64,000 nucleotides of DNA, taken from positions 124,001 to 188,000 of the forward strand of contig JAFGUC010000006.1 of NCBI GenBank assembly GCA_016938695.1, read 5' to 3'. The translations under genes were made by a program, and so were the position numbers. Origin of the DNA: Candidatus Woesearchaeota archaeon. Lineage in GTDB: Archaea; Nanobdellota; Nanobdellia; Woesearchaeales; JAFGUC01. Positions 1 to 64,000 of this stretch are shown here, one piece after another. The notes under the pieces are model-generated. The model searched no databases, had not been told where the DNA came from, and saw only the letters and a program-made list of their open reading frames with translations. Each line of letters opens with the position of its first letter. Within the stretch, counting starts at the first letter, position 1.

Positions 1-2
1 AT

Positions 3-104
3 GATATTCTATTTTCTTGTGTTGGAATGAGGCATCCGTTTAATGTAACAACAGGTTATTGTGAATCTGCTGGTATACATTCTTTAGATGCTGTAAAGAA
101 ATAA
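3..104 (+). CDS. 3' end of an unidentified protein (partial)
   Basis: An open frame enters from the left edge and ends at a TAA at 102-104, leaving 33 residues that end in HSLDAVKK. The fragment has two cysteines and a CVGMRHPFNV stretch that looks like real protein rather than noise. It is too short for a family assignment. The start lies outside the window. Confidence 0.5.
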   Translation, partial: DILFSCVGMRHPFNVTTGYCESAGIHSLDAVKK

Positions 105-108
105 AAAT

Positions 109-180
109 GGGCCCTCCCGGATTCGAACTGGGGATCTTCGCCGAGTCGAGGCGACGTTATAGCCACTAAACTAAGAGCCC
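109..180 (-). tRNA. tRNA-Val (GAC) with C at position 33
   Basis: The minus strand folds as a 72-nt cloverleaf. The acceptor stem is GGGCTCT/AGGGCCC with one T-G pair. The anticodon stem is TCGCC/GGCGA and the T-arm carries GTTCGAAT. No CCA is encoded. The anticodon loop reads TCGACTC, giving GAC at 34-36 and therefore valine, consistent with the GGG acceptor. Position 33 is C instead of the near-invariant U, and position 37 is a pyrimidine. The T-stem has one A-C mismatch. A TATA-like ATTTAAAA lies about 35 bp upstream at 211-220. The call is a tRNA with high certainty; the isotype is less sure because of the odd loop. Confidence 0.8.
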
Positions 181-268
181 ATATTAATATTTACTTTTTT
201 TGAGTTGAGTTATTTAAAAGTTTTTTGCTTTTGTAAGATTTAAATAGGTGTTTTGTTTAATACTGGTC

Positions 269-811
269 ATGTATACTGAACAAGACGGTAAAATATTTAT
301 TGCATATGTTAGAGATGTTCTTCGCTCAAAATTATTTCTTAAGAAAAAATCTTTAATTTTGGATAATACAGAAAAACGTGGAGTTTTTGTAACTATTACA
401 AAAAATGGAAAACTTAGGGGTTGTGTAGGTTTTCCTTATGCTGTTTTTCCCTTAAAACAAGCTTTGGCAGACGCTGTTGTCTATGCTGCTTTTGAAGACG
501 GCAGGTTTAGCCCTATTACTTGTGATGAATTTAATGATCTTAAATTTGAAGTGACTATTTTGAGTAAACCACAGGAGTTCTCTTGTAAAAAGGATGAATT
601 AGTTTCAAGAATTAAAGTAGGTGTCCATGGTTTAATTGTAAAATTGGGAGTATATTCAGGATTACTTTTACCTCAAGTTGCAACCGAGTATAGTATGACT
701 TCATTAGAGTTTCTTGAAAATACTTGTATGAAAGCAGGTTTATCAAAAGATTCGTGGGAAAAAGAATCTTGTCATGTATATTCTTTTGAAGGACAAATTT
801 TTCGAGAATAG
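269..811 (+). CDS. AMMECR1-domain protein
   Basis: This is a full-length AMMECR1 family protein of 180 residues. The family signature LRGCVGFP is present, as are the conserved FEDGRFSPI and LLLPQVATEY segments. Archaeal members often neighbour MEMO1-like or radical SAM genes, but not here, and their biochemical role is not established. The frame is open to a GTG at 248. I place the start at ATG 269 because a TATA box (TTTAAATA, 239-246) lies about 26 bp upstream, so the message would be leaderless. It stands alone between tRNA-Val and the coiled-coil genes. Confidence 0.9.
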   Translation: MYTEQDGKIFIAYVRDVLRSKLFLKKKSLILDNTEKRGVFVTITKNGKLRGCVGFPYAVFPLKQALADAVVYAAFEDGRFSPITCDEFNDLKFEVTILSKPQEFSCKKDELVSRIKVGVHGLIVKLGVYSGLLLPQVATEYSMTSLEFLENTCMKAGLSKDSWEKESCHVYSFEGQIFRE

Positions 812-896
812 ATAATTTTCTTTCTTTTATATATTGAAAATTAACCGAAAGTTATTTAAATTTATAACCTTATTTAAAAAGCAAGGTGATTGAGCC

Positions 897-1694
897 ATGG
901 CAGACGAATTTGAAATAATGCCTGAGAAAGAAATTTCTGATCTAAAGAAGGAACTTAAAGAGATTAAACAGAATCCATTGGGCGATAATGAACAAAGTTC
1001 TAAATTGTACAAAACTATGGATAATTTAAATGAATCCATGAGTAATATGCTTAATTTATTTAAAATTGCAGCAGACGGTATGAAAGCTGAAGAACAAGAA
1101 GAGTTATTCTTGGCAGAAAAGATTAAGCCTTTGTTTTCGAAAGTTGATCAGGTTATTGAGCAGAATGAGAAAATTGCGAAGGCTTTAGTTGCTATTGCTG
1201 ACATGATTGATGAGTTGAAGAATAACAAGGTTGTAAATCCTGTTGATGAACTTAGAAGTGCAGCAGGACTACCACAACAAAATTTTCAACAACCAAGTTT
1301 TAATCCTAATATGAATCCTCAGTATAATCCTCAACAACCACAACAGCCTCAAAGGTTTTCTGCTCCACAGCAACAATCTATGAAGCAACCTAGTTTTGGT
1401 TCTGATTTGGGTCCATTGCCAGAGGATTTAGGTTTAAATTCTGGTTCTGAGGAAGGAATACCTGGTCCATTTTTAGATGATTCTAAGGATTTGCCATCGT
1501 TTTCAGATTTTTCAGGAAATAATCCTAAGATGGGAATGCCTAAACCACCAGTTCAAGATACTGATCATGGATTTTCAATGAGTCATGTTCCTGAGACACA
1601 ACAATCAGGAATGAACTTTGGAGGAAATTCTGTGCCGCCACATTTTGATTCAAAACCACCTGAGAAAAAAGGTTTATTTGGTTTGAAAAAGTAA
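897..1694 (+). CDS. Coiled-coil protein with Pro/Gln-rich C-terminus
   Basis: A 265-residue protein that I do not recognise. Residues 1-115 are charged and helical with heptad-like spacing (ISDLKKELKEIKQ, then a second helix ending MIDELKNNK). Residues 125-265 are low complexity, rich in Gln, Pro, Asn and Gly, and end in the basic tail KKGLFGLKK. No signal peptide or membrane segment is visible, so it is probably cytoplasmic. A strong GGTGATT ribosome site sits 6 bp before the ATG, with TTTAAATTTATA near 855-868. It is the first of two coiled-coil genes 11 bp apart. The layout loosely recalls archaellum FlaC/D-type proteins, but no sequence feature proves a link. Confidence 0.75.
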   Translation: MADEFEIMPEKEISDLKKELKEIKQNPLGDNEQSSKLYKTMDNLNESMSNMLNLFKIAADGMKAEEQEELFLAEKIKPLFSKVDQVIEQNEKIAKALVAIADMIDELKNNKVVNPVDELRSAAGLPQQNFQQPSFNPNMNPQYNPQQPQQPQRFSAPQQQSMKQPSFGSDLGPLPEDLGLNSGSEEGIPGPFLDDSKDLPSFSDFSGNNPKMGMPKPPVQDTDHGFSMSHVPETQQSGMNFGGNSVPPHFDSKPPEKKGLFGLKK

Positions 1695-1705
1695 TTTAGT
1701 TCAAA

Positions 1706-2380
1706 ATGGTATCTTTGTTTGATAAATCTGATGAATTGGGTAAGAATGAGAGTGTTTCTAATTTGACTAGTTCAAATCCTAGAATGAAAAAATTCATGAA
1801 ACATTTAATGATTGCTTCTGAGAAATTGATGCAAGTTAATTCTGCAAAGAGTGATTTGAATAATAAGCTTCATGAGATGCGTTCTTTTGTCAAAGATGCT
1901 CCTGCAAAAGAAATTCGTTCTAATTTTAATGATCATGTTGAAGAACTGATGTCAAAAGTAAATTATTTGGTAGATGCTGAAAAAAAAATATTAGCAGTTT
2001 CACCAACTGCAGTTACTGCTTCTCAATCTGAATTGTTTAACAAAATTTCAAAACTAGAAAGTGAGTTAGGTCTTTTACGAGAAGAAAATTCTAAAATTGA
2101 TTTACTGACAAAAACAATTAATGAGTTGCAACAAAAAATAAGTTCTCAAGACATTAGAAAAGAAGAACGTGAAAAACGAATGGAAGATCTTGAAGTTAAA
2201 ATAAGAGATAGGGTTGAAAAAACTGCATCTGAACTAGATGAAATTGAATCCGTTCTTCAAAATCTTTCTGGAAAATATGATTCTTTATTGAAATCAGGTT
2301 CGCATTCTGAAGAGGAACTTTCAGTTATAAAACAAAGAATTGATGATTTGAAATTGAAGCTGGAAGTTAAACGACAATGA
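1706..2380 (+). CDS. Coiled-coil protein of unknown function
   Basis: A 224-residue, almost entirely helical protein. Residues 65-224 show long heptad stretches of Leu/Ile with Lys/Glu (KISKLESELGLLREENSK; IKQRIDDLKLKLEVKRQ), so a rod or oligomer is likely. It has no signal peptide and no membrane segment. It follows the previous coiled-coil gene by 11 bp and overlaps the downstream methyltransferase by ATGA, so the three are co-transcribed. The family is not recognised. A scaffold or SMC-like structural role is a guess from shape only. Confidence 0.75.
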   Translation: MVSLFDKSDELGKNESVSNLTSSNPRMKKFMKHLMIASEKLMQVNSAKSDLNNKLHEMRSFVKDAPAKEIRSNFNDHVEELMSKVNYLVDAEKKILAVSPTAVTASQSELFNKISKLESELGLLREENSKIDLLTKTINELQQKISSQDIRKEEREKRMEDLEVKIRDRVEKTASELDEIESVLQNLSGKYDSLLKSGSHSEEELSVIKQRIDDLKLKLEVKRQ

Positions 2381-3510
2381 TTTATCTTTTTCAATTGAGT
2401 AAAGATGATTTAAAACTTGCTGAGGAAGAAATTTTAAGTCTAATTGGAAAAGAAGTAAAATATTATGTGGATGATTCTGTTCTTGTGGTTGCTGATGACA
2501 TAGATTATAAAGAATTGGCTTCTAGATTGGCGTATACAAATACAATATATGAATTGATTTCTCCTTTTTCGAATGATGGTATTGAGTATTCTAATCCTGA
2601 GTTCGTTGAATTTGTGCAAGAATTTTTTAAATCAGGTGGATCTTCTGCTGATGGTTCGGTTGAATATAATGAACATCCTTTTGATTTTTCAAAATATTTC
2701 TCTCATAAATTTACGACATTTGAATTATTGCCTACTTATGAAAAGAATTATTCTTTTAAGAAAGTAAAGTTACGTGGGAAAAATAGTTTTTCTGTTGATG
2801 AAAAGATGTTTGCAAAATTTATTTACAACCGACTGTGGTCTGAAAATGAGTTAGCAAAAAAATGGAAAAAAGACAAAAAAATTGTAGTTGATTTATCTAA
2901 CGCTGTAACTAGATATGAGCTTTTAATTTGTGAAAATGTTTCTTATTTTTGTAGACATTTAGTTGATACAGATAAAAGTTATAATCTACGTAATACTCAA
3001 TATCTTCCTGCGCGGCATCCAAGTTCTATGAAATCAAAACTATCTAGAGCTTTTGTAAATCTAACTGGTGTTAAGAAAGGCGGTATAGTTTTAGATCCTT
3101 TTTGTGGTATTGGAACTTGCTTAATTGAAGCTGGTTTTATGGGTGTTAATATAATTGGTTCTGATATCAGTCAAGAGATGCTTGATCGTGCTAAGATTAA
3201 TTTTGATTATTTTAATTTGAAATATGACTTGCGTCAATGTGATGCAAGACAGGTAAGTGTTAAATGTGATTTTTGCGTTGCAGATTTACCTTATGGAAAA
3301 AATACACGAAACGTTGATGATTTGAATTTGTTAACTTTTGAATTTTTAATTCATATTTCAAAACTATGTGATGTTATTGTAGTTGGTCTTCCAGATTTTG
3401 TAGATTGGAAGAAAATTATTGCAAAAACACCTTGGGAAGTCAAATCAAAATTTACTTATTATTTGCATAAGAGTTTATCAAAAGTGATTTTAAAATTGGT
3501 CAAGAAGTAA
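2377..3510 (+). CDS. Trm11/Trm-G10-type tRNA (guanine-N2)-methyltransferase
   Basis: A 377-residue SAM-dependent methyltransferase. The Rossmann motif DPFCGIGT lies near residue 240, with the acidic IIGSDIS after it. The catalytic DLPYG motif near residue 305 is the N2-guanine/N6-adenine type (D/N-PP-Y/F-like) that archaeal Trm-G10 enzymes use to methylate G10 of tRNA. The N-terminal third should be the THUMP region, although it is divergent. The length fits the archaeal family. The start overlaps the preceding stop (ATGA), so translation is probably coupled to the coiled-coil gene. The exact target nucleotide is inferred from the family. Confidence 0.85.
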   Translation: MIYLFQLSKDDLKLAEEEILSLIGKEVKYYVDDSVLVVADDIDYKELASRLAYTNTIYELISPFSNDGIEYSNPEFVEFVQEFFKSGGSSADGSVEYNEHPFDFSKYFSHKFTTFELLPTYEKNYSFKKVKLRGKNSFSVDEKMFAKFIYNRLWSENELAKKWKKDKKIVVDLSNAVTRYELLICENVSYFCRHLVDTDKSYNLRNTQYLPARHPSSMKSKLSRAFVNLTGVKKGGIVLDPFCGIGTCLIEAGFMGVNIIGSDISQEMLDRAKINFDYFNLKYDLRQCDARQVSVKCDFCVADLPYGKNTRNVDDLNLLTFEFLIHISKLCDVIVVGLPDFVDWKKIIAKTPWEVKSKFTYYLHKSLSKVILKLVKK

Positions 3511-3584
3511 TTACCACTTTAAAATACTCAAGAAACTATTTAAATAAAAAATCTTATATGTTTTTTAAAAAGAGGGGTTAAATC

Positions 3585-4046
3585 ATGTTTGGTCTAGGCA
3601 AAAAAAAATCAGATGCATCATCTTCTTCTGTTGACAGGTTAGAGGCTTTGAAACAACAGTTAGCCGATTTAAAGAGTAAGGAGGCAGAACTTGATTCTAG
3701 AACAAAACAGCCTCAGGTTGCAGCAGTTGCAGAATCTCAACCTCAAGTTTCTCAAAATAAGGTTTCTATGGAAGTTACAACTGATAATTCTGAAATTTCA
3801 AAGAATGAAGAAGTTGTAGTTCAAAAGAAAATAATTCCGTCTGAATTGAATGATGAACCGCCAATGGTTGTTAAAGGTTCAGAGTCACAATCAAGATATG
3901 TTGGTTCCGTAGACGGTGTTGTGTTAGAAATAGGTGCAGGAATGAGTTTAAATCTTCCAATTCGACCTAGGATGAAAATTGATGAATTTATAGAAATTGC
4001 AGAGCGAGTTAAAGCATTATCTGCATTAAATTTTGAAGAACGCTGA
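3585..4046 (+). CDS. Small charged protein with N-terminal coiled coil
   Basis: A 153-residue protein of unknown family. It begins with MFGLGKKKSD, echoing the KKGLFGLKK tail of the gene at 897. A short coiled coil follows (residues 18-40), then a Gln/Ser/Val-rich linker. The conserved-looking C-terminal helix-rich segment (residues 105-153) contains PIRPRMKIDEFIEIAERV. It has its own promoter (ATTTAAATA around 3538-3546) and a GAGGGG ribosome site. No signal peptide is seen. It may belong functionally with the two coiled-coil proteins upstream, but that is only proximity. Confidence 0.7.
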   Translation: MFGLGKKKSDASSSSVDRLEALKQQLADLKSKEAELDSRTKQPQVAAVAESQPQVSQNKVSMEVTTDNSEISKNEEVVVQKKIIPSELNDEPPMVVKGSESQSRYVGSVDGVVLEIGAGMSLNLPIRPRMKIDEFIEIAERVKALSALNFEER

Positions 4047-4111
4047 TTTGAGTTTGTTTCATCAAAAAATTTAAATACTCTGACGCATCAGATAAAATTT
4101 ATAGGGCTTGT

Positions 4112-4129
4112 TGATGAAGAATTTCATCA
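4112..4129. promoter_or_regulatory. Inverted repeat in the leader of the DUF1931 gene
   Basis: TGATGAA and TTCATCA form a perfect 7-bp inverted repeat with a 4-nt spacer. It lies 46 bp before the DUF1931 start and downstream of a TTTAAATA box near 4070-4077. It could be an operator or a hairpin in the roughly 80-nt 5' UTR. Most promoters in this window give far shorter leaders, so the long leader is itself notable. Confidence 0.45.
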
Positions 4130-4175
4130 TTTGAGGCTTTAGTAAACAATAAAAATAGAAAAAAGGTGGTATTAT

Positions 4176-4346
4176 ATGAGTGACATGCTAGTAGTTAAGG
4201 CAAAAATTAAAGATGTCGTTAAAGGCGCAAATGTAGCTGGAGATTTTGCTGAAAGTTTAAATGATAAAGTTGTTGAGCTTGTAAAAGCAGCAGTTGAAAG
4301 AGCTAAAGCAAACGGCAGAAAAACAGTTATGGGTAAAGATCTTTAA
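4176..4346 (+). CDS. DUF1931 histone-fold-like small protein
   Basis: A 56-residue protein beginning MSDMLVVKAKIKDVV and ending RKTVMGKDL. The sequence matches what I know of the short archaeal DUF1931 family: a compact helical protein with a histone-like fold, thought to bind DNA. Lys/Arg-rich helices and the RAKANGRKTV segment (a typical histone end-helix motif) support this. It starts after an AAAGGTGGT ribosome site. It is monocistronic with a long leader carrying an inverted repeat and converges with the regulator on the other strand. DNA binding is inferred from the family. Confidence 0.8.
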   Translation: MSDMLVVKAKIKDVVKGANVAGDFAESLNDKVVELVKAAVERAKANGRKTVMGKDL

Positions 4347-4360
4347 TCATTCCCATTTAA

Positions 4361-4897
4361 TTATTTTTTTACTATTTCTAAAAGATTTGACTTTGTAATG
4401 ACTCCTAGAAGGTCATCTTTTTCTTTGATTACGATTAACGGATAGAATCTTAATAACTCTATAATTATTGACTCTGGGGCGTCATGCTCTATTACTGGAG
4501 GTGCAGAGACCATTATATCTTTTGCAGTTTCGTGTTTTTCTTTAGATAAAGAGTCAATTATTGAACTTTCAGTTATTAGTCCAATTATGTGAGTATCTTG
4601 AACTATGATTTGTGATAATCCGTTTGTTTTCATGATTTCAATTATTTCTGAAATTTGTGTGTCTGGTTTGACAGAAACTATTTTTGGTGTCATTAATTCT
4701 TTGGCTGTTCTTGAAATCTTATTCATAATTGAATTTATTGCATTAGATATTTTTTCCATATTTGAAAAAGATGGATCTATGCTATTTGATTCAATTTTTG
4801 CAATTAGTGATTGAGAAACATTTGCTTTGATTGCTAAATCTTTTTGTGTTAGATTAAGTTGTTTTCTTATTTTTCCTAAATCTTTTGGATTAATCAT
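4361..4897 (-). CDS. HTH-CBS domain transcriptional regulator
   Basis: A 178-residue protein. Residues 7-60 form a Cro/CI-type helix-turn-helix (LNLTQKDLAIKANVSQSLIAKIE). Residues 65-178 hold two CBS domains (KIVSVKPDTQISEIIEIM; HIIGLITESSI; LLGVITKSNL). This HTH plus tandem-CBS architecture is common in archaea. CBS pairs usually sense adenine nucleotides, so it is likely a ligand-responsive transcription factor. The target is unknown. It lies upstream of, and in the same direction as, nothing obvious; the antiporter gene behind it starts separately. Confidence 0.9.
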   Translation of the reverse strand: MINPKDLGKIRKQLNLTQKDLAIKANVSQSLIAKIESNSIDPSFSNMEKISNAINSIMNKISRTAKELMTPKIVSVKPDTQISEIIEIMKTNGLSQIIVQDTHIIGLITESSIIDSLSKEKHETAKDIMVSAPPVIEHDAPESIIIELLRFYPLIVIKEKDDLLGVITKSNLLEIVKK

Positions 4898-4933
4898 AAT
4901 TTAATTAGAACAAAGGTTGTTTAAATTTTTTAT

Positions 4934-5863
4934 TTATTTTCTAATTATTATGAATGTAATATAACCTATGTAAGCTAAAACGAAAATTGCAGCTTTTCTT
5001 TTTTGAAATTCATGTTTTCTTCCAACAAACATAGATAAAAATAGAATCGCGGTCATTATTGCTGAGAAACCCATATCTGTCATCATGAAGTTTTGTATTT
5101 TGAAAGGTTTAATTATTGCTGTTATTCCGATAATCCAGAATGTGTTAAATATGTTTGAACCAATAATGTTTCCAACTGCAATATCTATTTCCTTTTTTCT
5201 TGCGGCAATAATTGATGTTATTAATTCTGGTAAGGATGTTCCGATAGCAATTACGGTTGCTGAAATTAAGAATTCAGATAGACCTAATCCTTTAGCGATT
5301 ATACTTGCATTTTCAACAGTTAATTTTCCCCCAAGGAAAAGTCCAGCTGAGCCAACAAGTATTAAAATAATGTCTTTTCTGAGCGTTAATGATTGAATTT
5401 TTTCAGTTGATTTATCTTTCTTAGCAGTTTCTAAAATATAATACAAAAATATTGCAAAAAAGCATAATAGTATTATTCCATCTTCTCGTAATAAGAATCC
5501 TTTTTTTGAAAGAGCTATTAGTGATATTGATGCTAAAAGTGCAAAGGGAATTTCTTTCCAGACGCTTTCATGTTTTACTTTTATTACTGCAATTAATCCA
5601 GTTATACCTAGTACTAAAAGCAAATTTGCAATGTTGCTTCCAATTATGTTTCCTAATGCAATTTGTGGAGTATTATTGAATGCTGAGATTACGTTTACAA
5701 CTAATTCAGGCATTGATGTTCCAAATGCAACAATGGTAAGCCCAATTACCATATTAGAAATATTCAATTTCTTGGCAAGTGAAGAAGAACCATCTACTAA
5801 GAAATCTGCAGATTTAATTAGTGCAGCTAATCCAACAATCAGAAGTATTATGCTTAGAATCAT
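4934..5863 (-). CDS. CaCA-family Na+/Ca2+-type antiporter
   Basis: A 309-residue polytopic membrane protein with the two inverted alpha-repeats of the Ca2+/cation antiporter superfamily. Repeat 1 has GTSMPELVVN and GNIIGSNIANLL; repeat 2 has GTSLPELITS and GNIIGSNIFNTFW. These supply the ion-binding Glu and Asn/Ser residues. About ten membrane segments are apparent and the length is typical of the archaeal NCX_Mj type. It exchanges Ca2+ (or another cation) for Na+ or H+ at the cytoplasmic membrane; the real substrate cannot be told from sequence. It lies just downstream of tRNA-Leu on the same strand. Confidence 0.93.
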   Translation of the reverse strand: MILSIILLIVGLAALIKSADFLVDGSSSLAKKLNISNMVIGLTIVAFGTSMPELVVNVISAFNNTPQIALGNIIGSNIANLLLVLGITGLIAVIKVKHESVWKEIPFALLASISLIALSKKGFLLREDGIILLCFFAIFLYYILETAKKDKSTEKIQSLTLRKDIILILVGSAGLFLGGKLTVENASIIAKGLGLSEFLISATVIAIGTSLPELITSIIAARKKEIDIAVGNIIGSNIFNTFWIIGITAIIKPFKIQNFMMTDMGFSAIMTAILFLSMFVGRKHEFQKRKAAIFVLAYIGYITFIIIRK

Positions 5864-5887
5864 TTTGACCTCAGAAAAAAATTTGAT

Positions 5888-5970
5888 GTGGAGAAAGGGA
5901 TTCGAACCCCAGTAAGCACTAAGCTAACAGGTCCTAAGCCTGTCCCGTTTGACCGCTCCGGCATCTCCAC
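5888..5970 (-). tRNA. tRNA-Leu (TAG)
   Basis: An 83-nt class II tRNA on the minus strand. The acceptor stem is GTGGAGA/TCTCCAC. The anticodon arm ACAGG-CTTAGGA-CCTGT gives TAG at 34-36. The long variable arm (TAGCTTAGTGCTTA) and a TTCGAAT T-loop are typical of leucine. It lies 10 bp from the eL37 stop on the same strand, so it may be cut from the LSm-eL37 transcript. Confidence 0.97.
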
Positions 5971-5980
5971 ATTAAAGAAC

Positions 5981-6130
5981 TTAATTCTTTTTTAATTTTG
6001 CAGTTTTTCCGAAACCACAGCTTGAACAAATTTTTGTTGATTTGTGATATGTGTGATTACCGCACCTTCTGCAAATGATATGTGTTTTTCCGCTAGAATG
6101 TTTTCCTTGGGATGCTGTTCCTTTTGACAT
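5981..6130 (-). CDS. rpl37e: Ribosomal protein eL37
   Basis: A 49-residue zinc-ribbon ribosomal protein of the large subunit. It opens [18 protein letters not shown], and the four zinc-binding cysteines form CRRCG and CSSCG pairs (C20, C23, C35, C38), followed by the basic [10 protein letters not shown] tail. It is 30 bp downstream of the LSm gene in the same direction, the LSm-eL37 arrangement conserved in archaea. Confidence 0.95.
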
Positions 6131-6159
6131 TTTCTTTTACCTTTTTTATATGATCTTAA

Positions 6160-6387
6160 TTAATTTTCAGGTGATAAAATTGTGATTGTATCTCCTCTGA
6201 TAAATACTGTACCAAGTTTTCTCTTAAGTTCGCCTTCAAATCTTTCTTCAGCGTTTTTAAGTACTATATTGATGTGTATGTCGAACGCTTCAAGGTCGCC
6301 TACGTACTGTTTACCGTTCTTTAATTCAATGATTACTCGTTTATTTCTTGATCTGTTTAATGCGTCTAGTGGTCTTGATGGTTCCAT
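6160..6387 (-). CDS. Sm-like archaeal protein (LSm)
   Basis: A 75-residue LSm protein. Sm1 is recognisable as VIIELKNGKQYVGDLEAFD followed by HINIVL, and Sm2 as GTVFIRGDTITIL. Archaeal LSm proteins form heptameric rings that bind U-rich RNA. The start follows a GAGGTG site (6393-6398). A TTTATAAA box (6444-6451) about 60 bp upstream implies a leader of roughly 35 nt. It is the first gene of the LSm-eL37(-tRNA-Leu) unit. Confidence 0.95.
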   Translation of the reverse strand: MEPSRPLDALNRSRNKRVIIELKNGKQYVGDLEAFDIHINIVLKNAEERFEGELKRKLGTVFIRGDTITILSPEN

Positions 6388-6443
6388 GAAAACACCTCGG
6401 ATATATGCAATAACTTGCAGTATTTTGGTTAATCAACGAATAC

Positions 6444-6451
6444 TTTATAAA
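6444..6451 (-). promoter_or_regulatory. TATA box for the LSm-eL37 operon
   Basis: TTTATAAA is centred about 60 bp before the LSm ATG on the minus strand. The thiI gene on the other strand starts more than 110 bp away, so this box most likely serves LSm. Confidence 0.5.
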
Positions 6452-6565
6452 TCTTTCTATATCTGGCTAAGATGAAATAACACAATTTGTAGATAATTTT
6501 TGAAATTATTTTTTGTGTTTTTTATTAAGTTCATGTTCATTAATTTTTTTAAAAGGTTAACTAAA

Positions 6566-7732
6566 ATGAGATACAATCACGTAATTGTTCACTATGGTGA
6601 AATTGGAGTTAAAGGAAAAAATAGAGACTTTTTTGAGGTTAAACTAGCTGAGAATATAAAGTCTGTTCTAGGTACTTCTTTTTCAAAGGTTTGGCGATTG
6701 ATGGGTCGAATCGATTGTGAATTAGTTGAAGATTACGATTATGATTTGGTTTGTGATAGATTAAGTAAAGTTCCGGGAGTCGTTCATTTTATTTTTGCAT
6801 TAAAATCTGATTTCTCAATGGATGACATTAAGAATAAAACTGCTAAATTGTTAGAAGGTGTTGAATTTTCAACATTCAAGGTTTCAACAAGACGATCGAA
6901 TAAAAGTTTTAACAAGAAATCAAGTGAGATTAATGTTGAAATTGGAGATTTTATTTATGATAATTTTGGCCAGAAGAAAGTTCAAATGAAAAATCCTGAT
7001 GTTACTTTGTATGTTGATGTTTGTGATAAAGCAATATTTGTTTATTCGCAAAAAATCTTGGGCGTTGGTGGACTTCCTGTTGGTACCAGTGGAAAAGTAG
7101 TTAGTTCGTTATCTGGTGGAATTGATAGCCCTGTTTCATCTTTTTTATTGGCAAAGCGTGGTTGTAAAAATGTTTTTGTTCATATTTTCAATAATACTAT
7201 TGAGGGTGAGAAAGTTCTATCTAAAATATATTCTTTAACTGAACAATTGACAAAATTCCAGATTCATTCTAAATTGTATATAGTACCTTTTTCTGAGATT
7301 CAAAAAGCAATAATTGGTATTGTTCCAGGAAAATATAGAATGATTATTTATCGAAGATTCATGATGAGAATATTAAATCGTGTTGCAAAACGTGACGATG
7401 CTAAAGCAATTGTTACTGGTGACAGTGTTGGCCAGGTTGCATCTCAAACGTTAGATAATATTACTTGTATTTATGACGCTGCAAAGATTCCTGTTTTAAA
7501 TCCATTAATTGGAATGAATAAAGAAGAGATTGTCACAATTGCAAAGAATATTGGAACTTATGAAATTTCAATTATTCCGTATCCTGATTGCTGTTCTTTC
7601 ATGATTCCTGCAAGTCCAGAGACAAATGGTTCTTTAGATAAAATAAATGAAATTGAATCTTTAATAGAAAACATTGATGATTTAGTAAACAAAAGTATAG
7701 AACTTGCAACTATAAAAATATTTGAAATTTAG
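6566..7732 (+). CDS. thiI: ThiI, tRNA 4-thiouridine synthase (no rhodanese domain)
   Basis: A 388-residue enzyme. The N-terminal ferredoxin-like and THUMP regions open with MRYNHVIVHYGEIGVKGKNR. A PP-loop ATP pyrophosphatase motif, SGGIDSPVSS, lies near residue 185, and the conserved C-terminal segment is PYPDCCSFMIP. It adenylates U8 of tRNA and installs sulfur. The C-terminal rhodanese domain of the E. coli enzyme is absent, as in most archaea. The open frame extends to ATG 6500, but MRYNHV at 6566 follows AAAGGTTAA and aligns with the family start. Its 3' end overlaps the aIF2alpha gene by 4 bp, convergently. Confidence 0.93.
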   Translation: MRYNHVIVHYGEIGVKGKNRDFFEVKLAENIKSVLGTSFSKVWRLMGRIDCELVEDYDYDLVCDRLSKVPGVVHFIFALKSDFSMDDIKNKTAKLLEGVEFSTFKVSTRRSNKSFNKKSSEINVEIGDFIYDNFGQKKVQMKNPDVTLYVDVCDKAIFVYSQKILGVGGLPVGTSGKVVSSLSGGIDSPVSSFLLAKRGCKNVFVHIFNNTIEGEKVLSKIYSLTEQLTKFQIHSKLYIVPFSEIQKAIIGIVPGKYRMIIYRRFMMRILNRVAKRDDAKAIVTGDSVGQVASQTLDNITCIYDAAKIPVLNPLIGMNKEEIVTIAKNIGTYEISIIPYPDCCSFMIPASPETNGSLDKINEIESLIENIDDLVNKSIELATIKIFEI

Positions 7733-8517
7733 TTTGAACTTGTTGCTTTTTTGATTTCAACAATACAATCTGTTTTACAGAATGATTTCTCGATTGCTTC
7801 ATTTGTTTTTTTAAGAGTTTTTTCAGCTTCTTTGAAATCTATATCAGTAATTGTTATATTGTAATTCCCGCCACCATTGTAGGTTATGTTAATTGAATCA
7901 CTAATTTTTTCAACATTTTTTAATGCTTTTTTGATGATTTCAACACCATCTGGAGCGTATGAAGTAATTGTTAGATCTTCTTTTTTCTGAATTTCCTTTG
8001 GTTTGTTTCTAAGTTTTATGATTTCTAAAAGTTCTGGAATGTATTCTTTAGGAATACCTTGTTTTTCTAGAACACTTTCGTCATTTATGCTTTCTAAGAA
8101 ACAATCATGAAGATATTCATAATCTTTTAGAACGTGACCTGAAATTTCATCATAAACTTTTTTGTTTTCTTTTCCTAATTTTGTAGCTAAAAGTTCAACA
8201 ATTTTTTCAGCAAGAACTTCTTGCTTGATTTCATCCATTTTCATTCGTCTTTGTCCTTCTGAGACTCTTCTTAATGATAAATCGATGTGTCCTAATTTAG
8301 GATGAATTTTAAGAACTTTACAAACAACAACTTTTCCTTCTTTAACGAAATCGAAAATGTTTCTAATTCGTCCTGGAGAAATTTCAGAAATGTGTATCAT
8401 ACCGCTTTTGTTTGAATATTCATCCAATTTTGCAAAAACGGAGTGATATTGAATCTTTGTAATAGTACACAAAACTAAATCTGATTCTTCTGGTGCACCA
8501 TTTTTTGTATAAAACAT
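7729..8517 (-). CDS. Translation initiation factor aIF2, alpha subunit
   Basis: A 262-residue protein. Residues 10-85 are an S1 RNA-binding domain (DLVLCTITKIQYHSVFAKLDE; GMIHISEISPGRIRNI; GKVVVCKVLKI; IDLSLRRVSEGQRR). A helical middle domain and an alpha/beta C-terminal domain follow, as in eIF2alpha. It is a subunit of the aIF2 heterotrimer that brings Met-tRNAi to the ribosome. It follows eS27 by 10 bp in the conserved archaeal eL42-eS27-aIF2alpha order. The usual Nop10 gene does not follow, because thiI converges here. Confidence 0.95.
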   Translation of the reverse strand: MFYTKNGAPEESDLVLCTITKIQYHSVFAKLDEYSNKSGMIHISEISPGRIRNIFDFVKEGKVVVCKVLKIHPKLGHIDLSLRRVSEGQRRMKMDEIKQEVLAEKIVELLATKLGKENKKVYDEISGHVLKDYEYLHDCFLESINDESVLEKQGIPKEYIPELLEIIKLRNKPKEIQKKEDLTITSYAPDGVEIIKKALKNVEKISDSINITYNGGGNYNITITDIDFKEAEKTLKKTNEAIEKSFCKTDCIVEIKKATSSN

Positions 8518-8527
8518 TTTATTAAAA

Positions 8528-8710
8528 TTAATTTAAAACTTCAAGAATTCTTGCTTTAACTCTGCTTTTTCCGCCAGTTGGTTCGCATAATTCTTTACCA
8601 CAAACAAGGCATTTTACCTCTGTTGTAGTTTTTCCAAAAGTAATTTGTTCATTCTTACATTTAGAGCATCTTACTTTTATGAATTTTCCTTTAGGTTCTA
8701 CTGTTGTCAT
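8528..8710 (-). CDS. rps27e: Ribosomal protein eS27
   Basis: A 60-residue small-subunit zinc-ribbon protein. The CSKCKNEQ and CLVCGKELCEPTGGK pairs supply four zinc ligands; FIKVRC and KARILEVLN are family-typical ends. It begins one base after the eL42 stop, so the two are tightly coupled. Confidence 0.96.
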   Translation of the reverse strand: MTTVEPKGKFIKVRCSKCKNEQITFGKTTTEVKCLVCGKELCEPTGGKSRVKARILEVLN

Positions 8711-9022
8711 TTATACCAACTCTACCTTTTTAGTTCTGATTCCTTTTGATTGTGAGTGTGTTTTTTTACATTCATTACATTGGTATCTAAGATCTGTTTT
8801 TTTAGTAGTCTTTTTACCAGTCATTTTGAATTTGTTAATAGGAGGTTTTGAACCGTATTTACCTAAGTTTCCAACTCCTTTTCCGAAACCAGTTCTTGGT
8901 TTTGCAAATTGTGAAAGAGGATGTGCTGAACCAGGAGTTTTCTTTTTAGCCTGAGTTACTTTGTGTTCTGTGTGCTTTTTGCAGTAAGGACAAAGTCTTT
9001 TAATCGCTTTTGGAACTTTCAT
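8711..9022 (-). CDS. rpl44e: Ribosomal protein eL42 (L44e)
   Basis: A 103-residue large-subunit protein. It starts MKVPKAIKRLCPYCKKHTEH, has a second pair CNECKKTHSQSKGIRTKKVEL, and carries the Gly/Lys-rich GKGVGNLGKYGSKPP loop expected of the family. The four Cys of the two pairs bind zinc. A GTG at 9031 could add three residues, but ATG 9022 follows GGTGA at a normal distance and matches the family start. It is the first gene of the eL42-eS27-aIF2alpha operon. Confidence 0.95.
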   Translation of the reverse strand: MKVPKAIKRLCPYCKKHTEHKVTQAKKKTPGSAHPLSQFAKPRTGFGKGVGNLGKYGSKPPINKFKMTGKKTTKKTDLRYQCNECKKTHSQSKGIRTKKVELV

Positions 9023-9076
9023 TGTTTTCACCGATAATCATAATAGATTTACTTTATTGTGTTGAAAAGGCACCTC

Positions 9077-9084
9077 TTTATAAA
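9077..9084 (-). promoter_or_regulatory. TATA box for the eL42-eS27-aIF2alpha operon
   Basis: TTTATAAA lies about 58 bp before the eL42 start on the minus strand, leaving a leader of about 30 nt with GGTGA before the ATG. Confidence 0.5.
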
Positions 9085-9135
9085 TGTTTTGGTCTGTGCT
9101 TGTTTTATTAAGAATTTTGTGTTTATTTTTACTAG

Positions 9136-10707
9136 TTACAAAAATTTTTGTAATCCTGTTGTCTGGTAGAGTTCAAGGTATTGGTTAGGTACTTGTGAGC
9201 ATTCATTGTTTTTTTTGCAATTTGAGCAATATGGAGAGTTTCCTGCGTTAACAACTTCGAGATAATATGTCCATTTTTTGTTTTTTTGTGGGAGTACACA
9301 TAACGGTATTTTTTCAAAATCAAAGCTTGTTTGAGTTGTGTTTAAGTAGATTAACATTCTTGATATTTCTGGTTTAATTTCTTCGTATGTTGGCATAACT
9401 TCTGTTGGATTTTCATGTTTGAAATCAATTAATCCTGATGTTCGAGTTTTTGTTACTTTGAGATTTTCAATTAGATATTTTTTTATTTCTGTGAGTTTTT
9501 TGTAATTTTGTTTGCAGATTACTGTGTTTACATTAATTGATATGTTGTTTTCAACACAATTTCTTATTCCTTGACTTGTTTCTTCAAAACTATTTTTTGT
9601 TCTAGTTATTTGTTCGTGAAGTTCTGGTGTGTCGCCATGTAGTGATGTATATACATGTGTTAGGCCTTTGTTGATTAAATTTTGTAGATATTCTTTTGAT
9701 GCTAATTTTCTGCAGTTGGAAGTAATTGTGAATTGCAGTCCTTTTTCAAAGGCAAAATCAATCATATCAAGAAAATCAGGATTTGTTGTACATTCTTCAC
9801 CACAGAAATTCACGAAATCATATTCATTTTCTTTAATTTTCTTTTTGAATTCATTTAATGTAGTGTATTTTACTCGATGATTTTGTGTTTGGAAACAAAA
9901 AATGCATTTATTATTGCATTTGTCAAGAAATACCACATATCCTTTAAGGTTGTATAGATATGAATTTTTTTTGATGAATATTGCGTGAATTTCATTTTCT
10001 GTATTTTTATTAAGATTAATTAATTCATAAAATCCATATTTTTCTGCTATTTGTAAAATTTCACTATATTTGATGTTATTTCTGTTTGCCTTTATAATCA
10101 AAAATTTATTAACATCAAGAAGAGAAAATACTTTTCGAAATATTTGATTGAATGTTTTGAATATTTCTTCTGTTGTAAGATCTTCAATGAGTGGTCGGCA
10201 AATAATTATGTCAAATTTTGTATTGAATGTATTGTAGTTTAGGTTATCTATTGATTGGTTTTTAGTATTTTCAATTTCTAAATATTTGTTTATTCTTGAA
10301 ATTGTTTCATTATTATCGATACCGTATGATTGAAATCCTATTTCTTTTAGGAATTTTACAAATATTCCTATATTTGTTCCAATGTTGAGAATTTTTACAT
10401 TTTTTCTTTTTATTTTTAATGTGTCAATTATCTTTAAGATTAGTTTAATTTCAGTAGAATTATTTGAAATTTCTTGTTTTGTATTTGTTATTTCTTTAAT
10501 TGTATTAACGTATTCTTTTAGAATTTCTTTTTTTATTGCTGTAATTATTTCTTTCGAAGAACTAATTGTATTAGGATACTTTTTTATTGCTTCTTCAATT
10601 GAATTAAATTCAACATTTTTTATTTTAATTGTTTGTTTTGAGTTTTCTAGAGTTTCGGCAATTTCTTTTATCTTTTCTTCAATACTATTTTCCATCTTAA
10701 ATTTCAT
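9136..10707 (-). CDS. Methyltransferase-radical SAM fusion protein
   Basis: A 523-residue two-part enzyme. Residues 1-95 are helical. Residues 100-245 look like a class I SAM methyltransferase (ILNIGTNIG at 106-114, IDNNET, then a FDIIICRP motif IV position). Residues 255-523 form a radical SAM domain with C264, C268 and C271 in CNNKCIFC. The usual GGE motif reads CGEECTT, so its first Gly is replaced. The C-terminus has C470, then C494, C497 and C503 (C-x2-C-x5-C), an auxiliary-cluster pattern shared with three enzymes at 26.7-32.9 kb. It overlaps the end of the GT4 gene by 11 bp; ATG 10695 is an alternative start. The substrate is unknown; the shared C-terminus suggests a link to the His-repeat system. 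Confidence 0.8.
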   Translation of the reverse strand: MKFKMENSIEEKIKEIAETLENSKQTIKIKNVEFNSIEEAIKKYPNTISSSKEIITAIKKEILKEYVNTIKEITNTKQEISNNSTEIKLILKIIDTLKIKRKNVKILNIGTNIGIFVKFLKEIGFQSYGIDNNETISRINKYLEIENTKNQSIDNLNYNTFNTKFDIIICRPLIEDLTTEEIFKTFNQIFRKVFSLLDVNKFLIIKANRNNIKYSEILQIAEKYGFYELINLNKNTENEIHAIFIKKNSYLYNLKGYVVFLDKCNNKCIFCFQTQNHRVKYTTLNEFKKKIKENEYDFVNFCGEECTTNPDFLDMIDFAFEKGLQFTITSNCRKLASKEYLQNLINKGLTHVYTSLHGDTPELHEQITRTKNSFEETSQGIRNCVENNISINVNTVICKQNYKKLTEIKKYLIENLKVTKTRTSGLIDFKHENPTEVMPTYEEIKPEISRMLIYLNTTQTSFDFEKIPLCVLPQKNKKWTYYLEVVNAGNSPYCSNCKKNNECSQVPNQYLELYQTTGLQKFL

Positions 10708-11827
10708 CTAGAACTTTTTTTATTTTTTTTGCAGTGTTTTCCCACTGATAATTATTTATTATTGTTAATCTTGCATTCTTTCCAAGTTTATCTCTTAGTT
10801 CTGGATTTTCAATAAGATGTGCGATTTTGGTGTATAATGAATATGCATCTTTTTTCTCGAAGAAAACTCCATTTACACCTTTTGTAATGTAATTTTTAAT
10901 GAAACCAACTTTTGTACTGATAACTGGTAGTCCGCAGGACATTGCTTCCATTACTGTTAATGATGTTGTTTCAGTAAGTGATGGCAAAACAAATATGTCC
11001 ATTGCTTGATAGTATCTTGTTGGATTGTTTTGTGCATCTAGAACGATAACATTTCTTTTTGTTCGTAAAAAGTTTTTCTGTGATTCTAGACCATTTCCAA
11101 CAATAAGAAGAATTGTTTTTTCGTGTTCTTTTCTTACACGTACAAACGCCCTATAAAGTGTCATTAAATCTTTTTCTCTTGCGATTCTTCCAATGTAGCC
11201 AATTACTGTATGATCAACAGGAATATTGATGTCTGTTTTTGATAATCTTTTATTTGGACTTTCACAGAATTTGTTAGAATCAGTTCCTAAGTGGACTATT
11301 TCTTTTTTTGGTCTTATTTTATTCCATGTAAATAATTCAGCAACATCTACGCTTGGCACTAGTATTTTTGTGCATCTGTTATAATGTCTTCTTGCTTTAA
11401 ATTTTACAATGGAGTTTATTTTTTTTCGAAATATACTTCCTATACTTCTGGAAACTAATTCCCATTCAATAGAATGTACGTACGCAATTATTTTTTTGCG
11501 CATTTTTTTTGCAATTTTAACACTGTTGGTTCCAATTGGTCCCATTGTTTGTGCAAAAACAATATCTGATTCTGCAATTAATTTAGATAAAATTTCTTTT
11601 TTAGGAATTGCAAAAGAAATATCTGAAATTTGAAGAAATGTTTTGAAATAGATAATTTTAACTCCTTCGATGTTTATTTTATTTCCAGGGAAATCAGGTG
11701 CAACAACAGTAATGTTAAAATTTTCTTTTATTTTTGGAATTATTTCGTATAAGAATCTAGCAATTCCGTCCCATCTTGGTAAAAAACAGTCTGTTGCAAT
11801 TAAAACATTTCTTATTTCTTTTTCCAT
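10697..11827 (-). CDS. GT4-family glycosyltransferase
   Basis: A 376-residue GT-B enzyme. The N-terminal half opens RNVLIATDCFLPRWDGIARF. The C-terminal donor-binding half has VIGYIGRIAREKDL, a YYQAMDIFVLPSLTETTS stretch and EAMSCGLPVIST, the E-x7-E region typical of retaining GT4 enzymes. It transfers a sugar from a nucleotide donor at the cytoplasmic face. It sits 1 bp after the PIG-L deacetylase in the same direction, a pairing seen in N-acetylhexosamine pathways (transfer, then deacetylation), and overlaps the radical SAM gene after it. Acceptor and sugar are unknown. Confidence 0.92.
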   Translation of the reverse strand: MEKEIRNVLIATDCFLPRWDGIARFLYEIIPKIKENFNITVVAPDFPGNKINIEGVKIIYFKTFLQISDISFAIPKKEILSKLIAESDIVFAQTMGPIGTNSVKIAKKMRKKIIAYVHSIEWELVSRSIGSIFRKKINSIVKFKARRHYNRCTKILVPSVDVAELFTWNKIRPKKEIVHLGTDSNKFCESPNKRLSKTDINIPVDHTVIGYIGRIAREKDLMTLYRAFVRVRKEHEKTILLIVGNGLESQKNFLRTKRNVIVLDAQNNPTRYYQAMDIFVLPSLTETTSLTVMEAMSCGLPVISTKVGFIKNYITKGVNGVFFEKKDAYSLYTKIAHLIENPELRDKLGKNARLTIINNYQWENTAKKIKKVLDEI

Positions 11828-11828
11828 T

Positions 11829-12488
11829 TTATTTGATTCTACTAAATTCTTCGGCGAATCTAAAACCTTTATTTAATCCATTCATGAATGCTCTAATATA
11901 TACTACTGGAGTTAGTTGTACTAATGCTACTTTTTGGCTCTTAAAACATTTGAGTGCATCAACTTTTTTAGTGAATGTATTTGTTATATCAACAATTAAT
12001 TTTGGAGAATCTCTTTTTCTTATAGTTAATGGATTCCAGATGTTAAATGTATAAATTTCTCCAGTAAATTTTATTTCTTCAATTGCTTGCATAACAATGT
12101 TATGAGTTATTTTGTGATCGTAATAAATTACATCATCAAATGAATGGGTAAATATTTTATCAGGATTTATTTTTTTAATATAAGCTTTTATTTTTTTTAC
12201 TATGTCTGGATTTTTTTGAACGTATTTTTTGAATGCGCCATCCCAAACACCAATAAATTCGGTAGATTCTGTTCCAACAATTTTTCCTGCGCTTTCTGAT
12301 TCTTTTATCCTTATTCCTTTGATTTTATCTTCTTGTAACCATGGATGACTACTTTCACCAAATGAGAATATTAATGTATGGACTTTTTTACCTTCATTGG
12401 TAAATTTGGCAATAGTTCCACCACAACCAATTATCTCATCGTCAGGATGTGCACAAATTATTAGAATTTTTCCCGATTTTTCTGCCAT
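11829..12488 (-). CDS. PIG-L/LmbE-family deacetylase
   Basis: A 219-residue zinc-dependent N-acetylglucosamine-type deacetylase. The zinc motif AHPDDE occurs near the N-terminus (CAHPDDEIIGCGGT), and the third ligand region is THSFDDVIYYDHKITHNIV. These enzymes deacetylate GlcNAc in glycolipids, mycothiol or bacillithiol-like compounds. The open frame reaches a TTG at 12506, but ATG 12488 lies about 32 bp from a TATATC/GATATAAAC box (around 12515-12525), fitting a nearly leaderless message. It leads the deacetylase-GT4-radical SAM operon. Confidence 0.9.
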   Translation of the reverse strand: MAEKSGKILIICAHPDDEIIGCGGTIAKFTNEGKKVHTLIFSFGESSHPWLQEDKIKGIRIKESESAGKIVGTESTEFIGVWDGAFKKYVQKNPDIVKKIKAYIKKINPDKIFTHSFDDVIYYDHKITHNIVMQAIEEIKFTGEIYTFNIWNPLTIRKRDSPKLIVDITNTFTKKVDALKCFKSQKVALVQLTPVVYIRAFMNGLNKGFRFAEEFSRIK

Positions 12489-12539
12489 TTTTATTTGTTT
12501 TAACAATTATTATTAGTTTATATCCTTTTTTGTCTACAT

Positions 12540-12686
12540 TGTTATTCTTTCTTTTATAAATCTAATAGAAAATATAGAATTTACTAGAAACAAAATGCAT
12601 CAATTGGATACTGAGACCTAGAATTTTGTTTATAGAATTTGATATTGTGTTTCGCTAAAGCTCAAGCACATTCAATAAATAAGAAT
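12540..12686. other. Intergenic stretch with an orphan TATA box
   Basis: This stretch between the deacetylase start and tRNA-Gly holds no ORF. A palindromic TTTATAAA at 12553-12560 faces about 120 bp of sequence without a start codon followed by a frame of any length on the plus strand. A small RNA is possible; I see no convincing C/D or H/ACA motif. Confidence 0.25.
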
Positions 12687-12757
12687 GCACCGACCGGGAT
12701 TCGAACCCGGATAGACGGCTTGGAAGGCCGCAATCATAGCCATTAGACCATCGGTGC
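12687..12757 (-). tRNA. tRNA-Gly (TCC)
   Basis: A 71-nt cloverleaf on the minus strand: acceptor GCACCGA/TCGGTGC, anticodon loop CTTCCAA giving TCC, and T-arm CCGGGTTCGAATCCCGG. A TTTATAAA box (12783-12790) lies about 30 bp upstream of the 5' end. Confidence 0.97.
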
Positions 12758-12864
12758 GCTATCTTATTGACAAAATACGCTATTTATAAATTTTTTTGTT
12801 TTTAAAGTTTTATTTATGTATTTCATAGTTAGTTTTTTAAATATATCGCTTTAGTATTGTTGTA

Positions 12865-13968
12865 ATGTCTAATCAAGAAGATTATAATCAGATAAAGGAA
12901 CTTGAAGAAAAGATTGGTAGTACAAAGTATAATAAACGTACTGAACGTGCTATTGGTTTGTATAAAGCTAAGCTTGCTAGGTTAAAAGAGAAACAAGAGC
13001 AAAGGTCAAGTTCTAAAGGTGGTTCAGCAGATTCTTATTTTATTAGGCGAAGTGGAGATGCTAGTGTGATACTTGTTGGTTTTCCTTCAGTTGGTAAGTC
13101 TACACTTCTTAATGGTATTACTGATGCAAAAAGTGAAGTTGGAGCTTATGCATTTACTACATTACGTCCTATTCCAGGAATGATGGAATATAAGCATGCT
13201 AAAATTCAAATTCTGGATGTTCCAGGAATTGTAGAAGGTGCTGCATCTGGACGAGGGCGAGGTAAGGAAGTATTGACTGCGGCGCGTGCAGCTGACATGG
13301 TTTTAATAGTTATCGATGTTTTTAGGCCTGACCATTATAAGATTATTCTACGTGAAATTTATGATACTAATTTACGTATAAATCAAACAAAACCGGATGT
13401 CAAAATAATTAAAACATCTAAAGGTGGAATAAATATTGGTACAACAGTTAAACTTACAAAAATTAATCTTGTAACTATTGTTGATGTATTGCGTGAATTT
13501 AGAATAAACAATGCTGATGTTGTTATACGTGAGGATATTGATGTTGATCAATTAATTGATATTATCGAGAATAATAAAGTGTATTTGCCTGCTGCTATAG
13601 TTTTTAACAAAGTTGATATTGCGTCTCCTGAGATAATTGAGAATTCCAAGAAAATTTGTAAACCTGATCTTATGATTTCTGCTCAAAAGCTTGAACATTT
13701 AGAAGAACTTAAAGAGCTTATATACAATAAGCTTAATTTTGTAAGTGTGTTTTGTAAAGAAGTAGGTAAGAAAGCTGATTTGGATGTTCCTTTGATTATG
13801 AAAAAGAATTCAACTGTTGAAGATATGTGTAATAAATTACATAAGGATTTTGTTTCTAAATTTAAGTTTTCAAGAATATGGGGTCATAGTGCAAAATTCC
13901 CCGGACAAAAACAAGGTTTGTTACATCATCTTGCTGATGGTGATATTGTTGAAATTCATATCCGTTGA
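12865..13968 (+). CDS. DRG/Rbg-type GTPase (OBG family)
   Basis: A 367-residue developmentally regulated GTP-binding protein homologue. After a helical N-terminus, G1 is GFPSVGKST (residues 72-80), G3 is DVPGI (about 118-122) and G4 is NKVD (248-251). The C-terminal ~75 residues are a TGS domain ending LLHHLADGDIVEIHIR. Archaeal DRG proteins associate with ribosomes and tRNA. A TTTAAATATA box lies about 25 bp upstream of the ATG, so the message is leaderless. It is a housekeeping gene inside the accessory stretch. Confidence 0.94.
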   Translation: MSNQEDYNQIKELEEKIGSTKYNKRTERAIGLYKAKLARLKEKQEQRSSSKGGSADSYFIRRSGDASVILVGFPSVGKSTLLNGITDAKSEVGAYAFTTLRPIPGMMEYKHAKIQILDVPGIVEGAASGRGRGKEVLTAARAADMVLIVIDVFRPDHYKIILREIYDTNLRINQTKPDVKIIKTSKGGINIGTTVKLTKINLVTIVDVLREFRINNADVVIREDIDVDQLIDIIENNKVYLPAAIVFNKVDIASPEIIENSKKICKPDLMISAQKLEHLEELKELIYNKLNFVSVFCKEVGKKADLDVPLIMKKNSTVEDMCNKLHKDFVSKFKFSRIWGHSAKFPGQKQGLLHHLADGDIVEIHIR

Positions 13969-14009
13969 AAATAGTAAGTAATAAAAATAAATATCAATTC
14001 TAGGTTATT

Positions 14010-14720
14010 ATGACTAAATTTTTATCTGTTGTTGTTCCTTGTTATAATGAATCTAAAATTATTTCTAGTACCTTCTTATCTATTTTGAATTTTTTGTCAT
14101 CAAAAAAATATTCTTATGAAATTATCTTTTGTAATGATGGTTCAACTGATAATACTCTAGAAAAACTTTTAGACATTAAAAGAAATTATAATTTTGTAAA
14201 AATTATTTCATTTTCTAAAAATATGGGTTTAGGATATTCTATGAAAAAATTATTTGATTATTCTGATGGAGAATATGTAATCCAGTTGGATGCAGATTTA
14301 TCGACTCCAGTCACTATTATTGATTCTATTTTGTTGCAGTTATTGAATAATGATGTTGTTATTGCTTCAAGGTATCATAAAAATTCTTCAGTTAAAATTA
14401 GTTTCAAAAGATTATTTTTGAGTAGGGTATATAATCTTTTTATTAGAGTCTTATTTGGAGTTAAGTTAAATGATACTCAAAGTGGATTTGTTGGGTTTAG
14501 ACGTCATGTTGTAAAAGCAATTTTGTTTAAATCGAGGCGTTTTGATTATCATATTGAATTCATGACAAAAATTACGCGGGCAAGTTGTAGGATAAAAGAA
14601 ATACCTAGTTTGTATGTTCATAGGGAGCGTGATTCAAAGTTTAATATCTTTAAAGATGGATTGGATACACTATATTCTACTTTTAAATTGTTTTGGAAGT
14701 TAAATTATGGCAAAAATTAG
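14010..14720 (+). CDS. GT2 glycosyltransferase, dolichyl-phosphate-sugar synthase type
   Basis: A 236-residue GT-A enzyme opening FLSVVVPCYNESKII, with CNDGSTDNT and the metal-binding DADLS (QLDADLSTP). The downstream QSGFVGFRR segment is typical of DPM1/ALG5-like GT2 proteins that move a sugar from a nucleotide to a polyprenyl phosphate. No membrane segments follow, so it is the soluble type. It overlaps the following oxidoreductase by 14 bp (operon). Together with the GT2 at 16963 and the membrane enzyme at 17637 it suggests lipid-linked sugar donors for surface glycosylation. Confidence 0.9.
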   Translation: MTKFLSVVVPCYNESKIISSTFLSILNFLSSKKYSYEIIFCNDGSTDNTLEKLLDIKRNYNFVKIISFSKNMGLGYSMKKLFDYSDGEYVIQLDADLSTPVTIIDSILLQLLNNDVVIASRYHKNSSVKISFKRLFLSRVYNLFIRVLFGVKLNDTQSGFVGFRRHVVKAILFKSRRFDYHIEFMTKITRASCRIKEIPSLYVHRERDSKFNIFKDGLDTLYSTFKLFWKLNYGKN

Positions 14721-15555
14721 AGTTGCACTTATTGGTCTTGGATATTGGGGTAGTAAACATCTCGAATTTTTTAAGAATTCTTCAGAGATTGAAATAGTTT
14801 ATTTGTGTGATAAAAATAAAATATTGCCAGATTCTAATTTTGTTAAAGATTATAGAGATATTGATGTAACTAAAATTGATTTTGTGGATGTGGTTACTTC
14901 AGAAGAAACACATTTTGAAATTGCAGATTATTTCTTGTCTAAAGATGTTTATGTTTTTTTAGAGAAACCATTATGTGTTGATTCTGAGGATTTGAATAAT
15001 TTTTCAAAAAACCCTAATCATGATAAATTAATGGTTGGATATTTATATAATTTTGATAAAGCATTAGATAGTTTTTTTGAAAACAATTCGGATTTAAATT
15101 CATTAAATAAGATAGAAATAATTTGGAATGATTTATTATTACGTGATAAGTCTTGTTCGATTGTTGCGGATTTAGGACCTCATGTTTTTTCAATATTGAA
15201 TAGATTTTCAGAAAATATTAATATTGATTGTGTCGAGAAAAGTAAATTATTAACTAGTATTTATGGAACGATTAAGATTTCTGAAAGATTTGTTCCTTTC
15301 TATATTTCCTTGAGTTGGAATTCAGAAATTAAACAGCGTTTGGTTAAAATTCATTCAAATGAGTCGTTTACAATTATTGATTGTTTGAATGGTTGTATAA
15401 ATTTAGAACAATTGCCAAAATATTATACGCTTAGTCTTGAATTGGAATATTTCATTAATGTTGTTAGGAAACAACAATTAGTTAAAATTAATTCTTTAGA
15501 TTATGGAATACAAGTATTTAAGTTGTGGTTTCCAATTGATTCAGTATCTAAATGA
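14707..15555 (+). CDS. Gfo/Idh/MocA-family oxidoreductase
   Basis: A 282-residue NAD(P)-dependent sugar dehydrogenase-type protein. The N-terminal Rossmann fold is IRVALIGLGYWGSKHLEFF, and the catalytic-lysine motif is EKPLC. The C-terminal half is a beta-rich substrate domain (VADLGPHVFSILNRF). Such enzymes oxidise or reduce nucleotide-sugar intermediates, commonly next to glycosyltransferases. It overlaps the GT2 before it by 14 bp. The 3' end overlaps convergently with the radical SAM gene by 8 bp. It is slightly shorter than the usual 330-370 residues. Confidence 0.88.
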   Translation: MAKIRVALIGLGYWGSKHLEFFKNSSEIEIVYLCDKNKILPDSNFVKDYRDIDVTKIDFVDVVTSEETHFEIADYFLSKDVYVFLEKPLCVDSEDLNNFSKNPNHDKLMVGYLYNFDKALDSFFENNSDLNSLNKIEIIWNDLLLRDKSCSIVADLGPHVFSILNRFSENINIDCVEKSKLLTSIYGTIKISERFVPFYISLSWNSEIKQRLVKIHSNESFTIIDCLNGCINLEQLPKYYTLSLELEYFINVVRKQQLVKINSLDYGIQVFKLWFPIDSVSK

Positions 15556-16909
15556 AGTCTTTCTTGAGTTTGTTTTTTTTTGAAAAGAAATATTTTATAA
15601 ATTGGAATGTAATTTTGATTGTTTGAATTGGATATTTTATTAAAAATTTTAGTGTTCTTATTATTGTTAAAAAATTAAAGTAGTATGTTTTGTAAAATAT
15701 TTTTTCAAGATTTATTTTAGTGTACTTAATTGAATATGGAAATAATGAAAATTCTATTTTGTCTTTATTTTCTATAAAGAACTTTGTTTTTGGATATGGT
15801 GTTAATTGACTAACTATTGCAAAATCTATGTTTAATTTTGTAGCGTCTTTTGCATCTTTTTTTATGGATTTTATGGTATCATTAGGAAATCCTACTAAGA
15901 ACCAAGCAATTACTTCAATGTTATATTTTTTTAATATCTTTATTATTTCTCTACAATTTTGTGATTTGTTGTTTGAATATTTTTGATTCTCTTTTTGTAG
16001 ACTTTCAATTCCTATGTAAATTCTATAGCATCCTGCTTTTTTCATCTCTGAAATTATTTTTTCGTCAAGTAGATCAACTCTACATAAGCACGACCATTTT
16101 AATTTTAGTTTGTTTGTTCTAATTAGTCTGCATAATTTAATTGTTTCTTCACTATTTATGTTGAATGTATCATCCATGAATCTTATGTTTTTGACTTTTT
16201 CAGATTCTGTTAGATGTTTTAATTCTTCTATGATGTTGTTGTTGCTTCTTCGATAGTATTTTGTTCCGTATGTTTGTATACAAAAATCGCAGTTGAATGG
16301 ACATCCTCGTCCTGCAAGAACTGTTGTGAATCTTTTGTTACTGAATATATCTTTGTATTTTTTTGATGTTGTTCTAGGATATCTAATTTGATTTAGATTT
16401 TTTATTCTTTTTTGCATTTCATTGTCTATTATTTTATTTTCTGTTTTGTATGAAATGCCTTTTTGATTTTCGAATTTTGTGTTTTTTTCAATTTTTTTAA
16501 TTAATTCTTGTATTGTTTTTTCTGGTTCATTTTTGATGATAATATCAATTTTTGTTTTTTGAAGTATCTCTTTAGGAAAAATAGTTGGATAATATCCTAT
16601 TGCAATTACTGTTGCTTTGCAATTTTTTTTAATAATTGAAACTGAGTTAATATCTTCGTTGAAACTTTCAATTCCGATTAATGTTATTATTACGTCTGGT
16701 TTTGTTATTTTTATGGTTTTTATTAATTTGGTAATTGTTGTTTTTTCTGCAATGCAGTCTATAATTTTTATTTGATGTTTTTGGTCAATGTTTTCTGCAA
16801 TGTATTTTAGCTCTAATGGTGGAAATAAGAATTCTTTTGCATAATATGTACAAGAAAATCTTCGTATTATTTGTTCTTTGAATGGTAAGTTTATAAGTAA
16901 AATTTTCAT
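15548..16909 (-). CDS. Cobalamin-binding-type radical SAM protein (class B)
   Basis: A 453-residue enzyme. Residues 1-140 form a B12-binding-like Rossmann domain (MKILLINLPF; FPPLELKYIAE; VIAIGYYPTI). The radical SAM cluster is C203, C207 and C210 in RGCPFNCDFC, followed by IRFMDDTFNI and IGIESLQKE. The basic C-terminal 70 residues are rich in Lys and Ile. It resembles BchE/hopanoid/fungal-type B12-radical SAM enzymes that methylate or rearrange lipids, sugars or peptides. A DxHxxG cobalamin-ligand motif is not seen, as in many of this class. It is divergent from the GT2 at 16963, sharing a palindromic TATA. Confidence 0.88.
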   Translation of the reverse strand: MKILLINLPFKEQIIRRFSCTYYAKEFLFPPLELKYIAENIDQKHQIKIIDCIAEKTTITKLIKTIKITKPDVIITLIGIESFNEDINSVSIIKKNCKATVIAIGYYPTIFPKEILQKTKIDIIIKNEPEKTIQELIKKIEKNTKFENQKGISYKTENKIIDNEMQKRIKNLNQIRYPRTTSKKYKDIFSNKRFTTVLAGRGCPFNCDFCIQTYGTKYYRRSNNNIIEELKHLTESEKVKNIRFMDDTFNINSEETIKLCRLIRTNKLKLKWSCLCRVDLLDEKIISEMKKAGCYRIYIGIESLQKENQKYSNNKSQNCREIIKILKKYNIEVIAWFLVGFPNDTIKSIKKDAKDATKLNIDFAIVSQLTPYPKTKFFIENKDKIEFSLFPYSIKYTKINLEKIFYKTYYFNFLTIIRTLKFLIKYPIQTIKITFQFIKYFFSKKNKLKKDFI

Positions 16910-16928
16910 TTTCTTGTGTAAATGTGTA

Positions 16929-16942
16929 AAATTTATAAATTT
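16929..16942. promoter_or_regulatory. Palindromic, probably bidirectional TATA element
   Basis: AAATTTATAAATTT is a perfect 14-bp palindrome placed centrally between two divergent start codons: 16963 on plus is about 27 bp away and 16909 on minus about 27 bp away. Both distances fit leaderless transcription from one TBP site. Because archaeal TATA cores are themselves near-palindromic, bidirectional use is inference. Confidence 0.55.
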
Positions 16943-16962
16943 CTGTTTTTTAGAACCATTAA

Positions 16963-17640
16963 ATGAACGATCTTACAGTAATCATTCCAACATATAATGA
17001 ATGTCTAAATATTGGTAATTTAATAGGGACGATTTTAAGATTATATCCACAGGTTAAGATAATTGTTTCAGATGATGGTTCTACTGATGGCACTAAAGAA
17101 ATTGTGTTATCTTTTTCTCATTCTGTTTTTTTGTTGGATAGAACCTCTAGTAAAGTCCATGGACTAACAGCTTCTGTTGTGCATGCAGTTAGTTATGTTA
17201 AAACAAAGTATTTTGTAGTGTTAGATGGAGATTTTCAACATCCACTAACATTTATTTCGAATATTTATCAAAATTTAATACTTGGTTCTAGTATTGTAAT
17301 TGGTTCTCGGAAAAGACGAACAATTCATTGGGAAAAATATTCTAGAAAATTCATATCTGATTTTGGTACGTTTTTAGGAATTTTACGACTGAAAGTTAAT
17401 GGTGTTACTGTTAGAGATCCATTATCGGGATTTTTTGGAATGAGAACATCTATTTTTCGATTGTTAAATTTACGCAGATTTGTTCCAAAAGGCTACAAGG
17501 TTTTGTATGACGTTCTTAAGCAAATGAATTCTTCAAAGATAATTCAAGAATTATATTTTGAATTCCAGTTCAGAAAAAATGGTTCGTCTAAAATTGCATT
17601 TAAACACTTTTATTATTATTTGTTGTCTATGTTAAAATGA
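16963..17640 (+). CDS. GT2 glycosyltransferase, polyprenyl-phosphate-sugar type
   Basis: A 225-residue GT-A enzyme with LTVIIPTYNECLNIGNLI, SDDGSTDGTKE, the metal-binding LDGDFQHP, and RDPLSGFFGMR, all typical of dolichyl-phosphate mannose synthase-like proteins. It ends in an ATGA overlap with the large membrane protein, which probably uses the lipid-linked sugar made here. Confidence 0.9.
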   Translation: MNDLTVIIPTYNECLNIGNLIGTILRLYPQVKIIVSDDGSTDGTKEIVLSFSHSVFLLDRTSSKVHGLTASVVHAVSYVKTKYFVVLDGDFQHPLTFISNIYQNLILGSSIVIGSRKRRTIHWEKYSRKFISDFGTFLGILRLKVNGVTVRDPLSGFFGMRTSIFRLLNLRRFVPKGYKVLYDVLKQMNSSKIIQELYFEFQFRKNGSSKIAFKHFYYYLLSMLK

Positions 17641-19238
17641 TATCAGAAATGTTATTAGGTTTTAGTTTTGTAGTGCTTGCTATATGGCTATCGTTATTGA
17701 TTAAGTTTATTATTTTAAATAAATCTTATTTTAAGTCTTTGTTCAAGCGCGATTTTGTTTTTGTTCTGATTTTTATTGCTATTGGGTTCTTTTTTTTAAA
17801 TGTAATTGTTATTATATATTCTTCTGAGATTTGGACGCATATTTTTCAAGCATCTTGTGTTTCTAACCTTGGTCAGGGAAGTTTTTGCAATTTTAATTTA
17901 TATGGTAGTGATCATGAATTGATTATGCCTTTAATACTTGGTTTTTTGTTTAAAATATTTGGACAGAATTTGTTAGTTGTTAAATTATTATTTAGTTTCG
18001 TTATGATATTATCATTGATAATTAGTTTTTTTATATTTAGATCAAGAAATGTTTCAAGATTTATTTCTTTTTTTGCTTCTTTATGTTCAATTGTTCTTTT
18101 TTATGAATGTCATTTTAGTTCTTTTGTTTTTGGATTTGTTTTTTTGTTATTTTTTATTTTTTTGTTTGTTAATCGTAAGATATTAAAAACAAATTTTTGG
18201 TTTATTTTGTTCACGATACTTTTCTTAATTTTTGTTCGTGTGGAGTTTGTTTTTTTTATGTTTCCGTTTGTTATTATTCTTTTTTTAGAAAATAAAAAGT
18301 CTTTAAGATTGTTACATTTTTTTGTAACATTTCTATTTGTTTTTGTTTTTTTATTGCTTGTGAAATATAGAACTTTAGATTTATCTTCGAATATTAATTT
18401 TTTATTGTTTTTTCCGTTTGTTTTTGTTTTATTTTTTATTTTAAAGTCAAAATTAAAATTAAAAGAATCATTATTAATTTCTTTATCTGGTTTTGTTTTA
18501 TTGTTATTGTTATTTCTTTCACATTTTAACTATTTTAAGGAATATTCCTTTTGGAATGTTTTTTTGTATAAGTTGCCTTTGTGGCTTTTTGACTTGTTTA
18601 AGTTTCCATTGTTCAATTTTTTTGGTATTAATTTATCTTTTCTTTTCTTTTGTGTTGTGCTGTTTAGCTTTATTTTATGTGTGAAAAAAAATAATTTGGA
18701 TGGTAAAGTATTGTTCTTAGCAATCTTGAGTTTGTTTTATTCTTATTCTGTGTTGGAACACAATTTTGTGGATTTTAGATTTTTATCGGGGATTGTCTTT
18801 TTGTTGATAATATATTTTGTATTATTTTTTAATTTTGGAAAATTCGTTAGACTTTTTGTTATTTTGTTATTAGTTTTTTTATTGCTTGTTAATTACAATT
18901 CTGTATTTTTTCCAGGGGATGTCTCATGTACTCCAAATGATTTATTAAATGATTTTGACTCGTTTAATTCGAATGAGACATATATTTTTGGAGTTAATTC
19001 GTTTGAATTTTATACAGTACAGAATCGTCAGACGTATCCGTTTTCTTATAATTTTATAATGAACAAACCGTATGATATTGTTTTATATGATGGTTCTTTT
19101 GTTGGAATTCCTAACGGACTTTGTGATGTTTTATCTTCTTTAGCATATTCAGAAATTATCAATAGATTAAATTTTGAGAATTTGTCTTTGAAATTTGTTT
19201 CAAATTCTACTTATTTTGAGTGGTACAAATTGAATTGA
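17637..19238 (+). CDS. Polytopic membrane protein, ArnT/PMT-like (GT39-type) glycosyltransferase candidate
   Basis: A 533-residue protein with about eleven membrane segments in residues 1-440 and an extracytoplasmic C-terminal domain of about 95 residues with two Cys (in VSCTPN and GLCDVL). The first long loop contains SEIWTHIFQASCV and YGSDHELIMPLI, the position of the catalytic acidic residues in GT-C enzymes that use polyprenyl-phosphate sugars. The ATGA overlap with the GT2 gene supports a donor-synthase/transferase pair. Classification rests on topology and context, not on a clear motif. It converges exactly (1-bp spacing) with the next gene. Confidence 0.65.
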   Translation: MISEMLLGFSFVVLAIWLSLLIKFIILNKSYFKSLFKRDFVFVLIFIAIGFFFLNVIVIIYSSEIWTHIFQASCVSNLGQGSFCNFNLYGSDHELIMPLILGFLFKIFGQNLLVVKLLFSFVMILSLIISFFIFRSRNVSRFISFFASLCSIVLFYECHFSSFVFGFVFLLFFIFLFVNRKILKTNFWFILFTILFLIFVRVEFVFFMFPFVIILFLENKKSLRLLHFFVTFLFVFVFLLLVKYRTLDLSSNINFLLFFPFVFVLFFILKSKLKLKESLLISLSGFVLLLLLFLSHFNYFKEYSFWNVFLYKLPLWLFDLFKFPLFNFFGINLSFLFFCVVLFSFILCVKKNNLDGKVLFLAILSLFYSYSVLEHNFVDFRFLSGIVFLLIIYFVLFFNFGKFVRLFVILLLVFLLLVNYNSVFFPGDVSCTPNDLLNDFDSFNSNETYIFGVNSFEFYTVQNRQTYPFSYNFIMNKPYDIVLYDGSFVGIPNGLCDVLSSLAYSEIINRLNFENLSLKFVSNSTYFEWYKLN

Positions 19239-20690
19239 TTATTCGGTTATATTATCATATCCATATATGTGATAGTAAGGTATGATGTATTTTAGTGATT
19301 GTCCTTCTTTTAGTCCTTTGTAAGTATAAGTAATTAATCTAGTGAAATAACTTAATTTTTGTTTTTTAATCATCTTGATTATTTTTGGAAGAACTGTAAT
19401 TAAGTATGCTTTAGCATGAAGAAATTCTATTTCTTTAAATGAAATTTGTTTGTTTTCAATTACTGCACCATATTGTAGATTGTCTACATGGTTTGCTCTT
19501 TTTAGGTTTAAAGTTGTGTTTGTTTCCCCAAGAATCTTCATTGATTTTTTGGTGATTGGTTTGTATATGAAGAATGCACTTCTACTAGCATTTAGACGTT
19601 TTGCAAGTTTTATTGTTTTGTTTATCTTGTTTTTATCTTCTGTTGGAGACCCGATAATATAATATAGTGTTTTATTGATTTTTTTAGAATCTAGTAATCT
19701 GTTTATTTTAAGTATTTCTTTGGTACTAATTCTTTTATTGTGAATCTTGTTTCGTACGAAGTCATCTCCAGATTCAATACCCATACGAATTATTTTACAT
19801 CCTGCTTTTGCTAGTAAATCAATTTTTTCTTCATCTAGATTATCTATTCTTGAAAACACACTTATAGGATGCTTTTTTGGATCTAGAAGTTCATTATAAC
19901 GTATTGTAAATCTTTTCAACCAGTTTTTATCTAGAGTAAAAACGGGATCAAAAATTTGGGCTAATTTCATCCCTCTTTTCTTGTATTTATTCCATTGGAA
20001 TGAGATTTCTTCAGCGAACCACTCAGGATCTATCTTTCTGTAATATTTTCCTTTAACGTGGTCTTCTATCTCGCATGCTTCACAAAAAGAACAATTGTAT
20101 GGGCATCCTCTACTTCCAACGAAGTATATCATTTGTAAAAAATACAAGTATTTGTCTAGATCGTCCCATAAATCCCAATCTAAGTGGGGTGTATTTGAAA
20201 GGTCAGTTATAAATTTGCCAGAGTTGTTTTTTATTGTTTTTGATCCGTCTTTTACCCAAAAACCATCAACTTTTTTTGGTAATTTTTTGTTTTTTTCGTA
20301 TTTGTTGAGTATTTCAAGTAAGGTATATTCTCCATCTCCAATAATTATTCCATTGAAGAAACTTTTTTTGATTGCTTCTTCAGGATAGATTGAAGTATAG
20401 TATCCTCCACCAATAATAGGAATATCTGGATATCTTTTTTTAAGAAATAATGATATTTTTGCAACATATTGCATGTATAAGTTGTTGCATGAAAATGCAA
20501 AAATTTTAGGATTTGTATTTTCTATTTTTTTAATTAGATATTCTTTCCAATCTTTTTGATGAAAAGTGGTATCTGCAATAAATGCTCTGTGATTTTTAGA
20601 TTCGTTTATTTTGGTGGCAAGAGTAGTAATTGCGACATCTAATGCGCTGTAATCTGCTTTGAATAGAGCATTTATGAAAAGTATATTCAT
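19239..20690 (-). CDS. Cobalamin-binding-type radical SAM protein (class B)
   Basis: A 483-residue enzyme. The N-terminal B12-binding-like domain has ILFINALF and PIIGGGYYTSIYPEEAI, with IIIGDGEYTLLEIL after it. The radical SAM cluster is C196, C200 and C203 in RGCPYNCSFC, with two more Cys close by (CEAC). RMGIESGDD is the later strand motif. The family includes methyltransferases and oxidoreductases with very diverse substrates. It is transcribed on its own from a TTTAAATGG-like box about 27 bp upstream. A second class B enzyme this close to GT genes suggests modification of a surface glycan, lipid or peptide. Confidence 0.87.
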   Translation of the reverse strand: MNILFINALFKADYSALDVAITTLATKINESKNHRAFIADTTFHQKDWKEYLIKKIENTNPKIFAFSCNNLYMQYVAKISLFLKKRYPDIPIIGGGYYTSIYPEEAIKKSFFNGIIIGDGEYTLLEILNKYEKNKKLPKKVDGFWVKDGSKTIKNNSGKFITDLSNTPHLDWDLWDDLDKYLYFLQMIYFVGSRGCPYNCSFCEACEIEDHVKGKYYRKIDPEWFAEEISFQWNKYKKRGMKLAQIFDPVFTLDKNWLKRFTIRYNELLDPKKHPISVFSRIDNLDEEKIDLLAKAGCKIIRMGIESGDDFVRNKIHNKRISTKEILKINRLLDSKKINKTLYYIIGSPTEDKNKINKTIKLAKRLNASRSAFFIYKPITKKSMKILGETNTTLNLKRANHVDNLQYGAVIENKQISFKEIEFLHAKAYLITVLPKIIKMIKKQKLSYFTRLITYTYKGLKEGQSLKYIIPYYHIYGYDNITE

Positions 20691-20771
20691 TTTTCCAAGA
20701 GTATTAGTTCCATTTAAAAAGTGTTTCGTTTTTTAGAAATTTATTTAAATACTTTATATTTAATTTCACAA

Positions 20772-21833
20772 ATGGAGCTTTTTGTTTATATTCTTCCTTT
20801 TGCTTTGCTACTTGGTTTTTTTACGTCTTATTCTGATATAAAATCTTCAAAAATTAAGAATTATGTTCTTAAGTATTGTTTATTTTTTATAATCTTAATT
20901 AATGTGTTTTTTTTAGCAATAATGAAATTCAATCATTTTAATATGGCTAATGTTCTTCCCTATTATAGAGATTATATCTTAAGTGTTGTTTTTGTGTTCT
21001 TGGTTAGTCTTATTTTGTGGATTTTTGGATTTTGGAATGCTGCAGATTCAAAACTTATAACTGTTTTCGCATTAGCGCTTCCACCGTCGACTGTAGTTTA
21101 TAATTATTCTTCATTATATGGAGTTAATTTTTTTTATAATGTAGTTTTTGTTAATATCATATTTTTCATATTTAGATCGTTAAGGCATTTAAAAACTTTT
21201 GATAAGAAGAAATTAGGTTACTTGCCTAAGTTTTCTTTTTTTAGCTTTTTTAATCTTTTTTTGGTTGTTTTTTCTTTTGGTTTTGTATCACGAATTTTTA
21301 ACTTTATTTCTAATTCCGTCGATAGATTTTATATTAATATTTTATTCATGATTTCTCTTTTTTACTTTTTAAGAAAATTGAAAATTCAAAAGTACATTAT
21401 TTTTATCTTCTTTGGTATTAGTTTATACTTTAATAGAAATGAATTTTTAAATATTATTTTTTGGAAGAATTTATTTGGTATTTTTTTATTCTTAACATTT
21501 ATACGTTTGTTTATGGATTATTTATCTATTTCTAATGTATCTATTGTAAAGATTGACGAATTAAAACCAGGTATGCATTTAGCTCAAGATTTTGTGATTG
21601 ATGGAAAAAAGAAATCAAGATTCTTATCTGATATTATTTCTTATGATCAGTTTAAAGGTTTGTCTTTGGATTCAATATCTGATATACAAAAAATTAAGCA
21701 AGATATTCGTAATGGTGAAATTTTAATATCTCGACGTGATAGTTTTGCACCATTTATTTTTATAGGATATATACTAACTGTTTTGTTGCAATCTAATTTG
21801 TTAACTTTTTTGAGAATTATTTTTAAGTTCTAA
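20772..21833 (+). CDS. A24 (prepilin peptidase-like) membrane protein with altered GxGD motif
   Basis: A 353-residue polytopic protein homologous to archaeal prepilin peptidases and to the gene at 42063. The first catalytic Asp is D22 in YSDIKSSKIKN. The second is D92, but its motif is NAADSK, where GxGD is expected. About eight membrane segments follow, then a cytoplasmic domain (VKIDELKPGMHLAQDF) also present in the 42063 protein, then a last membrane helix. The start at ATG 20772 lies about 27 bp from a TTTAAATA box; an upstream ATG at 20721 is unlikely. Both Asp remain, so activity is possible with a changed specificity. Its location among radical SAM genes invites a role in cutting the His-repeat peptide leaders, but that is a guess. 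Confidence 0.7.
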   Translation: MELFVYILPFALLLGFFTSYSDIKSSKIKNYVLKYCLFFIILINVFFLAIMKFNHFNMANVLPYYRDYILSVVFVFLVSLILWIFGFWNAADSKLITVFALALPPSTVVYNYSSLYGVNFFYNVVFVNIIFFIFRSLRHLKTFDKKKLGYLPKFSFFSFFNLFLVVFSFGFVSRIFNFISNSVDRFYINILFMISLFYFLRKLKIQKYIIFIFFGISLYFNRNEFLNIIFWKNLFGIFLFLTFIRLFMDYLSISNVSIVKIDELKPGMHLAQDFVIDGKKKSRFLSDIISYDQFKGLSLDSISDIQKIKQDIRNGEILISRRDSFAPFIFIGYILTVLLQSNLLTFLRIIFKF

Positions 21834-24054
21834 ATAGGGGTTCTATGATTTTTTTATTTATTGATATTTGTGTTTTTATTTCATTCTTGAAATATATTAT
21901 CTTGGGTTTTTCTTCATTTGTATTTGATATTTGTTTTAATTTTGCATATTTTAAATAATCGAGAAGTTTATTTTTGTTTGGTTTATTATTTATTTTTATG
22001 AATTCAAAGATTGCAGATTCTTCAATTGTTTTGTTTTTGTTTATTTTTTTGTAGTTAAGCATAAAGTTATTGGATTCGAATAGTTTTATTATCTCGTCAG
22101 GTTCTCTAAGTGTATAAAGCATCTCATTTGCTATGGTGTTTAGTAATGAATTGTATTTGGTGTTACAAAGGTGAAATATTCTTATTGTTCCTTTTTCTTT
22201 TAAATTATTGTTTAGAAATTCAAAGTATTTTGTGGGATTTTTAATGCAGTGAAGTAATCCTCTATCAAAAATAAGGTCAGATTTTTCTATAAATATTGTG
22301 TTTTCAATGTTTTGGTTTATGTAATCAATATTATCTAGTTTGTTTTTTTCGGTTGCAATTTTTAGTGCTTCGCTTGAGAAATCAATTCCAATTATTTTAG
22401 ATTTTTTGTTTTCGTTTGCAATTTTTTTTGTAAATTCTCCAGTTGAGCAACCCATATCTATAATTGTTTTTTTGTCTTCAGATATATTTGTGTTTAATAT
22501 TTTCTCATTATTAATGTTCCAGAATAAACTTTCTTCATTTTTTATTGTATATGTGTCCCAGAAAAAAGAGTAATTTTTACTAAAAATTTCTTTGATTTCT
22601 TGAATTATTATTTCTTGTTCTTTGTTTTTTGATTTTTTATTAAAAATTGTGCCTAATGATTTTATTGTTGTTTCTTCTTCAGTATCACTTTTAAATATAT
22701 CAATTAGATTTTGAATATATCTTTCTTTTTTTGAATCATAATATTGATATTTTCCAGGAGCTAAATCTGCATAATCAATTTTTTTTGCTTTTATTATTGG
22801 TTTTAATGTTTTGAAATCTTGTGTTCTTGGAACAGGCACAAAAGGATGTATCTCGAGTCTTGATCCCATTGCGATTGAAAACAAAATACTAAGAATCATA
22901 TCTTCTTTTGTTTGGTGAGGTGTTCCTAGAATGACTTCAATAATTGGTTTTGTTTGTTTTTCAAGTAATTTTTTGAACATTCGTCGTGATTCTGTGAAGT
23001 TATATTCGCTTTTGTTATATTTTTTTATATTTTCTAAATTAATGTCTTCAAATGAAATTCGTAAATCTTTAGTTATTCCTTCTAAATCTTCTATTGTTTC
23101 TTCATTGAGTTTTTTAATATCGAAAAGTAAGCTATATTTAATGTCGATGTTTTGTTTTTTTGTTTCTAAAATTATTTTTTTGAGATGATTTTTGTAGTTT
23201 AAACATATATTTTCATCCATAAAGAAAATATCTTTTATTTTCGGAAATATTTTTTTTGTTTCTTTAATATCATTTAGTATTTTTTCAGGACTGTTAAATC
23301 TTAATTTATTTCCTTCAAGTACGCTAAAACCGCAATATGTGCAGTTATTTGGGCATCCGTGTGAGGAATAGCAAATTAAAGTATCGTAATCTGAATAAAA
23401 CTTTTTAATTATATTTAAATTAGGAAAACTGAATTCATTAATACATAATTTACCCGTCATAACTCTGTCGATTTGAAATTGTCTTAGGCTGTTTGGAGCT
23501 AATGTTACTAATGTTCCACCGACACTAATTTTAGATTGTTTGAATTTTCTCCTTATTATTTTAATGTATTCATTTATTATTTTGTAGTTATATGTGAATG
23601 TTCCTGTTATTAGTATTTCGTCTGGTTCAATTGTTATTTTTTCTAATTCTTTTGGAAATAATTCGTTTTTTTTACCGTGTAAATCGATTATTTCAATATT
23701 TTTATCTAATCCAATAAATTCTGCAAGTCTTGAAGCGGTTCCAGTTATTTCTTTGTATTTGTTTTTTAGGATTTCTGAAATTATAATTATAAGAAAATTC
23801 TTTTTATCTTTGAATTCTAATTTAATGCATTCTGTTTTTATTCTTTGTAGAATCTCATTTTGTTCTTGTGTTTTTTCGATTTTTATATACAATCCTTTAG
23901 GAGTTCTAATATTTTGTAGGAAATTTAAATTTAATATTTTTGTTTCTTTTGGTGTTATAAGTAGTTTTGGTTGAGAAAAAGTAATTGTATCTTGGTTAAT
24001 AATTGCAGTAGCTACTTTTATTTCAAAGTCTGGCTCGTTAGGATTGATTATCAT
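21823..24054 (-). CDS. Class B radical SAM protein fused to a C-terminal methyltransferase
   Basis: A 743-residue enzyme. Residues 1-215 are a divergent cobalamin-binding-like region (KISVGGTLVTLAP). The radical SAM domain has C234, C238 and C241 in HGCPNNCTYC, then FFMDENICL. Residues 520-680 are a class I SAM methyltransferase (TIIDMGCSTGEFTKKIA; IIGIDFSSEAL; LIFDRGLLHCI). The gene begins inside the stop of the tandem radical SAM gene (4-bp overlap), so the two are translated together. Having both radical and polar methylation modules in one chain suggests successive methylations of one substrate. The 3' end overlaps the A24-like gene by 11 bp, convergently. Confidence 0.83.
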   Translation of the reverse strand: MIINPNEPDFEIKVATAIINQDTITFSQPKLLITPKETKILNLNFLQNIRTPKGLYIKIEKTQEQNEILQRIKTECIKLEFKDKKNFLIIIISEILKNKYKEITGTASRLAEFIGLDKNIEIIDLHGKKNELFPKELEKITIEPDEILITGTFTYNYKIINEYIKIIRRKFKQSKISVGGTLVTLAPNSLRQFQIDRVMTGKLCINEFSFPNLNIIKKFYSDYDTLICYSSHGCPNNCTYCGFSVLEGNKLRFNSPEKILNDIKETKKIFPKIKDIFFMDENICLNYKNHLKKIILETKKQNIDIKYSLLFDIKKLNEETIEDLEGITKDLRISFEDINLENIKKYNKSEYNFTESRRMFKKLLEKQTKPIIEVILGTPHQTKEDMILSILFSIAMGSRLEIHPFVPVPRTQDFKTLKPIIKAKKIDYADLAPGKYQYYDSKKERYIQNLIDIFKSDTEEETTIKSLGTIFNKKSKNKEQEIIIQEIKEIFSKNYSFFWDTYTIKNEESLFWNINNEKILNTNISEDKKTIIDMGCSTGEFTKKIANENKKSKIIGIDFSSEALKIATEKNKLDNIDYINQNIENTIFIEKSDLIFDRGLLHCIKNPTKYFEFLNNNLKEKGTIRIFHLCNTKYNSLLNTIANEMLYTLREPDEIIKLFESNNFMLNYKKINKNKTIEESAIFEFIKINNKPNKNKLLDYLKYAKLKQISNTNEEKPKIIYFKNEIKTQISINKKIIEPLFRT

Positions 24055-25721
24055 TTTATATTTTCTGGTCTTGCGAAAGGGTCCAATTCTGCAATATTTC
24101 CTTTATTTTTTAGTGCTGAAAATCTACATCCACCGAGGCATTGTGATAGAAGGTAGCACACCTTACATTCATTTGGAATTAATATTCCATTTTTTGTGTT
24201 TGAAAAAATAGGTGAGTTTGTTATTTCTTTGAAGTTGTTTTCATTTAATTTCGTGTTTGGTTCATTAATTGAATAACAGTATTTTAGTTCTCCGTTTGGA
24301 TTCAGAACTATTGTATTTCCAATTCCACACGTCCAGAATCCGTTACTGATATCTTTTAAAATTTCAGGTTTGTAAAAGCAAAATGGTAGTGCGGTAATGT
24401 GGATTTTGTATTTTGACGATGTATTATGTATATGTATTTTATCAATTAGATTTTCAAGTTCTTTGAAGTTGATTGAATTTTTTGTGTTTGGATTGTCAAT
24501 TGGTCTAAGATATGTTATTTCAGATTTGCAATCTTGTGATAACTGTTCATATATTTCAAAATTATTAATTGTTTCATGATTTGTTATGACATTGATAATT
24601 TTTCTTGGTTTATTTAGATTTGTTAGAATTTTTTTGATTTGTTTTGTTTCAGAATTAATTTTGTGGATTGAAATCATGATTTGATCAACATTGTTATTAA
24701 TAAATTCAATATCATTTTCTTCTAATTTTAGTCCATTAGTATTAAGTAAAACTTTTAATTGTAATTCTTTGGCGTACTCAATTAAATCCCAAATATCTTT
24801 TCTAATGGTTGGTTCTCCACCAGTGAACCTTATTGTTTGAATGTCGTTGTTTTTTAGGATTTTTATGTTTGTTTTGATTTCATCTGTTGTTAATTCATTC
24901 TGTGTCTGTTTACTGTTTTTATTCATACAAAATTCACAATTTAAATTACAATCATATGTTATTTCTAGTTTAGCTTCTATTGGTTTTAATGGAATGTTTT
25001 TTATTTGATTAATTATTAAATCATTTTTATGTGCGAAAAGTCCGTCACAATTATCGAGATTTTCACATAGTTGACAAATTGTTTTATCTGTGTTCTCTTT
25101 TATGTCATAACTACTACCATCATATTTTTTTGTATTATCATTAAATAATACTTTAATGCATTCTGGAATGTTTGCTGTGTGTAAAATTAATTCTTGATTT
25201 TTGATTTGATTGATTTTCTCGTAGAATTCTACATAATTAATATATTCAGAATAGTTGTTAAGTTCGTTAGTATTTTCTGGGAAAAAAAACTCAAATATAA
25301 ACTCTTTAATTATTGGAATAAAATAATTTATTATTTTTGGAATATTTGTTGTTTTTCTAATTTGAATTAAAATTTTGGTTTTATTTTTAATTTTGTTTAG
25401 TAGATTTATGTTTATATTTTGTTGTATGAATGGTTCTGCTTTAATTATGATTTCTGTACTGATTTCATCAATGACTTTTGTTTTGTCTGAATCTTGTAAA
25501 AATGATCCGTTTGTTATTATTACTACTTCTTTTTTTGTTAGTTGATTTGTTATGCTTTTTAATTTATTTATGTCAAGAGTAGGCTCTCCTCCAAAAATAA
25601 TTATTCTGTTTTCTTTTATTTTGTTTATTATATTTGAGCTAGAATCTTCTAGATTATATTTTCTATAACAATTACTGCAATTTAGATTACATTCATTTGA
25701 AAGTTTGATATATTGTTTCAT
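24051..25721 (-). CDS. Tandem double radical SAM protein with C-terminal SPASM
   Basis: A 556-residue protein with two complete radical SAM units. Unit 1 (residues 1-230) has C11, C15 and C18 (CNLNCSNC), GGEPT at 44-48, and an auxiliary set C188, C216, C219 and C225 (C-x2-C-x5-C). Unit 2 (250-556) has C258, C262 and C265 (CNLNCEFC), GGEPT at 301-305, and a SPASM-type set C448, C465, C482, C519, C522, C528 and C532. Up to four Fe-S clusters are predicted. SPASM enzymes commonly modify peptides. The gene is divergent from the His-repeat peptide genes and shares a symmetric TATA element with them, which makes those peptides the obvious candidate substrates. Confidence 0.88.
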   Translation of the reverse strand: MKQYIKLSNECNLNCSNCYRKYNLEDSSSNIINKIKENRIIIFGGEPTLDINKLKSITNQLTKKEVVIITNGSFLQDSDKTKVIDEISTEIIIKAEPFIQQNININLLNKIKNKTKILIQIRKTTNIPKIINYFIPIIKEFIFEFFFPENTNELNNYSEYINYVEFYEKINQIKNQELILHTANIPECIKVLFNDNTKKYDGSSYDIKENTDKTICQLCENLDNCDGLFAHKNDLIINQIKNIPLKPIEAKLEITYDCNLNCEFCMNKNSKQTQNELTTDEIKTNIKILKNNDIQTIRFTGGEPTIRKDIWDLIEYAKELQLKVLLNTNGLKLEENDIEFINNNVDQIMISIHKINSETKQIKKILTNLNKPRKIINVITNHETINNFEIYEQLSQDCKSEITYLRPIDNPNTKNSINFKELENLIDKIHIHNTSSKYKIHITALPFCFYKPEILKDISNGFWTCGIGNTIVLNPNGELKYCYSINEPNTKLNENNFKEITNSPIFSNTKNGILIPNECKVCYLLSQCLGGCRFSALKNKGNIAELDPFARPENIK

Positions 25722-25751
25722 TTTTCACTTATTAGTAGTTCTTACAACAAG

Positions 25752-25770
25752 ATAAGTTTTATAAACTTAT
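25752..25770. promoter_or_regulatory. Symmetric TATA element between the double radical SAM gene and the His-repeat genes
   Basis: ATAAGTTT-TAT-AAACTTAT is a perfect 8-bp inverted repeat with a 3-nt spacer that embeds a TTTATAAA-like core. It lies 28 bp before the peptide ATG (25798) and 31 bp from the start of the divergent gene (25721). It could be one TBP site used in both directions or a repressor site overlapping the TATA box. AGGTG before the peptide ATG serves as the ribosome site. Confidence 0.6.
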
Positions 25771-25797
25771 AATATTTCTTTTTTATTAGGTGTTTAT

Positions 25798-26196
25798 ATG
25801 GTTTTCCCAAAGTTCAAGCGCAAAGTTGCTGATTATTTAGGTTCTGAAGATGGATTTGTGGTAAGCAAAAAAATGCTTGCTTTAGGTTCCGTTGTTTTAT
25901 CGGGTAGCATTGCTTTATTGGGAAAAGAAGTTGCAGCACATTCTACGCATTGTAGTGGTTCAGTTAATGAATTTGGTTATAGTTGTAGTAATGATGGTTT
26001 AGCTGGTGTATTGACTCATAGTACGCATGGTAGTCATGGTAGTCATGGTAGTCATGGTTCACATACCACACATAACACTCATTCAAATCATAGTACGCAC
26101 GGTAGTCATGCAAGTCATGGCAGTCATTCAAATTCACATGTAAATCATTGTACTCATGCAACACATTCATCGCATGGTACTCATAGTAGTTATTAA
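25798..26196 (+). CDS. His-Xaa-Ser/Thr repeat peptide 1 (HxsA-like, predicted radical SAM substrate)
   Basis: A 132-residue precursor. Residues 1-22 are a basic block (FPKFKRKVADYLGSEDGFV), 25-42 are hydrophobic, and KEVAA-H at 43-48 looks like a signal-peptidase site. Residues 48-73 carry HSTHC and YSCS. From H74 to H129 there is a His every third residue (H-small-Ser/Thr), with one register slip between H110 and H114. There are 21 His and three Cys in all. The chain ends in Tyr. Triplet His repeats next to radical SAM genes define bacterial HxsA. Alternatives are a simple metal-binding protein, but the neighbours argue against it. The start has AGGTG five bases upstream. It is 5 bp from the second peptide gene. 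Confidence 0.82.
   Translation: MVFPKFKRKVADYLGSEDGFVVSKKMLALGSVVLSGSIALLGKEVAAHSTHCSGSVNEFGYSCSNDGLAGVLTHSTHGSHGSHGSHGSHTTHNTHSNHSTHGSHASHGSHSNSHVNHCTHATHSSHGTHSSY
26017..26184 (+). repeat. 9-bp codon repeat encoding His-Xaa-Ser/Thr (peptide 1)
   Basis: Nineteen imperfect copies of a CAT-GGT-AGT-like 9-mer, with the third and first codons varying among Gly, Ser, Ala, Thr, Asn, Val and Cys. The longest near-identical run is about 26027-26060. It is coding repeat, expanded at protein level, not a CRISPR array. Confidence 0.85.
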
Positions 26197-26201
26197 CGAA
26201 A

Positions 26202-26642
26202 ATGTTTCCGAAATTAAAGAAAAAGATAGGGGATTATTTAAGTAATGAAGATGGCAGTGTTTTGAGATCTTCGACATTGAAGATTGCTGCGGTTGTAGTT
26301 CCTTCTGCTGTAATTTTATCTCAGTTATCATATGCAGCACATACTAATAATTTATTGGCAAAGTATGCTTCTGTAAATGGTGGAGTTGTAGGTTCAATAC
26401 ACAGTTCTCACGGAACTCACGGAACTCACAGTTCTCATGGAACTCACTCTAGTCATAATACTCATGCAAGTCATGGAAGTCATGCAACGCATTCTAGCCA
26501 TTCTAGTCATGGAAGCCATTGTACTCACAGTACTCACAGTACTCATAGTACTCATGGAACTCATGGTAGTCATGGTAGTCATTCAACGCATTCGTCACAT
26601 AGTACGCATGGTAGTCATGGTTCTCATTCTGACGGTTATTAG
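26202..26642 (+). CDS. His-Xaa-Ser/Thr repeat peptide 2 (HxsA-like, predicted radical SAM substrate)
   Basis: A 146-residue paralogue of the preceding gene. The leader repeats the same plan: FPKLKKKIGDYLSNEDGSV (2-20), a hydrophobic stretch 25-44, then YAA-H at 44-47. A spacer (48-66) precedes 26 His residues in an unbroken period of three from H67 to H142, each followed by a small residue and Ser or Thr. One Cys (C107) falls in the Xaa position. The chain ends SDGY, so both peptides finish in Tyr. With all His on one face of a three-fold helix, a modified or metal-loaded rod is conceivable. Co-transcribed with peptide 1. Confidence 0.82.
   Translation: MFPKLKKKIGDYLSNEDGSVLRSSTLKIAAVVVPSAVILSQLSYAAHTNNLLAKYASVNGGVVGSIHSSHGTHGTHSSHGTHSSHNTHASHGSHATHSSHSSHGSHCTHSTHSTHSTHGTHGSHGSHSTHSSHSTHGSHGSHSDGY
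26400..26627 (+). repeat. 9-bp codon repeat encoding His-Xaa-Ser/Thr (peptide 2)
   Basis: Twenty-six contiguous 9-bp units with CAT or CAC as the invariant first codon and AGT, ACT or TCT-like third codons. Synonymous codons vary between units, so the amino-acid pattern is held more strictly than the DNA, which suggests selection on the protein. Confidence 0.85.
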
Positions 26643-26692
26643 TTTAATACAAAGATTTTTATAGTTCTATTTTTTTTGTGGTTTTGGTAGGC

Positions 26693-28486
26693 ATGGATGT
26701 GTATATACAGTTAACAAGGGATTGTAATCATGATTGTATTTTTTGTTCTGCTCCTAAAGATGATTTATATCTCTCGTATGAGGATATCATTTCTAGAATT
26801 GATAAATTTAGTACACAAGGTGTGGGAAAAACTCCTTCAGGCGATTTTGTTTTAACTGGTGGTGAACCAACAAAACATCCTGATTTACTGAAAATTTTTT
26901 CATATTTATCTGAACGAAATTTGTATTTTCGGGTTATTACTAATGGTGTAAATCTTAAAGATCCTGTGTTTGTAAAACAAATGTATGATGCTGGTTTACG
27001 TAGGATTTACATTTCAGTTCATCATTTTGATCCAAAAGAGTCTATGGAAATATCTTCTGCAGATTATCCTGATTTGATTGATACTCTAAAAGGAATAGAT
27101 AATGTAACAAAATATTCTGATGTTGATGTTTGTATTAATACTACAATTATTCGACAGAATTACAAGGTTTTGTTAGATATTGCAAAGCAGTTTGTTCCTA
27201 AATATGAAAACGTTCGAGCATTTACTTTTAATTTTGTTGATATTTGTGGAAATATTGTAAATGGAAAAAATTCTGCAGAATCAATTGTTCCTAAGTATAG
27301 TGAATGTGAGAAGTATTTGTACGATGTTTTTCGATATTTAATTAAACATCGAATTGTTTTTAGATTTGAACGTTCTCCATTATGTTATGCTCGAGGTTTT
27401 GAGGAATATTCTAGTGATGCAAATAGAAATGTAGGTGCAGAATTTTATTATACAACATTTACTGATTCTAAACAAAAAGATACTAATTATAATCTATATG
27501 GTTTTGTTAAGTCTAGTGATTGTATGTTGTGTTCTTTGAATAGTATTTGTTCAGGAATTTCTGGTCGTTATGCTGAAATTTATGGACTTAGTGAGTTATA
27601 TCCTGTTTTTGATGATGCTTCTCAAATAGAGATGAAAATTAAACTTCAAAATAATTATAAGGAAAAATTATTTATCAATAAAATTGATTCTCTAAATTAT
27701 ACTGATTTGAAACAAACTTTATTGAATGGTTTTAATAACCTTGATGGATTTTCAAGATTAATCAAACCAAAACGGAAAGTCCTTTTGAAGTTTGATGTAG
27801 GAGGAAGTTCTGTTAATTTTGCTCTTTTGAAAAATTTGATAGAATCTTTACAATCCAATGAAAATGAAGTTGTTGTTTGTGATGGTTTAATTGATTGCGA
27901 TTCAAATAAATCTATATCTTCTTTTGATAATTCTGGATTAAAAGAATTTTGTGATAAAATGAATGTTAGTTGTGTTAATTTGTTATCGTATGGTTATCAT
28001 AAAATTACGATTAAAAATCCTTTACTTTCAAGTTCAGTTGAAGTTAGTGATGTTGTCGATACGGTTGACTTTATAATTAATGTTTCACAATTGAGAAAAC
28101 ACGATATGACTAATCTACATTGTGCAATTTCTAATATTTTTGGTTTAGTTTCATCAAAGACATGTAATGACTTAAATTTATTGCAGGACAAGAAATCTTA
28201 TAATTCTTTGATTGTTGATATTTATTCTTATTTTAAATCAAAAATTAGTTTGAATATTCTTGATGCGACAACATTACATGATTCAAAAGATTTTGCGTTG
28301 AATAATATATTATCAAATTTTATTATATTGTCTCGTGATGGCTTGGCAGTTGATACTGTTGCATCTTATATTGTTTTAAGAGATATTTTATCACTTCCAA
28401 CAAATGTGCTTGCAGAAAAAAAGAATTTAGGATTTTTAGATTTAGAAAGAGTTAATTTTTTTGGTAATACTTTAGATGATTTTTAA
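26693..28486 (+). CDS. Radical SAM-DUF362 fusion protein
   Basis: A 597-residue fusion. Residues 1-300 are a radical SAM domain with C11, C15 and C18 (CNHDCIFC), GGEPT at 56-60, and the auxiliary set C231, C277, C280 and C286. Residues about 350-595 match DUF362: KRKVLLKFDVGGSS, VVDTVDFIINVSQLRKHDMT, AISNIFGLVSSKTCND, ILDATT and ILSRDGLAVDTVAS. DUF362 proteins often carry Fe-S clusters and are of unclear function. The start is ATG 26693, about 35 bp from a TTTTTATAG box; a GTG at 26678 is less likely. It lies directly after the His-repeat peptides and is the first enzyme gene of the cluster. Confidence 0.85.
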   Translation: MDVYIQLTRDCNHDCIFCSAPKDDLYLSYEDIISRIDKFSTQGVGKTPSGDFVLTGGEPTKHPDLLKIFSYLSERNLYFRVITNGVNLKDPVFVKQMYDAGLRRIYISVHHFDPKESMEISSADYPDLIDTLKGIDNVTKYSDVDVCINTTIIRQNYKVLLDIAKQFVPKYENVRAFTFNFVDICGNIVNGKNSAESIVPKYSECEKYLYDVFRYLIKHRIVFRFERSPLCYARGFEEYSSDANRNVGAEFYYTTFTDSKQKDTNYNLYGFVKSSDCMLCSLNSICSGISGRYAEIYGLSELYPVFDDASQIEMKIKLQNNYKEKLFINKIDSLNYTDLKQTLLNGFNNLDGFSRLIKPKRKVLLKFDVGGSSVNFALLKNLIESLQSNENEVVVCDGLIDCDSNKSISSFDNSGLKEFCDKMNVSCVNLLSYGYHKITIKNPLLSSSVEVSDVVDTVDFIINVSQLRKHDMTNLHCAISNIFGLVSSKTCNDLNLLQDKKSYNSLIVDIYSYFKSKISLNILDATTLHDSKDFALNNILSNFIILSRDGLAVDTVASYIVLRDILSLPTNVLAEKKNLGFLDLERVNFFGNTLDDF

Positions 28487-28509
28487 GTTATGGAATAAAT
28501 GGTGTTTAT

Positions 28510-29370
28510 ATGGTGATAGAAGGATATTTTCACATAAAATTGAATAATAATTGTAACTGCAATTGTAATTTTTGTGCAGATTCTCAATCTATTAAGACTA
28601 TTGCACCGCCTTCATTTGAATCAATTAAAAAAAAAATAGATATTGGTTTCGAAAAGGGTTTTAGACAATTAATCATAACCGGTGGTGAACCGACTATATC
28701 TGAATATTTACTAGAAACAATTAGATATGCTAAGTTAGTTGGTTTTAGTTATATACAATTAGTGAGTAACGCTCGAATGTTATCTAATCCTGTTTTTTTG
28801 AATCAAGTTATTGAATCTGGTGTGACTAAATTTCAGATTTCTTATTTTGCTCACGATGCAAAATTGTACGATTCTATTACTAAGGTCCCTGGTAGTTATA
28901 AGCAATTGACAACTGCTTTATTGTTATTAAAAGCAAGATCTTGTGAAATTTCGTTTAATTCGGTGATAACTCGTCAAAACTATAAATTTTTGTTAGAAAT
29001 GTATCTACAAATGCTTGCTTTTAATTCAGTTACAATACAATTTTCATTTTTGAACCCAATTGGAAATGCTGCTCAAGACTTTGATGAGATTGTTCCAAAA
29101 TATACTGAGGTGGCTGGACCTCTTCAAGAGGTTATACGTCTTAATAAGGTAATAAATCCAGATTTAGTTCAAATTGAAAATATTCCTTTTTGTTTTATTG
29201 ATGAAAAGTATCATTACTTGATAACTGATTTACGATGTCCTAAGTCTGAATTGGGTTTAAGAAGGTTAAATAAGACTAAAGACTTAGATATTTGTGTTGG
29301 TTGTAAGTATTATGATTTTTGTTCAGGAATTTGGAAGAAATATGTTGAAGTTCGTGGTACTGATTTTTAA
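28510..29370 (+). CDS. Radical SAM protein with auxiliary cluster motif, HxsC-like candidate
   Basis: A 286-residue radical SAM enzyme with C15, C19 and C22 (within CNCNCNFC, which adds C17), GGEPT at 58-62, a NSVITRQNYKFL segment, and a C-terminal auxiliary set C228, C262, C265 and C271 followed by W-K-K-Y-V-E. The layout and sequence resemble the N-terminal half of the gene before it and the gene at 31844, so these are paralogues. The ribosome site and start (GGTGTTTATATGG) are the same as in peptide gene 1. It likely acts on the His-repeat peptides or assists the SPASM maturase. The HxsC label is tentative. Confidence 0.82.
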   Translation: MVIEGYFHIKLNNNCNCNCNFCADSQSIKTIAPPSFESIKKKIDIGFEKGFRQLIITGGEPTISEYLLETIRYAKLVGFSYIQLVSNARMLSNPVFLNQVIESGVTKFQISYFAHDAKLYDSITKVPGSYKQLTTALLLLKARSCEISFNSVITRQNYKFLLEMYLQMLAFNSVTIQFSFLNPIGNAAQDFDEIVPKYTEVAGPLQEVIRLNKVINPDLVQIENIPFCFIDEKYHYLITDLRCPKSELGLRRLNKTKDLDICVGCKYYDFCSGIWKKYVEVRGTDF

Positions 29371-29383
29371 ATAAAGCAAAAAC

Positions 29384-29392
29384 ATTTAAATA
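29384..29392 (+). promoter_or_regulatory. TATA box ahead of the HxsD-like genes
   Basis: ATTTAAATA lies about 37 bp before ATG 29425, with a run of six G (29413-29418) as ribosome site. It indicates that the HxsD-HxsB-radical SAM group can be transcribed separately from the peptide genes. Confidence 0.5.
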
Positions 29393-29424
29393 AAATACAA
29401 ATAATTTTTAATGGGGGGATTTAT

Positions 29425-30156
29425 ATGGAAACTCTTACTGAGGAAGTGTTAAAACCAGTTTTAGAAAAGTTAAATTTTGTTACTCTTGGTGTAGGTTTTG
29501 CGAAGATTTCTTTGCGATTTGAATTATACGATTTAGAATCAATTTATTCAGCAGCGTACTCGATGTTTGATAAAGCAAGTTTCTTTTTTGATGGAGATTC
29601 ACAAAAAGCAATTGTATATATTTTTGCAAAAAAACCACAAGATTTGTACAGTTGTGTTCTTGAATTTAATAATCATTTGATTAATTATTCATATTATAAA
29701 ATTCGTTCATCCGAGAATAAAAAATTGAAAGAATTTATTTTATCAAAATCTTTGTTTGGTATTCCAACTGAAGAATCTGTTTCTCAACCACAAGAACCAT
29801 GTGATTGTGAAATTCAAAATTGTGATGAAGATGTTTTTTCCCAGCAACCATCTGTTGATGATGTAAATCTTGATGATTTTGAGGTTGAAGATTTGGATAG
29901 TATTAGAGTACCTTGGGAAGATAAAAATGATGCAGATTTATTGGAATCTGAGCGTGAAAAGTTAGATGAACTTTTTAAGGAAGAACCTTCAAAATCTGAA
30001 CAAGGTAAAAAACCAGTACAATCTGAACAGACAGATGATGGTTCAGATGATTTTTCTATACCTTGGTCTGAAGAAGATATTGAATTATCAGAATCAGACT
30101 TAGCAGAATTGAAAAAACTCTATGATGATGAATCTTTTGTTGGAGATGAAAAATGA
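29425..30156 (+). CDS. HxsD-like protein with acidic C-terminal extension
   Basis: A 243-residue protein. Residues 28-113 resemble bacterial HxsD: a YDLESIYSAAYSMFDKASFF segment, a strand pair (KAIVYIFAKK), then EFNNHLINYSYYKI in the position of the HxsD LLNDYxLRE-type motif, and a final helix (EFILSKSLFG). Residues 115-243 are unlike HxsD: strongly acidic and disordered, with two related blocks around IRVPWEDKNDADLLESE and FSIPWSEEDIELSESD. HxsD accompanies HxsB and HxsC but has no proven role; a substrate-binding adaptor is plausible. The acidic tail could bind the His-rich peptide or a metal. It overlaps the next gene by ATGA. Confidence 0.68.
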   Translation: METLTEEVLKPVLEKLNFVTLGVGFAKISLRFELYDLESIYSAAYSMFDKASFFFDGDSQKAIVYIFAKKPQDLYSCVLEFNNHLINYSYYKIRSSENKKLKEFILSKSLFGIPTEESVSQPQEPCDCEIQNCDEDVFSQQPSVDDVNLDDFEVEDLDSIRVPWEDKNDADLLESEREKLDELFKEEPSKSEQGKKPVQSEQTDDGSDDFSIPWSEEDIELSESDLAELKKLYDDESFVGDEK

Positions 30157-30413
30157 AAATAACTGAACAGCGTTTAAATTTGGATTTTGATTCTGGAGTT
30201 GCGCATGTCGAGTTTAATAAACTTTTTTATGAGAAATCTTTAATTTTAGAGGTTTGTTCAGAGTTTTTAGAAATCTTTTATTTCGTATTTGATGAATCAG
30301 CAGATTATTTTTCTCTTAGTTTGGTCGATAGAAAAAAAGGAGATTTTAAGGAAGCAGTTTATGAATTTTTCAATTACTTAGTTGGAGTTCAAGTTTCTTT
30401 GATAAAATCATAG
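30153..30413 (+). CDS. Second HxsD-like small protein
   Basis: An 86-residue protein with the same secondary-structure plan as the HxsD region before it: FNKLFYEKSLILEVCSEF, a strand pair, then AVYEFFNYLVGVQ in place of the LLNDY-type motif. It lacks the acidic tail and the last helix. No signal peptide is present. It overlaps the preceding gene (ATGA) and is 10 bp from the HxsB-like gene. A heterodimer with the first HxsD-like protein is possible. The family link is weaker than for the neighbour. Confidence 0.55.
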   Translation: MKITEQRLNLDFDSGVAHVEFNKLFYEKSLILEVCSEFLEIFYFVFDESADYFSLSLVDRKKGDFKEAVYEFFNYLVGVQVSLIKS

Positions 30414-30423
30414 GTGATTTAGA

Positions 30424-31878
30424 ATGTCTAATTTTGATTATAAAGTAGTACCTTACAAAATAAAGAGATATGATGATAAATTTTTGGTCATTAGTGATTT
30501 TGGTCAGTGGATAGTTTTAAATTCTGAAGATTATAAGAAGTTCAAATTTAAAAATTTGGATCATGAACTTTATTCAAAATTAGAGAACTCTGGAATTATT
30601 ATAACTCCAGGAAATGAAGCAAATCTATTTACTTCATTGACAAATTACAAATGGAATATTTCTAAAGGTCCAACTTTACATATTTTGGTACCAACTTTAA
30701 GGTGTAATCAAACTTGCAAGTATTGTTATGCTTTACGAGTAAAAGAAGATTTACAAGGTTATGACATGACTGAAGAAACTGCAAAGCAAACAGTTGATTT
30801 TATTTTTAGTACACCTTCTCCAATATACTCTATTGAGTTTACTGGTGGTGAACCTTTGTTACGTTTTGATATTGTTAAGTATGTTGTTGATTATGCAACT
30901 GAATTGGCAAAAAAATATTCTAAGAGTGTTGTTTTTTCAATTGTTACTAATGGTTTGTTGTTTGATGATGAGAAAATTCAGTATTTTTATGATAATAAAG
31001 TCGGTCTCTGTTTATCGTTAGATGGACCAAAAGAATTGCACGATTATCATAGAATGAAAAATTTACCAGGTATGCCTGGAACATATGATGATGTAATTAA
31101 GATTATTTCACATTTACGTGATATTAAATATCCTAGTGTAAATGCATTACCTGTTATTACTAAAAAATCTTTAAGTTATTGGAAAGAATTAGTTGATGAG
31201 TATGTTCGATTTAATTTCCAAGCTCTACGTTTTAAGTACATAGGTTTTTTTGGGTTTGCAACAGGTAATTGGAAAGAATTAGGTTATACTCCTGAAGAAT
31301 TTTTAGAAATCTGGAAACAAGTTATTGATTATATGATTGATTTAAATGCGAAAGGTATTGTTATTTCAGAACAACTAGCAACGATTATGCTTAAGAAAAT
31401 TTTAAATTTTGAGAATCCTGGTTATTCTGAATTAGATTTTCCTTGTGGCGCAGTAATTGGTCAGTTGTTGTATAATTATGATGGAAAGATTTATACTTGT
31501 GATGAATCACGAACGCATGAAGAGTTTGCAATAGGTCACGTTTCTACATCAAAATTATCTGAGTTGTTAAATCATGACGTTACAAAAACAATGATTTCAG
31601 TATCAAATAATTTGTCGTTTGGTTGTGATTTATGTCCTTACTATCCTTATTGTGGAGTTTGTCCATTAGAGAATTATAAATCTGAAGGAACATTCATGGT
31701 TAATATGCCTTCTAATTATAGATGTAAGATGCATAAGGGTATGTTTGATTATATTTTTGATAGATGTATACATAGCGAGAAGCATTTGAAATATTTCAAA
31801 GAATGGGTCGGATATCGAGATAATCAACTTTCAACTAAAGGTTGTGATTGGTCGGGTATGGAAATTGGAAAGAATTGA
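30424..31878 (+). CDS. hxsB: HxsB-like radical SAM/SPASM maturase
   Basis: A 484-residue enzyme. The N-terminal 80 residues (YKIKRYDDKFLVISDFGQW) match the HxsB-type preamble. The cluster motif is C94, C98 and C101 within PTLHILVPTLRCNQTCKYC, GGEP is at 141-144, and the SPASM domain has C341, C359, C401, C404, C410, C413 and C434. The CGAVIGQLLYNYDGKIYTCDE segment is strikingly like bacterial HxsB. SPASM maturases install thioether, ether or C-C crosslinks or epimerise residues in peptides; what HxsB does to HxS repeats is not known. A GGTGATT ribosome site precedes ATG 30424. It overlaps the next gene by 35 bp. Confidence 0.8.
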   Translation: MSNFDYKVVPYKIKRYDDKFLVISDFGQWIVLNSEDYKKFKFKNLDHELYSKLENSGIIITPGNEANLFTSLTNYKWNISKGPTLHILVPTLRCNQTCKYCYALRVKEDLQGYDMTEETAKQTVDFIFSTPSPIYSIEFTGGEPLLRFDIVKYVVDYATELAKKYSKSVVFSIVTNGLLFDDEKIQYFYDNKVGLCLSLDGPKELHDYHRMKNLPGMPGTYDDVIKIISHLRDIKYPSVNALPVITKKSLSYWKELVDEYVRFNFQALRFKYIGFFGFATGNWKELGYTPEEFLEIWKQVIDYMIDLNAKGIVISEQLATIMLKKILNFENPGYSELDFPCGAVIGQLLYNYDGKIYTCDESRTHEEFAIGHVSTSKLSELLNHDVTKTMISVSNNLSFGCDLCPYYPYCGVCPLENYKSEGTFMVNMPSNYRCKMHKGMFDYIFDRCIHSEKHLKYFKEWVGYRDNQLSTKGCDWSGMEIGKN

Positions 31879-32878
31879 TATTAAAACCGGTTATTTGTGT
31901 AATAATAATTGTTTGTTTTGTGTTCAAGCCCATAATAAAAAATATGGCAATCGAACTTTTGATCAGTTGACTAAAGTCTTGGATGATGCATATAAAGATG
32001 GAGTTAGAGGTGTTGTTTTTACAGGAGGAGAGTTTACATTACGTTCTGATTGTATTAAGCTTATTAAGTATGCTCATGATTTGGGGTTTGATTTAATTCA
32101 ATTACAATCTAATGGTCGTTCTTTTTCAAGTGAGAAATTTGTTGATGCTTGTATTGCAGCAGGTGCAAATGAATTTTCTCCGGCTTTACACGGTTATACT
32201 GCAGAGATTCATGATTATCTTACTCGTGCTAATGGTGCGTGGTCTCAAACTGTTAAAGGAATACAAAATATTGTGAAACGTGGTTATAATACTATTGTTA
32301 ATTCAGTTGTTGTTAAACCAAACTATAGATATGTTCCTGAATTGGCAAAATTATTTGTCAAGTTAGATGTTGATCAGTTTCAATTTGCTTTTGTCCATGC
32401 AGTTGGTAATGCGATGTTGTATTATGACAAAATGATTCCGTTTGTTTCTTTGGTTTCACCTTATGTGAAAAAAGGATTACAAATTGGTCTTGATAATAAT
32501 AAGCGAGTTATGGCAGAAGCAATGCCTTATTGTGTTATGCAAGGGTATGAAAGGTATGTTTCTGAATTATATATTCCTCAGACAAGAATTTCAGAAGGAA
32601 ATGAATTAAGACTTGATTTTGAAACAATTAGAAAGACTCAAGGAAAAACTTTATTTCCACAATGTTTAGAATGTGCATTTAGTCAGATTTGTGAGGGTCC
32701 TTGGTTAGAATATCCTCAACAAAGGGGTTCGTCTGAGTTTAAACCTGTGCCTGGAAAGAAAATTTTATCAACACAAGAGATATTAGATGATTATATTAGG
32801 TTTCCAGAAAATCCTTTTAAAGCATTTGGTCCTGATGTTTTTAGAAATGATTTCCGTATTCGTAGAGGTGGAATATGA
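31844..32878 (+). CDS. Radical SAM protein with auxiliary cluster motif, HxsC-like candidate
   Basis: A 344-residue radical SAM enzyme with C19, C23 and C26 (CNNNCLFC), GGEFT at 61-65 (Phe replaces the usual Pro), NSVVVKPNYRYV, and an auxiliary set C230, C274, C277 and C283 followed by P-W-L-E-Y. It is a paralogue of the 28510 enzyme. The frame opens at GTG 31844; TTG 31865 would give MERIDIKTGYLC, which aligns better with its paralogues, so the true start may be there. It overlaps the HxsB-like gene and ends in an ATGA overlap with a membrane protein. Bacterial cassettes pair HxsB with HxsC, which fits the order here. Confidence 0.8.
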   Translation: MIGRVWKLERIDIKTGYLCNNNCLFCVQAHNKKYGNRTFDQLTKVLDDAYKDGVRGVVFTGGEFTLRSDCIKLIKYAHDLGFDLIQLQSNGRSFSSEKFVDACIAAGANEFSPALHGYTAEIHDYLTRANGAWSQTVKGIQNIVKRGYNTIVNSVVVKPNYRYVPELAKLFVKLDVDQFQFAFVHAVGNAMLYYDKMIPFVSLVSPYVKKGLQIGLDNNKRVMAEAMPYCVMQGYERYVSELYIPQTRISEGNELRLDFETIRKTQGKTLFPQCLECAFSQICEGPWLEYPQQRGSSEFKPVPGKKILSTQEILDDYIRFPENPFKAFGPDVFRNDFRIRRGGI

Positions 32879-33312
32879 AAAAATTAAGGCATATTGATTA
32901 TATCGCAATTATTTTTTTTGCATTATTACTTGTTGCATATTTTGCTAGTTCTAGAATTTCAGTTGTAAATGTTGATTCTGTTGAAAACACATCAGAATTG
33001 CCTGAACTCGTCATGAATAATTCTATTAATTACCTTAAAGATTATGTTGATTATGGATATGGAAATAATAGTATTTATCTTTATTTAGATAAGTTGCGTT
33101 CTGTAGAAGGTAGTGATTTATATTTTGCCAGTTTTAATTATGAGATGTTAGTTGAATCAGATTATGATTGTTCAATTGATTTTGTTTCTGAAAATTTTAA
33201 GGTTATAAAAAATGTAACTGTTTTGAAAAATATGCAAAATTCATTTTCAATTAATGTTACTTTGCCTAATTTTTTGAATTTGTATGTTTTTTATAGGTGC
33301 AATTTCTCATGA
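32875..33312 (+). CDS. Membrane-anchored small extracytoplasmic protein
   Basis: A 145-residue protein with one N-terminal membrane helix (IAIIFFALLLVAYF, about residues 11-25) and an outside domain of about 115 residues with two Cys (YDCSID and FYRCNFS at the C-terminus), probably one disulfide and a small beta-sandwich. Asn-linked sequons occur. The ATGA overlap with the radical SAM gene ties it to the cluster. The gene at 35013 has the same plan. Function is unknown; it could tether or chaperone the exported peptides. Confidence 0.65.
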   Translation: MKKLRHIDYIAIIFFALLLVAYFASSRISVVNVDSVENTSELPELVMNNSINYLKDYVDYGYGNNSIYLYLDKLRSVEGSDLYFASFNYEMLVESDYDCSIDFVSENFKVIKNVTVLKNMQNSFSINVTLPNFLNLYVFYRCNFS

Positions 33313-34988
33313 AATTTGATGTTTTAAAAAAACAAATTATTTTTGTTTTTTTGTTTTTGATTGTTTATTATTTATTATTGACGTTATTTAAGAGAGTAAA
33401 TAATTTATTTTATCTTGCTGAAATTTATTTTCTAGGATTAATTTTTATTGGATTGATTGTTTTTTTCATTTTGCTATTTATTATTAATTTCAAGAAAATA
33501 GTAAAACGATTTTTTGATTTGCCAAATTTAAATGTCATTTTTGGATTTTTTTTATTTTTTTTTTTAGTTATTTCCCATTTTTTTTTAAACATTAAGTCGG
33601 TGACTGGAAGGTTTGTATTGCTAAATATTTTTTTTAGAAACTCTAATGTTATTGAATTTGATCATCGTACTTTTTTATCGTTTTTTAATTATTTTTTTAG
33701 TTTTTTAGGATTTAATGTTACTCCTTGGTTCATTTCAATATTGAATCGTTTCATTTCAATTGCTTTTGTTTTTGTGTTATTATTTTTAGCTAATAATTTA
33801 TTCAAAAAAAAATTTACTTTTATTGTAATTTCTTTATTTGTTTTCTCTTATTCATTTTTCTTTAATTCTTACAGTGTTGAACCGATATTAATGGCGTTGT
33901 TTTTTATTTTCTTAGGATTTTTGTTTTTGTCAGAGCATGTGAAAAGTAATAATTCTAAAACATATTTCTTAGCGTTATGTAGTTTTTTAGTTGCTTGTTT
34001 TTTTAGATCTGAATTATCTATTTTTTTTGGAATTTCTTTTTTAATTTATTTGTTTTTAGAATCTTCTAATTTCAAAAAATATTTTAAATTAAATATGTTT
34101 TTTTTGGTTGTTTTGTCGTTATTGATATCGGTATTGTTTAATATTTATTTTTTGTCAGATGATGTTTTTCTTCATGGCAAATTTAATTCAGAGCGCGGAA
34201 GTGTTTTGTCCGTTTTTGAAATTGGATTTGGTCTTTTATTTACAAATTTATCAAACGCTTCAGATTTTAGTTTTGTTGCTGGAAATATAACTCTTGTTTT
34301 TTATGTATCTATAATTTCTCTGATTTTAATTTTGCTGTTGAAATTGAAGAAAATAAAATTTAATTCTGTTTTTTTGAGTATTGGACTTTTTTGGTTTATT
34401 TATGTATTAATTTTATTGAGTTTTCAAGTTGAGAGCGTAAATTCTGTTTTAAAATATAATATTAATTTCTTTTTAGCTGGCGTTTTTTTACTTGGTTTTG
34501 TTTTAGAATTTATACTAGATAAATTGAGAATTAATGAATCTGGTCTTATTTCTTTATTGATTGTTTTATTTTTTGTTATTGGTGTTTTTTGTATATCTCA
34601 AAATTATTTTATGGATACTAATAGCCGATTTATTACAGAGCGAGGTTTGGAATATTTGGCTGTAAAAGATTTTCATGTTGATTCTTCTTGTAGTTTCTTG
34701 CAATATACTTCGCGTTATCCTTTATTTGTGTGGTATTCGGGAATAAAATCTAGAACTTTTTTAGTAGATGATTTGATTAATAATAACACTTTTGACGATT
34801 GTTTTTATCTTTATGATGGATTAAAATTACAAATGGATTATAATGAAGGATATATTGATCAATTTGATTTGGTTAAAGCTAAGTTAGATAGTTCTTGTGT
34901 TATGTTATTTGCAAAAGAGTTTTTTATTGATGATTTGAATTCTGTTACTAGATTGTTAAAATATGATTGTTCTTATAGAAAGATTTAA
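33309..34988 (+). CDS. Polytopic membrane protein, GT-C-like candidate
   Basis: A 559-residue protein with roughly eleven membrane segments (residues 10-430) and an extracytoplasmic C-terminal domain of about 130 residues with several Cys (SSCSFL, DDCFYL, SSCVML, YDCSYR). The overall plan mirrors the ArnT/PMT-like protein at 17637, including an acidic first loop (VIEFDHRTFLSFF). I start it at ATG 33309, which overlaps the previous stop as ATGA; a GTG at 33297 also opens the frame. Glycosyl transfer to a surface target is an inference from topology. It is the last gene of the operon that begins in the His-repeat cluster. Confidence 0.55.
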   Translation: MKFDVLKKQIIFVFLFLIVYYLLLTLFKRVNNLFYLAEIYFLGLIFIGLIVFFILLFIINFKKIVKRFFDLPNLNVIFGFFLFFFLVISHFFLNIKSVTGRFVLLNIFFRNSNVIEFDHRTFLSFFNYFFSFLGFNVTPWFISILNRFISIAFVFVLLFLANNLFKKKFTFIVISLFVFSYSFFFNSYSVEPILMALFFIFLGFLFLSEHVKSNNSKTYFLALCSFLVACFFRSELSIFFGISFLIYLFLESSNFKKYFKLNMFFLVVLSLLISVLFNIYFLSDDVFLHGKFNSERGSVLSVFEIGFGLLFTNLSNASDFSFVAGNITLVFYVSIISLILILLLKLKKIKFNSVFLSIGLFWFIYVLILLSFQVESVNSVLKYNINFFLAGVFLLGFVLEFILDKLRINESGLISLLIVLFFVIGVFCISQNYFMDTNSRFITERGLEYLAVKDFHVDSSCSFLQYTSRYPLFVWYSGIKSRTFLVDDLINNNTFDDCFYLYDGLKLQMDYNEGYIDQFDLVKAKLDSSCVMLFAKEFFIDDLNSVTRLLKYDCSYRKI

Positions 34989-35012
34989 ATGTTCTTTTCT
35001 TTTTTTTAATTT

Positions 35013-35336
35013 ATGGTTGTTTTTGCACGGAATAGAATTTTTGCATTGTTTCTTATTGTGTTTTTAATTGATGTTGTTGCTATGTTTATTTTTTCAGGTA
35101 ATGATAATTTTATTTTTTTAGATTCTAAAAAAGAATATGATAATTACACTGAGTTTTATTTTAGTTATGTGAAAAATTATCCTGTAATGTGTAATATTTC
35201 TGTATTTTATTTTAATGATACGATAAGTTATATTGATAATTTTACTTTGGATGTTGCAGCAAAAAGTAATTTTTTAGTTGTAATGAATAAGTCCATTAAA
35301 TTTTCTAGTGTTTTGATGAATTATACTTGTAGTTGA
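35013..35336 (+). CDS. Membrane-anchored small extracytoplasmic protein
   Basis: A 107-residue protein with one N-terminal membrane helix (residues 8-28) and a short beta-rich outside domain with Cys in VMCNIS and in the final NYTCS. The ending and spacing match the 32875 protein, so they are probably paralogues. A TTTAAATG box about 27 bp upstream implies a leaderless message of its own. Function unknown. Confidence 0.6.
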   Translation: MVVFARNRIFALFLIVFLIDVVAMFIFSGNDNFIFLDSKKEYDNYTEFYFSYVKNYPVMCNISVFYFNDTISYIDNFTLDVAAKSNFLVVMNKSIKFSSVLMNYTCS

Positions 35337-35403
35337 TGTTGTTACTTATAAGGGGTTGGTTTTTTTTATATACTGGAGTTCAATTTAAATATAAAAGAGG
35401 GGA

Positions 35404-38400
35404 ATGTTTTTGAGAAAGCTTTTTGCAACATTGTCAATATTTTTTGTACTTTTGTTTGGTTTGAGTTATTTTGCTTATTCTTTGACGTTTTCTTATGAAA
35501 TTTCTGTTGGTGGTTCTACTGCAATTACTCCTCGAGGTGGAATGGCTGCTAAGTTGGGTTCTTCTGCTACTTATGATGCGTGGGGTAATTTAAAAATTGG
35601 TTCTTCAACAGATCCTTATACTTGTTCTCAAGGAACATTATTAACTAAATGGACTTTTGATGACGATCGTTATGGAAATCCTGCAGCAGTTACTTGTTAT
35701 GCTTCAAATGGAGATATTTGCACTTCGTCCGGTTCATATGTAATTGACCATGACACGTATAGTGATTCTTGTACTGCTTGTGGTTATTATTATAATGCTG
35801 GAGTGGGAGATTGTACTCCACCTAGTTGTACAACACAATGTTGTGGTGATGATGCAGGGGAATTGTATCGAACACAACATGGTCATGGAAATAACAATGT
35901 GCAATATGGTAATATTGCTTGGACTAATGTAGTGGTTGATGCTTGTTGTAACGCAGGAGATAATATTGATTATACTGGTGCTTGTGTACAGTCATATACT
36001 GCGGCAGGTTCTGGAGTTGCAGTTTTAACAGGATATTCTGGTGCAGATAAATATTCTGCTTCATATTATAATTCAGATCCTTCACACGGATGGTTGGAAT
36101 GTGACTATTATGCAAATAATTATTGTAGAAATATTTGTGGTGGTGCAACTTTTGTTTTAGCTGGAGAGGCTGTTGGTGAGTACAGCCCTGGTGCAGTTAA
36201 TGACAACGGTGGTAGAACTGATATGGGTTCTAATACCTTCGGTTATGCTGAATGTTGTGGTGATGATGATGGTGAAATATATATAGATGATTCTGCAATT
36301 ACTGGAGCAGGTTTTGCTTGTTGCAATAATGCAAATGATTGTGTTGATGATACTGCTGGTGGGTTAGTTTGTGTTTCTAGTGATAATGGTGCTTTATCTT
36401 ATAGTGATGATTTACAATATTATTGTACTAGTGGAAATTGGCTTTCTGTAGATGATTCTCAAAGCTTGTGTGAAGTTAGTTTTGTTTGGTTTGCTGATAA
36501 GGATGGTTTTACTGGTGGCGATGAAAATTGTTGTGGTGATGATACTACAAATGATGATTTTGGACGTATTACTTTTGCATCTGATTCTTGTGATATTTGT
36601 CTAGATGGTTCTCCTAGTTCTGATAGTCCTTGTTATGCTTCTGGAACTTTAGAACAAGGTTTAACAGATAGTGCAGATTTGTGCTATTATGATTCTGTTA
36701 ACTTAGATGCTTCTAGATTGAATGATTGTCTTTCATCAGGTTGTTTGGTTGATACAAATCAATTTAGTTCTGTTATTGCAGGAGTTCAAACAGATTGTGT
36801 TTATGGTGACCCTGCTTTAGGTGATCAGTATTGTTTGACAGACGATAATGTTGTTGCGGTTGATACGACTTATGATTATTGTCATTATGGTATAACTTGT
36901 GCTGTAGCAGGAATTTCTGGTTGGTATGCTGATGTTGAGAATTGTCGTGATACTAATTATGATAATTCTGATGTAGCTTTAAATTATCAATGCTGGTATG
37001 AACAATTTGGAACTCTTCAAAATGATAGGAGTGATGATTGTGAGGATACCGGTTGCATTAACGTGGATGTTTGTACTGTTGGTTTAGGACAAATTTGTGC
37101 ACTTGAACCAAGTGCTACAACAACAGGTTGTATTGTTACGCAATCAGAATGTAATTTGGATTGTATGGCTTTAGGATATAATAATGGAACTGTTGTTGAT
37201 ATTCATACATGTAATTGTGGTATTTCTAATTTTACTACTTTTGCGAGTTCGACTGCTTTGGTTCCATTAGAGTCTAACGATACTGTTCAGTTTAACGCTA
37301 CTGCAATTAATATGGATAAAAGGTTGGATTATGAAGGTCAACCAGTCGATCTTGATATTTGTCAGAATGCTGCATGTGGTTCACTTCTTTATACTTCTTA
37401 TACCGAACCAGATCTACCAGGAAACCAAGAGAAAGTTTCTTTTAGTGAGAACATTCCTTTTTGTGATTATCGTGGTGCAGGAGTGTTCTTCTTTACAAGG
37501 ATTACTGATAGTGTTGGAAAAAGCCATACTCAAATATCTAGTGATGTTTATAATGTGAGAAAAACAGATTCTTGTCTTTGTTCTGACGATATTGAATGTT
37601 TTTCCAATTATCAACTTAATGGTGGTTGTGATTCTGATGATGGTTGGTGTTATACTTGTGTAAATGATACTGATTCAATTGATACAAAATGTGAATTTGA
37701 TGATTCTTGTGGTTCTGCTTTAACTTGTGATGAATTGGATCCTTTTTCTTGTGTTCCTTATGTTGGTTGGTGTAATGGAACGAATGGTTGTGGTTCAAAT
37801 CCTAATGTAATATGTTCGGACGAGATTGTAGTTGATTCTGGAACAAGTACTGATATTTGCTTAATAAAAAGAAATGAGTCAACTGCGCATTGTGGTTGTA
37901 TTGATAATGTTGATGAAGGAAAATCCTGTGATAATGATTTTGATGGCAGTACTATGGGTGGTACTGAAGGAATTTGTATTGATTCTGAATGTGTTGAGAG
38001 TTTAGCTGTTCAAATCAATGTTGGCAATTTATCTGGATTGGGTGCTGAATATGATCCAATTTGTGATTTTAATGACGGTAAGCCGTGCGTTAATGATGTC
38101 TCTTTTGAATATGTTCGTGATGGAACTTGTGCAGCAACAGATATTGGTGCAACTTCTTTTGAATGTGATGTTACTGGACATGTTGCGTTTAATGGTGTTA
38201 ATTATTTTAATGGTTGTTCTCTTGTTGCTGATGGAACTGGTTGTGATTCTAATGCTTCAAGAACAGGAACAAATGATTTGTATAATAGAAATGGAATTTG
38301 CACTGGCGGAGTTTGTTGTGAAGCTGGTTATGTGGATGTGAATAATAATACCTTGTATGATGACCCTGGTGCATGTGGAAGTTTTGGTGAATTAGTTGAG

Positions 38401-41400
38401 GGATTTTTATGTGATCAAGACTTAGATTTTACTTGGGATGGTTATGTAGTATATAATCAATCAGCTGATTCATGGATTTGTTCGAATAATACTCCTTTTG
38501 CGTTTTATGATTCTAAACCAGGAGATTTTTTGGATAGAGAAGTTACTTTTGGTTGTGATATGATTGTTGGTCCATTGGGCTCTCAAGGAAAGATTTGTGA
38601 TGATACTTTTGTTCCTATTAATAGTTTTATGCAAGATGGTATTTGTGTTTTAGACCAAACTTTGTTATATCCGTTTTGTGATATTGTTGGAGGTAGTGTT
38701 TATGATTCCTCGTTAATGATTTTTACGGGCGATTGTAATCTTACTCGAAATTCAGCGGGTGGTTTTGTTTGTGATCCTACTGTTTCACCAGGAGATTTTT
38801 ATAGCTCTGGATTTTGTGCAATGAATTCAAGTGCTTCAACAACTGTTTGTTTTGAAGGAATGGTTAGTTCTGATTGTGATTCTGGTGTTTGTAATATCAC
38901 TGGAAATCAATCTTATGTTGGTTGTATTGCGGGTTTAGCTTGTGGTGATACTGTAACTGGATTTAATTGGGTACAAGAAGGAACTTGTTTGAATACTAGT
39001 TTTGATTTATCGTCTTGTGATAAATCAACAGAAATTGTATTTAACGGAACCCATTTTTTTGATGATTGTACTAATCACACTTATTTAGATTGTGATAGTA
39101 ATGTTCAAATTGGAAATTATGAAAAAGATGGTCAATGTTATGTTGGGGTCTGTGATAATTCTGATCCTGTTTTAGTTGGTCCTTTAATTACTAATGTTTC
39201 CTTGAACTCTTGGTTTTCAGATTTTGTATATATGGAATGCTTGGGTGCATCAGATATCGGTTCTGGAATCGATAATAATTCTTATTTGTTCCAGTATGCT
39301 TCAACGCATACTCCAATAGAATCAGATTGGAACAATATTTCAAGTTGTATTAATTCGACTTATAATTGTACGTGGAATGTTAGTTCGCTGATTTATCTTG
39401 AGAATCTTACTTTACGTTGTCGCGTTTCAGATTTAGCAAGACAAGAATCTAATTGGATACGAGACAATTTTTCAGGAATTGATATTGTTCCACCTATTGT
39501 TCATTTGTGGCAACCAGAGAATAATAAGAATCTAAGTCAACCATTAATTGATTTTATTTTTAACGTTACTGATAACAATAATAATGGGAGTTTAGATAAT
39601 TGTCTTTTAAGAATTTATGAAAATATGACTCATGTTTTATATAAGACTCAGAGTTTTGACCATCCTTTAGAGGGAGTCAATAATGTTGAATTTACTGGAC
39701 TTACTAAAGGTCAATATTATTGGAATGTTATTTGTTATGATTTGGCTATGAATAGTAATGTTAGTGAAAATTTTTCGATAGATGTTCAAGAATCGGAATA
39801 TTTTGCAATTGAACCTATGAGTGAAACAGGTTTTATTAATGCAAGTAAAAAATATACAACGTCGAGAGTAGTTCATTTAATGATTTCCTTGGGAAATAGT
39901 ACTGATAGGTGTTCTTTTAAGAATGATGTTGGTGAGTGGTCTGCTTGGGAAGATTGTGACATCTTCAAGACATGGGTATTATCTGAAGGTATTGGGGTTA
40001 AAACCGTTTTTGCAAATGTTTCGCACAAACCTCCATTTGAAGATGTCTATCTTATATATATGGATTCTATTTACTATGATCCTTCAGGTCAATTTTTAGA
40101 TACTTCTGCACCAGTTATTAATGAATTTAGAGATTATTTGAATTATACAGATTCCTTAGACGGTTTTGATTTGTATGTTGATGCAGAAGATGCGGAGGAT
40201 ATTTTTTATGATTCTGAAATATCCTATAAGATTAGTGTATTACGATCAAATGGCTTGATTAATGAGACAATTATTTCAGATAAGTCTTTTATTCCTGATC
40301 CATTGACTAAAAAATATTTTGTTGATTTACAGTATTTTGGTCAGAATATGTCTGATGGATACATTTATTATGCTAGATTAGACGTAACTAACAGAGCTAA
40401 TCTTTCTGCAGTTGCTTATACAGATGGTATAATTGTTGATTTGATGCCACCAGTTAATTTGACAATTTCTAGTTTAAGTCATGCTGAAGGGGTTTGGACT
40501 CCAAATAGTACTGTGACTTTATCATTAAATGATACTGATAGTTTCTTAGATGGATACAGTATTGTTTTAGATCATTCTTTAAGTACGATTCCGGATGATT
40601 TTGTAGATTTGCGAACATCTGATATAGTTTATTCAAATTTACCTGATGGATATTATTATTTCCATGGAAAATCCAGAGACTTGGTTGGAAATTGGGGAAA
40701 TCCTGTAAGCTATGGTTTTGGTCTTGATGTTACACCTCCAGAAAAACCAGTTGTAATTAATTCTCCACAAAGAGCAACAGGAAATTATGTTGAATTTTGT
40801 TGGACTCCTGCATATGATTCTGATAGTGGTCTTAGTGCATATCACGTATCAATTTATGATTGGAATTCTAATTTAGTAGCATCTTCTGATACTCTGGCAG
40901 ATTGTTATTTGTTTGAGTCTGCGGTTAAAAATATTGTGTATTATGCAAAAGTTATTGCAGAGAATGGAGCCGGTTTGTTTTCTGAGGATGGTTTGGTTGG
41001 AAGCTCTTTAGAAATAACACATGTCAAACCAAAAGATTCCTCAACTGGTGTTGCATTGGTTGATACGTCAGATCCTATTTTAGTTGTGCAAACTAATAAA
41101 AATGCGGTTTGTAATTATAGAATTGAAGGACTTTCTGGTTCTTCATTTAGTTTCTTATTTACTGATTATTTACATCATGAAACTAGGATTGAAGATTTAG
41201 AAAAAGATGTTATTTATGATATTGAAATTAGTTGTATTGATTCGTTAGGAAATGTAAAAGTTGCTGAAACTTCTATTAGGTATAAGGATACAACTCCTGA
41301 TGAATTATTAGTTGAAAATGCAGATTCTCAAGCTTTTACGGGTCAAATGTATGATTTTGATGTCATTGTAACTTCGGATGGAATCGGAGTTGGCGAGTTA

Positions 41401-42027
41401 TCTAAAGATGATTTTACTTTAGAATTATTAGATGAAAATGAAACGAATGTTCTGGACTCTTTTGTAATTGATGACTTGGGTGCAGGTCAATATAAATTTT
41501 ATTTCATGATTTCACAAAATTCAGGTGATTATATTCTTTCATTGAAATTAGATACGTTAGAATATACTTCTGATGTTGAAGTTGCTGATTTAAATTTTGA
41601 AGTTGTTTTTGATTTTGTTGAAGAAAAAGGTGACTTAGTTTTATCTAATTTGGTTGCTAAAAATGTTGGATTATTTACTGTTGGTTTAGCATCTGAGGGA
41701 AACAATTTGGATTTGGATACAAATGATGATTTAATTAGACTTAATACTAAGTATGAGAATGGTGTTGTTTATCTATTTGTTGTTCAAAACGATGATAAGC
41801 TAAAGAAGGTTAGTAGTTTGTTAAAAGATTCATCTTTATTGGATTTTATCAGTCCTTCGTTTGGTGATTTCTTGAGTGAAGAGATTACTTTGAATGCAGA
41901 ATTATTTTATACTGATGTTGAATTTAGAAAAGATTTTAGTTTGACAAATGGTCGTTACATATTATATTTATCTAACAAAGGTCTAGATGATTCTAATAAA
42001 ACAGAGGTTTCTTTGAATTCTAAATAG
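35404..42027 (+). CDS. Giant Cys-rich secreted surface protein (2207 aa)
   Basis: A 2207-residue protein with a signal peptide (FLRKLFATLSIFFVLLFGLSYFAYS). Residues about 25-1260 are Cys-rich, Asp- and Gly-rich modules, with a recurrent CCGDD element (CCGDDAGELY, CCGDDDGEIY, CCGDDTTNDD) and many Asn sequons. The C-terminal third is a run of Ig/fibronectin III-like domains (VTPPEKPVVINSP; SGLSAYHVSIYD) and ends in a module shared with the 42978 and 45401 proteins (PSFGDFLSEEI). No C-terminal anchor is seen. It has its own promoter and a GAGGGG site. It stands directly before the pilus locus and is probably an adhesin or S-layer-associated protein. Confidence 0.8.
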   Translation: MFLRKLFATLSIFFVLLFGLSYFAYSLTFSYEISVGGSTAITPRGGMAAKLGSSATYDAWGNLKIGSSTDPYTCSQGTLLTKWTFDDDRYGNPAAVTCYASNGDICTSSGSYVIDHDTYSDSCTACGYYYNAGVGDCTPPSCTTQCCGDDAGELYRTQHGHGNNNVQYGNIAWTNVVVDACCNAGDNIDYTGACVQSYTAAGSGVAVLTGYSGADKYSASYYNSDPSHGWLECDYYANNYCRNICGGATFVLAGEAVGEYSPGAVNDNGGRTDMGSNTFGYAECCGDDDGEIYIDDSAITGAGFACCNNANDCVDDTAGGLVCVSSDNGALSYSDDLQYYCTSGNWLSVDDSQSLCEVSFVWFADKDGFTGGDENCCGDDTTNDDFGRITFASDSCDICLDGSPSSDSPCYASGTLEQGLTDSADLCYYDSVNLDASRLNDCLSSGCLVDTNQFSSVIAGVQTDCVYGDPALGDQYCLTDDNVVAVDTTYDYCHYGITCAVAGISGWYADVENCRDTNYDNSDVALNYQCWYEQFGTLQNDRSDDCEDTGCINVDVCTVGLGQICALEPSATTTGCIVTQSECNLDCMALGYNNGTVVDIHTCNCGISNFTTFASSTALVPLESNDTVQFNATAINMDKRLDYEGQPVDLDICQNAACGSLLYTSYTEPDLPGNQEKVSFSENIPFCDYRGAGVFFFTRITDSVGKSHTQISSDVYNVRKTDSCLCSDDIECFSNYQLNGGCDSDDGWCYTCVNDTDSIDTKCEFDDSCGSALTCDELDPFSCVPYVGWCNGTNGCGSNPNVICSDEIVVDSGTSTDICLIKRNESTAHCGCIDNVDEGKSCDNDFDGSTMGGTEGICIDSECVESLAVQINVGNLSGLGAEYDPICDFNDGKPCVNDVSFEYVRDGTCAATDIGATSFECDVTGHVAFNGVNYFNGCSLVADGTGCDSNASRTGTNDLYNRNGICTGGVCCEAGYVDVNNNTLYDDPGACGSFGELVEGFLCDQDLDFTWDGYVVYNQSADSWICSNNTPFAFYDSKPGDFLDREVTFGCDMIVGPLGSQGKICDDTFVPINSFMQDGICVLDQTLLYPFCDIVGGSVYDSSLMIFTGDCNLTRNSAGGFVCDPTVSPGDFYSSGFCAMNSSASTTVCFEGMVSSDCDSGVCNITGNQSYVGCIAGLACGDTVTGFNWVQEGTCLNTSFDLSSCDKSTEIVFNGTHFFDDCTNHTYLDCDSNVQIGNYEKDGQCYVGVCDNSDPVLVGPLITNVSLNSWFSDFVYMECLGASDIGSGIDNNSYLFQYASTHTPIESDWNNISSCINSTYNCTWNVSSLIYLENLTLRCRVSDLARQESNWIRDNFSGIDIVPPIVHLWQPENNKNLSQPLIDFIFNVTDNNNNGSLDNCLLRIYENMTHVLYKTQSFDHPLEGVNNVEFTGLTKGQYYWNVICYDLAMNSNVSENFSIDVQESEYFAIEPMSETGFINASKKYTTSRVVHLMISLGNSTDRCSFKNDVGEWSAWEDCDIFKTWVLSEGIGVKTVFANVSHKPPFEDVYLIYMDSIYYDPSGQFLDTSAPVINEFRDYLNYTDSLDGFDLYVDAEDAEDIFYDSEISYKISVLRSNGLINETIISDKSFIPDPLTKKYFVDLQYFGQNMSDGYIYYARLDVTNRANLSAVAYTDGIIVDLMPPVNLTISSLSHAEGVWTPNSTVTLSLNDTDSFLDGYSIVLDHSLSTIPDDFVDLRTSDIVYSNLPDGYYYFHGKSRDLVGNWGNPVSYGFGLDVTPPEKPVVINSPQRATGNYVEFCWTPAYDSDSGLSAYHVSIYDWNSNLVASSDTLADCYLFESAVKNIVYYAKVIAENGAGLFSEDGLVGSSLEITHVKPKDSSTGVALVDTSDPILVVQTNKNAVCNYRIEGLSGSSFSFLFTDYLHHETRIEDLEKDVIYDIEISCIDSLGNVKVAETSIRYKDTTPDELLVENADSQAFTGQMYDFDVIVTSDGIGVGELSKDDFTLELLDENETNVLDSFVIDDLGAGQYKFYFMISQNSGDYILSLKLDTLEYTSDVEVADLNFEVVFDFVEEKGDLVLSNLVAKNVGLFTVGLASEGNNLDLDTNDDLIRLNTKYENGVVYLFVVQNDDKLKKVSSLLKDSSLLDFISPSFGDFLSEEITLNAELFYTDVEFRKDFSLTNGRYILYLSNKGLDDSNKTEVSLNSK

Positions 42028-42062
42028 TTAGGTTTAAATAGATATTTTTTTTCTTTTATTAT

Positions 42063-42917
42063 ATGTTATTACTTATTTTATGTTTTGTTGTTTTGTTAAT
42101 TGGTTCAATAGAAGATATTAAAAAACGTGAAATTGCAGACTATCTTAACTTTTTTTTGTTGCTTTCTGCGTTGGTTATTCGTTTTTTTGCAAGTTTTTTT
42201 AGTTTTTCATGGAGCTTTTTTTTTGAAGGAATCTTTGGATTTTTGATATTTTTCTTGTTTTCTATTTTGTTGTATTATACTGGACAATGGGGTGGTGGTG
42301 ATTCAAAAATGCTTTTAGGTTTAGGTGCGAGCATTGGTGCAAGTTTGCCAAAATCATTTGATATTTTGTCTTTGAAAGATTTTTTCTTGACTGAACCATT
42401 ATTCAAGTTCTTTATTTTGATATTTTTAGTTGGTGCAATATATGCGACAATTTGGACTTGTGTTGTTGCTGTTTTGCAATGGAAGCGTGTTTTTGAAAAG
42501 ATAAAAATCGCTTTTAGTTCAAAATTATTTTCTTATATTCGATACGCTTTTATTGTTGTATTTTTATTAGGTTCTATTTTTTCAATTTCTCAGAATTTCA
42601 TTTTTAGATTTTTGTTTTTTTCGTTCTCGGGAGTTTTTATACTGATGTATGGTTTAATTTTGTTATTGAAAGGTGTTGAAGGAACTGCGATGATTAAGAG
42701 TGTCAAAGTATCTGATTTAACTGAAGGTGATTGGGTAGTTGAAGATGTATTTTTTGGCACAAAAAAAATATGTGGTTCTGATGATTTGGGCTTGGAATTG
42801 AAACAAATTGAGAGTCTAAAAAAGCACGGAATTAAAGAAGTTAAGGTTAAACAAGGCATTCCGTTTGTTCCTAGTTTTTTTGTTGCGTTCTTAATTTTGA
42901 TATTTAACCTTGTTTAA
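42063..42917 (+). CDS. Prepilin peptidase, A24 family (FlaK/PibD/TadV-like)
   Basis: A 284-residue membrane aspartic peptidase with both catalytic Asp in good motifs: D18 in GSIEDIKKREIADYL and D80 in WGGGDSK (GxGD). About six membrane segments are followed by a cytoplasmic domain (VKVSDLTEGDWVVEDVFFG) and a last helix, the archaeal FlaK-like build. It removes class III signal peptides from pilins, which are encoded at 47937-51033. A TTTAAATAG box about 27 bp upstream indicates a leaderless transcript. Confidence 0.9.
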   Translation: MLLLILCFVVLLIGSIEDIKKREIADYLNFFLLLSALVIRFFASFFSFSWSFFFEGIFGFLIFFLFSILLYYTGQWGGGDSKMLLGLGASIGASLPKSFDILSLKDFFLTEPLFKFFILIFLVGAIYATIWTCVVAVLQWKRVFEKIKIAFSSKLFSYIRYAFIVVFLLGSIFSISQNFIFRFLFFSFSGVFILMYGLILLLKGVEGTAMIKSVKVSDLTEGDWVVEDVFFGTKKICGSDDLGLELKQIESLKKHGIKEVKVKQGIPFVPSFFVAFLILIFNLV

Positions 42918-42977
42918 AAAAAAAGATTTAAAAAGTATCTTTTCTTATCTTTTATATAATCGGGTAAAGGTTTTTGT

Positions 42978-45404
42978 ATGATTAAAAAAGAGGTATTTTT
43001 GTCTGTATTTTTTGTAGTTTTTTTACTGAACTTTACTAGTTTTGTCGCTTCTGAATCTTTGGATATTAGAAATGTTGGTCAAATCGGATTTAATGGTACT
43101 TCTTCAGATTTTACTTCTACAACAACCGTTATTTTAGATTTATCAGTCAATTCTTCTTCTACTAATTGTAGTTGTGGTAATTTTGATGGTGTTAATTTAA
43201 CTTTTGATATTTGGGATTTTCATAACTTTTCTATTTTGAAAAAATGTGATGACATTAAGTATTGGTTGTTGGATACATCTTTAAATTCGGTTGAAGAGAC
43301 GAAGTTTGTTCGATGTTTGATTAATCATACTAATGGAATTGTGACTTTGGTACATGATTCAATAGTTTATAATCCTAGAGGTTATGGTTTAGATTTAACA
43401 CCACCAGAAAATTTTAGTTTGTTAGGTCTTGGTTCAACAATATCATTATCTGAGTCTAATATTATTTCTTTTAATTGGAGTGAATCTTATGATTGGGAAT
43501 CAAATTTATTGCAGATACCAATTACTTATTCATATAGGATTCTTCTAGAGGGTTTGGAAGTAGTTAATTGGACTAGTGTTGGTGTTGATAATTTTGCGAA
43601 GATTATTTTGGCTAATGAGTTATTATTTCCATCCAGTTCTTTTACTGAGGGCGATAATGTAACTATTCAAGTTAGGGCTGAAAATTCAGCTGGTTTGTAC
43701 ACTATTGTTTCTAGACAAATGACTTTGGATTTAGTTGGTCCTTTTTTGGTTGGCATAGAGTCATTAGAGATTGACAATGGTATTTGGTATTCTTTTTTAT
43801 CAGATGAATTATCTTTGGATAGATTGTATTTTAATTGGACATTTAACGATACTCGTTCAGATGTTGTTGAGTATAGTTTTATATTAACTCAGAATAGTTC
43901 TGTAAATCCTGATGCTATTCCTGAAGGAATAATTGGTTCTTTTCATCTTACGACAAATTATTTACTTGATAATTTGCGGATCTTGTTGAAAGAAGGGGAG
44001 AATTACTTTAAAATAAAAGCTAAAGATTCTGCAGGCAATTGGGGTCCTGTTTTTACATTTAATATTAATATTGATAATGAACCTCCATCAACTCCTTTAT
44101 TGTATGATCAAGGATTAAACGTTAGTCATGACCATACAGAATTAATTGGTGTTATCTTTAATTGGACGGTTATTGATGTGGGTTGTGGTGTTGTTAATCA
44201 TTTTGTAGAAATAGACAATGATATTGGTTTTGAGTCGCCTGATTTTTCAGGATTAACAGGATCTAGTTCACAGTATTTTAATTTTAGTACTTTAGATGAT
44301 GGAGTTTATTATATTCGTGTTCAAGCAATTGATTGTATGAACCATAGTAGTTCATTTTCGGATTTGACTCGTACAATAAAGCATGCTGAATCATTTATTA
44401 TTTCTGAATATAGGCCAAGTGGTGAAGTAGCAACTAAACGACCATATTTATATCTTGAAACGTCAAGAATATCTGTTTGTTACTATAAACAATCTATTGA
44501 TTCTGATTATTCTATTTTTGATTATACTAATGATACTTATCATCACGCAGTTTTAAGTTTGAATTATTCTTCGTATGTTTTTGATATTCGTTGCATTGAT
44601 ATGTTGAATGAAACTCGTTATGTTCAATTAGGTATTGATGTTTTGCAGGATTATTTTGTTTCTTCTATGTATTTATCGTCTAACAAGAATTCTTTTTTTC
44701 CTGGTGAACGAATTACTATGCCTTTACAGATTTTGCCTAAAGTAAGTCAAATTCCTAAAGAAGATTTTACATTATATTTGGATAAGAAGAAATATACTGA
44801 TTTTGTAGTTAATGATTTGGGTGATGGTTATTATTTGTTTTCGTTTTATGTTCCAAATTCTGCGGGAGATCATTCTTTATCGTTAGAGGTTGACGGAACA
44901 GATAGTAATGATTTTGATTTTACTGTAGATGAACCTTACTTAAGTATTGCTGTAGAATCTTCAACAATTAGATCTTTTGAAAAATTAGTATCTGATTATG
45001 GAAATGTTGTTTTTGCAAGAGGTGTTGATTTTTCTGTAGGAATGTCTGGAATTGGAAATGATATTTCTGTTGATAAATCGCGATTTAGTATTGAAGTTCC
45101 TCTTGAAAATGATGGTTATGTTTTTGTGACGAGTTCATCATTTGACCCTTCTAAACGTGAAGATTCATTATATTATGGAGGATTTGTTAATTTATTAGAT
45201 CCAACATTTGGATTCTTAGCAGAAGGAATTTTTGATTTTAATTTTGTTTTAGCAATGGATGATGTTATTTTTTTGACTGATTATTTAGATTTATCCGGTA
45301 AAAAATCTATTTCCATACAAAATATTGGAAAAGATTCGAGGGGTAGAAAACAAATTTTTATCAGTGCTTTAAAGACGCAGAATTTTACTGGTGATGCGAA
45401 TTGA
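42978..45404 (+). CDS. Secreted Ig-like surface protein
   Basis: An 808-residue protein with a signal peptide (EVFLSVFFVVFLLNFTSFVAS). A short Cys module near the N-terminus (NCSCGNFD) leads into DSIVYNPRGYGLDLTPP, then three or four FN3/Ig-like domains (SGVVNHFVEIDND; DDGVYYIRVQAIDC). The C-terminal module (LGDGYYLFSFYVPNSAGDHSL; DPTFGFLAEGIFDF) recurs in the two other large proteins of the locus. It is Asn-sequon-rich and has no obvious anchor. The next gene starts inside its stop codon. It is likely a pilus-associated surface subunit or adhesin. Confidence 0.78.
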   Translation: MIKKEVFLSVFFVVFLLNFTSFVASESLDIRNVGQIGFNGTSSDFTSTTTVILDLSVNSSSTNCSCGNFDGVNLTFDIWDFHNFSILKKCDDIKYWLLDTSLNSVEETKFVRCLINHTNGIVTLVHDSIVYNPRGYGLDLTPPENFSLLGLGSTISLSESNIISFNWSESYDWESNLLQIPITYSYRILLEGLEVVNWTSVGVDNFAKIILANELLFPSSSFTEGDNVTIQVRAENSAGLYTIVSRQMTLDLVGPFLVGIESLEIDNGIWYSFLSDELSLDRLYFNWTFNDTRSDVVEYSFILTQNSSVNPDAIPEGIIGSFHLTTNYLLDNLRILLKEGENYFKIKAKDSAGNWGPVFTFNINIDNEPPSTPLLYDQGLNVSHDHTELIGVIFNWTVIDVGCGVVNHFVEIDNDIGFESPDFSGLTGSSSQYFNFSTLDDGVYYIRVQAIDCMNHSSSFSDLTRTIKHAESFIISEYRPSGEVATKRPYLYLETSRISVCYYKQSIDSDYSIFDYTNDTYHHAVLSLNYSSYVFDIRCIDMLNETRYVQLGIDVLQDYFVSSMYLSSNKNSFFPGERITMPLQILPKVSQIPKEDFTLYLDKKKYTDFVVNDLGDGYYLFSFYVPNSAGDHSLSLEVDGTDSNDFDFTVDEPYLSIAVESSTIRSFEKLVSDYGNVVFARGVDFSVGMSGIGNDISVDKSRFSIEVPLENDGYVFVTSSSFDPSKREDSLYYGGFVNLLDPTFGFLAEGIFDFNFVLAMDDVIFLTDYLDLSGKKSISIQNIGKDSRGRKQIFISALKTQNFTGDAN

Positions 45405-47944
45405 AATTTGTTTTCTTAATTTTGTTTGTTTTTGTTTTGAGTTTGACTGTTGTTAGTGCGGTTGATTTAGAAATTAACAATTTTGGATTTAGAACTTTTG
45501 ATAGTAGTAATCAAGAATATACTCCGTACCTTTCTGTAGTTCTCTTTATCAATTACACAACTGGTGCTTATTGCCGTTATTGTAATGATAATGTTTCAAC
45601 GGGAAATAATCATTGTGTTTTTGCAAGTCCTAGTTGGAGTTCATGGGAGATTTGTTCAGACTTTAGATTGTGGGAATTGCAAGATTTTTATGGTGATAAT
45701 AGACAAGAATACAAATATGTTTTTACCCAATCTGATTTAGATTGTTTGGGTGTTGGTTGTACTGCTGAAGAAATTGCAAACGATAGTATCTATTATGATT
45801 ATTCTGGAATTGGTTTGGATTTAACTCCTCCAGTGGTTCCTGCAGTCGTGTCTGACGTAGGTAATTACACTAGTATAAATGATTCTATATTTGTTTCGTG
45901 GAGTGATGCAATTGATTTGGAGTCTAATCATTTGAATATTCCTTTAACATACAAGGTTAGAGCTTTAGAGAATGGAACTCCTATTACTTCTTGGTTTGAT
46001 GTTGGTCAATCTTTGAGTGTAACTTTGAATTTGCCTTATGATATGCAAATGGGTCTGAATTATTCAGTTGAAGTGTCTGCGATAAATAGTGTTGGTCTAT
46101 TTACAAATTCTACTAGTGATGGTATTTTTTATGACCCTTATTTGCCTGTGTTGAATGTAAGTTTGAGTGTATATGAGAATAATTGGACTACCAGTACTCA
46201 GATTTTTGCAAATTTAAGTGCTTACGATAATTTGTCAGGAGTTAAGGGGTTTAGTTATAGACTTGTTTCAGATGCTGTTTTTTCACCCGATTCTTTAATT
46301 GATTCATATGGTAATTTTACGACAATTAGTTTTTATTTACCATCTGGAATTTATTATTTACATTCAATAGCAATTGATAATGCTGGAAATCTTGGATTGG
46401 TATCTTCTAATAGAATTATGATTGATAATACTCCTCCGACTCGTCCAATTTTTAATTCTAGTATTTTGTATAGTTTGAATCAGATGATTTCTTGGACCGC
46501 TTCAATTGATTATCATTCGGGGGTTCAAGATTATTTTATTGAAGTTGCAATTGATCCTGATTTCTCTACAGTTGTTTCGTCTTTTTGGACTAGTTCAAAT
46601 GAAACAAGTTTTGATTTTTCTTTAATTAATATAACTGGAGGTTTGTATTATATTAGATTAAAAGCAAGAGATAATTTGAATCAGGAAAGTTTGTATTCTA
46701 ATCAAGAAGATTTGATGGTTGATTTGAGACCTCCAATTATGACTTTGATTCGGCCAAAATCGGGATTTTTATTTTCTTCAAGACCATCTATTGCAATTTC
46801 AACAGATGAGATATCTAATTGTTATTATAGATTAGAAACTTCTGTTAATTATTCTGTTTTTTCATACACTGGTTCAGATTATCATGAAGCGTACATAAAT
46901 GAATTATCTGGAGAATTAGGTTCATATAAAATATATGTTAAATGTTTGGATTTAGCAAATAATCCTGTGGAAGAATCATTTTCTATTTCTTTACGTGTAG
47001 ATTCTGATTTATCGGGAATAAAAATATATCCTTCTGAAAATTATGGAAACAGCCATTTATCCGATTCAGTTATTATTTCTCAGTATGTTAATGGTGTTTT
47101 AGAATTATTGCTAGAAGTGTCCCCACAGGTGTCTGGCCTTTCGGATTTTTTTGAAATTTATGTTGTTCCTATTGATATTGATGAAGATGAATTTATTGAT
47201 TATATTAAAAAGAATTCTATATCTCGAGATTCTGAAAATTCCGATTATTCTAGTTCGTATTTTGCACATTTATTTCAGAATGATTATGGTATTGGTGATT
47301 TTGGTGATGGTACATATTCTTTGAAATTTCAAGTCCCAAGTTTTCCTGGAAAATATGAATTATATGTTCGCGCATTAGGTGTTGAAAAAAAGATTTATTT
47401 TCAAGTTTTACCTTTGACTTTATCTTTACGTTATGTTGAATTAGATGGAGATATTACTAATGTCTCGAGTATGGCTCAAATAGTGCGTTATGATTTTGAT
47501 AATTATACATTTGGAATTGCTTCAGAAAAGAAACCTAAATTTTACTTTTTTTCAAAAGAAAAATCCTCTATATCTGAGCCAGAAGTTACTGATTATGATG
47601 CTTCACTTTCGGCAGATATTTCTTCAGAATTATTCTTTTTTATGACTCAAAAATCAGAATACTTTGAGCAGAAAGATTCTATGTTAGTTGATGGTAAATT
47701 TTTAGATATTAAATGCCCTAGTTTTGGATATCCTCCAAATATTGTTAATGCTATAAATGTTATTTTTACTGCTGAAGATATCCAATTGGATTCTTCAGAA
47801 TTTTTTGTCCCTGGAAAATATACTTTTTATTTTGAGAACGTGGGAGTTAATGGTTTGCAGAAAGTTGTTTCAGTTTCTTCATTAAATGATTTTTCTTTGG
47901 ATCCTGATGAGATAAAATATACGAGGTATGATGTTTATGGCTAA
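45401..47944 (+). CDS. Secreted Ig-like surface protein, paralogue of the preceding gene
   Basis: An 847-residue protein with a TTG start (overlapping the previous TGA) and a signal peptide (FVFLILFVFVLSLTVVSAV). It repeats the plan of its neighbour: Cys module (YCRYCNDN, WSSWEICSD), DSIYYDYSGIGLDLTPP, FN3/Ig-like domains, and the C-terminal module (FGDGTYSLKFQVPSFPGKYEL; CPSFGYPPNIVNAINV). The tight gene overlaps indicate co-production with the pilin genes downstream. Role inferred as pilus or cell-surface component. Confidence 0.78.
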   Translation: MKFVFLILFVFVLSLTVVSAVDLEINNFGFRTFDSSNQEYTPYLSVVLFINYTTGAYCRYCNDNVSTGNNHCVFASPSWSSWEICSDFRLWELQDFYGDNRQEYKYVFTQSDLDCLGVGCTAEEIANDSIYYDYSGIGLDLTPPVVPAVVSDVGNYTSINDSIFVSWSDAIDLESNHLNIPLTYKVRALENGTPITSWFDVGQSLSVTLNLPYDMQMGLNYSVEVSAINSVGLFTNSTSDGIFYDPYLPVLNVSLSVYENNWTTSTQIFANLSAYDNLSGVKGFSYRLVSDAVFSPDSLIDSYGNFTTISFYLPSGIYYLHSIAIDNAGNLGLVSSNRIMIDNTPPTRPIFNSSILYSLNQMISWTASIDYHSGVQDYFIEVAIDPDFSTVVSSFWTSSNETSFDFSLINITGGLYYIRLKARDNLNQESLYSNQEDLMVDLRPPIMTLIRPKSGFLFSSRPSIAISTDEISNCYYRLETSVNYSVFSYTGSDYHEAYINELSGELGSYKIYVKCLDLANNPVEESFSISLRVDSDLSGIKIYPSENYGNSHLSDSVIISQYVNGVLELLLEVSPQVSGLSDFFEIYVVPIDIDEDEFIDYIKKNSISRDSENSDYSSSYFAHLFQNDYGIGDFGDGTYSLKFQVPSFPGKYELYVRALGVEKKIYFQVLPLTLSLRYVELDGDITNVSSMAQIVRYDFDNYTFGIASEKKPKFYFFSKEKSSISEPEVTDYDASLSADISSELFFFMTQKSEYFEQKDSMLVDGKFLDIKCPSFGYPPNIVNAINVIFTAEDIQLDSSEFFVPGKYTFYFENVGVNGLQKVVSVSSLNDFSLDPDEIKYTRYDVYG

Positions 47945-48446
47945 AGCTCAGTTTTATCTTCTAGCAGGGTTTATCTTTGTATTTTTGATATTTTCATTGT
48001 CAGGTGGAGTGTGGTATTTGTCAACTTCACAAGATTCTTTTTCAGAATTAAAATCTAATTACGTTCGTGAAGCTAATAAAGTCATCAATGAAGCAGTCTA
48101 TTCTGGTTTAGATCCGTTCGTTAGACTTGATGATTATACTAAAAAATTTATAAGATATGCAAAGACGAAGAATGTTGATTTTGGTGTTGTTTTTATTCTG
48201 TCTTATGACGGGCATTTAAAAATAGTTAATTATTTAAATAACAATATCAACATATATTATAAAGATTCGCTTATAAAAGATTGTTTAAATGGCCTCTGTA
48301 GCCCTTTGGAACCATCAAATCTTGCATATGTCGCTTGGATTGATGAGGTTACTGTACGGTTTGCGGATAAGTCATATAATTTTGATTTAGACGAGTTATC
48401 GGATATGGAATTGAAGGTTCTTTTTAAGGGTGAATTGAGAAGGTGA
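47937..48446 (+). CDS. Pilin-like protein with N-terminal hydrophobic helix
   Basis: A 169-residue protein opening MAKAQFYLLAGFIFVFLIF, the KxQ-hydrophobic pattern of archaeal pseudopilins with class III-type signals. The rest is a soluble domain with two Cys (KDCLNGLCS). ATG 47928 and 47931 also open the frame; 47937 is best spaced from GAGG at 47923. It overlaps the end of the surface-protein gene. Probably a minor pilin in the machine encoded by the following genes. Confidence 0.65.
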   Translation: MAKAQFYLLAGFIFVFLIFSLSGGVWYLSTSQDSFSELKSNYVREANKVINEAVYSGLDPFVRLDDYTKKFIRYAKTKNVDFGVVFILSYDGHLKIVNYLNNNINIYYKDSLIKDCLNGLCSPLEPSNLAYVAWIDEVTVRFADKSYNFDLDELSDMELKVLFKGELRR

Positions 48447-48450
48447 TTGA

Positions 48451-48981
48451 ATGAGGAAGGGAAAAAGAGGTGCAATTAGTGTTTTTGGCAGTTTTCCTTT
48501 CTTGTCTTTCTCGAGTTTTAATCTCTTTACAGATAAACATGGAGCTGCAGCTTGGCTTTCTTGGGTGTTAATTATTTCATTTTCAGTTGGTCTAGGTGCA
48601 TTTATGTTTAAGTGGATGACTGGTTTTACAACTAGCACTACTGAAAAACTTTCTGCAAAAGTTGAGGAATCCGATTGTACTTTAATTGGTGTAAGTATTC
48701 TTGATGTTTGCCAGACGGTAGAGGAACTACGTCTTGAAATAGTTAATAAAAAAAGTTTGAATGTAGATCAATTAGTTTTTAGTTATGTTGATATTTATGA
48801 TAATCCTTACAATAAAGTATTGAATTTTAGTTTACGTGTAAATAAAAAAGAGACGTTGACTATTTTAAAGCAAGGAATTGTAAAACAGTTTGAATTGATT
48901 CCTAAAGCTTTTACTGATGATAAGGTTATTACTTGCAATGATAATACTGTAACGGTTAGTAAAATAAGACACTGTGGTTAA
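48451..48981 (+). CDS. Pilin-like protein
   Basis: A 176-residue protein. A basic, Ser/Phe-rich preamble of about 30 residues ends in KHGAAAWLSWVLIISFSVGLGAFMFKWM, a class III signal-like helix of the archaeal pilin type. The globular part has four Cys (DCTLIG, DVCQTV, ITCNDN, RHCG). It follows a GGTGATT ribosome site. The unusually long leader before the cleavage zone is noteworthy; an internal start cannot be excluded. Likely a pilin subunit processed by the A24 peptidase. Confidence 0.65.
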   Translation: MRKGKRGAISVFGSFPFLSFSSFNLFTDKHGAAAWLSWVLIISFSVGLGAFMFKWMTGFTTSTTEKLSAKVEESDCTLIGVSILDVCQTVEELRLEIVNKKSLNVDQLVFSYVDIYDNPYNKVLNFSLRVNKKETLTILKQGIVKQFELIPKAFTDDKVITCNDNTVTVSKIRHCG

Positions 48982-48982
48982 G

Positions 48983-49351
48983 ATGGATGTAAAAAACAAG
49001 GATTCATTATATGTAAATACGTTGCTTGAGAAGTCTCGAATGAATCGTGATATTGCAACGTTAGCTTTTAAGAATAGTATTGCGCTTTATTTCATATTTG
49101 TTTTTCTTGCAATACTTGGATTAACACAAAATTATATTGATAAGAAATACTTCTTTACTTTGGTTTTCATGGGTCTAGGAAGTTTACTTATTGGTGTTAT
49201 TCCTTATGTTGTGACGATGATTGGTGAACGAAAAAAATTAAATGTTGTCTTGTTCAATTTAATGCTTAAGGATGCAAGTTTGAAAGATTATTATGATGAT
49301 AAACGTTATTATATGACGAAGAGGAATGAAAAAAATGCCAAAGAAATTTAG
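48983..49351 (+). CDS. Small membrane protein with two membrane segments
   Basis: A 122-residue protein. A charged N-terminus (KNKDSLYVNTLLEKSRMNRD) is followed by two membrane helices (about residues 33-50 and 60-80), then a charged C-terminal tail of about 40 residues with KDYYDDKRYY. It starts at ATG 48983 one base after the previous stop; a GTG at 48974 is the alternative. It overlaps the next pilin gene. It is not recognised as a known family; an accessory factor of pilus assembly is inferred from position. Confidence 0.6.
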   Translation: MDVKNKDSLYVNTLLEKSRMNRDIATLAFKNSIALYFIFVFLAILGLTQNYIDKKYFFTLVFMGLGSLLIGVIPYVVTMIGERKKLNVVLFNLMLKDASLKDYYDDKRYYMTKRNEKNAKEI

Positions 49352-49865
49352 ATTGTTTAGCTCGAAAAGAGCAGTATCGCCTCTTATCGCAACAGTTTTA
49401 TTAATTGCTTTTGCAGTAGCTTTAGGTGCTGTTGTGATGAACTGGGGTAAGGGATATGTACAATCTCAAGCTATTCAAGTTGAGACAAAATCAAACGCTC
49501 AATTGTCTTGTCAAAGCGATGTTGAGCTTAGTATATATATATTGAATGGTCGACCTAAAGTTTGTTATGAAATCGATGGTGGAGTTACTACATTACGTGC
49601 GATGTTGAAAAATGATGGAACCGGAACGGTCGAGGGTTTTTCTGTGTCAGTAATTAGTGATACTGATGAAGTTTTTGCTCAAGAAGTTGACAAATTAGTT
49701 CCAGGCGGAGGAGTAACTAAGGTTGAATTAGAAATCGATCAAGATGATTTTGGAATAATTAGTCAAGTTGATTTTACACCTAAGATTTTAGTTGCAGGTG
49801 TTCAAAAACCAGTTTTATGTAGTAAGAATGTTTTATCAGTAGATGAAATTTACGAATGTGAGTAA
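49326..49865 (+). CDS. Archaeal type IV pilin (DUF1628-type N-terminus)
   Basis: A 179-residue pilin. The signal KRAVSPLIATVLLIAFAV is the canonical archaeal class III type, cut before or near Ala-Val-Ser by the prepilin peptidase. The body is a beta-rich domain with Cys in LSCQSD, KVCYEI, VLCSKN and YECE. ATG 49326 or ATG 49335 may be used; the latter is better spaced from GAGG. It is the clearest pilin of the locus and probably the major or a main minor subunit. Confidence 0.85.
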   Translation: MKKMPKKFRLFSSKRAVSPLIATVLLIAFAVALGAVVMNWGKGYVQSQAIQVETKSNAQLSCQSDVELSIYILNGRPKVCYEIDGGVTTLRAMLKNDGTGTVEGFSVSVISDTDEVFAQEVDKLVPGGGVTKVELEIDQDDFGIISQVDFTPKILVAGVQKPVLCSKNVLSVDEIYECE

Positions 49866-49873
49866 GATTTACA

Positions 49874-50326
49874 ATGCCTGATGAATATGATGATAAAAAA
49901 GTTGGAGTGAGAAAATTTATTCACGCGTTAATTTTTGTAGTTTTCCTCTTTATCTTTTTATACTTGGCATTTTGGTCTAAAAAAGTTTATACGCAAACAA
50001 CAGATTCAACTAATGAAACAATGCGTCAGGCAAAAGATTGTATGTCTTATTCATTCGATGTTCGTCAAATTTATTATTCCAAAGGTACTTTGAGTTTTGA
50101 TTTTTATCTTTTAGGTTTTAGTGAAGATTCAGTAAAGGCCTTAACAATTATTCCAGATAAATTTTATCAGAATAATAATTTCACATTTGTGCGTGATTTT
50201 GTATTTCCAAAAAAATTAGCTCCGGGTGAAACAAAATCTGTCAGTGTCGATATTGATATCAATAGTACTTTTGATGTGATGGTGAAGGATTGCGCGTTAA
50301 CAAAAACAAGTCATAAGATAGAATGA
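49874..50326 (+). CDS. Single-pass membrane protein with extracytoplasmic domain
   Basis: A 150-residue protein. A charged N-terminus (PDEYDDKKVGVRK) leads to one membrane helix (FIHALIFVVFLFIFLYLAF, 15-33) and an outside beta-rich domain with two Cys (DCMSYS and DCALTK). It overlaps the next gene by ATGA, in the middle of the pilin group. It has no clear class III signal, so an assembly or minor pilin role is open. Confidence 0.6.
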   Translation: MPDEYDDKKVGVRKFIHALIFVVFLFIFLYLAFWSKKVYTQTTDSTNETMRQAKDCMSYSFDVRQIYYSKGTLSFDFYLLGFSEDSVKALTIIPDKFYQNNNFTFVRDFVFPKKLAPGETKSVSVDIDINSTFDVMVKDCALTKTSHKIE

Positions 50327-51033
50327 GATTAGTTAATAAGAAAGGCGATATTTGGGTATCTGCTGTTTTGTACATGATGATTGCAGTTGCAGTGGTTCTT
50401 ATAGTGTTAAAAGCAGGTGTTCCTCAAGTTGAAAAGATGCAAGATAAGATGTATTTTAGTAAAGCAAAACAAACAATGCTTCAACTAAATGATGAAATAC
50501 GTGCTGTTGCATCAGAAGGTTTTGGTTCTCAGCGAATTGTTCCTATTGAAATTGACAAAGGTACATTAGACGTTAAAGATAATAGACTTGTTTGGCAAAT
50601 GACTACTAAATCAAAGATAATGGAACCACGAACAAAAGTGTCTTTAGGAAATCTTATTATTACTGCTAATGCAGATGTAAGTGCAAATGAATATGCAAAT
50701 TATTATTTACTTTCTAATTCAAGAATATCGGTAAATATTACTAGATTTAATTCAATAGATTCACCTGGTGCAATTAACACTAACGATTTGATTCAATATA
50801 TGGATTACCAAGGAAATACAGTATCGGGTACTTTTTCTTTCTTGATAAATAATGATCAAGATACTGCTGTTGGAACAGGTTATACTTATATTTTAGAGGA
50901 AGGTAATGATTTAGGTTTTGCAACTGTTGTTGCGCATGTTAATTCAACTAAATTTGAATATGATTTAGAAATTACATTAGAAAGTCAAGCTGATTTTATT
51001 GCAGCAAAAGTAAAAAATCTTAAAGTGAACTAA
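50323..51033 (+). CDS. Pilin-like protein
   Basis: A 236-residue protein opening MRLVNKKGDIWVSAVLYMMI with a hydrophobic helix to about residue 29, consistent with a class III signal cut after KKG. The body is beta-rich without Cys (NLIITANADVSANEYANYYL). Start overlaps the previous stop (ATGA), and the ATPase follows by 3 bp. Likely a large minor pilin or pseudopilin of the pilus. Confidence 0.68.
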   Translation: MRLVNKKGDIWVSAVLYMMIAVAVVLIVLKAGVPQVEKMQDKMYFSKAKQTMLQLNDEIRAVASEGFGSQRIVPIEIDKGTLDVKDNRLVWQMTTKSKIMEPRTKVSLGNLIITANADVSANEYANYYLLSNSRISVNITRFNSIDSPGAINTNDLIQYMDYQGNTVSGTFSFLINNDQDTAVGTGYTYILEEGNDLGFATVVAHVNSTKFEYDLEITLESQADFIAAKVKNLKVN

Positions 51034-51036
51034 AAA

Positions 51037-52632
51037 ATGGCATTATTTGGAAGTAGTGGAGATAGTAAAAAGTTTAAATCTTCTTTTAAGATAGATTTGT
51101 TTCCTAAGTTAAGTCCGATTCCTAAATTTAATCGACGAGAAGAAATTGATGTAAGGTATCCGCTTTTGTCACCTTATGCGTTTGTTCATATTCATTGGGG
51201 TTCTGAACGAAATGACCTTTTGTACGAGGTTGAGGAACCAGTATTATCAGAAACAGAAAAAGAGGTTTTTAACCTAATAAAACTTGGTCTTGAAGAAATG
51301 ATTAATATTAGTTTTGTCAAGGCTACAAAAGATAATTTAATTATTGAATATCTGGAAAGAAATGTTCAGTCGATTTTAGTTGAACTAGGAACTAAGGTTT
51401 CTGAAGAAAGCTATAACAAAATTATGTATTATGTTTATAGGGATTTTGTTGGCTTAAATGAAATTGAGCCTCTTCTTCATGATTATTATATTGAAGATAT
51501 TGAATGTAATGGTGTTGGATTTCCTATTTATATTGTTCATAGATCGTTTGAAAATATTGCAACAAACGTTATTTTTCCTAAGCATTCTGATTTAACAAGT
51601 TTTGTAGAAAAACTTGCACAAAAATCTGGACGTTATGTTTCATATGCAAAACCTCTTTTGGATGGAACTTTGCCTGATGGGTCGAGGGTTAACGCAACAT
51701 ACAGTGATGATGTTACTACAAGAGGTCCAACTTTTACCATTCGTAAATTTACAAAAGAGCCTTGGACTCCAATACATTTGTTGAGACAAGGAACAGCTAA
51801 TGCAGAGATTTTTGCTTATCTTTGGTTAGCAATAGAATATAAAATGAATATTATGGTTGTCGGAGAGACTGCATCTGGTAAAACTACTTTTTTGAATAGT
51901 ATTGTTAATTTTATTCCTCCTGATGCAAGAATTTGTTCAATTGAAGATACTCGAGAATTGAATTTAGCTCATGAGAACTGGCTACCTGCAGTTAGCAGAA
52001 GTGGTTTTGGTGTTCCAAATATGTTAGGTCAACAATTTGGAGAAGTTAGTTTATTCGATTTATTAAAAGAATCATTTCGTCAGAATCCTGATTATGTAAT
52101 TGTTGGAGAAGTTAGAGGAGAGGAAGCGTCAGTACTATTTCAAGGAATGGCATCAGGACATCCATCGTTTGGAACGTTCCATGCAGGTTCGGTAAATACT
52201 TTACTTAGACGACTTCAAACTCCTCCGATTAATTTATCATCTTCATTAGTAGAAAGTTTAGATGTAATTGTTATTGCTTCACATATTAGAGATGCCGAAC
52301 ATAACTTTAGGAGAATAAAATCTGTTAATGAATTATTGGAAGTAAAAAATTTAGGTTCTGCTGCTTTTAAGGAAGTATTTACTTGGGATCCGGCTAAAGA
52401 TGAATTTAAGTTTAATAAACCTTCAAATATTTTAAAGAAAATTTCTAAAAATACTGGTAAAAAAGAATCTGATTTAACTGGAGAATTTGAGGTAAGAATT
52501 AGAATTTTACAGGCTTTATTTGATAAAGAAGTTTTTAATTTCAAGGAATTTGCTCAAGTAATATCTGATTATTATACTATGCCTGAAAAGGTTGTTGCTA
52601 AGTATGGTGCTGTAATTTCATCAAAAAAATAA
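51037..52632 (+). CDS. Type II/IV secretion system ATPase (FlaI/TadA/VirB11-like)
   Basis: A 531-residue hexameric secretion ATPase. Walker A is GETASGKT (276-283), followed by SIEDTREL (301-308, Asp box), Walker B region DYVIVGEVRGEEA (352-364), and the His box GHPSFGTFHAG (374-384). The N-terminal 240 residues match the archaeal GspE2/TadA lineage. It powers pilus assembly on the platform proteins that follow. A C-terminal extension of about 90 residues follows the core. Confidence 0.94.
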   Translation: MALFGSSGDSKKFKSSFKIDLFPKLSPIPKFNRREEIDVRYPLLSPYAFVHIHWGSERNDLLYEVEEPVLSETEKEVFNLIKLGLEEMINISFVKATKDNLIIEYLERNVQSILVELGTKVSEESYNKIMYYVYRDFVGLNEIEPLLHDYYIEDIECNGVGFPIYIVHRSFENIATNVIFPKHSDLTSFVEKLAQKSGRYVSYAKPLLDGTLPDGSRVNATYSDDVTTRGPTFTIRKFTKEPWTPIHLLRQGTANAEIFAYLWLAIEYKMNIMVVGETASGKTTFLNSIVNFIPPDARICSIEDTRELNLAHENWLPAVSRSGFGVPNMLGQQFGEVSLFDLLKESFRQNPDYVIVGEVRGEEASVLFQGMASGHPSFGTFHAGSVNTLLRRLQTPPINLSSSLVESLDVIVIASHIRDAEHNFRRIKSVNELLEVKNLGSAAFKEVFTWDPAKDEFKFNKPSNILKKISKNTGKKESDLTGEFEVRIRILQALFDKEVFNFKEFAQVISDYYTMPEKVVAKYGAVISSKK

Positions 52633-52651
52633 TTGAATTTGGGTGGGGATT

Positions 52652-52852
52652 TTGATATCGAGAAAAATAAAAAGTGATGTTGTAAAGATTGGTGCGCTGT
52701 TTGATTTTTACGATGAACTTGCAAATCGTAAGTTAAAAGATAAAGCCGAACTTTCTGTTGTTAAAGAAAAAATGATGTTTACTAGAAAGCAGATTATTGA
52801 ATATTGTATTGATATTAAAAAAAATGTTAAAGAATTTGAAGAAAGACTATGA
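52652..52852 (+). CDS. Small charged cytoplasmic protein in the pilus operon
   Basis: A 66-residue, Lys/Glu-rich helical protein without membrane segments (ISRKIKSDVVKIGALFDFYDEL). A GGGTGGGGA ribosome site favours TTG 52652 over GTG 52643. It overlaps the platform gene by 4 bp. It may act as a small partner of the ATPase or platform protein; no family is recognised. Confidence 0.55.
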   Translation: MISRKIKSDVVKIGALFDFYDELANRKLKDKAELSVVKEKMMFTRKQIIEYCIDIKKNVKEFEERL

Positions 52853-54951
52853 ATAGTATAAAGCTTATCTTAGAAAAAATATTGGATCTAATAAAAGAGG
52901 TGGAAGTTTACGAGTTTTACAAGGAAGATTTAATTGAAAAACTCGAAACAATTAATAAACGATATCTTAGGGCCGAAATTGATTTCGATGAATATGAAAG
53001 TTTTCTAAGGGGATTATTGGGAAACAAATCTAAACAGGAATTAATTCGTTATTACAATTCTTACATTTTTTATTTGTTGAAAAAGATAGAATTTTACAAT
53101 TCTCAAGTATTTTACATTGCTTATCATGATGAATTATATAAGAATTTGAAACTTCCTGAGGAAGTTGAAAATCAATTAAGGCATTTGCAGAAGGTTCAAG
53201 AGGATTCAAAGGTATCTGCGCTTTCTGTTAAAGGTAAACATTTAGAAAAACAAAAACTTGCCGAGCTTAAGAAAGATTTTTCAGAAGTCAAAAAACAAAA
53301 TACTGATTTATTTTTTTCAGTTAAGAAAAAAATTTTAGATGTTATTTTGTTTAGAGATGGAAATGAAAGAAAATTAAAATTAAGTCTTAAGACTCAAAAA
53401 ATAGAACAACAGTTGGATTCTGAGCGTAAATCTCTTCAAAATAGTGTTTATGATGAAGATTTTGAAAAGAAGTTAGAAAGTGAATTAGATAAAAAAACTT
53501 TAGCTAAAGAAAGTAAGAGTTTTAAGAATTCTTCAAAATTAGTAAATGGTCAAGCAGATATAGCGAAACGTTCTTTTGATAGTGTTTATGATCGTATGAA
53601 AGACGATTTTGAACGTTTAGTTCCAAAACCAATGGAACTTGATCAACTTCCTGATATTCCAAGTCCTACAACTCACAGTGTAATTAAATATGTTCAATCT
53701 TTAGCTGAAAATTTTAAAATAAAAATTGGATTGAAAAAAGAATCTAGTGAGTTGGCAGATGAATTTAAAAAATTAGGTCTTCCTACAAAAGGTGAATTGG
53801 ATTCGATTGTTTCTAATGTTTCTGTTCGTGAAGGTAGAATTAAGAAAGCTAAACAATCTGACGACGGAGTTTTAAAAGAGGATGACTTTATGTCTTCTGA
53901 AACTCATATTGGAGATAGTTTAATTTCTTTAGCAAGCAAAAAAGGAAAAGAGAAGAAATCTTCAGAAGTCACTGATACTAATTTGATGAAGGAAGCACAT
54001 CATATGAGGTTGCTTTTGGAAAGTCAAGAAAAAGAGCGGCAAAAAGAAGAGGATTTCTGGGTTAAATATAATTTTGTTGATAGATTTTTGAATATATATG
54101 TGAAGAAATTTAGTTTATATTTTATTGATAGTTTTCCTGGTTTATTTAAGAATTTGTATGAATATATGCGATTTGCAGACATCAAGATGTTGTCAAATAC
54201 GTATGTGAACATTATGATTTTCATGACTTTTTGTGTAGCTGTTGTTGCATTTCCATTGTCTTTAATCTTTAATATCGGAACAGGAATTATTTTTTTCAAG
54301 GCAATTCTCAATGCAATTTTCACTTCACTATTTTTAGGAGTCTTGACATTTTTAGTTGTGTATAATTATCCTTCATTTAAGATTAAATCAAGACGAAGAA
54401 GTATTAATAGTAATTTACCTTTCGCAATAAACCACATGTCAGCGGTTGCAGCAAGTGGAGTTCCACCTAACACAATGTTTAAATTAATTGCTATGTCTGA
54501 TGAGTATGGTGAGGTATCAAAAGAGGTTAGAAAAATTGCTGATTATGTAGCTTTATTTGGTTACGATATTTTGACTGCAATAAAACAAGTTTCATCAACT
54601 ACGCCTGCAAGATCATTAAAAGAATTTTTTGATGGATTTGTTGCAACGGTTGAAGCTGGTGGAAATCTTGTTGATTACTTGAAACAAAAATCTGATGAGA
54701 CTATGTTGTCTTATAATTTGGAAAGGCAAAAATATAATGAAACAATTTCAACGTACTCAGATATTTATACTGGTATCATGGTTGCAGCTCCATTATTTTT
54801 CATGTCCACTTTATCAATTGTTAATTTGCTTGGTGGTAAAGTTGGAGATTTAGATGTTAATTCATTATTGGCGTATGCTATTTATTTGTTTTTACCGTTG
54901 ATTAATGTAGGATTTTTGATATTCGTACATTTCAATCAACCAGAGGTATAA
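52849..54951 (+). CDS. TadC/FlaJ-like platform protein with long coiled-coil N-terminus
   Basis: A 700-residue protein. Residues 1-400 are highly charged and helical (long coiled coils, Lys/Glu-rich), unusual for the family. Residues about 440-700 are a T2SSF platform domain: two membrane helices near 460-505, INHMSAVAASGVPPNTMFKLI, FDGFVATVEAGGNLVDYL, and two helices at the C-terminus. It anchors the ATPase and pilin extraction at the membrane. The cytoplasmic extension could contact the ATPase or the small protein before it. Confidence 0.87.
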   Translation: MNSIKLILEKILDLIKEVEVYEFYKEDLIEKLETINKRYLRAEIDFDEYESFLRGLLGNKSKQELIRYYNSYIFYLLKKIEFYNSQVFYIAYHDELYKNLKLPEEVENQLRHLQKVQEDSKVSALSVKGKHLEKQKLAELKKDFSEVKKQNTDLFFSVKKKILDVILFRDGNERKLKLSLKTQKIEQQLDSERKSLQNSVYDEDFEKKLESELDKKTLAKESKSFKNSSKLVNGQADIAKRSFDSVYDRMKDDFERLVPKPMELDQLPDIPSPTTHSVIKYVQSLAENFKIKIGLKKESSELADEFKKLGLPTKGELDSIVSNVSVREGRIKKAKQSDDGVLKEDDFMSSETHIGDSLISLASKKGKEKKSSEVTDTNLMKEAHHMRLLLESQEKERQKEEDFWVKYNFVDRFLNIYVKKFSLYFIDSFPGLFKNLYEYMRFADIKMLSNTYVNIMIFMTFCVAVVAFPLSLIFNIGTGIIFFKAILNAIFTSLFLGVLTFLVVYNYPSFKIKSRRRSINSNLPFAINHMSAVAASGVPPNTMFKLIAMSDEYGEVSKEVRKIADYVALFGYDILTAIKQVSSTTPARSLKEFFDGFVATVEAGGNLVDYLKQKSDETMLSYNLERQKYNETISTYSDIYTGIMVAAPLFFMSTLSIVNLLGGKVGDLDVNSLLAYAIYLFLPLINVGFLIFVHFNQPEV

Positions 54952-55881
54952 ATGGAAATCTTAGGAGTAAAAATAGAGAAAAAACATTATATTGGGTTTT
55001 CATTAGGTGGAACTTTATTAATTGTTGATGTTGTTTCTTATTTTGGTAGTCTGTGGTTTTTTCCAGGAATAATATTATCTATTATTGTAGGTTTATTTCC
55101 TATTTTATCAGATTATTTTAATAATGTAAAATTACAAAATATTTATGAAATTGCATTTTTGGATTTTGTTAGAAATTTGGTTGGAGCAGTAAAAAGTGGT
55201 ATGCCAATTTCTGCAGCGATTATAGATGCAAGTAAAAATAATTATGGTCCTTTGACGCCACACGTGCATAAATTGGCTCACCAAGTTGAATGGTCTATTC
55301 CTATTCATAAGGCTTTATTGAATTTTGCAAATTCAATAGGAAACAGAATTATTGAACGAGCAATTTCTACTGTTATTGAAGCTGAAATGGCGGGTGGTAA
55401 CATTGAAGATGTACTTGATTCTATTACTAAGTCTTTAATTTCTATCAAAGAGATTAAGATGAAGCGAGATTCAAGTGTTCATTCACAAGTTGTTCAGAGT
55501 TATGTTATATTTGTTATTTTTTTAGGAGTTATGATTGTTATTCAGAATTTGCTAATTCCTTACATTTCATCTTTATCAACTTCTGGTGCTGTTGATGAGT
55601 TTGGAGATTTAGGTGGTGGTTCTTCTCAGGCTACAATTGATTTTGGGAAACGAGTTGAAATTGATTATTCTAGTTTACCTGCTTTTGTTACAAGTATTGT
55701 AAAATGGATTGTAAGTTTTCAAACGATGTTTATGATGCTTGCATTGTTCCAAGGATTCTTCTCAGGTCTTGTTTTAGGTCAATTGGCAACAGGTTCAGCA
55801 AAACAAGGTATTAAACACAGCTTTATTTTGACATTGATTGCATTTTTGGCGATTACAATATCGCAAGCTATTATGGGGTAA
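54952..55881 (+). CDS. TadC/FlaJ-like platform protein
   Basis: A 309-residue T2SSF platform protein: membrane helices near residues 15-50, then FVRNLVGAVKSGMPISAAI, the helical core ending ISTVIEAEMAGGNIEDVL, and C-terminal helices. It abuts the previous platform gene (1 bp), so the machine has two platform subunits, as in Tad systems. It closes the pilus operon. Confidence 0.9.
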   Translation: MEILGVKIEKKHYIGFSLGGTLLIVDVVSYFGSLWFFPGIILSIIVGLFPILSDYFNNVKLQNIYEIAFLDFVRNLVGAVKSGMPISAAIIDASKNNYGPLTPHVHKLAHQVEWSIPIHKALLNFANSIGNRIIERAISTVIEAEMAGGNIEDVLDSITKSLISIKEIKMKRDSSVHSQVVQSYVIFVIFLGVMIVIQNLLIPYISSLSTSGAVDEFGDLGGGSSQATIDFGKRVEIDYSSLPAFVTSIVKWIVSFQTMFMMLALFQGFFSGLVLGQLATGSAKQGIKHSFILTLIAFLAITISQAIMG

Positions 55882-55913
55882 AATATTTAAAGAGGGTTTT
55901 TAATATCTTCTTT

Positions 55914-56525
55914 ATGTATGTAATTTTTGATTTTGATGGTGTAATTGTAGATTCTGAAAAAAGCATCTTTAAGTATTTTCAAAAAGAGTTGAAAATTTAT
56001 GAGAATATTGATATTTCTGATATGGACTTTTCTAAAAAAGTTGGATATTCTTCTGAAGATTTCTTAAGACAAGTAACTTTTTTGTCTGAGGATAAAATAA
56101 ATTATTGGGCACATAAACGACGTGAAGTGTTTTTGAATAATGTAAGTTATTATGAAATTATTCCTGGTGTTGTTGAGCAAATCAAAAGATTATCTTTGAA
56201 ATATGAGTTAGCAATTTGTTCAAACTCCTATATTAAATTCATGATTCCTGTGTTGAAACATTATGATGTTTACCAATATTTTAAGTATATTTTTGGAATG
56301 GAAAATACAACTAAACCAAAACCAGATCCCGAGATATATTTGATAGGTAAATCTAAATTTGAAGGTTCTGGATTTGTTATAGAAGATTCAGTTGCAGGTG
56401 TATTATCTGCGAAAAAAGCAGGGTTGACTGTTGTTGCGATAACGACATCTTTTTTAAGATCTGAACTAAATGCCGCAGATTATATTATTGATTCTTTTGT
56501 TGAATTAGAAGGGATAATAGAATGA
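55914..56525 (+). CDS. HAD-superfamily phosphatase (beta-phosphoglucomutase-like)
   Basis: A 203-residue HAD hydrolase. Motif I is FDFDGVIVDSE (nucleophile D7, acid D9), motif II ICSNS, motif III K in TTKPKPDPE, and motif IV VIEDSVAGVLSAKKAG. An alpha-helical cap (residues 18-80) puts it with beta-phosphoglucomutase or phosphoglycolate phosphatase-like enzymes. Substrate unknown, a small phosphorylated metabolite. A TTTAAAG box about 27 bp upstream suggests leaderless mRNA. It overlaps the NFACT gene by 4 bp. Confidence 0.92.
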   Translation: MYVIFDFDGVIVDSEKSIFKYFQKELKIYENIDISDMDFSKKVGYSSEDFLRQVTFLSEDKINYWAHKRREVFLNNVSYYEIIPGVVEQIKRLSLKYELAICSNSYIKFMIPVLKHYDVYQYFKYIFGMENTTKPKPDPEIYLIGKSKFEGSGFVIEDSVAGVLSAKKAGLTVVAITTSFLRSELNAADYIIDSFVELEGIIE

Positions 56526-57301
56526 AAATTGAGTTAGAGATTACAAAAAGTTTAGAAGAAAATGCTTCAGTATATTTTGATAAATCAAAAAAGAATAAGA
56601 AAAAGGTTGACAGTATTTCAAAAGTATTGGATGATTATAATAAAAAATTATTAAAAGCTGAATCAGAAATAATTGAAGTTCCTGATGTTGTTGAAACGGT
56701 TTTAGTTGAGAAATTGTGGTATGAGAAGTTCCATTGGTTTTTTACTAGTGAAGGTTTTTTGGCAATAGGTGGAAGAGATGCTACAACTAACGAAATAATT
56801 ATTAAAAAGCATACTGATAGTAAAGATTTAGTTTTTCACACAGACATGGCTGGTTCTCCTTTTTTTGTTATTAAATCAGATGGTAAAGACGTTGGAGAAG
56901 CTTCTAAGAAAGAGGTTGCGACAGCAGTAGCTTGTTATTCTAAAGCGTGGAAACGTGGAATTTTTGATGCTTCTGTTTTTTATGTGAATCCTGACCAAGT
57001 TTCAAAAACAGCGCAAACTGGAGAATTTTTACCAAAAGGTGCATTTATGATTCGAGGTAAAACTAATTACGTTGATACTGATATGAAATTATCTATTGGT
57101 CTTTTTGAAGGTAAGATAATTGGTGGTCCGATAGAATCTATTTCTTCAAAAACAGAAAACTATTGTGTTGTTATTCCTGGTACTGATAAGACTGGTGCTG
57201 TTGCAAAACAAATTTTTAAGAAACTAAAAGGTGGAGATTTAGATGATATTATTAGATTTCTTCCTGCAGGTGGTTCTAAGATTGTTGATTCCAAGCGGTA
57301 A
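56522..57301 (+). CDS. Standalone NFACT-R (Rqc2/DUF814) domain protein
   Basis: A 259-residue protein. Residues 1-75 are a short coiled coil, and residues 75-200 are the NFACT-R domain (KFHWFFTSEGFLAIGGRDA, then DLVFHTDMAGSPFFVIK, KGAFMIRGKTNYV). Full-length archaeal NFACT/aRqcH proteins of about 600 residues also have an NFACT-N part and helix-hairpin-helix region that bind peptidyl-tRNA-obstructed 50S subunits. Those are missing here, so the gene is a split or minimised version. It overlaps the convergent hydrolase by 26 bp. Confidence 0.88.
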   Translation: MKIELEITKSLEENASVYFDKSKKNKKKVDSISKVLDDYNKKLLKAESEIIEVPDVVETVLVEKLWYEKFHWFFTSEGFLAIGGRDATTNEIIIKKHTDSKDLVFHTDMAGSPFFVIKSDGKDVGEASKKEVATAVACYSKAWKRGIFDASVFYVNPDQVSKTAQTGEFLPKGAFMIRGKTNYVDTDMKLSIGLFEGKIIGGPIESISSKTENYCVVIPGTDKTGAVAKQIFKKLKGGDLDDIIRFLPAGGSKIVDSKR

Positions 57302-58631
57302 GGCTTTTTTTAATTTCTTCAATTGTTTTTTTGTGTTCTGCAATTGTTAAATGGTCTGTGAATATTTTTATAATTGTTTTATTTTTAGCATTGATGTTTT
57401 GAAATATTTCTTCTGGATCTTTTGTTAGTACAATAAAATCATTTGTCATTAGAAGATTTCCATAAATTATTTTTGCGTTAGTTATGTGTATGTTTTGTCC
57501 AATGTTATTCTTACTTGTATTCATTGCTAAGAAATAATCTCTGATTAGATTGGTTGATATTTTATTGTTGCTATTTATTGAAAACGGAATATTCCATATT
57601 ATTTTTTTTAATTCATCAAAAGTAAAATGTGTGATGTTATTTTTTGCAAATTCAATTAATGCTTTTTGTGAATTTTCATTTATTATGTTTGTTAGTGTTA
57701 TGTTTTGATTGAATTCTCCAGGACACCCTATTCCTATTAAGTTTTTTATTATGCTGTTGTTATTTTTTTCGAGATAATAAATTGCACTTCTACATCCGTT
57801 TGAATGTCCAATATATGTTACTGTTGTTTTGTTTGTTATCTGTTTTATTTTTTCGAGATATTTTGGTAATACGTTATTTGTTATATTGTTGAAATTATAA
57901 TTTTCGCAAGTATTACATTCCGTTTTTGGGTTTCCAGTTAATTCAATCTTATATATATGATATCCTTCTTGTGCTAGTTCTTTTGCGAGAGAATACCATG
58001 TGTATAAATTACTCCACAATCCTGATGATAGTATTGTTGGTTGGTAATCTAATATTTGGTTTAATTTTGGTGATGTTTTTGGTTGAATCTGTAACATTTT
58101 ATAGTTACCAACATTTATTGTTTGAGTTTGAGTTGGTTCGAGTATGTTTGTTATATTGTTTATTGCAATATCAAATAATGTTATACTTTTAATTTCACAA
58201 TTATTTGTTTCATTTTTTAGAATACCATATAGTATTGCGAAGTATATTGCGTTTTTGTTTTCAATTTCAATTATTGTCTCGTTGAATTTTTCTTTTTTTA
58301 TGTAGCCAGTATTACAAAAAATTAATTCTTTGTTTATTTTTATTGTGATTTTTTTTTCTTTATTGTCTTGTGTGTAATTGTTATGGTTGAGAAAAAGTTT
58401 TAGTTGTTCTGAGGGAATTATTTCTTGTTGAATATTTATTTTTTTAAAATTGTGTTTTGATATTGTTTTATTTATTATTATGTAGTTCGATATTTCTATT
58501 GAGATGTTTGTGTTTTTTGAGGTTATATTTTTTTCAATTTCTATGTTATTGTTTTGTTGAGTAATGTCAATTATACTTGGAGCAAGTATTTCTTTGACAA
58601 TTACAATTATTGTTAGTATTATTCCTATCAT
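57276..58631 (-). CDS. Secreted alpha/beta hydrolase
   Basis: A 451-residue protein with an N-terminal signal/anchor helix (MIGIILTIIVIVKEILA). After a beta-rich region of about 180 residues, an alpha/beta hydrolase core follows: SSGLWSNLYTWYSLAKEL, then the nucleophile motif YIGHSNGCRSA (GxSxG), a late Asp and a His near ITDHLTI-like (FTDHLTIAEHKK). It probably hydrolyses esters or lipids outside the cell. The frame reaches TTG 58640, but ATG 58631 sits one base after the stop of the upstream gene. Asn sequons are abundant. It is transcribed with the damaged surface gene upstream. Confidence 0.8.
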   Translation of the reverse strand: MIGIILTIIVIVKEILAPSIIDITQQNNNIEIEKNITSKNTNISIEISNYIIINKTISKHNFKKINIQQEIIPSEQLKLFLNHNNYTQDNKEKKITIKINKELIFCNTGYIKKEKFNETIIEIENKNAIYFAILYGILKNETNNCEIKSITLFDIAINNITNILEPTQTQTINVGNYKMLQIQPKTSPKLNQILDYQPTILSSGLWSNLYTWYSLAKELAQEGYHIYKIELTGNPKTECNTCENYNFNNITNNVLPKYLEKIKQITNKTTVTYIGHSNGCRSAIYYLEKNNNSIIKNLIGIGCPGEFNQNITLTNIINENSQKALIEFAKNNITHFTFDELKKIIWNIPFSINSNNKISTNLIRDYFLAMNTSKNNIGQNIHITNAKIIYGNLLMTNDFIVLTKDPEEIFQNINAKNKTIIKIFTDHLTIAEHKKTIEEIKKSLTAWNQQS

Positions 58632-58632
58632 T

Positions 58633-59882
58633 TTATTCAATTGCTGTTAAGACGTAGTTTGTTATGTTCGTGGTAATTATTTCTATGTAATTTTCTGGTT
58701 TTAACTCTGAGAAAAAAATATTGTTAGAAAATTCTTGAGTATTAATTATATTGTCATTAGTTAAGTTTTTGATTGTAATTGTTCCTATATTGTTTGTTGT
58801 GTTAAGTTTTAGTGTTATGTTCTTGTATGATTTTGTTTTTTTTGGATTGAATATTTTGATCGTTATATCGTTATCTATTATTTCGGTTGTTGATAGTTTT
58901 GGTTCTGGAATGTTTTCGTTAATTATTACATATGTTTTATCTTTATACTTATTTGTAAATTCAAACCCTGTACTCGTGTTTTCAGTTGTTATTTGTTTAA
59001 GTTTATTTGTTTCTTCATGTATTGTGTTGTTTGTTATTTTGGAATTGATTATTATGTTGAATTGATTGTTTGCATTTACTTTGAACAGACTATTTAATGT
59101 TGGAATTAGTATTTTTTCATTTGTTGGATTATTTCGTGCATTAAATGTTAGATTTTTATTTTTGTATAGAAAATAATTCAATATTTCTTTTACTGCAATT
59201 TTTGTGTTGCTTATGATTCTTGTTCCTTTTGGAACATTTAATTCTATTGTGATATTTGTAATATTTTTATGGTAATCAATTTTATGATCATTGTTGTAGT
59301 CAAAGTATAATTTGGTTGTTTTGTCTGAAAAATTATTATGCTATTTTGTGTTGTGTATGTTTCGTTTTTTAATTTGGCATCTGTGCAGTAAGAATTCATA
59401 CTGATAAAAGGAATACTTTGTTTTAGTATTGTATTGTTTGTTTGTATTGTTTTTTTTGTGTTGTTTAGAAATGTTATGTGGTGTATACCTTTTTCTAGAA
59501 AATATTCTTTCTCGTAACTGGAGATATCTGGTATTGTACAGATGTGATATTCTTCATAATTGTTCAGTTTGTTATTTTCAGAATATGTTATTTGTTGTAG
59601 AATTATTGGTTTTGTTGATTTAATTCTGCTTCCTTGTTTTAAATTCCAAGGTAAGTTAATTTTTGTTGTATTTTCAATGTTAAATTTATAATCGATTATT
59701 CCGTCGTTATTTATATCACATAGTATTTGTGTGTTGTTGTATAGTTTTGTTATTATGTTTGTTAAATTTGTAGGAATTAAAAAATCACTTCCTGTTGTTG
59801 CAATTGTAGATGTATTTGTTAAGAGAATTAATATAATTAGTTGGATTATTTTGGTCAATTTTTGTCGGTTGTGGTTTGACAT
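58633..59882 (-). pseudogene. Surface protein gene with Ca-binding-like repeats, split by one frameshift
   Basis: Two adjoining frames on the minus strand make one protein of about 416 residues. The first piece (59882 to about 59330) has a signal peptide and DINNDGIIDYKFNIEN; the second piece starts in the other frame and, read upstream of its first start codon, gives YFDYNNDHKIDYHKNI, an internal repeat of the first piece. Restoring one T in the five-T run (A5 on plus, 59328-59332) fuses the frames without a stop. The DxNxDGxxD pattern resembles dockerin or EF-hand-like Ca sites. The break may be a sequencing indel, a true mutation or phase variation in a homopolymer. It lies 1 bp ahead of the hydrolase. 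Confidence 0.75.
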
Positions 59883-60051
59883 ATTGCAATTATTTTTTTT
59901 ATAGTTCTTTATTTTTATTGTATCAACGGGATATTTTTGGTATGTATTTATTATTTTGGTTTGGATTGTGTTTGATTTGTAACATGAGTTTAGAAAGCTT
60001 TATATATGGATATTGCATCTTTATAAATCTGAAAGAGGGGGTTTTTGAGCA

Positions 60052-60834
60052 TTGGCTAAGAAAAGAGGTAGATTGAGGAAATCTCAAAAGAGTAGTTTGG
60101 ATTCTTTGTTTGAGTTTCCTTTGGGTATTAGGTTCTTAGTTATTTTTAGCTTGATTAGTTCTCTGTTATTTCTTATTCTTGCGATTAAATTTCCTTATTT
60201 AGTTTATTTTGGTTTCAATATTGAGGGTTCTTTAGCGCGAATAATTCTCTCTGTGTCTATGATTATGTATTTGGTATTACTGTTTGGTTTAATTTTTGTT
60301 AAACGTTGGGTTTTTTATCTTTCTATTTTTTGGTATGTTCTTAGTCTTGTTGGTTCTTTTTGTTCTCTGTTTTTTCTAGACATGAGTATGTTCGGTTTAT
60401 TATCTGAACTTGTGTTCATTGGTTTATTGGTTGTTTTTTTAATCAATGGTTTAGTGTTGTGGTACTTAGTAATTCGACGTGATTTCTTTTTGTCGAAGAA
60501 GAAATATGTTCATTCAATTGCTGATAAATTTTTTATATTTTTCTTGATTTTTATTTTTATAGTTAGTTCTGTTTTCGGAATTTTTGTATTTATGAATGTC
60601 TTAGGCAAATTGTCATACGCAGTGACTGATTATGGAGCAAAATTGTTGGATTTTAGTTATGTTGACGATGGAATAAATTTTTGTCAATCCGCTGAAGATG
60701 TTGATGTGTGTTTATTGAGTTTTTCAGTAATTTCACGAGATAATTTTCCAGGTACTAGTTTAGTTAGAGTTTGTGAACTAATACAGATGCCATTTTATCG
60801 ATATGTATGTTTTGAGGGTTTGGATATAAGATGA
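60052..60834 (+). CDS. Polytopic membrane protein of unknown function
   Basis: A 260-residue protein. A very basic N-terminus (KKRGRLRKSQKSS) is followed by five or six membrane segments between residues 28 and 185 and an outside C-terminal domain of about 70 residues with several Cys (NFCQSAEDVDVC; CELIQMPFYRYVC). The start is a TTG at 60052 preceded by GAGGGGG; an in-frame stop just upstream rules out extension. TTTATATA and TTTATAAA boxes lie near 59998 and 60020. It overlaps the giant surface gene by 4 bp. Not recognised; possibly a partner of the surface protein. Confidence 0.65.
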   Translation: MAKKRGRLRKSQKSSLDSLFEFPLGIRFLVIFSLISSLLFLILAIKFPYLVYFGFNIEGSLARIILSVSMIMYLVLLFGLIFVKRWVFYLSIFWYVLSLVGSFCSLFFLDMSMFGLLSELVFIGLLVVFLINGLVLWYLVIRRDFFLSKKKYVHSIADKFFIFFLIFIFIVSSVFGIFVFMNVLGKLSYAVTDYGAKLLDFSYVDDGINFCQSAEDVDVCLLSFSVISRDNFPGTSLVRVCELIQMPFYRYVCFEGLDIR

Positions 60835-63800
60835 AACGAACAATTTTTAATTTTGCACTGATTGTATTTTTACTTTTGGTTATAGCTAGGAGTTCATATG
60901 CGGACATAATGTCTGTCTCAATTCAAGGTCCAACAGGAAATAAATTCGTTAAATCTGGTCAGTCTGTTTCGATAAATTCGATTGTTTATACTGATGGTTC
61001 TCCAGTTCTTCCAAACCAAGTTGAATTTATATATGCAGGAAAGAGTTTATTTTTTACACGTTGTGTTCAGTTTACTGCAGAGAATACAGATTCTTTAACT
61101 CAAGCATATATTGGTGCTGCGAATTGTAGTGGTTCTTTGGGAACAGTTACTTATAATGATGTTTCAGTTGAAAATGTTGTAATTAATTTGTATACTCCTT
61201 CAAGATCTTTATTAAATACTAAAACAGTTAACATGTTCTTTGACGTTTTGGTTCCTGGAATTTTTAAGATTGAACCTTTGAAAAATGGCGATAATTTGAT
61301 TAATGGTTTACGTTTGTTTTTGAATGATTCTGCTTGTTCTGATTCTCTTTGTTCTGGAAAATGTTCTGGCTTAGCTTCTGTTCAACTTTTTACTGGTAGA
61401 AGTTTTTCAGGAACTCCAATTAATAGTTCAACTTTGGATGGAACTTGTTCACAGTTTGTGGATATTTTGGTTGGAACATTATATGGTGCAGAAGATATTT
61501 CCATTAAAGTTTATGATAAACTTGGTAACGAGGGAAAAGATATATTCTTTTGGAATCCTCAACCAGAATTAAAAAATCTTGTTGCAAGTGGTGATTTTAA
61601 ATATGTTAACTCTTTAGGTGAACGTAGTCAACAAGGATTTATGCGTGGTATTAAATTAAGTGAAATTGGTTCTAAGTCTTATTTGAAAGATTCTTTATTG
61701 TTAAATGTTTTAGCTAGAAAAGGTAGTAATGTTGTTTATGGAAATGAGTTTAAAATTTTTGTTGATGACATTTCTTATACTTCATATTTTTCTTGTGCAA
61801 GATTAAATAATGTCGGTAATGAAGAATTAATTGGGTTTTATAATTGTACAGGAGTTCTGCCAAATTTTTATATGTCGGAAACTGAGACAGCAGTACAAAA
61901 TCATGTAGTTACAGTTAGATTTTTAACTGATACTGGAGATGAATCAGAACAGGCAAATGAGAATTACATTCAAGCACAGGCAAATTTTAAATTTGAACCT
62001 GAGCTGCCAAATTTTACATCTTTAAGTGTTACATCAGAAGTTGATAATGGTAACAATTATACTTTGCATTTAGACGCATCAGATAATGAGGGTTTATTGC
62101 GAGTTGATGTTTTAGAATCTGATTCTGGTTCATTAGTTGTTTCAAGAAAAATTGGAAATCAAAAAGTAATTACTGATTTTTTAGTTCCTAATATCTTTTA
62201 TGTTTATGATGGTGTTAAAGATTTTGTTGTAAGAGTTTACGATGTTGTCGGAAATTATGTCGATAAAACAATTTCTTTAGAATTTGATAATAAAGCTCCT
62301 GAACCAGCAGGAACATACAAAATTTATGCTTCAACGCGTTTTGATAAAAATTATGATTATGTTTCTTCAAAGGTTGCAATTAAAGGATATATAGGATTTA
62401 TTGTTGATGATGTTAATACTATTGATGTTACTTTTTTGGATGCTTCTGGTATTACGATTAATCCTATCAAATCACGAACTTATACTGATTTATCTAAATC
62501 TGTAATTTGTAATCCTCAAAATGGAAAACATTTTTGTTATATTTCTAGTGAATTAGAATTTATGGTTTCAGATTTATCTAAAGCATCTTTAAATGTATCT
62601 GTTAGGGATTCTTTAGGAAATGTTGAGAATGTTGTTTTAACTCCAGGATATGGTTTAGATAATATTGATCCTGTTCCAAAGACATTAGAGGTTGGTTTTT
62701 GTTCTGATATTTATGGTTGTTTCGTAGGAGATGTTTGGCCTAATCCAATTAATGTAAAAATACTTGATGAAGATTCTGGATTTAAAATGTCCTATTGTTT
62801 TGTATCATCTGATCTGGGTTGTTCTGTTTATGGTCTAGGTGTTAAAGTTGATGTTTCATCTTGGACTTCAAAAAGTAATCAGCGTTCTGTAATGAGATCC
62901 TGTTCTGTTGCTGATAATTTATGGAGTTGTGTTGGTGGTTTTGTTGCAAGTTCTGTTACTGAGAATAGTAGTAGGGTTACGTTTGTATCTGATACTAGAG
63001 ATGATTCTGGAAATAGTTATAGAGGTTTAGATATAATTAAAGGTGTTTCTATTGGAGATTCTCGTGTTCCAGAAATTAAGAGTTTTGTAATTAAACCTTT
63101 AGGTGGTGGAGAAGGAATATCTGGTGGTGATGGAATTCATGTTCGTGAAGGGGATTATGTACGAGTTGAAGCGGAGATTGTTGATTTGAGTCCTCCAACA
63201 ATGAAGCTTGATATGACTAATCTTATTCCTTATGATGGCGTATCTAGCAGAAAATATTATTCGGTTGGTGGAGAACCAAAATATTTAGTCGATGGAACTT
63301 GTGTTCTTGATTCTGCTACAACATATTCTGATGGTACTCCAAGTAGATTATGGAAATGTACTTGGGAATCAAATACTGGAGTTACAATTCCTTTAGTAGG
63401 TGATTATGCCTTTAAGGCAGGTGTATTTTATAATTTTACAGATTCTGTGGGCCATTATGTTTCTGGGATAAATGATACTGATGTGTATTTATTAGCAGAG
63501 AATGATGGAAATTTATTGAGTCTTTTTGTTGATTTAGATAATCTTGTTCCTGGTTATATAAATAGAAGAATGGTTATGTTTGCTCCTGCAAAAGTTAATG
63601 TTCCTTTTGTTATTTCAAAGAATTCACGTTCCGATTTATTTGTTTTATCGCAAAGATTTACTGAATGTACTTTGTTAAATAATGAAGACGTTAATAATAG
63701 TCCTGTTTATATCGAACGTTCTTTTGATGAATTATTTTATTTACCATATCAATTTTTGCAAGGTGCTGCAACAGATTCAATGAATCCAGGTTACAAAACT

Positions 63801-64000
63801 AAGTTTAATATGAAAACGGTTTTGAATGAAAATGATAACATCAATGAAGTTGCTGCTTTGAATTTTTCTTGTAAACTTGCTGTATATTATGGTTACTCTA
63901 GTGGTGCACGAAAATATATGTTCAAGGATCCTGAAGTTCATGATTTTAATTGGAGTATTGACTTAAAAGATAGTCTTTTTGAACCAGGTATGAAAATCTG
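60831..64000 (+). CDS. Giant secreted surface protein (5' part, runs off the window)
   Basis: An open frame from ATG 60831 to the right edge gives 1056 residues without a stop. A signal peptide is clear (FALIVFLLLVIARSSYA, cut near residue 24). The mature part is a chain of beta-rich Ig-like domains with scattered Cys pairs (CSDSLCSGKCSG; CSDIYGCFVG) and Asn sequons. It belongs to the same general class as the three large proteins at 35.4-47.9 kb, but I see no shared terminal module because the end is missing. Function as surface layer or adhesin is inferred. Confidence 0.8.
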   Translation, partial: MKRTIFNFALIVFLLLVIARSSYADIMSVSIQGPTGNKFVKSGQSVSINSIVYTDGSPVLPNQVEFIYAGKSLFFTRCVQFTAENTDSLTQAYIGAANCSGSLGTVTYNDVSVENVVINLYTPSRSLLNTKTVNMFFDVLVPGIFKIEPLKNGDNLINGLRLFLNDSACSDSLCSGKCSGLASVQLFTGRSFSGTPINSSTLDGTCSQFVDILVGTLYGAEDISIKVYDKLGNEGKDIFFWNPQPELKNLVASGDFKYVNSLGERSQQGFMRGIKLSEIGSKSYLKDSLLLNVLARKGSNVVYGNEFKIFVDDISYTSYFSCARLNNVGNEELIGFYNCTGVLPNFYMSETETAVQNHVVTVRFLTDTGDESEQANENYIQAQANFKFEPELPNFTSLSVTSEVDNGNNYTLHLDASDNEGLLRVDVLESDSGSLVVSRKIGNQKVITDFLVPNIFYVYDGVKDFVVRVYDVVGNYVDKTISLEFDNKAPEPAGTYKIYASTRFDKNYDYVSSKVAIKGYIGFIVDDVNTIDVTFLDASGITINPIKSRTYTDLSKSVICNPQNGKHFCYISSELEFMVSDLSKASLNVSVRDSLGNVENVVLTPGYGLDNIDPVPKTLEVGFCSDIYGCFVGDVWPNPINVKILDEDSGFKMSYCFVSSDLGCSVYGLGVKVDVSSWTSKSNQRSVMRSCSVADNLWSCVGGFVASSVTENSSRVTFVSDTRDDSGNSYRGLDIIKGVSIGDSRVPEIKSFVIKPLGGGEGISGGDGIHVREGDYVRVEAEIVDLSPPTMKLDMTNLIPYDGVSSRKYYSVGGEPKYLVDGTCVLDSATTYSDGTPSRLWKCTWESNTGVTIPLVGDYAFKAGVFYNFTDSVGHYVSGINDTDVYLLAENDGNLLSLFVDLDNLVPGYINRRMVMFAPAKVNVPFVISKNSRSDLFVLSQRFTECTLLNNEDVNNSPVYIERSFDELFYLPYQFLQGAATDSMNPGYKTKFNMKTVLNENDNINEVAALNFSCKLAVYYGYSSGARKYMFKDPEVHDFNWSIDLKDSLFEPGMKI

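Follow-up and report, generated by a model that had tools for sequence, protein, structure and literature searches.

Between 9.1 and 32.9 kb of the window, by which we mean the whole 64,000-nucleotide stretch of archaeal DNA analysed here, a six-frame scan identified ten CxxxCxxC motifs in long open reading frames (ORFs), at 9918(-), 16303(-), 20105(-), 23355(-), 25691(-), 24950(-), 26723(+), 28552(+), 30703(+), and 31898(+). The motifs at 25691 and 24950 belong to a single ORF, so that the ten motifs fall into nine intact ORFs, and all nine proteins matched the Pfam family Radical_SAM (PF04055) above its cut-off. This bears out the first-pass annotation, which had counted nine radical SAM (rSAM) proteins with ten domains and whose label "peptide-type" for rSAMs was likewise correct; the coordinates that it gave for the motifs are, however, the left ends of the ORFs. 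The main features are the following, with names taken from the His-Xaa-Ser (Hxs) system.

9136..10707, minus strand: rSAM protein with an N-terminal methyltransferase-like part; rSAM half HxsC4-like (NF038332, 88.8 bits, below cut-off)
14010..15555, plus strand: GT2 glycosyltransferase and GFO/IDH/MocA oxidoreductase (Pfam); possible glycan arm
15548..16909, minus strand: rSAM protein of B12-type layout (class B by inspection; Pfam B12-binding not called)
16963..19238, plus strand: GT2 glycosyltransferase; protein with multiple membrane spans, GT-C-like by inspection
19239..20690, minus strand: B12rSAM3, B12-binding rSAM protein (Pfam B12-binding, E 4e-10)
20721..21833, plus strand: A24-type (prepilin-peptidase-like) membrane aspartyl protease of an Hxs-linked subfamily (PF01478, 29 bits; cut-off, 26.5)
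21823..24054, minus strand: fusion of a B12-type rSAM with a methyltransferase domain (Pfam; weak B12-binding, E 2e-4)
24051..25721, minus strand: protein with a double rSAM domain (Pfam), divergently oriented from HxsA1
25798..26196, plus strand: HxsA1, His-repeat precursor of 132 amino acids (NF038309 HxsA3, E 7e-12, below cut-off; leader profile)
26202..26642, plus strand: HxsA2, His-repeat precursor of 146 amino acids (NF038313 HxsA4, 53.7 bits; cut-off, 55; leader profile)
26678..28486, plus strand: rSAM-DUF362 fusion (Pfam)
28510..29370, plus strand: HxsCa, HxsC-family rSAM (best model NF038332, 117 bits; TIGR03977, 81 bits; each under its cut-off)
29425..30156, plus strand: HxsD homologue with an acidic C-terminal tail (TIGR03976, E 7e-10, 39.1 bits; cut-off, 50)
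30153..30413, plus strand: HxsD2, second HxsD-like protein, 86 amino acids (NF038315, E 1e-6)
30424..31878, plus strand: HxsB, radical SAM/SPASM maturase (TIGR03978, 416.6 bits; cut-off, 370)
31844..32878, plus strand: HxsCb, HxsC-family rSAM (best model NF038332, 139.9 bits; TIGR03977, 89 bits; each under its cut-off)
33297..34988, plus strand: multi-membrane-span protein (GT-C-like by inspection) with relatives in the cluster of genome G127
35404..42027, plus strand: secreted surface protein of 2207 amino acids

The clustering of the rSAM genes is far above chance expectation. The genome contains 43 rSAM matches in 1.5 Mb, and when 41 rSAM genes were shuffled among a total of about 1,500 genes, nine of them fell within 24 consecutive genes in 0 of 20,000 shuffles. 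Two additional rSAM matches lie directly to the left of the window (C20:120845 and C20:122653), and the series is broken by a tRNA-Gly gene (12686-12757) and a gene for a DRG-type GTPase (12865-13968), which stand between 9136-10707 and the other rSAM genes. Interleaving with sugar genes had been noted before and was found here as well, with glycosyltransferases, a PIG-L deacetylase, and a GFO/IDH/MocA oxidoreductase between the rSAM genes. Three rSAMs had also been taken for cobalamin-type proteins: Pfam detected a B12-binding domain in 19239-20690 and, weakly, in 21823-24054, but none in 15548-16909. The C-terminal third of the 2207-amino-acid surface protein is related to a protein of 1418 amino acids that adjoins the B12rSAM3 orthologue in G127.

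Hxs is a predicted peptide-maturation system described mainly from bacteria. Haft and Basu reportedly described it with the components HxsA, HxsB, HxsC, and HxsD, and it is covered by the NCBIfam models TIGR03976-03978 and by HxsA3, HxsA4, HxsC4, and HxsD_rel. HxsB of the window exceeded the TIGR03978 cut-off, as did a second copy in the same genome (442.6 bits), compared with scores of 80 bits to the YhhB and 70 bits to the GrrM/OscB maturase models; outside Hxs, the maturase family that scores nearest to it is PapB, which is of the thioether type and no cyclophane enzyme, a point against the cross-link chemistry proposed below. Neither HxsCa nor HxsCb scored as an equivalog (cut-offs of 267.9 bits for TIGR03977 and 500 bits for HxsC4), and we therefore classed the locus as a divergent variant rather than a canonical bacterial HxsABCD system. 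Relatives of HxsCb with 55-61% identity occur in genomes G022, G126, G127, and G255. HxsD is present by homology, though under its equivalog cut-off, and its AlphaFold model is confident (pLDDT 91.6), with weak DCoH-like or ferredoxin-like folds as the best PDB matches (Z up to 7.8), none of them decisive. A role of HxsD as an RRE was considered but not adopted, the PqqD-like fold not being among the best structural matches. HxsD2 is homologous to HxsD (hhalign E 2e-13), and in its model (pLDDT 88.3) strands and helices follow one another as they do in HxsD.

The adjoining ORFs of HxsA1 and HxsA2 encode His-Xaa-Ser/Thr repeat proteins and place precursors with tandem His-Xaa-Ser repeats beside HxsB, both scoring below the cut-offs of the named models. 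HxsA1 contains 21 His residues and a longest H-x-[STN] run of 13 units, and HxsA2 contains 27 His residues and 25 consecutive H-x-[STN] units; synonymous codons are varied within both repeats. These two mid-cluster substrate genes and the name of the system are absent from the first-pass annotation. The leader of HxsA1, FPKFKRKVADYLGSEDG, is followed by a hydrophobic segment. By inspection, this segment of HxsA ends in an A-x-A-like site, which suits signal peptidase I too. The E[ED]G leader motif is invariant in HxsA (nearly all of 57 aligned leaders have E at -2 and G at 0), and exactly three clear HxsA leaders are found in the genome, at its only two full-length HxsB loci. Leaders of the same type also precede TTS or HSQ repeats, and HxsA was found as a fusion with a Peptidase_S74 chaperone, whose domain occurs in trimeric fibres.

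Within the same (Woesearchaeota-type) order, 61 of 352 genomes were found to contain HxsB, which also occurs in other DPANN archaea, and the HxsB-HxsA neighbourhood recurs in archaea and bacteria. The archaeal cassette has a conserved order, A24-HxsD-HxsD2-HxsB-HxsA. The A24 protein at 20721 retains both catalytic Asp residues (in the motifs SYSD and NAAD); such proteins adjoin HxsD/HxsB in most archaeal loci and lie near HxsB in 22 of 25 loci of the order with long flanks, compared with 2 of 17 labelled bacterial loci. A protein of about 360 amino acids upstream in bacterial loci was considered as a hidden A24 and rejected, the inspected sequences being mostly unrelated among themselves. A viral origin was likewise rejected: only a few distant HxsB relatives were found in viral contigs (25-32% identity), none of them tied to the locus. 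A literature search on Hxs found few papers that name the system and none on archaea, and in the searchable papers the A24 linkage, the rSAM expansion, and the archaeal spread appear to be undescribed.

Most archaeal Hxs loci need few extra rSAMs, which counts against the expanded system proposed below. The median rSAM density is 16/Mb in genomes with Hxs versus 7.7/Mb in those without; in one relative, 17 rSAM genes lie within 43 kb, accompanied by the same partner families as in the window, and G127 repeats the window's gene content on a single contig. Several accessory rSAM families of the window are almost confined to Hxs genomes and often adjoin HxsB. The rSAM-DUF362 fusion occurs in 12 of the 352 genomes of the order, 11 of them HxsB positive; in the 12th, contig ends truncate the Hxs locus (outside the window's own genome, 10 of 11; p 1e-7). 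The double rSAM protein has outside matches in HxsB-positive genomes in 10 of 11 cases, six of them about 3 kb or less from HxsB. For 21823..24054, which has paralogues in its own genome (C7), the only outside match at E<=1e-25 lies on an HxsB contig of G023. Orthologues of B12rSAM3 (46-50%) were found only in Hxs-bearing genomes among the 80 searched. The family of 15548..16909 is common, and both this protein and 9136..10707, beyond the housekeeping genes, are tied to Hxs by position only. Scattering in close relatives had been named as the observation that would speak against a joint system; the core stays joined in dozens of loci, whereas the accessory rSAMs are scattered in part and vary between genomes.

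We favor the reading, with a probability of about 0.68, that the cluster is an expanded, divergent archaeal Hxs system that would cross-link and otherwise modify secreted His-repeat fibres at the cell surface. Its identity as an Hxs system is well supported by HxsB above the curated cut-off, HxsD and HxsC homologues beside it, and the His-repeat ORFs; that the HxsC, HxsD, and HxsA members all fall under their curated cut-offs counts against it. The earlier suggestion of one elaborate surface product or several linked pathways was right in spirit, in that HxsA/B/C/D name a pathway to which several accessory rSAM families are tied elsewhere; in place of a glycan, the likely product is a ribosomal His-repeat protein. 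Judging from known families, HxsB, with HxsD as partner, would work along the H-x-[S/T] repeats and introduce intramolecular cross-links, the simplest being a bond from residue i to i+2, for example between C2 of His and C-beta of Ser or Thr, which would give a three-residue cyclophane; the HxsC-type and B12-type rSAMs might add further linkages or methyl groups. The EDG leader and hydrophobic segment would direct membrane insertion and cleavage, with A24 as candidate leader peptidase, and the processed, stiffened three-residue-repeat protein could then be displayed as a fibre at the surface, where the local transferases may have glycosylated it. Both HxsA proteins of the window lack the +5 Glu of true prepilins, a residue not conserved in the family, so that cleavage of HxsA by A24 is putative; the general lack of A24 in bacterial Hxs loci also counts against this role. 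More tentatively, and with considerable doubt, we suggest that in DPANN surface fibres of His-repeat proteins most H-x-[S/T] units are covalently cross-linked and C-methylated by the rSAM battery and released by the dedicated A24, giving a structural fibre and not a small peptide product.

It is possible that the region holds two neighbouring pathways, one a small Hxs core (25.7-32.9 kb) and the other an independent glycan or lipid pathway with B12-type rSAMs and glycosyltransferases (9-24 kb), joined by chance or in a surface-gene hotspot. Sugar genes are mixed among the B12 rSAMs, 9136 is split off by housekeeping genes, the 14-26 kb arm is richer in AT than its flanks, and the 19239 orthologues of G115 and G117 adjoin glycosyltransferases away from HxsB. 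However, among the 80 genomes searched, 19239-type orthologues were found only in Hxs-bearing ones and adjoin HxsD in G022 and rSAM-DUF362 in G126, and an HxsB contig carries the sole homologue of 21823 found outside its own genome. We consider it unlikely that HxsA is a type IV pilin-like subunit that the adjacent pilus machine assembles and for which A24 20721 serves as prepilin peptidase. The A24 linkage, the EDG leader ahead of a hydrophobic stretch, and a complete type IV pilus operon downstream on the same strand (42063-55881; A24, pilin-like proteins, PilB-type ATPase, and two PilC-type proteins) are consistent with such a role, but of the prepilin residues Gly at -1 and Glu at +5 of the cleavage site, HxsA keeps the Gly, and the Glu is absent from both window proteins and variable across the family, so that HxsA was rejected as a true prepilin; the A-x-A-like end also suits signal peptidase I, and pilus genes were not found near most other Hxs loci, for which reason pilus linkage was rejected as a general Hxs rule. 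A role of HxsA in metal storage or buffering, as a His-rich binding protein left unmodified while the rSAMs serve other targets, is very unlikely: its many His residues would be expected to bind Zn, Ni, or Cu, and His-rich metal chaperones are common in general, but the strict three-residue periodicity, the recurrence of the HxsB-HxsA neighbourhood, and the TTS or HSQ repeats behind same-type leaders, a poor fit to simple metal binding, argue against it.

To our knowledge, no chemistry or function has been assigned to Hxs systems, and we know of no HxsB or HxsC reaction. The window resembles the system of Haft and Basu in that HxsB passes its cut-off, homologues of HxsC and HxsD are present, the precursors carry His-Xaa-Ser repeats, and the gene set is similar; it differs in being archaeal, in HxsC, HxsD, and HxsA scores below equivalog cut-offs, in the linked A24 protease, in two precursors rich in H-x-T units, and in its four HxsC-like rSAMs, double rSAM, and B12-type rSAMs. 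Cyclophane-forming SPASM rSAMs join His to residue i+2, and triceptide (three-residue cyclophane) maturases such as XncB, OscB, MscB, HaaB, and YhhB are SPASM rSAMs acting on aromatic-X-X motifs, including His to i+2 and Phe-X-Ser (PMC11002830); by analogy, HxsB may do likewise, although it belongs to a different protein family and the window precursors, being long repeat proteins, include a membrane segment. With archaeal A24 prepilin peptidases, A24 20721 shares the A24 fold by Pfam and both catalytic Asp residues, but it has [SN]-A-[GA]-D instead of G-x-G-D, and its partner leader in the window lacks the prepilin +5 Glu. The poly-cyclopropylglycine RiPP system TvgA/TvgB also combines a tandem-repeat precursor with a SPASM-type rSAM that modifies each repeat (PMC9062424, PMC11002830), but with a different enzyme and residues and without HxsD or A24. 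The comparison yields a substrate family with an invariant leader, a conserved archaeal cassette that includes a candidate protease, and a co-occurring enzyme set, which make Hxs chemistry directly testable, and the approximately twofold rSAM density of Hxs genomes suggests a reason for the 40-57 radical SAM domains in some small DPANN genomes.

The first-pass annotation's count of ten radical SAM (rSAM) domains in nine proteins was borne out by ten CxxxCxxC motifs, a count that misses degenerate domains, within nine intact ORFs; the positions it had given as motif sites are ORF ends. All nine proteins passed the Pfam Radical_SAM cut-off. The genome, a MAG with 5.4% contamination and the sole member of its family in the genome set, has 43 rSAM matches (1.5 Mb, 85 contigs), and nine rSAM genes among 24 consecutive genes were obtained in 0 of 20,000 shuffles. 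The leftmost rSAM gene is set apart from the rest by a tRNA-Gly and a DRG-type GTPase. The earlier reading had overlooked two small ORFs for putative substrates between the cluster's two arms.

19239-20690, B12 rSAM
20721-21833, A24, prepilin-peptidase-like membrane aspartyl protease
21823-24054, B12-rSAM-methyltransferase
24051-25721, double rSAM
25798-26196, HxsA repeat precursor, 13 H-x-[S/T] units in unbroken series
26202-26642, HxsA repeat precursor, 25 such units in unbroken series
26678-28486, rSAM-DUF362
30424-31878, HxsB, rSAM/SPASM maturase
42063-55881, type IV pilus operon of archaeal type, immediately downstream and on the same strand, encoding an A24 of the canonical GGGD kind, pilin-like and large surface proteins, a PilB-type ATPase and two PilC-type proteins

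A few of the HxsA units end in Asn. Codon choice for Ser, Gly and Thr differs between units, so the repeat is maintained at the protein level. HxsB of the His-Xaa-Ser (Hxs) system was identified by NCBIfam (416.6; cut-off, 370), and the adjoining genes matched HxsA3/HxsA4, HxsC/HxsC4, HxsD, and HxsD_rel less strongly but clearly. Since HxsC, HxsD, and HxsA scored under the curated cut-offs, the system is, as judged from profile scores, a divergent Hxs rather than a canonical HxsABCD set. The pair of HxsD-type proteins are mutually homologous, with strands and helices in the same order in both models; the HxsD model is confident, small, and alpha/beta, with no RRE-like fold among its best structural matches.

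The same genome carries another Hxs locus, on contig C7, with HxsC, HxsB, HxsD, HxsA, an A24 protein, and a 1473-aa neighbor, and an HxsA-leader profile picked out exactly three clear matches genome-wide, none of them outside these two loci. Also on C7, L003 has a 1367-aa ORF with three Radical_SAM matches (2459-6562) and, adjoining it, a related 769-aa protein, both relatives of the window's B12-rSAM-methyltransferase.

HxsB was found in 61 of 352 genomes of the order, presence/absence calls across fragmented MAGs being undercounts. A scan of named genomes detected it in Woesearchaeota, Aenigmatarchaeota, Nanohaloarchaea, Altiarchaeota, Diapherotrites, Fermentimicrarchaeum, and many bacteria. 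Near HxsB in 40 loci of the order were HxsD (39/40), A24 (33/40), an HxsA leader (30/40), and HxsC (22/40). Among loci with long flanks, A24 was present in 22/25 of the order versus 2/17 of those titled as bacteria; of these two, L083 belongs to this archaeal order according to the genome collection. The L083 record (JAFCCF010000004.1; G232:C12 in the collection) is titled Aminicenantes bacterium.

HxsA leaders share the consensus L-x-x-E-[ED]-G-[KR]-I-[ST]-K. Across 57 well-aligned leaders, G is invariant and E at -2 nearly so, and the prepilin-type +5 Glu is not conserved; both window leaders retain EDG. The cores differ (HxS, HxT, HSQ, TTS) and keep a three-residue period. Two HxsAs (L073 6973-7572 and L117 6850-7422) run on into a Peptidase_S74 (endosialidase chaperone) domain, known from trimeric fibers, hinting at such fibers here. 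L090 4104-5741 has an HxsA-type leader followed by TTS repeats in place of His repeats, and a long C-terminal domain that by eye resembles those of the long HxsAs L099, L105, and L124; L163 3200-3838 (G022 C9) is HxsA-like, with 212 aa and several dozen H-x-T units. In archaea and bacteria alike, a membrane-anchored Cys-rich protein lies directly after or near HxsA (L102 11703-12269, L087 2327-2926, L084 11728-12486, L114 11755-12705, and L141 4672-5547); the two scanned (L102 and L114) had no Pfam match.

Additional rSAMs accompany Hxs across genomes, with a median of 16 rSAM matches per Mb in Hxs genomes versus 7.7 in others (Mann-Whitney p 3e-4; p values are guides, since genomes are phylogenetically non-independent). 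Neighborhoods reaching 6.5 kb from HxsB contain about 1.8 additional rSAM genes, compared with about 0.2 expected from that density. Window-specific tests covered rSAM-DUF362, the double rSAM, the B12-rSAM-methyltransferase, and the B12 rSAM at 19239; the genes at 15548 and 9136 are linked to Hxs by position only. rSAM-DUF362 matched in 12/352 genomes, 11 of them HxsB-positive; in the twelfth, G022, an HxsA-like repeat protein, HxsC, and A24 accompany an HxsD that stands at a contig end, so HxsB was probably lost to assembly. The double rSAM, searched in 80 genomes (40 HxsB-positive and 40 negative), matched in 11 outside genomes, 10 of which were HxsB-positive (Fisher p 0.003), with six matches within about 3 kb of HxsB. 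The single outside match of the B12-rSAM-methyltransferase at E<=1e-25 is on an HxsB contig of G023. Close orthologues of the 19239 gene occur in G115, G117, G126, G127, and G022, each Hxs-bearing, with glycosyltransferase surroundings in G115 and G117.

In G127, contig C41 (L160, L161, and L056) carries 17 rSAM genes with 21 motifs in 43 kb, a total above the window's, together with rSAM-DUF362, a 55% HxsC, the double rSAM, HxsA, HxsB, HxsD, A24, GT2, a relative of the window's 2207-aa surface protein, and two GT-C-like membrane proteins. The cluster in the window is thus of a recurring type rather than a one-off.

Beyond the observed gene content, co-occurrence, leader, and repeats, the hydrophobic leader would direct export and A24 would cleave it, as their gene association suggests, and HxsB would act along the HxsA repeats. 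B12-type rSAMs frequently methylate unactivated carbons. By NCBIfam scores HxsB also resembles the PapB and DynA types, and among proteins of solved structure it is closest to a radical SAM domain protein (5wgg) and to anaerobic sulfatase maturases, so the bond that it would form is a prediction only. Cyclophane-class SPASM maturases join His C2 to the i+2 residue at its C-beta, and likewise Phe to a Ser two positions further along (PMC11002830); an i to i+2 link of this type would fit the H-x-S geometry.

Follow-up and report, generated by a model that had tools for sequence, protein, structure and literature searches.

The closest described relative of the locus presented here is the His-Xaa-Ser (Hxs) system of bacteria, HxsA-HxsB-HxsC-HxsD, represented by the families TIGR03979, TIGR03978, TIGR03977 and TIGR03976 (Haft and Basu, as cited in PMC9062424). 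In the literature that we searched, with subscription papers and outside preprints beyond reach, we found no structure or function for the Hxs product, and no case in which a prepilin peptidase is combined with a radical SAM enzyme and a precursor peptide. In the triceptides, HaaB and YhhB link C2 of a His at position i to the Cβ of residue i+2, and MscB makes a Phe-Ser(Cβ) link (PMC11002830).

The window, which is the whole stretch of 64,000 nucleotides analysed, carries an Hxs-type modification cluster. A preliminary description had proposed such a cluster in this DPANN archaeon, and it is borne out by a full-score HxsB, a match beyond generic SPASM hits, and by relatives in which the Hxs gene set recurs and repeat peptides co-occur with the enzymes. 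We read the locus as a RiPP-type Hxs cluster in which HxsB, HxsC and HxsD would modify the repeat, an A24 peptidase would remove the leader and Sec export would follow, a reading to which we give a probability of roughly 0.6. The Hxs system itself is known, and calling the archaeal version undescribed is only partly right: NCBIfam has models for HxsA3, HxsA4, HxsC4 and HxsD-like proteins, and HxsB is widespread in DPANN archaea and several bacterial phyla. What is new is an A24-equipped form with a Sec signal across DPANN archaea and bacteria, and a Thr-using branch in the window. The A24 peptidase, the bipartite leader and signal, the Thr repeat variant and a second Hxs locus go beyond the preliminary description.

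Organization of the locus

All ORFs of the cluster are present and intact at the positions given below. The gene set first reported (radical SAM enzymes, two HxsD-like proteins, HxsB and a paired radical SAM enzyme, with a double radical SAM gene divergent from the peptides) lies where it was described, and the cassette extends further left, to the A24 gene at 20721.

20721..21833, + strand: Hxs-associated A24 (prepilin-type) aspartyl peptidase, 370 aa; PF01478 29.0 bits (cut-off 26.5), both catalytic-Asp motifs, Hxs-specific clade 100/100, co-occurrence with HxsB
21823..24054, - strand: radical SAM and class I methyltransferase fusion with a weak B12-binding match; Pfam Radical_SAM, Methyltransf_31
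24051..25721, - strand: radical SAM protein of tandem (double) type, in divergent orientation to the peptides; two CX3CX2C motifs, PF04055
25798..26196, + strand: precursor peptide A (HxsA3-type), 132 aa; HxsA3 NF038309 44.9 bits (cut-off 65), leader family
25798..25854, + strand: predicted leader of peptide A, putative cut SEDG|F; G/A here in 64/64 aligned leaders (the pattern demands G or A)
26017..26190, + strand: His-Xaa-(Ser/Thr) repeat of peptide A; His run 13, shuffles <=7
26202..26642, + strand: precursor peptide B (HxsA3/HxsA4-type), 146 aa; HxsA4 NF038313 53.7 bits (cut-off 55), HxsA3 43.2 bits
26202..26255, + strand: predicted leader of peptide B, putative cut NEDG|S; G/A here in 64/64 aligned leaders (same pattern)
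26400..26630, + strand: His-Xaa-(Ser/Thr) repeat of peptide B; His run 26, shuffles <=10
26678..28486, + strand: HxsC-like radical SAM domain fused to DUF362; PF04055 and PF04015 (4e-22, C-terminal), relative in genome G158 with 38% identity over 579 columns
28510..29370, + strand: HxsC-like radical SAM protein; best NCBIfam match HxsC4 NF038332, 117 bits (cut-off 500)
29425..30156, + strand: HxsD, acidic tail with two degenerate copies of the PWE tail motif; TIGR03976 39.1 bits (cut-off 50)
30153..30413, + strand: HxsD-like small partner; NF038315 28.9 bits (cut-off 41)
30424..31878, + strand: HxsB maturase, RRE-like N-terminal domain, radical SAM and SPASM; TIGR03978 416.6 bits (cut-off 370)
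31844..32878, + strand: HxsC-like radical SAM partner of HxsB; HxsC4 139.9 bits (cut-off 500), HxsC TIGR03977 89 bits (cut-off 267.9)

Two divergent radical SAM genes separate the A24 gene of the window from the remaining Hxs genes. The methyltransferase fusion (21823..24054) is a probable accessory tailoring enzyme, and a relative of it stands directly upstream of A24-HxsD-HxsB in another locus (L043). The radical SAM genes of the cluster have intact CX3CX2C motifs, as read from the sequence, and the reported DUF362 fusion is confirmed by the PF04015 match in 26678..28486. Among NCBIfam matches, the HxsA3/HxsA4, HxsC/HxsC4, HxsD and HxsD-like models rank first or close to first for their genes, with scores under the cut-offs. 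A sigma-70 promoter scan, using a model not meant for archaea, gave no excess. We rejected a defence system, for which PADLOC gave only generic viperin-like radical SAM matches. At 42-56 kb the window also holds a pilus cluster with its own A24.

Maturation enzymes

HxsB matches TIGR03978 with an E-value of 1.2e-124 and a score well over the curated cut-off, in agreement with the family first suggested for it. Its predicted model (mean pLDDT 87.6) comprises an N-terminal domain, a radical SAM barrel and a SPASM domain; in the secondary structure of the model, residues 11-75 form a bbb-aaa winged helix of the RRE type, with a pLDDT of about 90. The nearest solved structures are CteB, then AnSME, and also TigE, and the fold match to CteB covers 469 alignment columns, nearly the whole HxsB chain. 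HxsB scores higher against the thioether maturases PapB and CteB than against cyclophane formers, so the chemistry is not decided by homology.

For HxsD, TIGR03976 is the sole NCBIfam match (7.4e-10), which agrees with the proposed family although the score stays under the cut-off. The HxsD model has an a-b-b-a-b-b-a-a topology, with pLDDT mostly above 90 over residues 11-110, and this topology rules out an RRE; the fold has no PDB match at E<=0.001. A tail motif, DPxGIAxPWEEK, is kept in archaea and bacteria, and the window copy has the two degenerate versions of it listed above. The presence of two HxsD-like proteins had been taken as a peculiarity of this locus, but a pair of HxsD and HxsD-like is usual in archaeal loci and in many bacterial ones.

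The radical SAM gene adjoining HxsB (31844..32878) has HxsC4 and HxsC as its best-scoring families, both below cut-offs, and is 57-61% identical to the HxsC beside HxsB in two relatives (G079 and G175). Of the 37 HxsB genes in our sample of the phylum, about 11 have an HxsC-like neighbour; with HxsC alongside only about a third of HxsB loci, we rejected it as an obligatory partner.

Precursor peptides and repeats

The longest exact run of His at every third position is 13 in peptide A and 26 in peptide B, values never reached in 20,000 shuffled cores per peptide (maximum 7 and 10, respectively). Both repeats had been called strict, which holds for peptide B; that of peptide A is interrupted (HSNSHVNH). 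The Ser, Thr and Gly codons vary within the repeat, which is therefore not the product of a recent tandem expansion of the DNA. The HxsA3 model matches all 27 archaeal peptides tested, all of which share the leader, and the HxsA3 and HxsA4 scores of the window peptides fall below the curated cut-offs. No pilin family appeared in a Pfam search of the 27, and we therefore rejected Flp or type IV pilins as an identity for the peptides.

Repeats in the window's subclade are His-Xaa-Thr/Ser rather than His-Xaa-Ser. In the genomes of this subclade together with G158, X3 is Thr in 110 units and Ser in 76, whereas the other 59 peptides have 466 Ser and 2 Thr in about 550 units. About half of the X3 residues in the window's own repeats are Thr. 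The X2 residue is small (Gly, Ser or Ala).

The repeats might instead be a metal-binding domain (Cu, Ni or Zn), unmodified or lightly modified, with HxsB and its partners altering only the HxNxLxI...GTHxH core or oxidising Ser/Thr as AnSME does. His-rich peptides bind metals, the HxNxLx(I/L)...HxH core is retained even in precursors that lack long repeats, and AnSME is among the nearest folds of HxsB. However, an exact His spacing of three with Ser/Thr at X3, where other residues are rare, over hundreds of units exceeds what metal binding needs, and the repeats are accompanied by several radical SAM enzymes. We regard this explanation as unlikely.

Leader and Sec-type signal

Across 64 peptides the leader follows the pattern P-K-I-K-K-K-I-x-x-F-L-x-x-E-(E/D)-(G/A)-K-I-S-K-x-x-L-L-K-x-G-helix-AxA; three peptides not fitting it were excluded. 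Immediately before the presumed cut, 60 leaders have Gly and 4 have Ala, a count that gives the ratio of the two residues and is not an independent test, as the cut position was located with a pattern demanding G or A. A second conserved Gly stands at +11, right before the helix, in 54 of the 64, and most leaders end, by eye, with AxA before the His core. The segment that follows the presumed cut would read as a Sec signal, with a Lys-rich n-region, an h-region and AxA.

Some bacterial precursors depart from this pattern. In helix-less myxobacterial precursors the sequence at the G/A site is TERRIS, DQREIS, TERGIS or EQRDIS, and two other precursors have Tat-like RR leaders. The Hxs-type A24 is found in none of the six bacterial genomes with helix-less or Tat-like leaders, and in 10 of the 12 with EEG and helix leaders, one more having a partial match. 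A tree-aware test on the HxsB tree sees only four changes and is not significant, and we take the correspondence between leader type and A24 in bacteria as suggestive.

The A24 peptidase

The Hxs-type A24 is a recurrent membrane protein of ~370 aa. Its motifs SYxDIKxxKIxN and W.AGDxK hold the two catalytic Asp, in conserved columns (D39 and D109). The two Hxs copies of this genome score 29.0 and 30.1 bits against PF01478, and no NCBIfam model matched the Hxs-type A24. A profile for it, which matches 41 of 371 genomes, finds it in 32 of the 36 HxsB-bearing genomes and in 9 of the 335 others (Fisher 1e-33, uncorrected for kinship). In 26 of those 32 the A24 and HxsB genes are within about 5 kb, mostly in the same operon.

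There are exceptions in both directions. The profile has no match in some genomes with HxsB (G069, G091 and G319), of which G091 has a single A24, unlinked to HxsB; in G081 the Hxs copy scores under the PF01478 threshold. Among genomes with A24 and no HxsB call, G183, G204 and G118 carry a divergent or cut HxsB, and G104 and G174 have neither HxsB nor peptide near the A24. Where HxsB is located at another place, the A24 still keeps to its presumed substrate: it adjoins an HxsA3-type peptide gene (G014, L183), forms an A24-HxsD-peptide group (G026, L184), or adjoins an ORF of HTNCTHNSETGTA-type (Cys/His) repeats (G127, L233).

In the A24 tree, the Hxs-type and general (pilus) forms split on one branch with 100/100 support. 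A PF01478 search of 16 genomes finds an A24 of ~290 aa in each; most have a further, longer A24 for every Hxs locus, and the four that lack HxsB have a single A24. Tree and gene counts rule out the general pilus A24 as the Hxs protease. A dedicated A24, not previously linked to Hxs peptides, probably removes the peptide leader.

The A24 could serve another secreted or prepilin-like protein of the Hxs loci, and the Cys-rich single-pass membrane proteins that recur after the peptide gene would be candidates. This seems very doubtful: in G014 the A24 sits directly beside the peptide gene, and in bacteria leader type and A24 presence go together.

The position of the cut is a separate matter. The presumed site is unusual, in that type IV prepilins continue with hydrophobic residues immediately after cleavage and here KISK..K follows, and the +11 Gly at the start of the helix could be an alternative site. 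The product may then still be an Hxs RiPP, with the A24 cutting in prepilin fashion at LKxG|hydrophobic, the helix serving as anchor or filament core and the His repeats lying on the surface, perhaps pilus-like. The +11 Gly directly before the helix, a resemblance to archaeal class III signals (positive charge, G, helix) and the pilus cluster with its own A24 in the window speak for such a cut, which we nevertheless consider improbable. AxA before the His core in most leaders signals removal of the helix, the first Gly/Ala is kept more strictly than the +11 Gly and is lost in the leaders of A24-less genomes, and the pilus A24 belongs to a different clade.

Distribution, second locus and subclade

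Of 371 genomes sampled from the phylum, 36 have HxsB, and nearly all of these belong to the same taxonomic order as the window. A GTDB scan places archaeal HxsB in Woesearchaeota, Aenigmatarchaeota, Diapherotrites, Nanohaloarchaea, Altiarchaeota and Fermentimicrarchaeum, and bacterial HxsB in Patescibacteria, Omnitrophota, Elusimicrobia, Spirochaetes, Aminicenantes and Myxococcota/Bdellovibrionota. The usual archaeal gene order is A24 - HxsD - HxsD-like - HxsB - peptide. Cys-rich single-pass membrane proteins recur 3' of the peptide gene in Hxs loci.

The genome (1.5 Mb in 85 contigs) has a second HxsB on another contig (C7), together with a peptide, HxsD, an HxsC-like gene and an A24. The peptide of this locus has the leader common to the family and few HxS units. 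An overlapping reading frame (13638-13979 of C7), without NCBIfam match, may be the small HxsD-like partner. The two HxsB copies fall in different clades of the HxsB tree and so do not stem from a recent duplication.

In that tree the window's HxsB forms a group with G079 and G175 (98 SH-aLRT), to which L071, L138 and G026 are more loosely joined. In G079 a pair of tandem peptides adjoins a tandem radical SAM gene, with HxsB 17 kb away. A window-like locus in G158 (L229) holds an A24, the radical SAM-DUF362 protein, another radical SAM protein, an HxsC (58% identity) and a peptide in which X3 is Thr in 41 of 42 units. Two substrates, an extra radical SAM enzyme and DUF362, put forward as distinctive of the window, are therefore shared with these relatives, the first two with G079 and the DUF362 set with G158.

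Proposed pathway and chemistry

The precursor would consist of the conserved leader (PKIKKKIxxFLxxEEG), a Sec-type signal (KISKxxLLKxG, hydrophobic helix and AxA) and a His-Xaa-(Ser/Thr) core. In the order of steps that we propose, HxsB would act in the cytoplasm through its RRE-like N-terminal domain and, with HxsD, HxsD-like and HxsC-like enzymes, modify the repeat. The dedicated membrane A24 would then cut after EE(G/A), taking off the leader and exposing a normal Sec signal. Signal peptidase would cut at AxA, and the modified His-rich peptide would be released or displayed outside.

The likeliest crosslink would run from the imidazole of each His to Cβ of the Ser or Thr at i+2, so that the core becomes a series of three-residue rings. 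The spacing in His-Xaa-Ser/Thr matches the triceptide geometry of an aromatic residue at i and Cβ at i+2, exactly so for His-Xaa-Ser, and the small X2 fits tight rings of this size. Thr at X3 would crowd the Cβ bond, which counts against a cyclophane; to our knowledge, Thr at this position is not known in triceptides.

A bolder version, possible though rather less probable, makes the A24 a new class of RiPP leader protease that cuts EE(G/A)|KISK only after modification, unmasking the Sec signal and licensing export. The A24-Hxs unit would then be common to DPANN archaea and several bacterial phyla, and the branch to which the window belongs would make His-Xaa-Thr chains of three-residue rings. 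The locus offers a natural Ser-to-Thr substrate switch that goes with an HxsB clade, a bipartite leader and signal, a protease whose cut site is predicted, and five genes (A24, HxsD, HxsD-like, HxsB and peptide) that form a minimal unit for co-expression. If the A24 cuts the leader, it would connect processing of the prepilin type with the modification of peptides, in archaea as well as bacteria. It would also be a family missing from the 2023 review of proteases acting on RiPP leaders (PMC10885120), which mentions neither prepilin nor aspartyl nor A24 peptidases.

Comparison with known systems

As in the bacterial Hxs system, an HxsB over the curated cut-off, HxsD, an HxsC-like enzyme and a precursor with His at every third residue occur in one cluster. 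Here, unlike there, we find a dedicated A24, a leader joined to a predicted Sec signal, Thr/Ser instead of Ser at X3, and additional radical SAM, DUF362 and methyltransferase genes, and HxsC is often absent in relatives. The NCBIfam families HxsA3 (NF038309), HxsA4, HxsC4 and HxsD-like are matched by the window peptides and small partners, below curated cut-offs. With the triceptide enzymes (HaaB, YhhB and MscB; PMC11002830) HxsB shares the SPASM radical SAM architecture and a substrate with an aromatic residue at i and its partner at i+2, but it lies outside their families, and Hxs repeats are far longer. The ranthipeptide/SCIFF maturases PapB and CteB are nearest to HxsB in sequence and fold, with RRE, radical SAM and SPASM domains; unlike HxsB with its repeats, most of which have few or no Cys, they need Cys donors. 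Type IV and Flp prepilin processing has in common with the Hxs loci the A24 family, the catalytic Asp pair, Gly/Ala before the presumed cut and a hydrophobic helix after it. It differs in that the presumed substrate here is a modified His-repeat peptide with the motif EEG|KISK, and the Hxs A24 forms a clade separate from the pilus A24.

Precursor and maturase variants

The genome of the window contains a second Hxs locus:

L006:10163-14855 (contig C7), Hxs locus with its own A24 peptidase, HxsB and leader-bearing peptide

In this peptide the leader is present and the HxS repeat is almost absent, and the L006 HxsB falls in a different clade from the window HxsB. Repeats of another type occur in two further loci, next to an Hxs-type A24:

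L233:7404-7898, minus strand, Cys/His-rich repeat ORF (also in L234)

These repeats, rich in Cys and His, have a period of about ten (HTNCTHNSETGTA), and are perhaps a different substrate class for the same pathway. In the myxobacterial HxS precursors of L112 and L132, the leader continues into a Tat-like RRDF/RRDL signal, not the EEG-helix type. The peptide ORFs of L106, L125, L100 and L091 have a leader, then a HxS or Ser/Thr repeat, then a C-terminal domain of about 300 aa (pattern CPFxxxWNGxxYxxENNxLPxSE) for which Pfam gave no convincing match; because of this fusion, the repeats can be a segment of a large secreted protein. At its C-terminus, the HxS precursor at L118:6850-7422 has a Peptidase_S74 domain (endosialidase intramolecular chaperone), which is a feature of tail fibres.

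Two HxsB-like proteins of about 410-420 aa score only 214-228 bits:

L225:6066-7331, HxsB-like protein
L226:6402-7625, HxsB-like protein

They read as reduced or changed maturases; the operons otherwise have the normal A24-HxsD-HxsD-like make-up.

Neighboring genes and the HxsD tail

Three extra radical SAM genes lie near the window Hxs cluster, and the window also has a pilus cluster:

15548-16909, radical SAM, B12-binding type
19239-20690, radical SAM, B12-binding type
9136-10707, minus strand, methyltransferase and radical SAM, apparently a relative of HxsC
42063-55881, archaeal type IV/Tad-like pilus cluster (pilin-like proteins, ATPase, membrane platform proteins, general A24 peptidase)

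Also counted with the pilus cluster are surface proteins of very large size, Cys-rich and Ig-like (35404-47944).

HxsD of most loci has a conserved tail motif, DDPxGIAxPWEEKYG, possibly a docking peptide, which is common to archaea and myxobacteria; the window HxsD (29425-30156) has it in two degenerate copies.

Follow-up and report, generated by a model that had tools for sequence, protein, structure and literature searches.

The closest described relative of the locus analysed here is the His-Xaa-Ser (Hxs) system, which is represented in NCBIfam by the families HxsA/A3/A4, HxsB, HxsC/C4 and HxsD (Haft and Basu, as cited in PMC9062424). The system was predicted from genomes, and HxsB and HxsC are the enzymes on which its peptides putatively depend (PMC9062424). 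No Hxs product is reported in the literature that was searched. For triceptide-type radical-SAM enzymes, a bond between C2 of His and the C-beta of residue i+2 has been described, and HaaB, YhhB and ScaB are radical-SAM enzymes that form three-residue cyclophanes (PMC11002830). Crosslinks from His to butyrine occur in copper-binding peptides of the noursin type (PMC10206099). The words aspartic, aspartyl, A24 and archaea are all absent from the main text of a 2023 review on RiPP leader proteases (PMC10885120).

An Hxs gene cluster around two precursors

The window, i.e. the complete stretch of 64,000 bp that was analysed, originates from a Woesearchaeota archaeon and codes for two adjacent precursor peptides, with 5 bases between their ORFs. 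Precursor 1 (132 aa, 25798..26196, + strand) consists of an EDGFV leader, a hydrophobic segment, a VAA-H junction, an array of 19 His and a terminal Tyr. Precursor 2 (146 aa, 26202..26642, +) has an EDGSV leader, a hydrophobic segment, a YAA-H junction, an array of 26 His and, again, a terminal Tyr. A first-pass annotation had described a common plan of EDGxV leader, hydrophobic segment, Ala-Ala-His and last Tyr, and this plan is indeed present in both ORFs, the leader having the form PKxKxK..YL..EDGxV. Both precursors match the NCBIfam models (precursor 1: HxsA3 with 7e-12 and HxsA4 with 8e-11; precursor 2: HxsA4 with 3e-14 and HxsA3 with 3e-11), but their 43-54 bits on the HxsA3/HxsA4 models are under the cut-offs of 65 and 55. 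The HxsA4 cut-off is passed by relatives from loci L171 and L003. A second tandem pair of long-array precursors, with 38 and 30 His in register, is found at L171:6379-7445 (-).

The Hxs gene cluster which flanks the peptides had been overlooked in the first-pass annotation. All genes from 25798 to 32878 are on one strand and are separated by short gaps or overlap. The precursors are followed by a radical-SAM protein, in which an HxsC4/HxsC-like N-terminal half is fused to a DUF362 domain (26678..28486, +), and by an HxsC4/HxsC-like radical-SAM protein of 286 aa (28510..29370, +; HxsC4 9e-34 and HxsC 5e-23, below the cut-offs). Next are HxsD, whose C-terminus is drawn out into a long acidic tail (29425..30156, +; TIGR03976 with 7e-10 and 39 bits, cut-off 50) and an HxsD-like paralogue of 86 aa (30153..30413, +), for which a small alpha/beta fold is predicted (pLDDT 89). 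The cluster is completed by HxsB, the radical-SAM/SPASM maturase (30424..31878, +; TIGR03978 with 416.6 bits, cut-off 370), and by an HxsC4-like radical-SAM protein, belonging to the type associated with long His arrays (31844..32878, +; HxsC4 1e-40). The best scores of the three HxsC homologues are 89 bits for HxsC (cut-off 267.9) and 140 bits for HxsC4 (cut-off 500). A PDB sequence search with the DUF362 part returned nothing useful.

Upstream of the precursors, a membrane aspartic protease of the A24 type, which we propose to be the leader peptidase, is encoded at 20721..21833 (+). Three radical-SAM proteins encoded on the opposite strand are possible tailoring enzymes: a protein of 556 aa that is divergent to the precursors (24051..25721, -), a methyltransferase fusion with a weak B12-binding match (21823..24054, -) and a B12-binding protein (19239..20690, -). 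Together with those at 9136-10707 and 15548-16909, the latter two belong to a further set of radical-SAM genes in the window, some of which have B12-binding or methyltransferase domains.

The same genome has a second locus (L062) with its own precursor, HxsD, HxsB (442.6 bits, cut-off 370), HxsC-like protein and A24 protease, so that an elaborate peptide system with two loci is found in an archaeal genome of 1.5 Mb. As judged from sequence, the window peptides are precursors of the Hxs system, a predicted family of radical-SAM RiPPs.

A scan for promoters and terminators was discarded, as its hits were at chance level and its sigma-70 model is unsuited to an archaeal host. Three families were set aside because they look like housekeeping neighbours, being similar to RNase P p30 (c4, near 11 clusters), TBP and MCM (c8 and c9); c4 we take to be RNase P p30-like on reading alone.

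A clear homologue of HxsD is present in all related loci. In the archaeal proteins, the acidic tail has a recurring motif resembling I-A-V-P-W-E-E-K, of which the window HxsD carries two versions. The gene at L173:5061-5642 (-), in genome G091, codes for an HxsD domain that runs on into an HxsA leader. The core of this fusion protein has no His array, and no HxsB was detected in genome G091. This natural fusion ties HxsD to the leader, as far as gene structure can tell. In an AlphaFold model of the fusion protein, HxsD is confident; the leader is of low to middling confidence and its docking cannot be read. The model of the HxsD-like protein shows the order strand-strand-helix-strand-strand-helix, and its best PDB matches are Rpb11/ferredoxin-like with Z under 8. 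Foldseek and VIA-align with this model gave common alpha/beta arrangements, with no PqqD-like protein among the matches listed, and the predicted fold is thus not obviously that of a PqqD-type recognition element. HxsD, HxsD-like, HxsB and HxsC also cluster at L077 and L093 (genomes G041 and G108), where neither a recognised leader peptide nor an A24 protease of the Hxs type is found.

The repeated unit and the enzymes proposed to act on it

The array of peptide 2 (residues 67-142) has 26 His with all 25 spacings being 3, and one extra His is outside the array in the AAH junction. The 19 His of peptide 1 (residues 74-129) have a spacing of 3 in 17 cases and of 4 in a single case (H-SNS-H). This recount agrees with the perfect period of three and the single slip that had been described before. 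When the residues of each array were shuffled 20,000 times, the observed HxxH counts were never matched (peptide 2: 25 versus a maximum of 16; peptide 1: 17 versus a maximum of 13). The last Tyr is in the His register in peptide 1 (HSSY) and out of register in peptide 2 (HSDGY).

Two parts of the proposed plan did not hold beyond the window in the same way. The terminal Tyr is common among homologues but not universal: in 11 of 36 precursors the last four residues include no aromatic one. Ala-Ala-His is not general either, with ADH, NAH, ASH and AGH junctions occurring among homologues. N-terminal to the array, many archaeal precursors share a core motif resembling HxNxLSISY...GTHxHH (a crude pattern finds it in 11 of 39), and peptide 2 has HTNNLLAKYASVNGGVVGSIHSSH at this place. 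There are also numerous homologues with few HxS units which have kept the leader and a His-containing core.

As had been noted in the first pass, synonymous codons vary in peptide 2 while the register is fixed. His is encoded by CAT (19) and CAC (7), and the residue preceding His by serine codons of both the AGY and the TCN type and by ACN threonine codons. With this mixture, and with 19 distinct DNA types among 25 nine-base units, the array is no recently arisen perfect tandem repeat; a tandem-repeat scan reported short or imperfect arrays only. These data bear on the possibility that the register is a by-product of slippage of a nine-base repeat, which took place with no selection on the peptide. 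Slippage would preserve frame and register because the unit is nine bases long, and the arrays of L003 and L116 do consist of few distinct DNA units. However, the His and Ser/Thr positions of the window arrays have been kept while the codons for His, Ser and Thr are mixed, and there are 36 unit types among 52 in L024, besides the 19 among 25 in peptide 2. We consider slippage to be a very improbable explanation and treat the register as selected.

Across 13 arrays, 316 of 327 pairs of neighbouring His are three residues apart, so that free drift of the register is not seen. Immediately ahead of the second His of a pair stand Ser (197), Thr (106), Ala (10), His (5) or Asn (3), which puts Ser or Thr at this position in 303 of 321 cases; the array of L116 is almost wholly H-x-Thr. 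The first x of the unit is small (Ser, Gly, Ala, Thr). Because the residue before His is limited in this way, the selected unit at the sequence level is His-x-[Ser/Thr], which goes beyond His spacing alone. The idea of selection on His geometry is thus incomplete, in that Ser/Thr is restricted as well. This suggests that Ser/Thr takes part in the chemistry, beyond any role of a His face.

It had been suggested that the array is selected for the geometry of a three-fold helix that has His on one face. This model is in line with the period of three, with the small x residues and with weak matches to collagen-like models. Pro is absent from the arrays, however, and Gly does not occur at every third residue, so the arrays are not collagen-like; moreover, the model leaves both the radical-SAM partners and the Ser/Thr rule unexplained. 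We give it little credence and prefer modification of the His-x-[Ser/Thr] unit.

An HxsC4-like enzyme (at least 200 bits) occurs in all 7 systems with long arrays (at least 11 His in register) versus 4 of 26 other systems, in a comparison that is weakened by the unequal flank lengths of the loci. The HxsC4-like enzyme is therefore the better candidate for array modification on this genomic pattern. A rival explanation is that the arrays are unmodified metal-binding peptides at the cell surface, with the radical-SAM enzymes acting elsewhere and the register reflecting metal spacing only. The high density of His behind an export-type segment would suit such a function, as would the many homologues in which leader and His-containing core persist with few HxS units. 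Metal spacing alone, though, does not require Ser/Thr before His (303 of 321), nor would unmodified arrays explain that the HxsC4-like enzyme tracks array length, or that the precursor lacks a His array in G091, where no HxsB was detected. We therefore regard unmodified arrays as rather unlikely, and modification of the units as the better reading.

Two further variants of HxsA-type proteins were encountered. At L078:11314-14094 (+), in a frame that is open from upstream, a giant protein of 977 aa has an HxsA-type leader match (G043:C12:14229); its His/Cys units (HSNC, HDNC, YPEST) number in the dozens, and it is apparently a very long precursor with other repeats. The HxsA precursor at L177:10761-11561 (-) ends in a Hint/intein-like domain (over the cut-off of Pfam Hint), which, by its domain type, may free the peptide by self-cleavage.

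The conserved leader and its probable A24 protease

The leader consensus is PKxKKKIxxFLxxE-x-G-K-I-S-K...LKxG, with the Glu being invariant in the alignment. Two residues past this Glu, Gly (32) or Ala (4) is found in the 36 scored precursors. The resulting motif E-x-[G/A]-x-[IVLM] is followed by a hydrophobic stretch ending at a signal-peptidase-like site; the stretch is strongly hydrophobic in 34 of 37 precursors, and the first His is downstream of it. A second small residue is found at the start of the hydrophobic helix. Conservation of the leader extends over many archaeal families and into Bacteria, where the same leader type occurs in Patescibacteria (with 50 or more units) and Elusimicrobia. 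With the leader conserved and a spacing of 3 in 316 of 327 cases, homologues show neither a drifting register nor a variable leader, the two observations which the first-pass annotation had named as speaking against it. Its view of the leader as both a recognition element and an export signal is consistent with the motif, the hydrophobic stretch and the signal-peptidase-like end.

An A24 homologue adjoins HxsD/HxsB in most archaeal loci, and in the Patescibacterial Hxs operon L169 it is the closing gene. The window protein at 20721-21833 scores 29 bits against Pfam Peptidase_A24 (cut-off 26.5). It belongs to an Hxs-type clade that is split from the canonical pilus peptidases with a support of 1.0 and also takes in two proteins from Patescibacteria that accompany Hxs genes. 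The clade has the signature TSYxDIKxGKIRNK, WSAGDxKL and TxPFAP, and its two catalytic Asp columns have D in 36/38 and 38/38 members, the window protein having kept the pair. A PDB sequence search with the A24 protein yielded nothing useful. At L080:10195-12858 (-), an Hxs-type A24 is fused to a long membrane domain resembling protein mannosyltransferase, and large membrane proteins resembling this domain are encoded near the A24 genes of the window and of L062.

Co-occurrence was counted by searches with an A24 profile and a leader profile over all genomes, not just near HxsB. Among 117 genomes from the order of the source organism, A24 scores form two separate groups (at least 110 bits versus at most 54). 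The leader profile gave 30 hits, two of which were dropped (a multi-helix membrane protein in G105 and a weak hit of 0.003 in G019). Precursors are thus present in 28 of the 117 genomes, 26 of these having HxsB, which occurs in 31 genomes of the sample. The Hxs-type A24 is found in all 28 leader-positive genomes and in two further ones with no recognised leader, one of them, G013, having a divergent precursor. In a phylum-wide draw of 371 genomes, which overlaps the first sample, all 33 leader-positive genomes have the Hxs-type A24, as do all 13 leader-positive ones among the genomes not used before; 8 genomes have A24 with no recognised leader. The Fisher p-values of 5e-25 and 6e-40 ignore shared ancestry, though most genomes represent different families. 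Of 32 contigs with a leader, 28 also carry A24, at a median distance of 2.9 kb.

A24 tracks the leader more closely than it tracks HxsB and is present in G022 and G091, in which HxsB was not detected. This is most naturally read as A24 cutting the precursor, and we consider it likely on this co-occurrence that it is the processing enzyme. Exceptions are found in Bacteria: Elusimicrobial L025 has the leader type with no A24 found in its genome, and no A24 of the Hxs-type clade was found for the Gracilibacterial leaders. As judged from the alignment, the cut could fall at E-x-G/A or at the small residue preceding the helix. Lys or Arg at +1 is unusual for prepilin peptidases.

The window also codes for type IV pilus genes (42063-55881: pilin-like small proteins, an ATPase and a membrane protein) with a canonical A24 of their own. 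It might thus be that the Hxs-type A24 processes nearby pilin-like or class III signal proteins and that its link to Hxs reflects a common role at the cell surface. A neighbouring family (c5) does have a class III-like signal start at five loci, MKRAQVTIFIVLG, and a pilus operon is found within the window. However, c5 occurs at these 5 loci only while A24 is present at nearly all, and the pilus operon (47928-55881) has its canonical A24 upstream at 42063-42917; most genomes hold a separate canonical copy. Given that the Hxs-type A24 accompanies the leader in 28/28 and 33/33 genomes, there seems to be only a small chance that class III proteins are its substrates, and we retain the HxsA precursor in this role.

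A proposed pathway and its relation to known systems

Starting from features that the sequences themselves show (the gene cluster, the family of leaders, the H-x-[S/T] rule, the accompanying A24 clade, the accompanying HxsC4 and the HxsD-precursor fusion), we infer the biochemical steps of a pathway, including its chemistry, cleavage site and metal binding. HxsD, the HxsD-like protein and HxsB would jointly recognise the basic amphipathic leader. The His-x-Ser/Thr units would then be modified by HxsB and above all by the HxsC4-like radical-SAM enzyme, the likeliest chemistry being a bond from His to the Ser/Thr two residues on, by analogy to His-containing triceptides. The dedicated A24 membrane aspartic protease would remove the leader near E-x-Gly/Ala or at the small residue which opens the helix. 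The hydrophobic segment ends at a signal-peptidase-like site, and the His-rich chain would be released outside, where, going by its composition only, it probably binds metal ions. On balance we favour such an archaeal Hxs variant with radical-SAM modification, leader removal by A24 and export of the His-rich core, and do so with reasonable though limited confidence.

A more far-reaching version is put forward tentatively. In DPANN-type archaea and at least two Patescibacteria, the pathway could have repurposed a prepilin-type intramembrane aspartic protease as its dedicated leader peptidase and might export a polymer-like chain with up to about 50 His-x-Ser/Thr crosslinks made by radical-SAM enzymes. 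If true, RiPP processing would have gained a new class of enzyme, and the rigid, His-lined chain would be a surface polymer of a new kind.

Among characterised enzymes, a close parallel is to the triceptides, where an aromatic residue i, which may be His, is joined to a partner at i+2 by a SPASM radical-SAM maturase. Hxs differs in having long arrays of units. With 80 bits for YhhB (cut-off 445), 70 for GrrM/OscB (310) and 62 for AmcB (425), the window HxsB is, by score, outside the characterised cyclophane-forming families. A crosslink of His to a Ser/Thr-derived residue and metal binding, both of which are proposals by analogy in the case of Hxs, would be shared with noursin, but noursin is short and is the product of a lanthipeptide synthetase, with no radical-SAM enzyme involved. 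The Hxs A24 resembles type IV prepilin peptidases in being a membrane protein with two catalytic Asp and a Pfam A24 match over the cut-off, but it forms a separate clade with its own signature, and its genomic link is to HxsA, not to the pilus.

With the curated Hxs families, the window shares an HxsB over its cut-off, homologues of HxsD, HxsC/C4 and HxsA3/A4, and H-x-S repeats behind a leader. It differs by two paired precursors (19 and 26 units), by Thr besides Ser, by a dedicated A24 protease, by three HxsC-like proteins (one a DUF362 fusion) and two HxsD-type proteins, and by most of its components being under the curated cut-offs. The repeat pattern is already known from these families, and the window system is a variant of a known, unsolved system. 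The link to the protease, the fusion of HxsD with a precursor and the link of HxsC4 to the array are new as far as we have searched. These genetic links make the Hxs family testable, as they provide a probable leader protease, a candidate array enzyme of the HxsC4-like type, the joining of HxsD to a precursor and the substrate rule H-x-[S/T].
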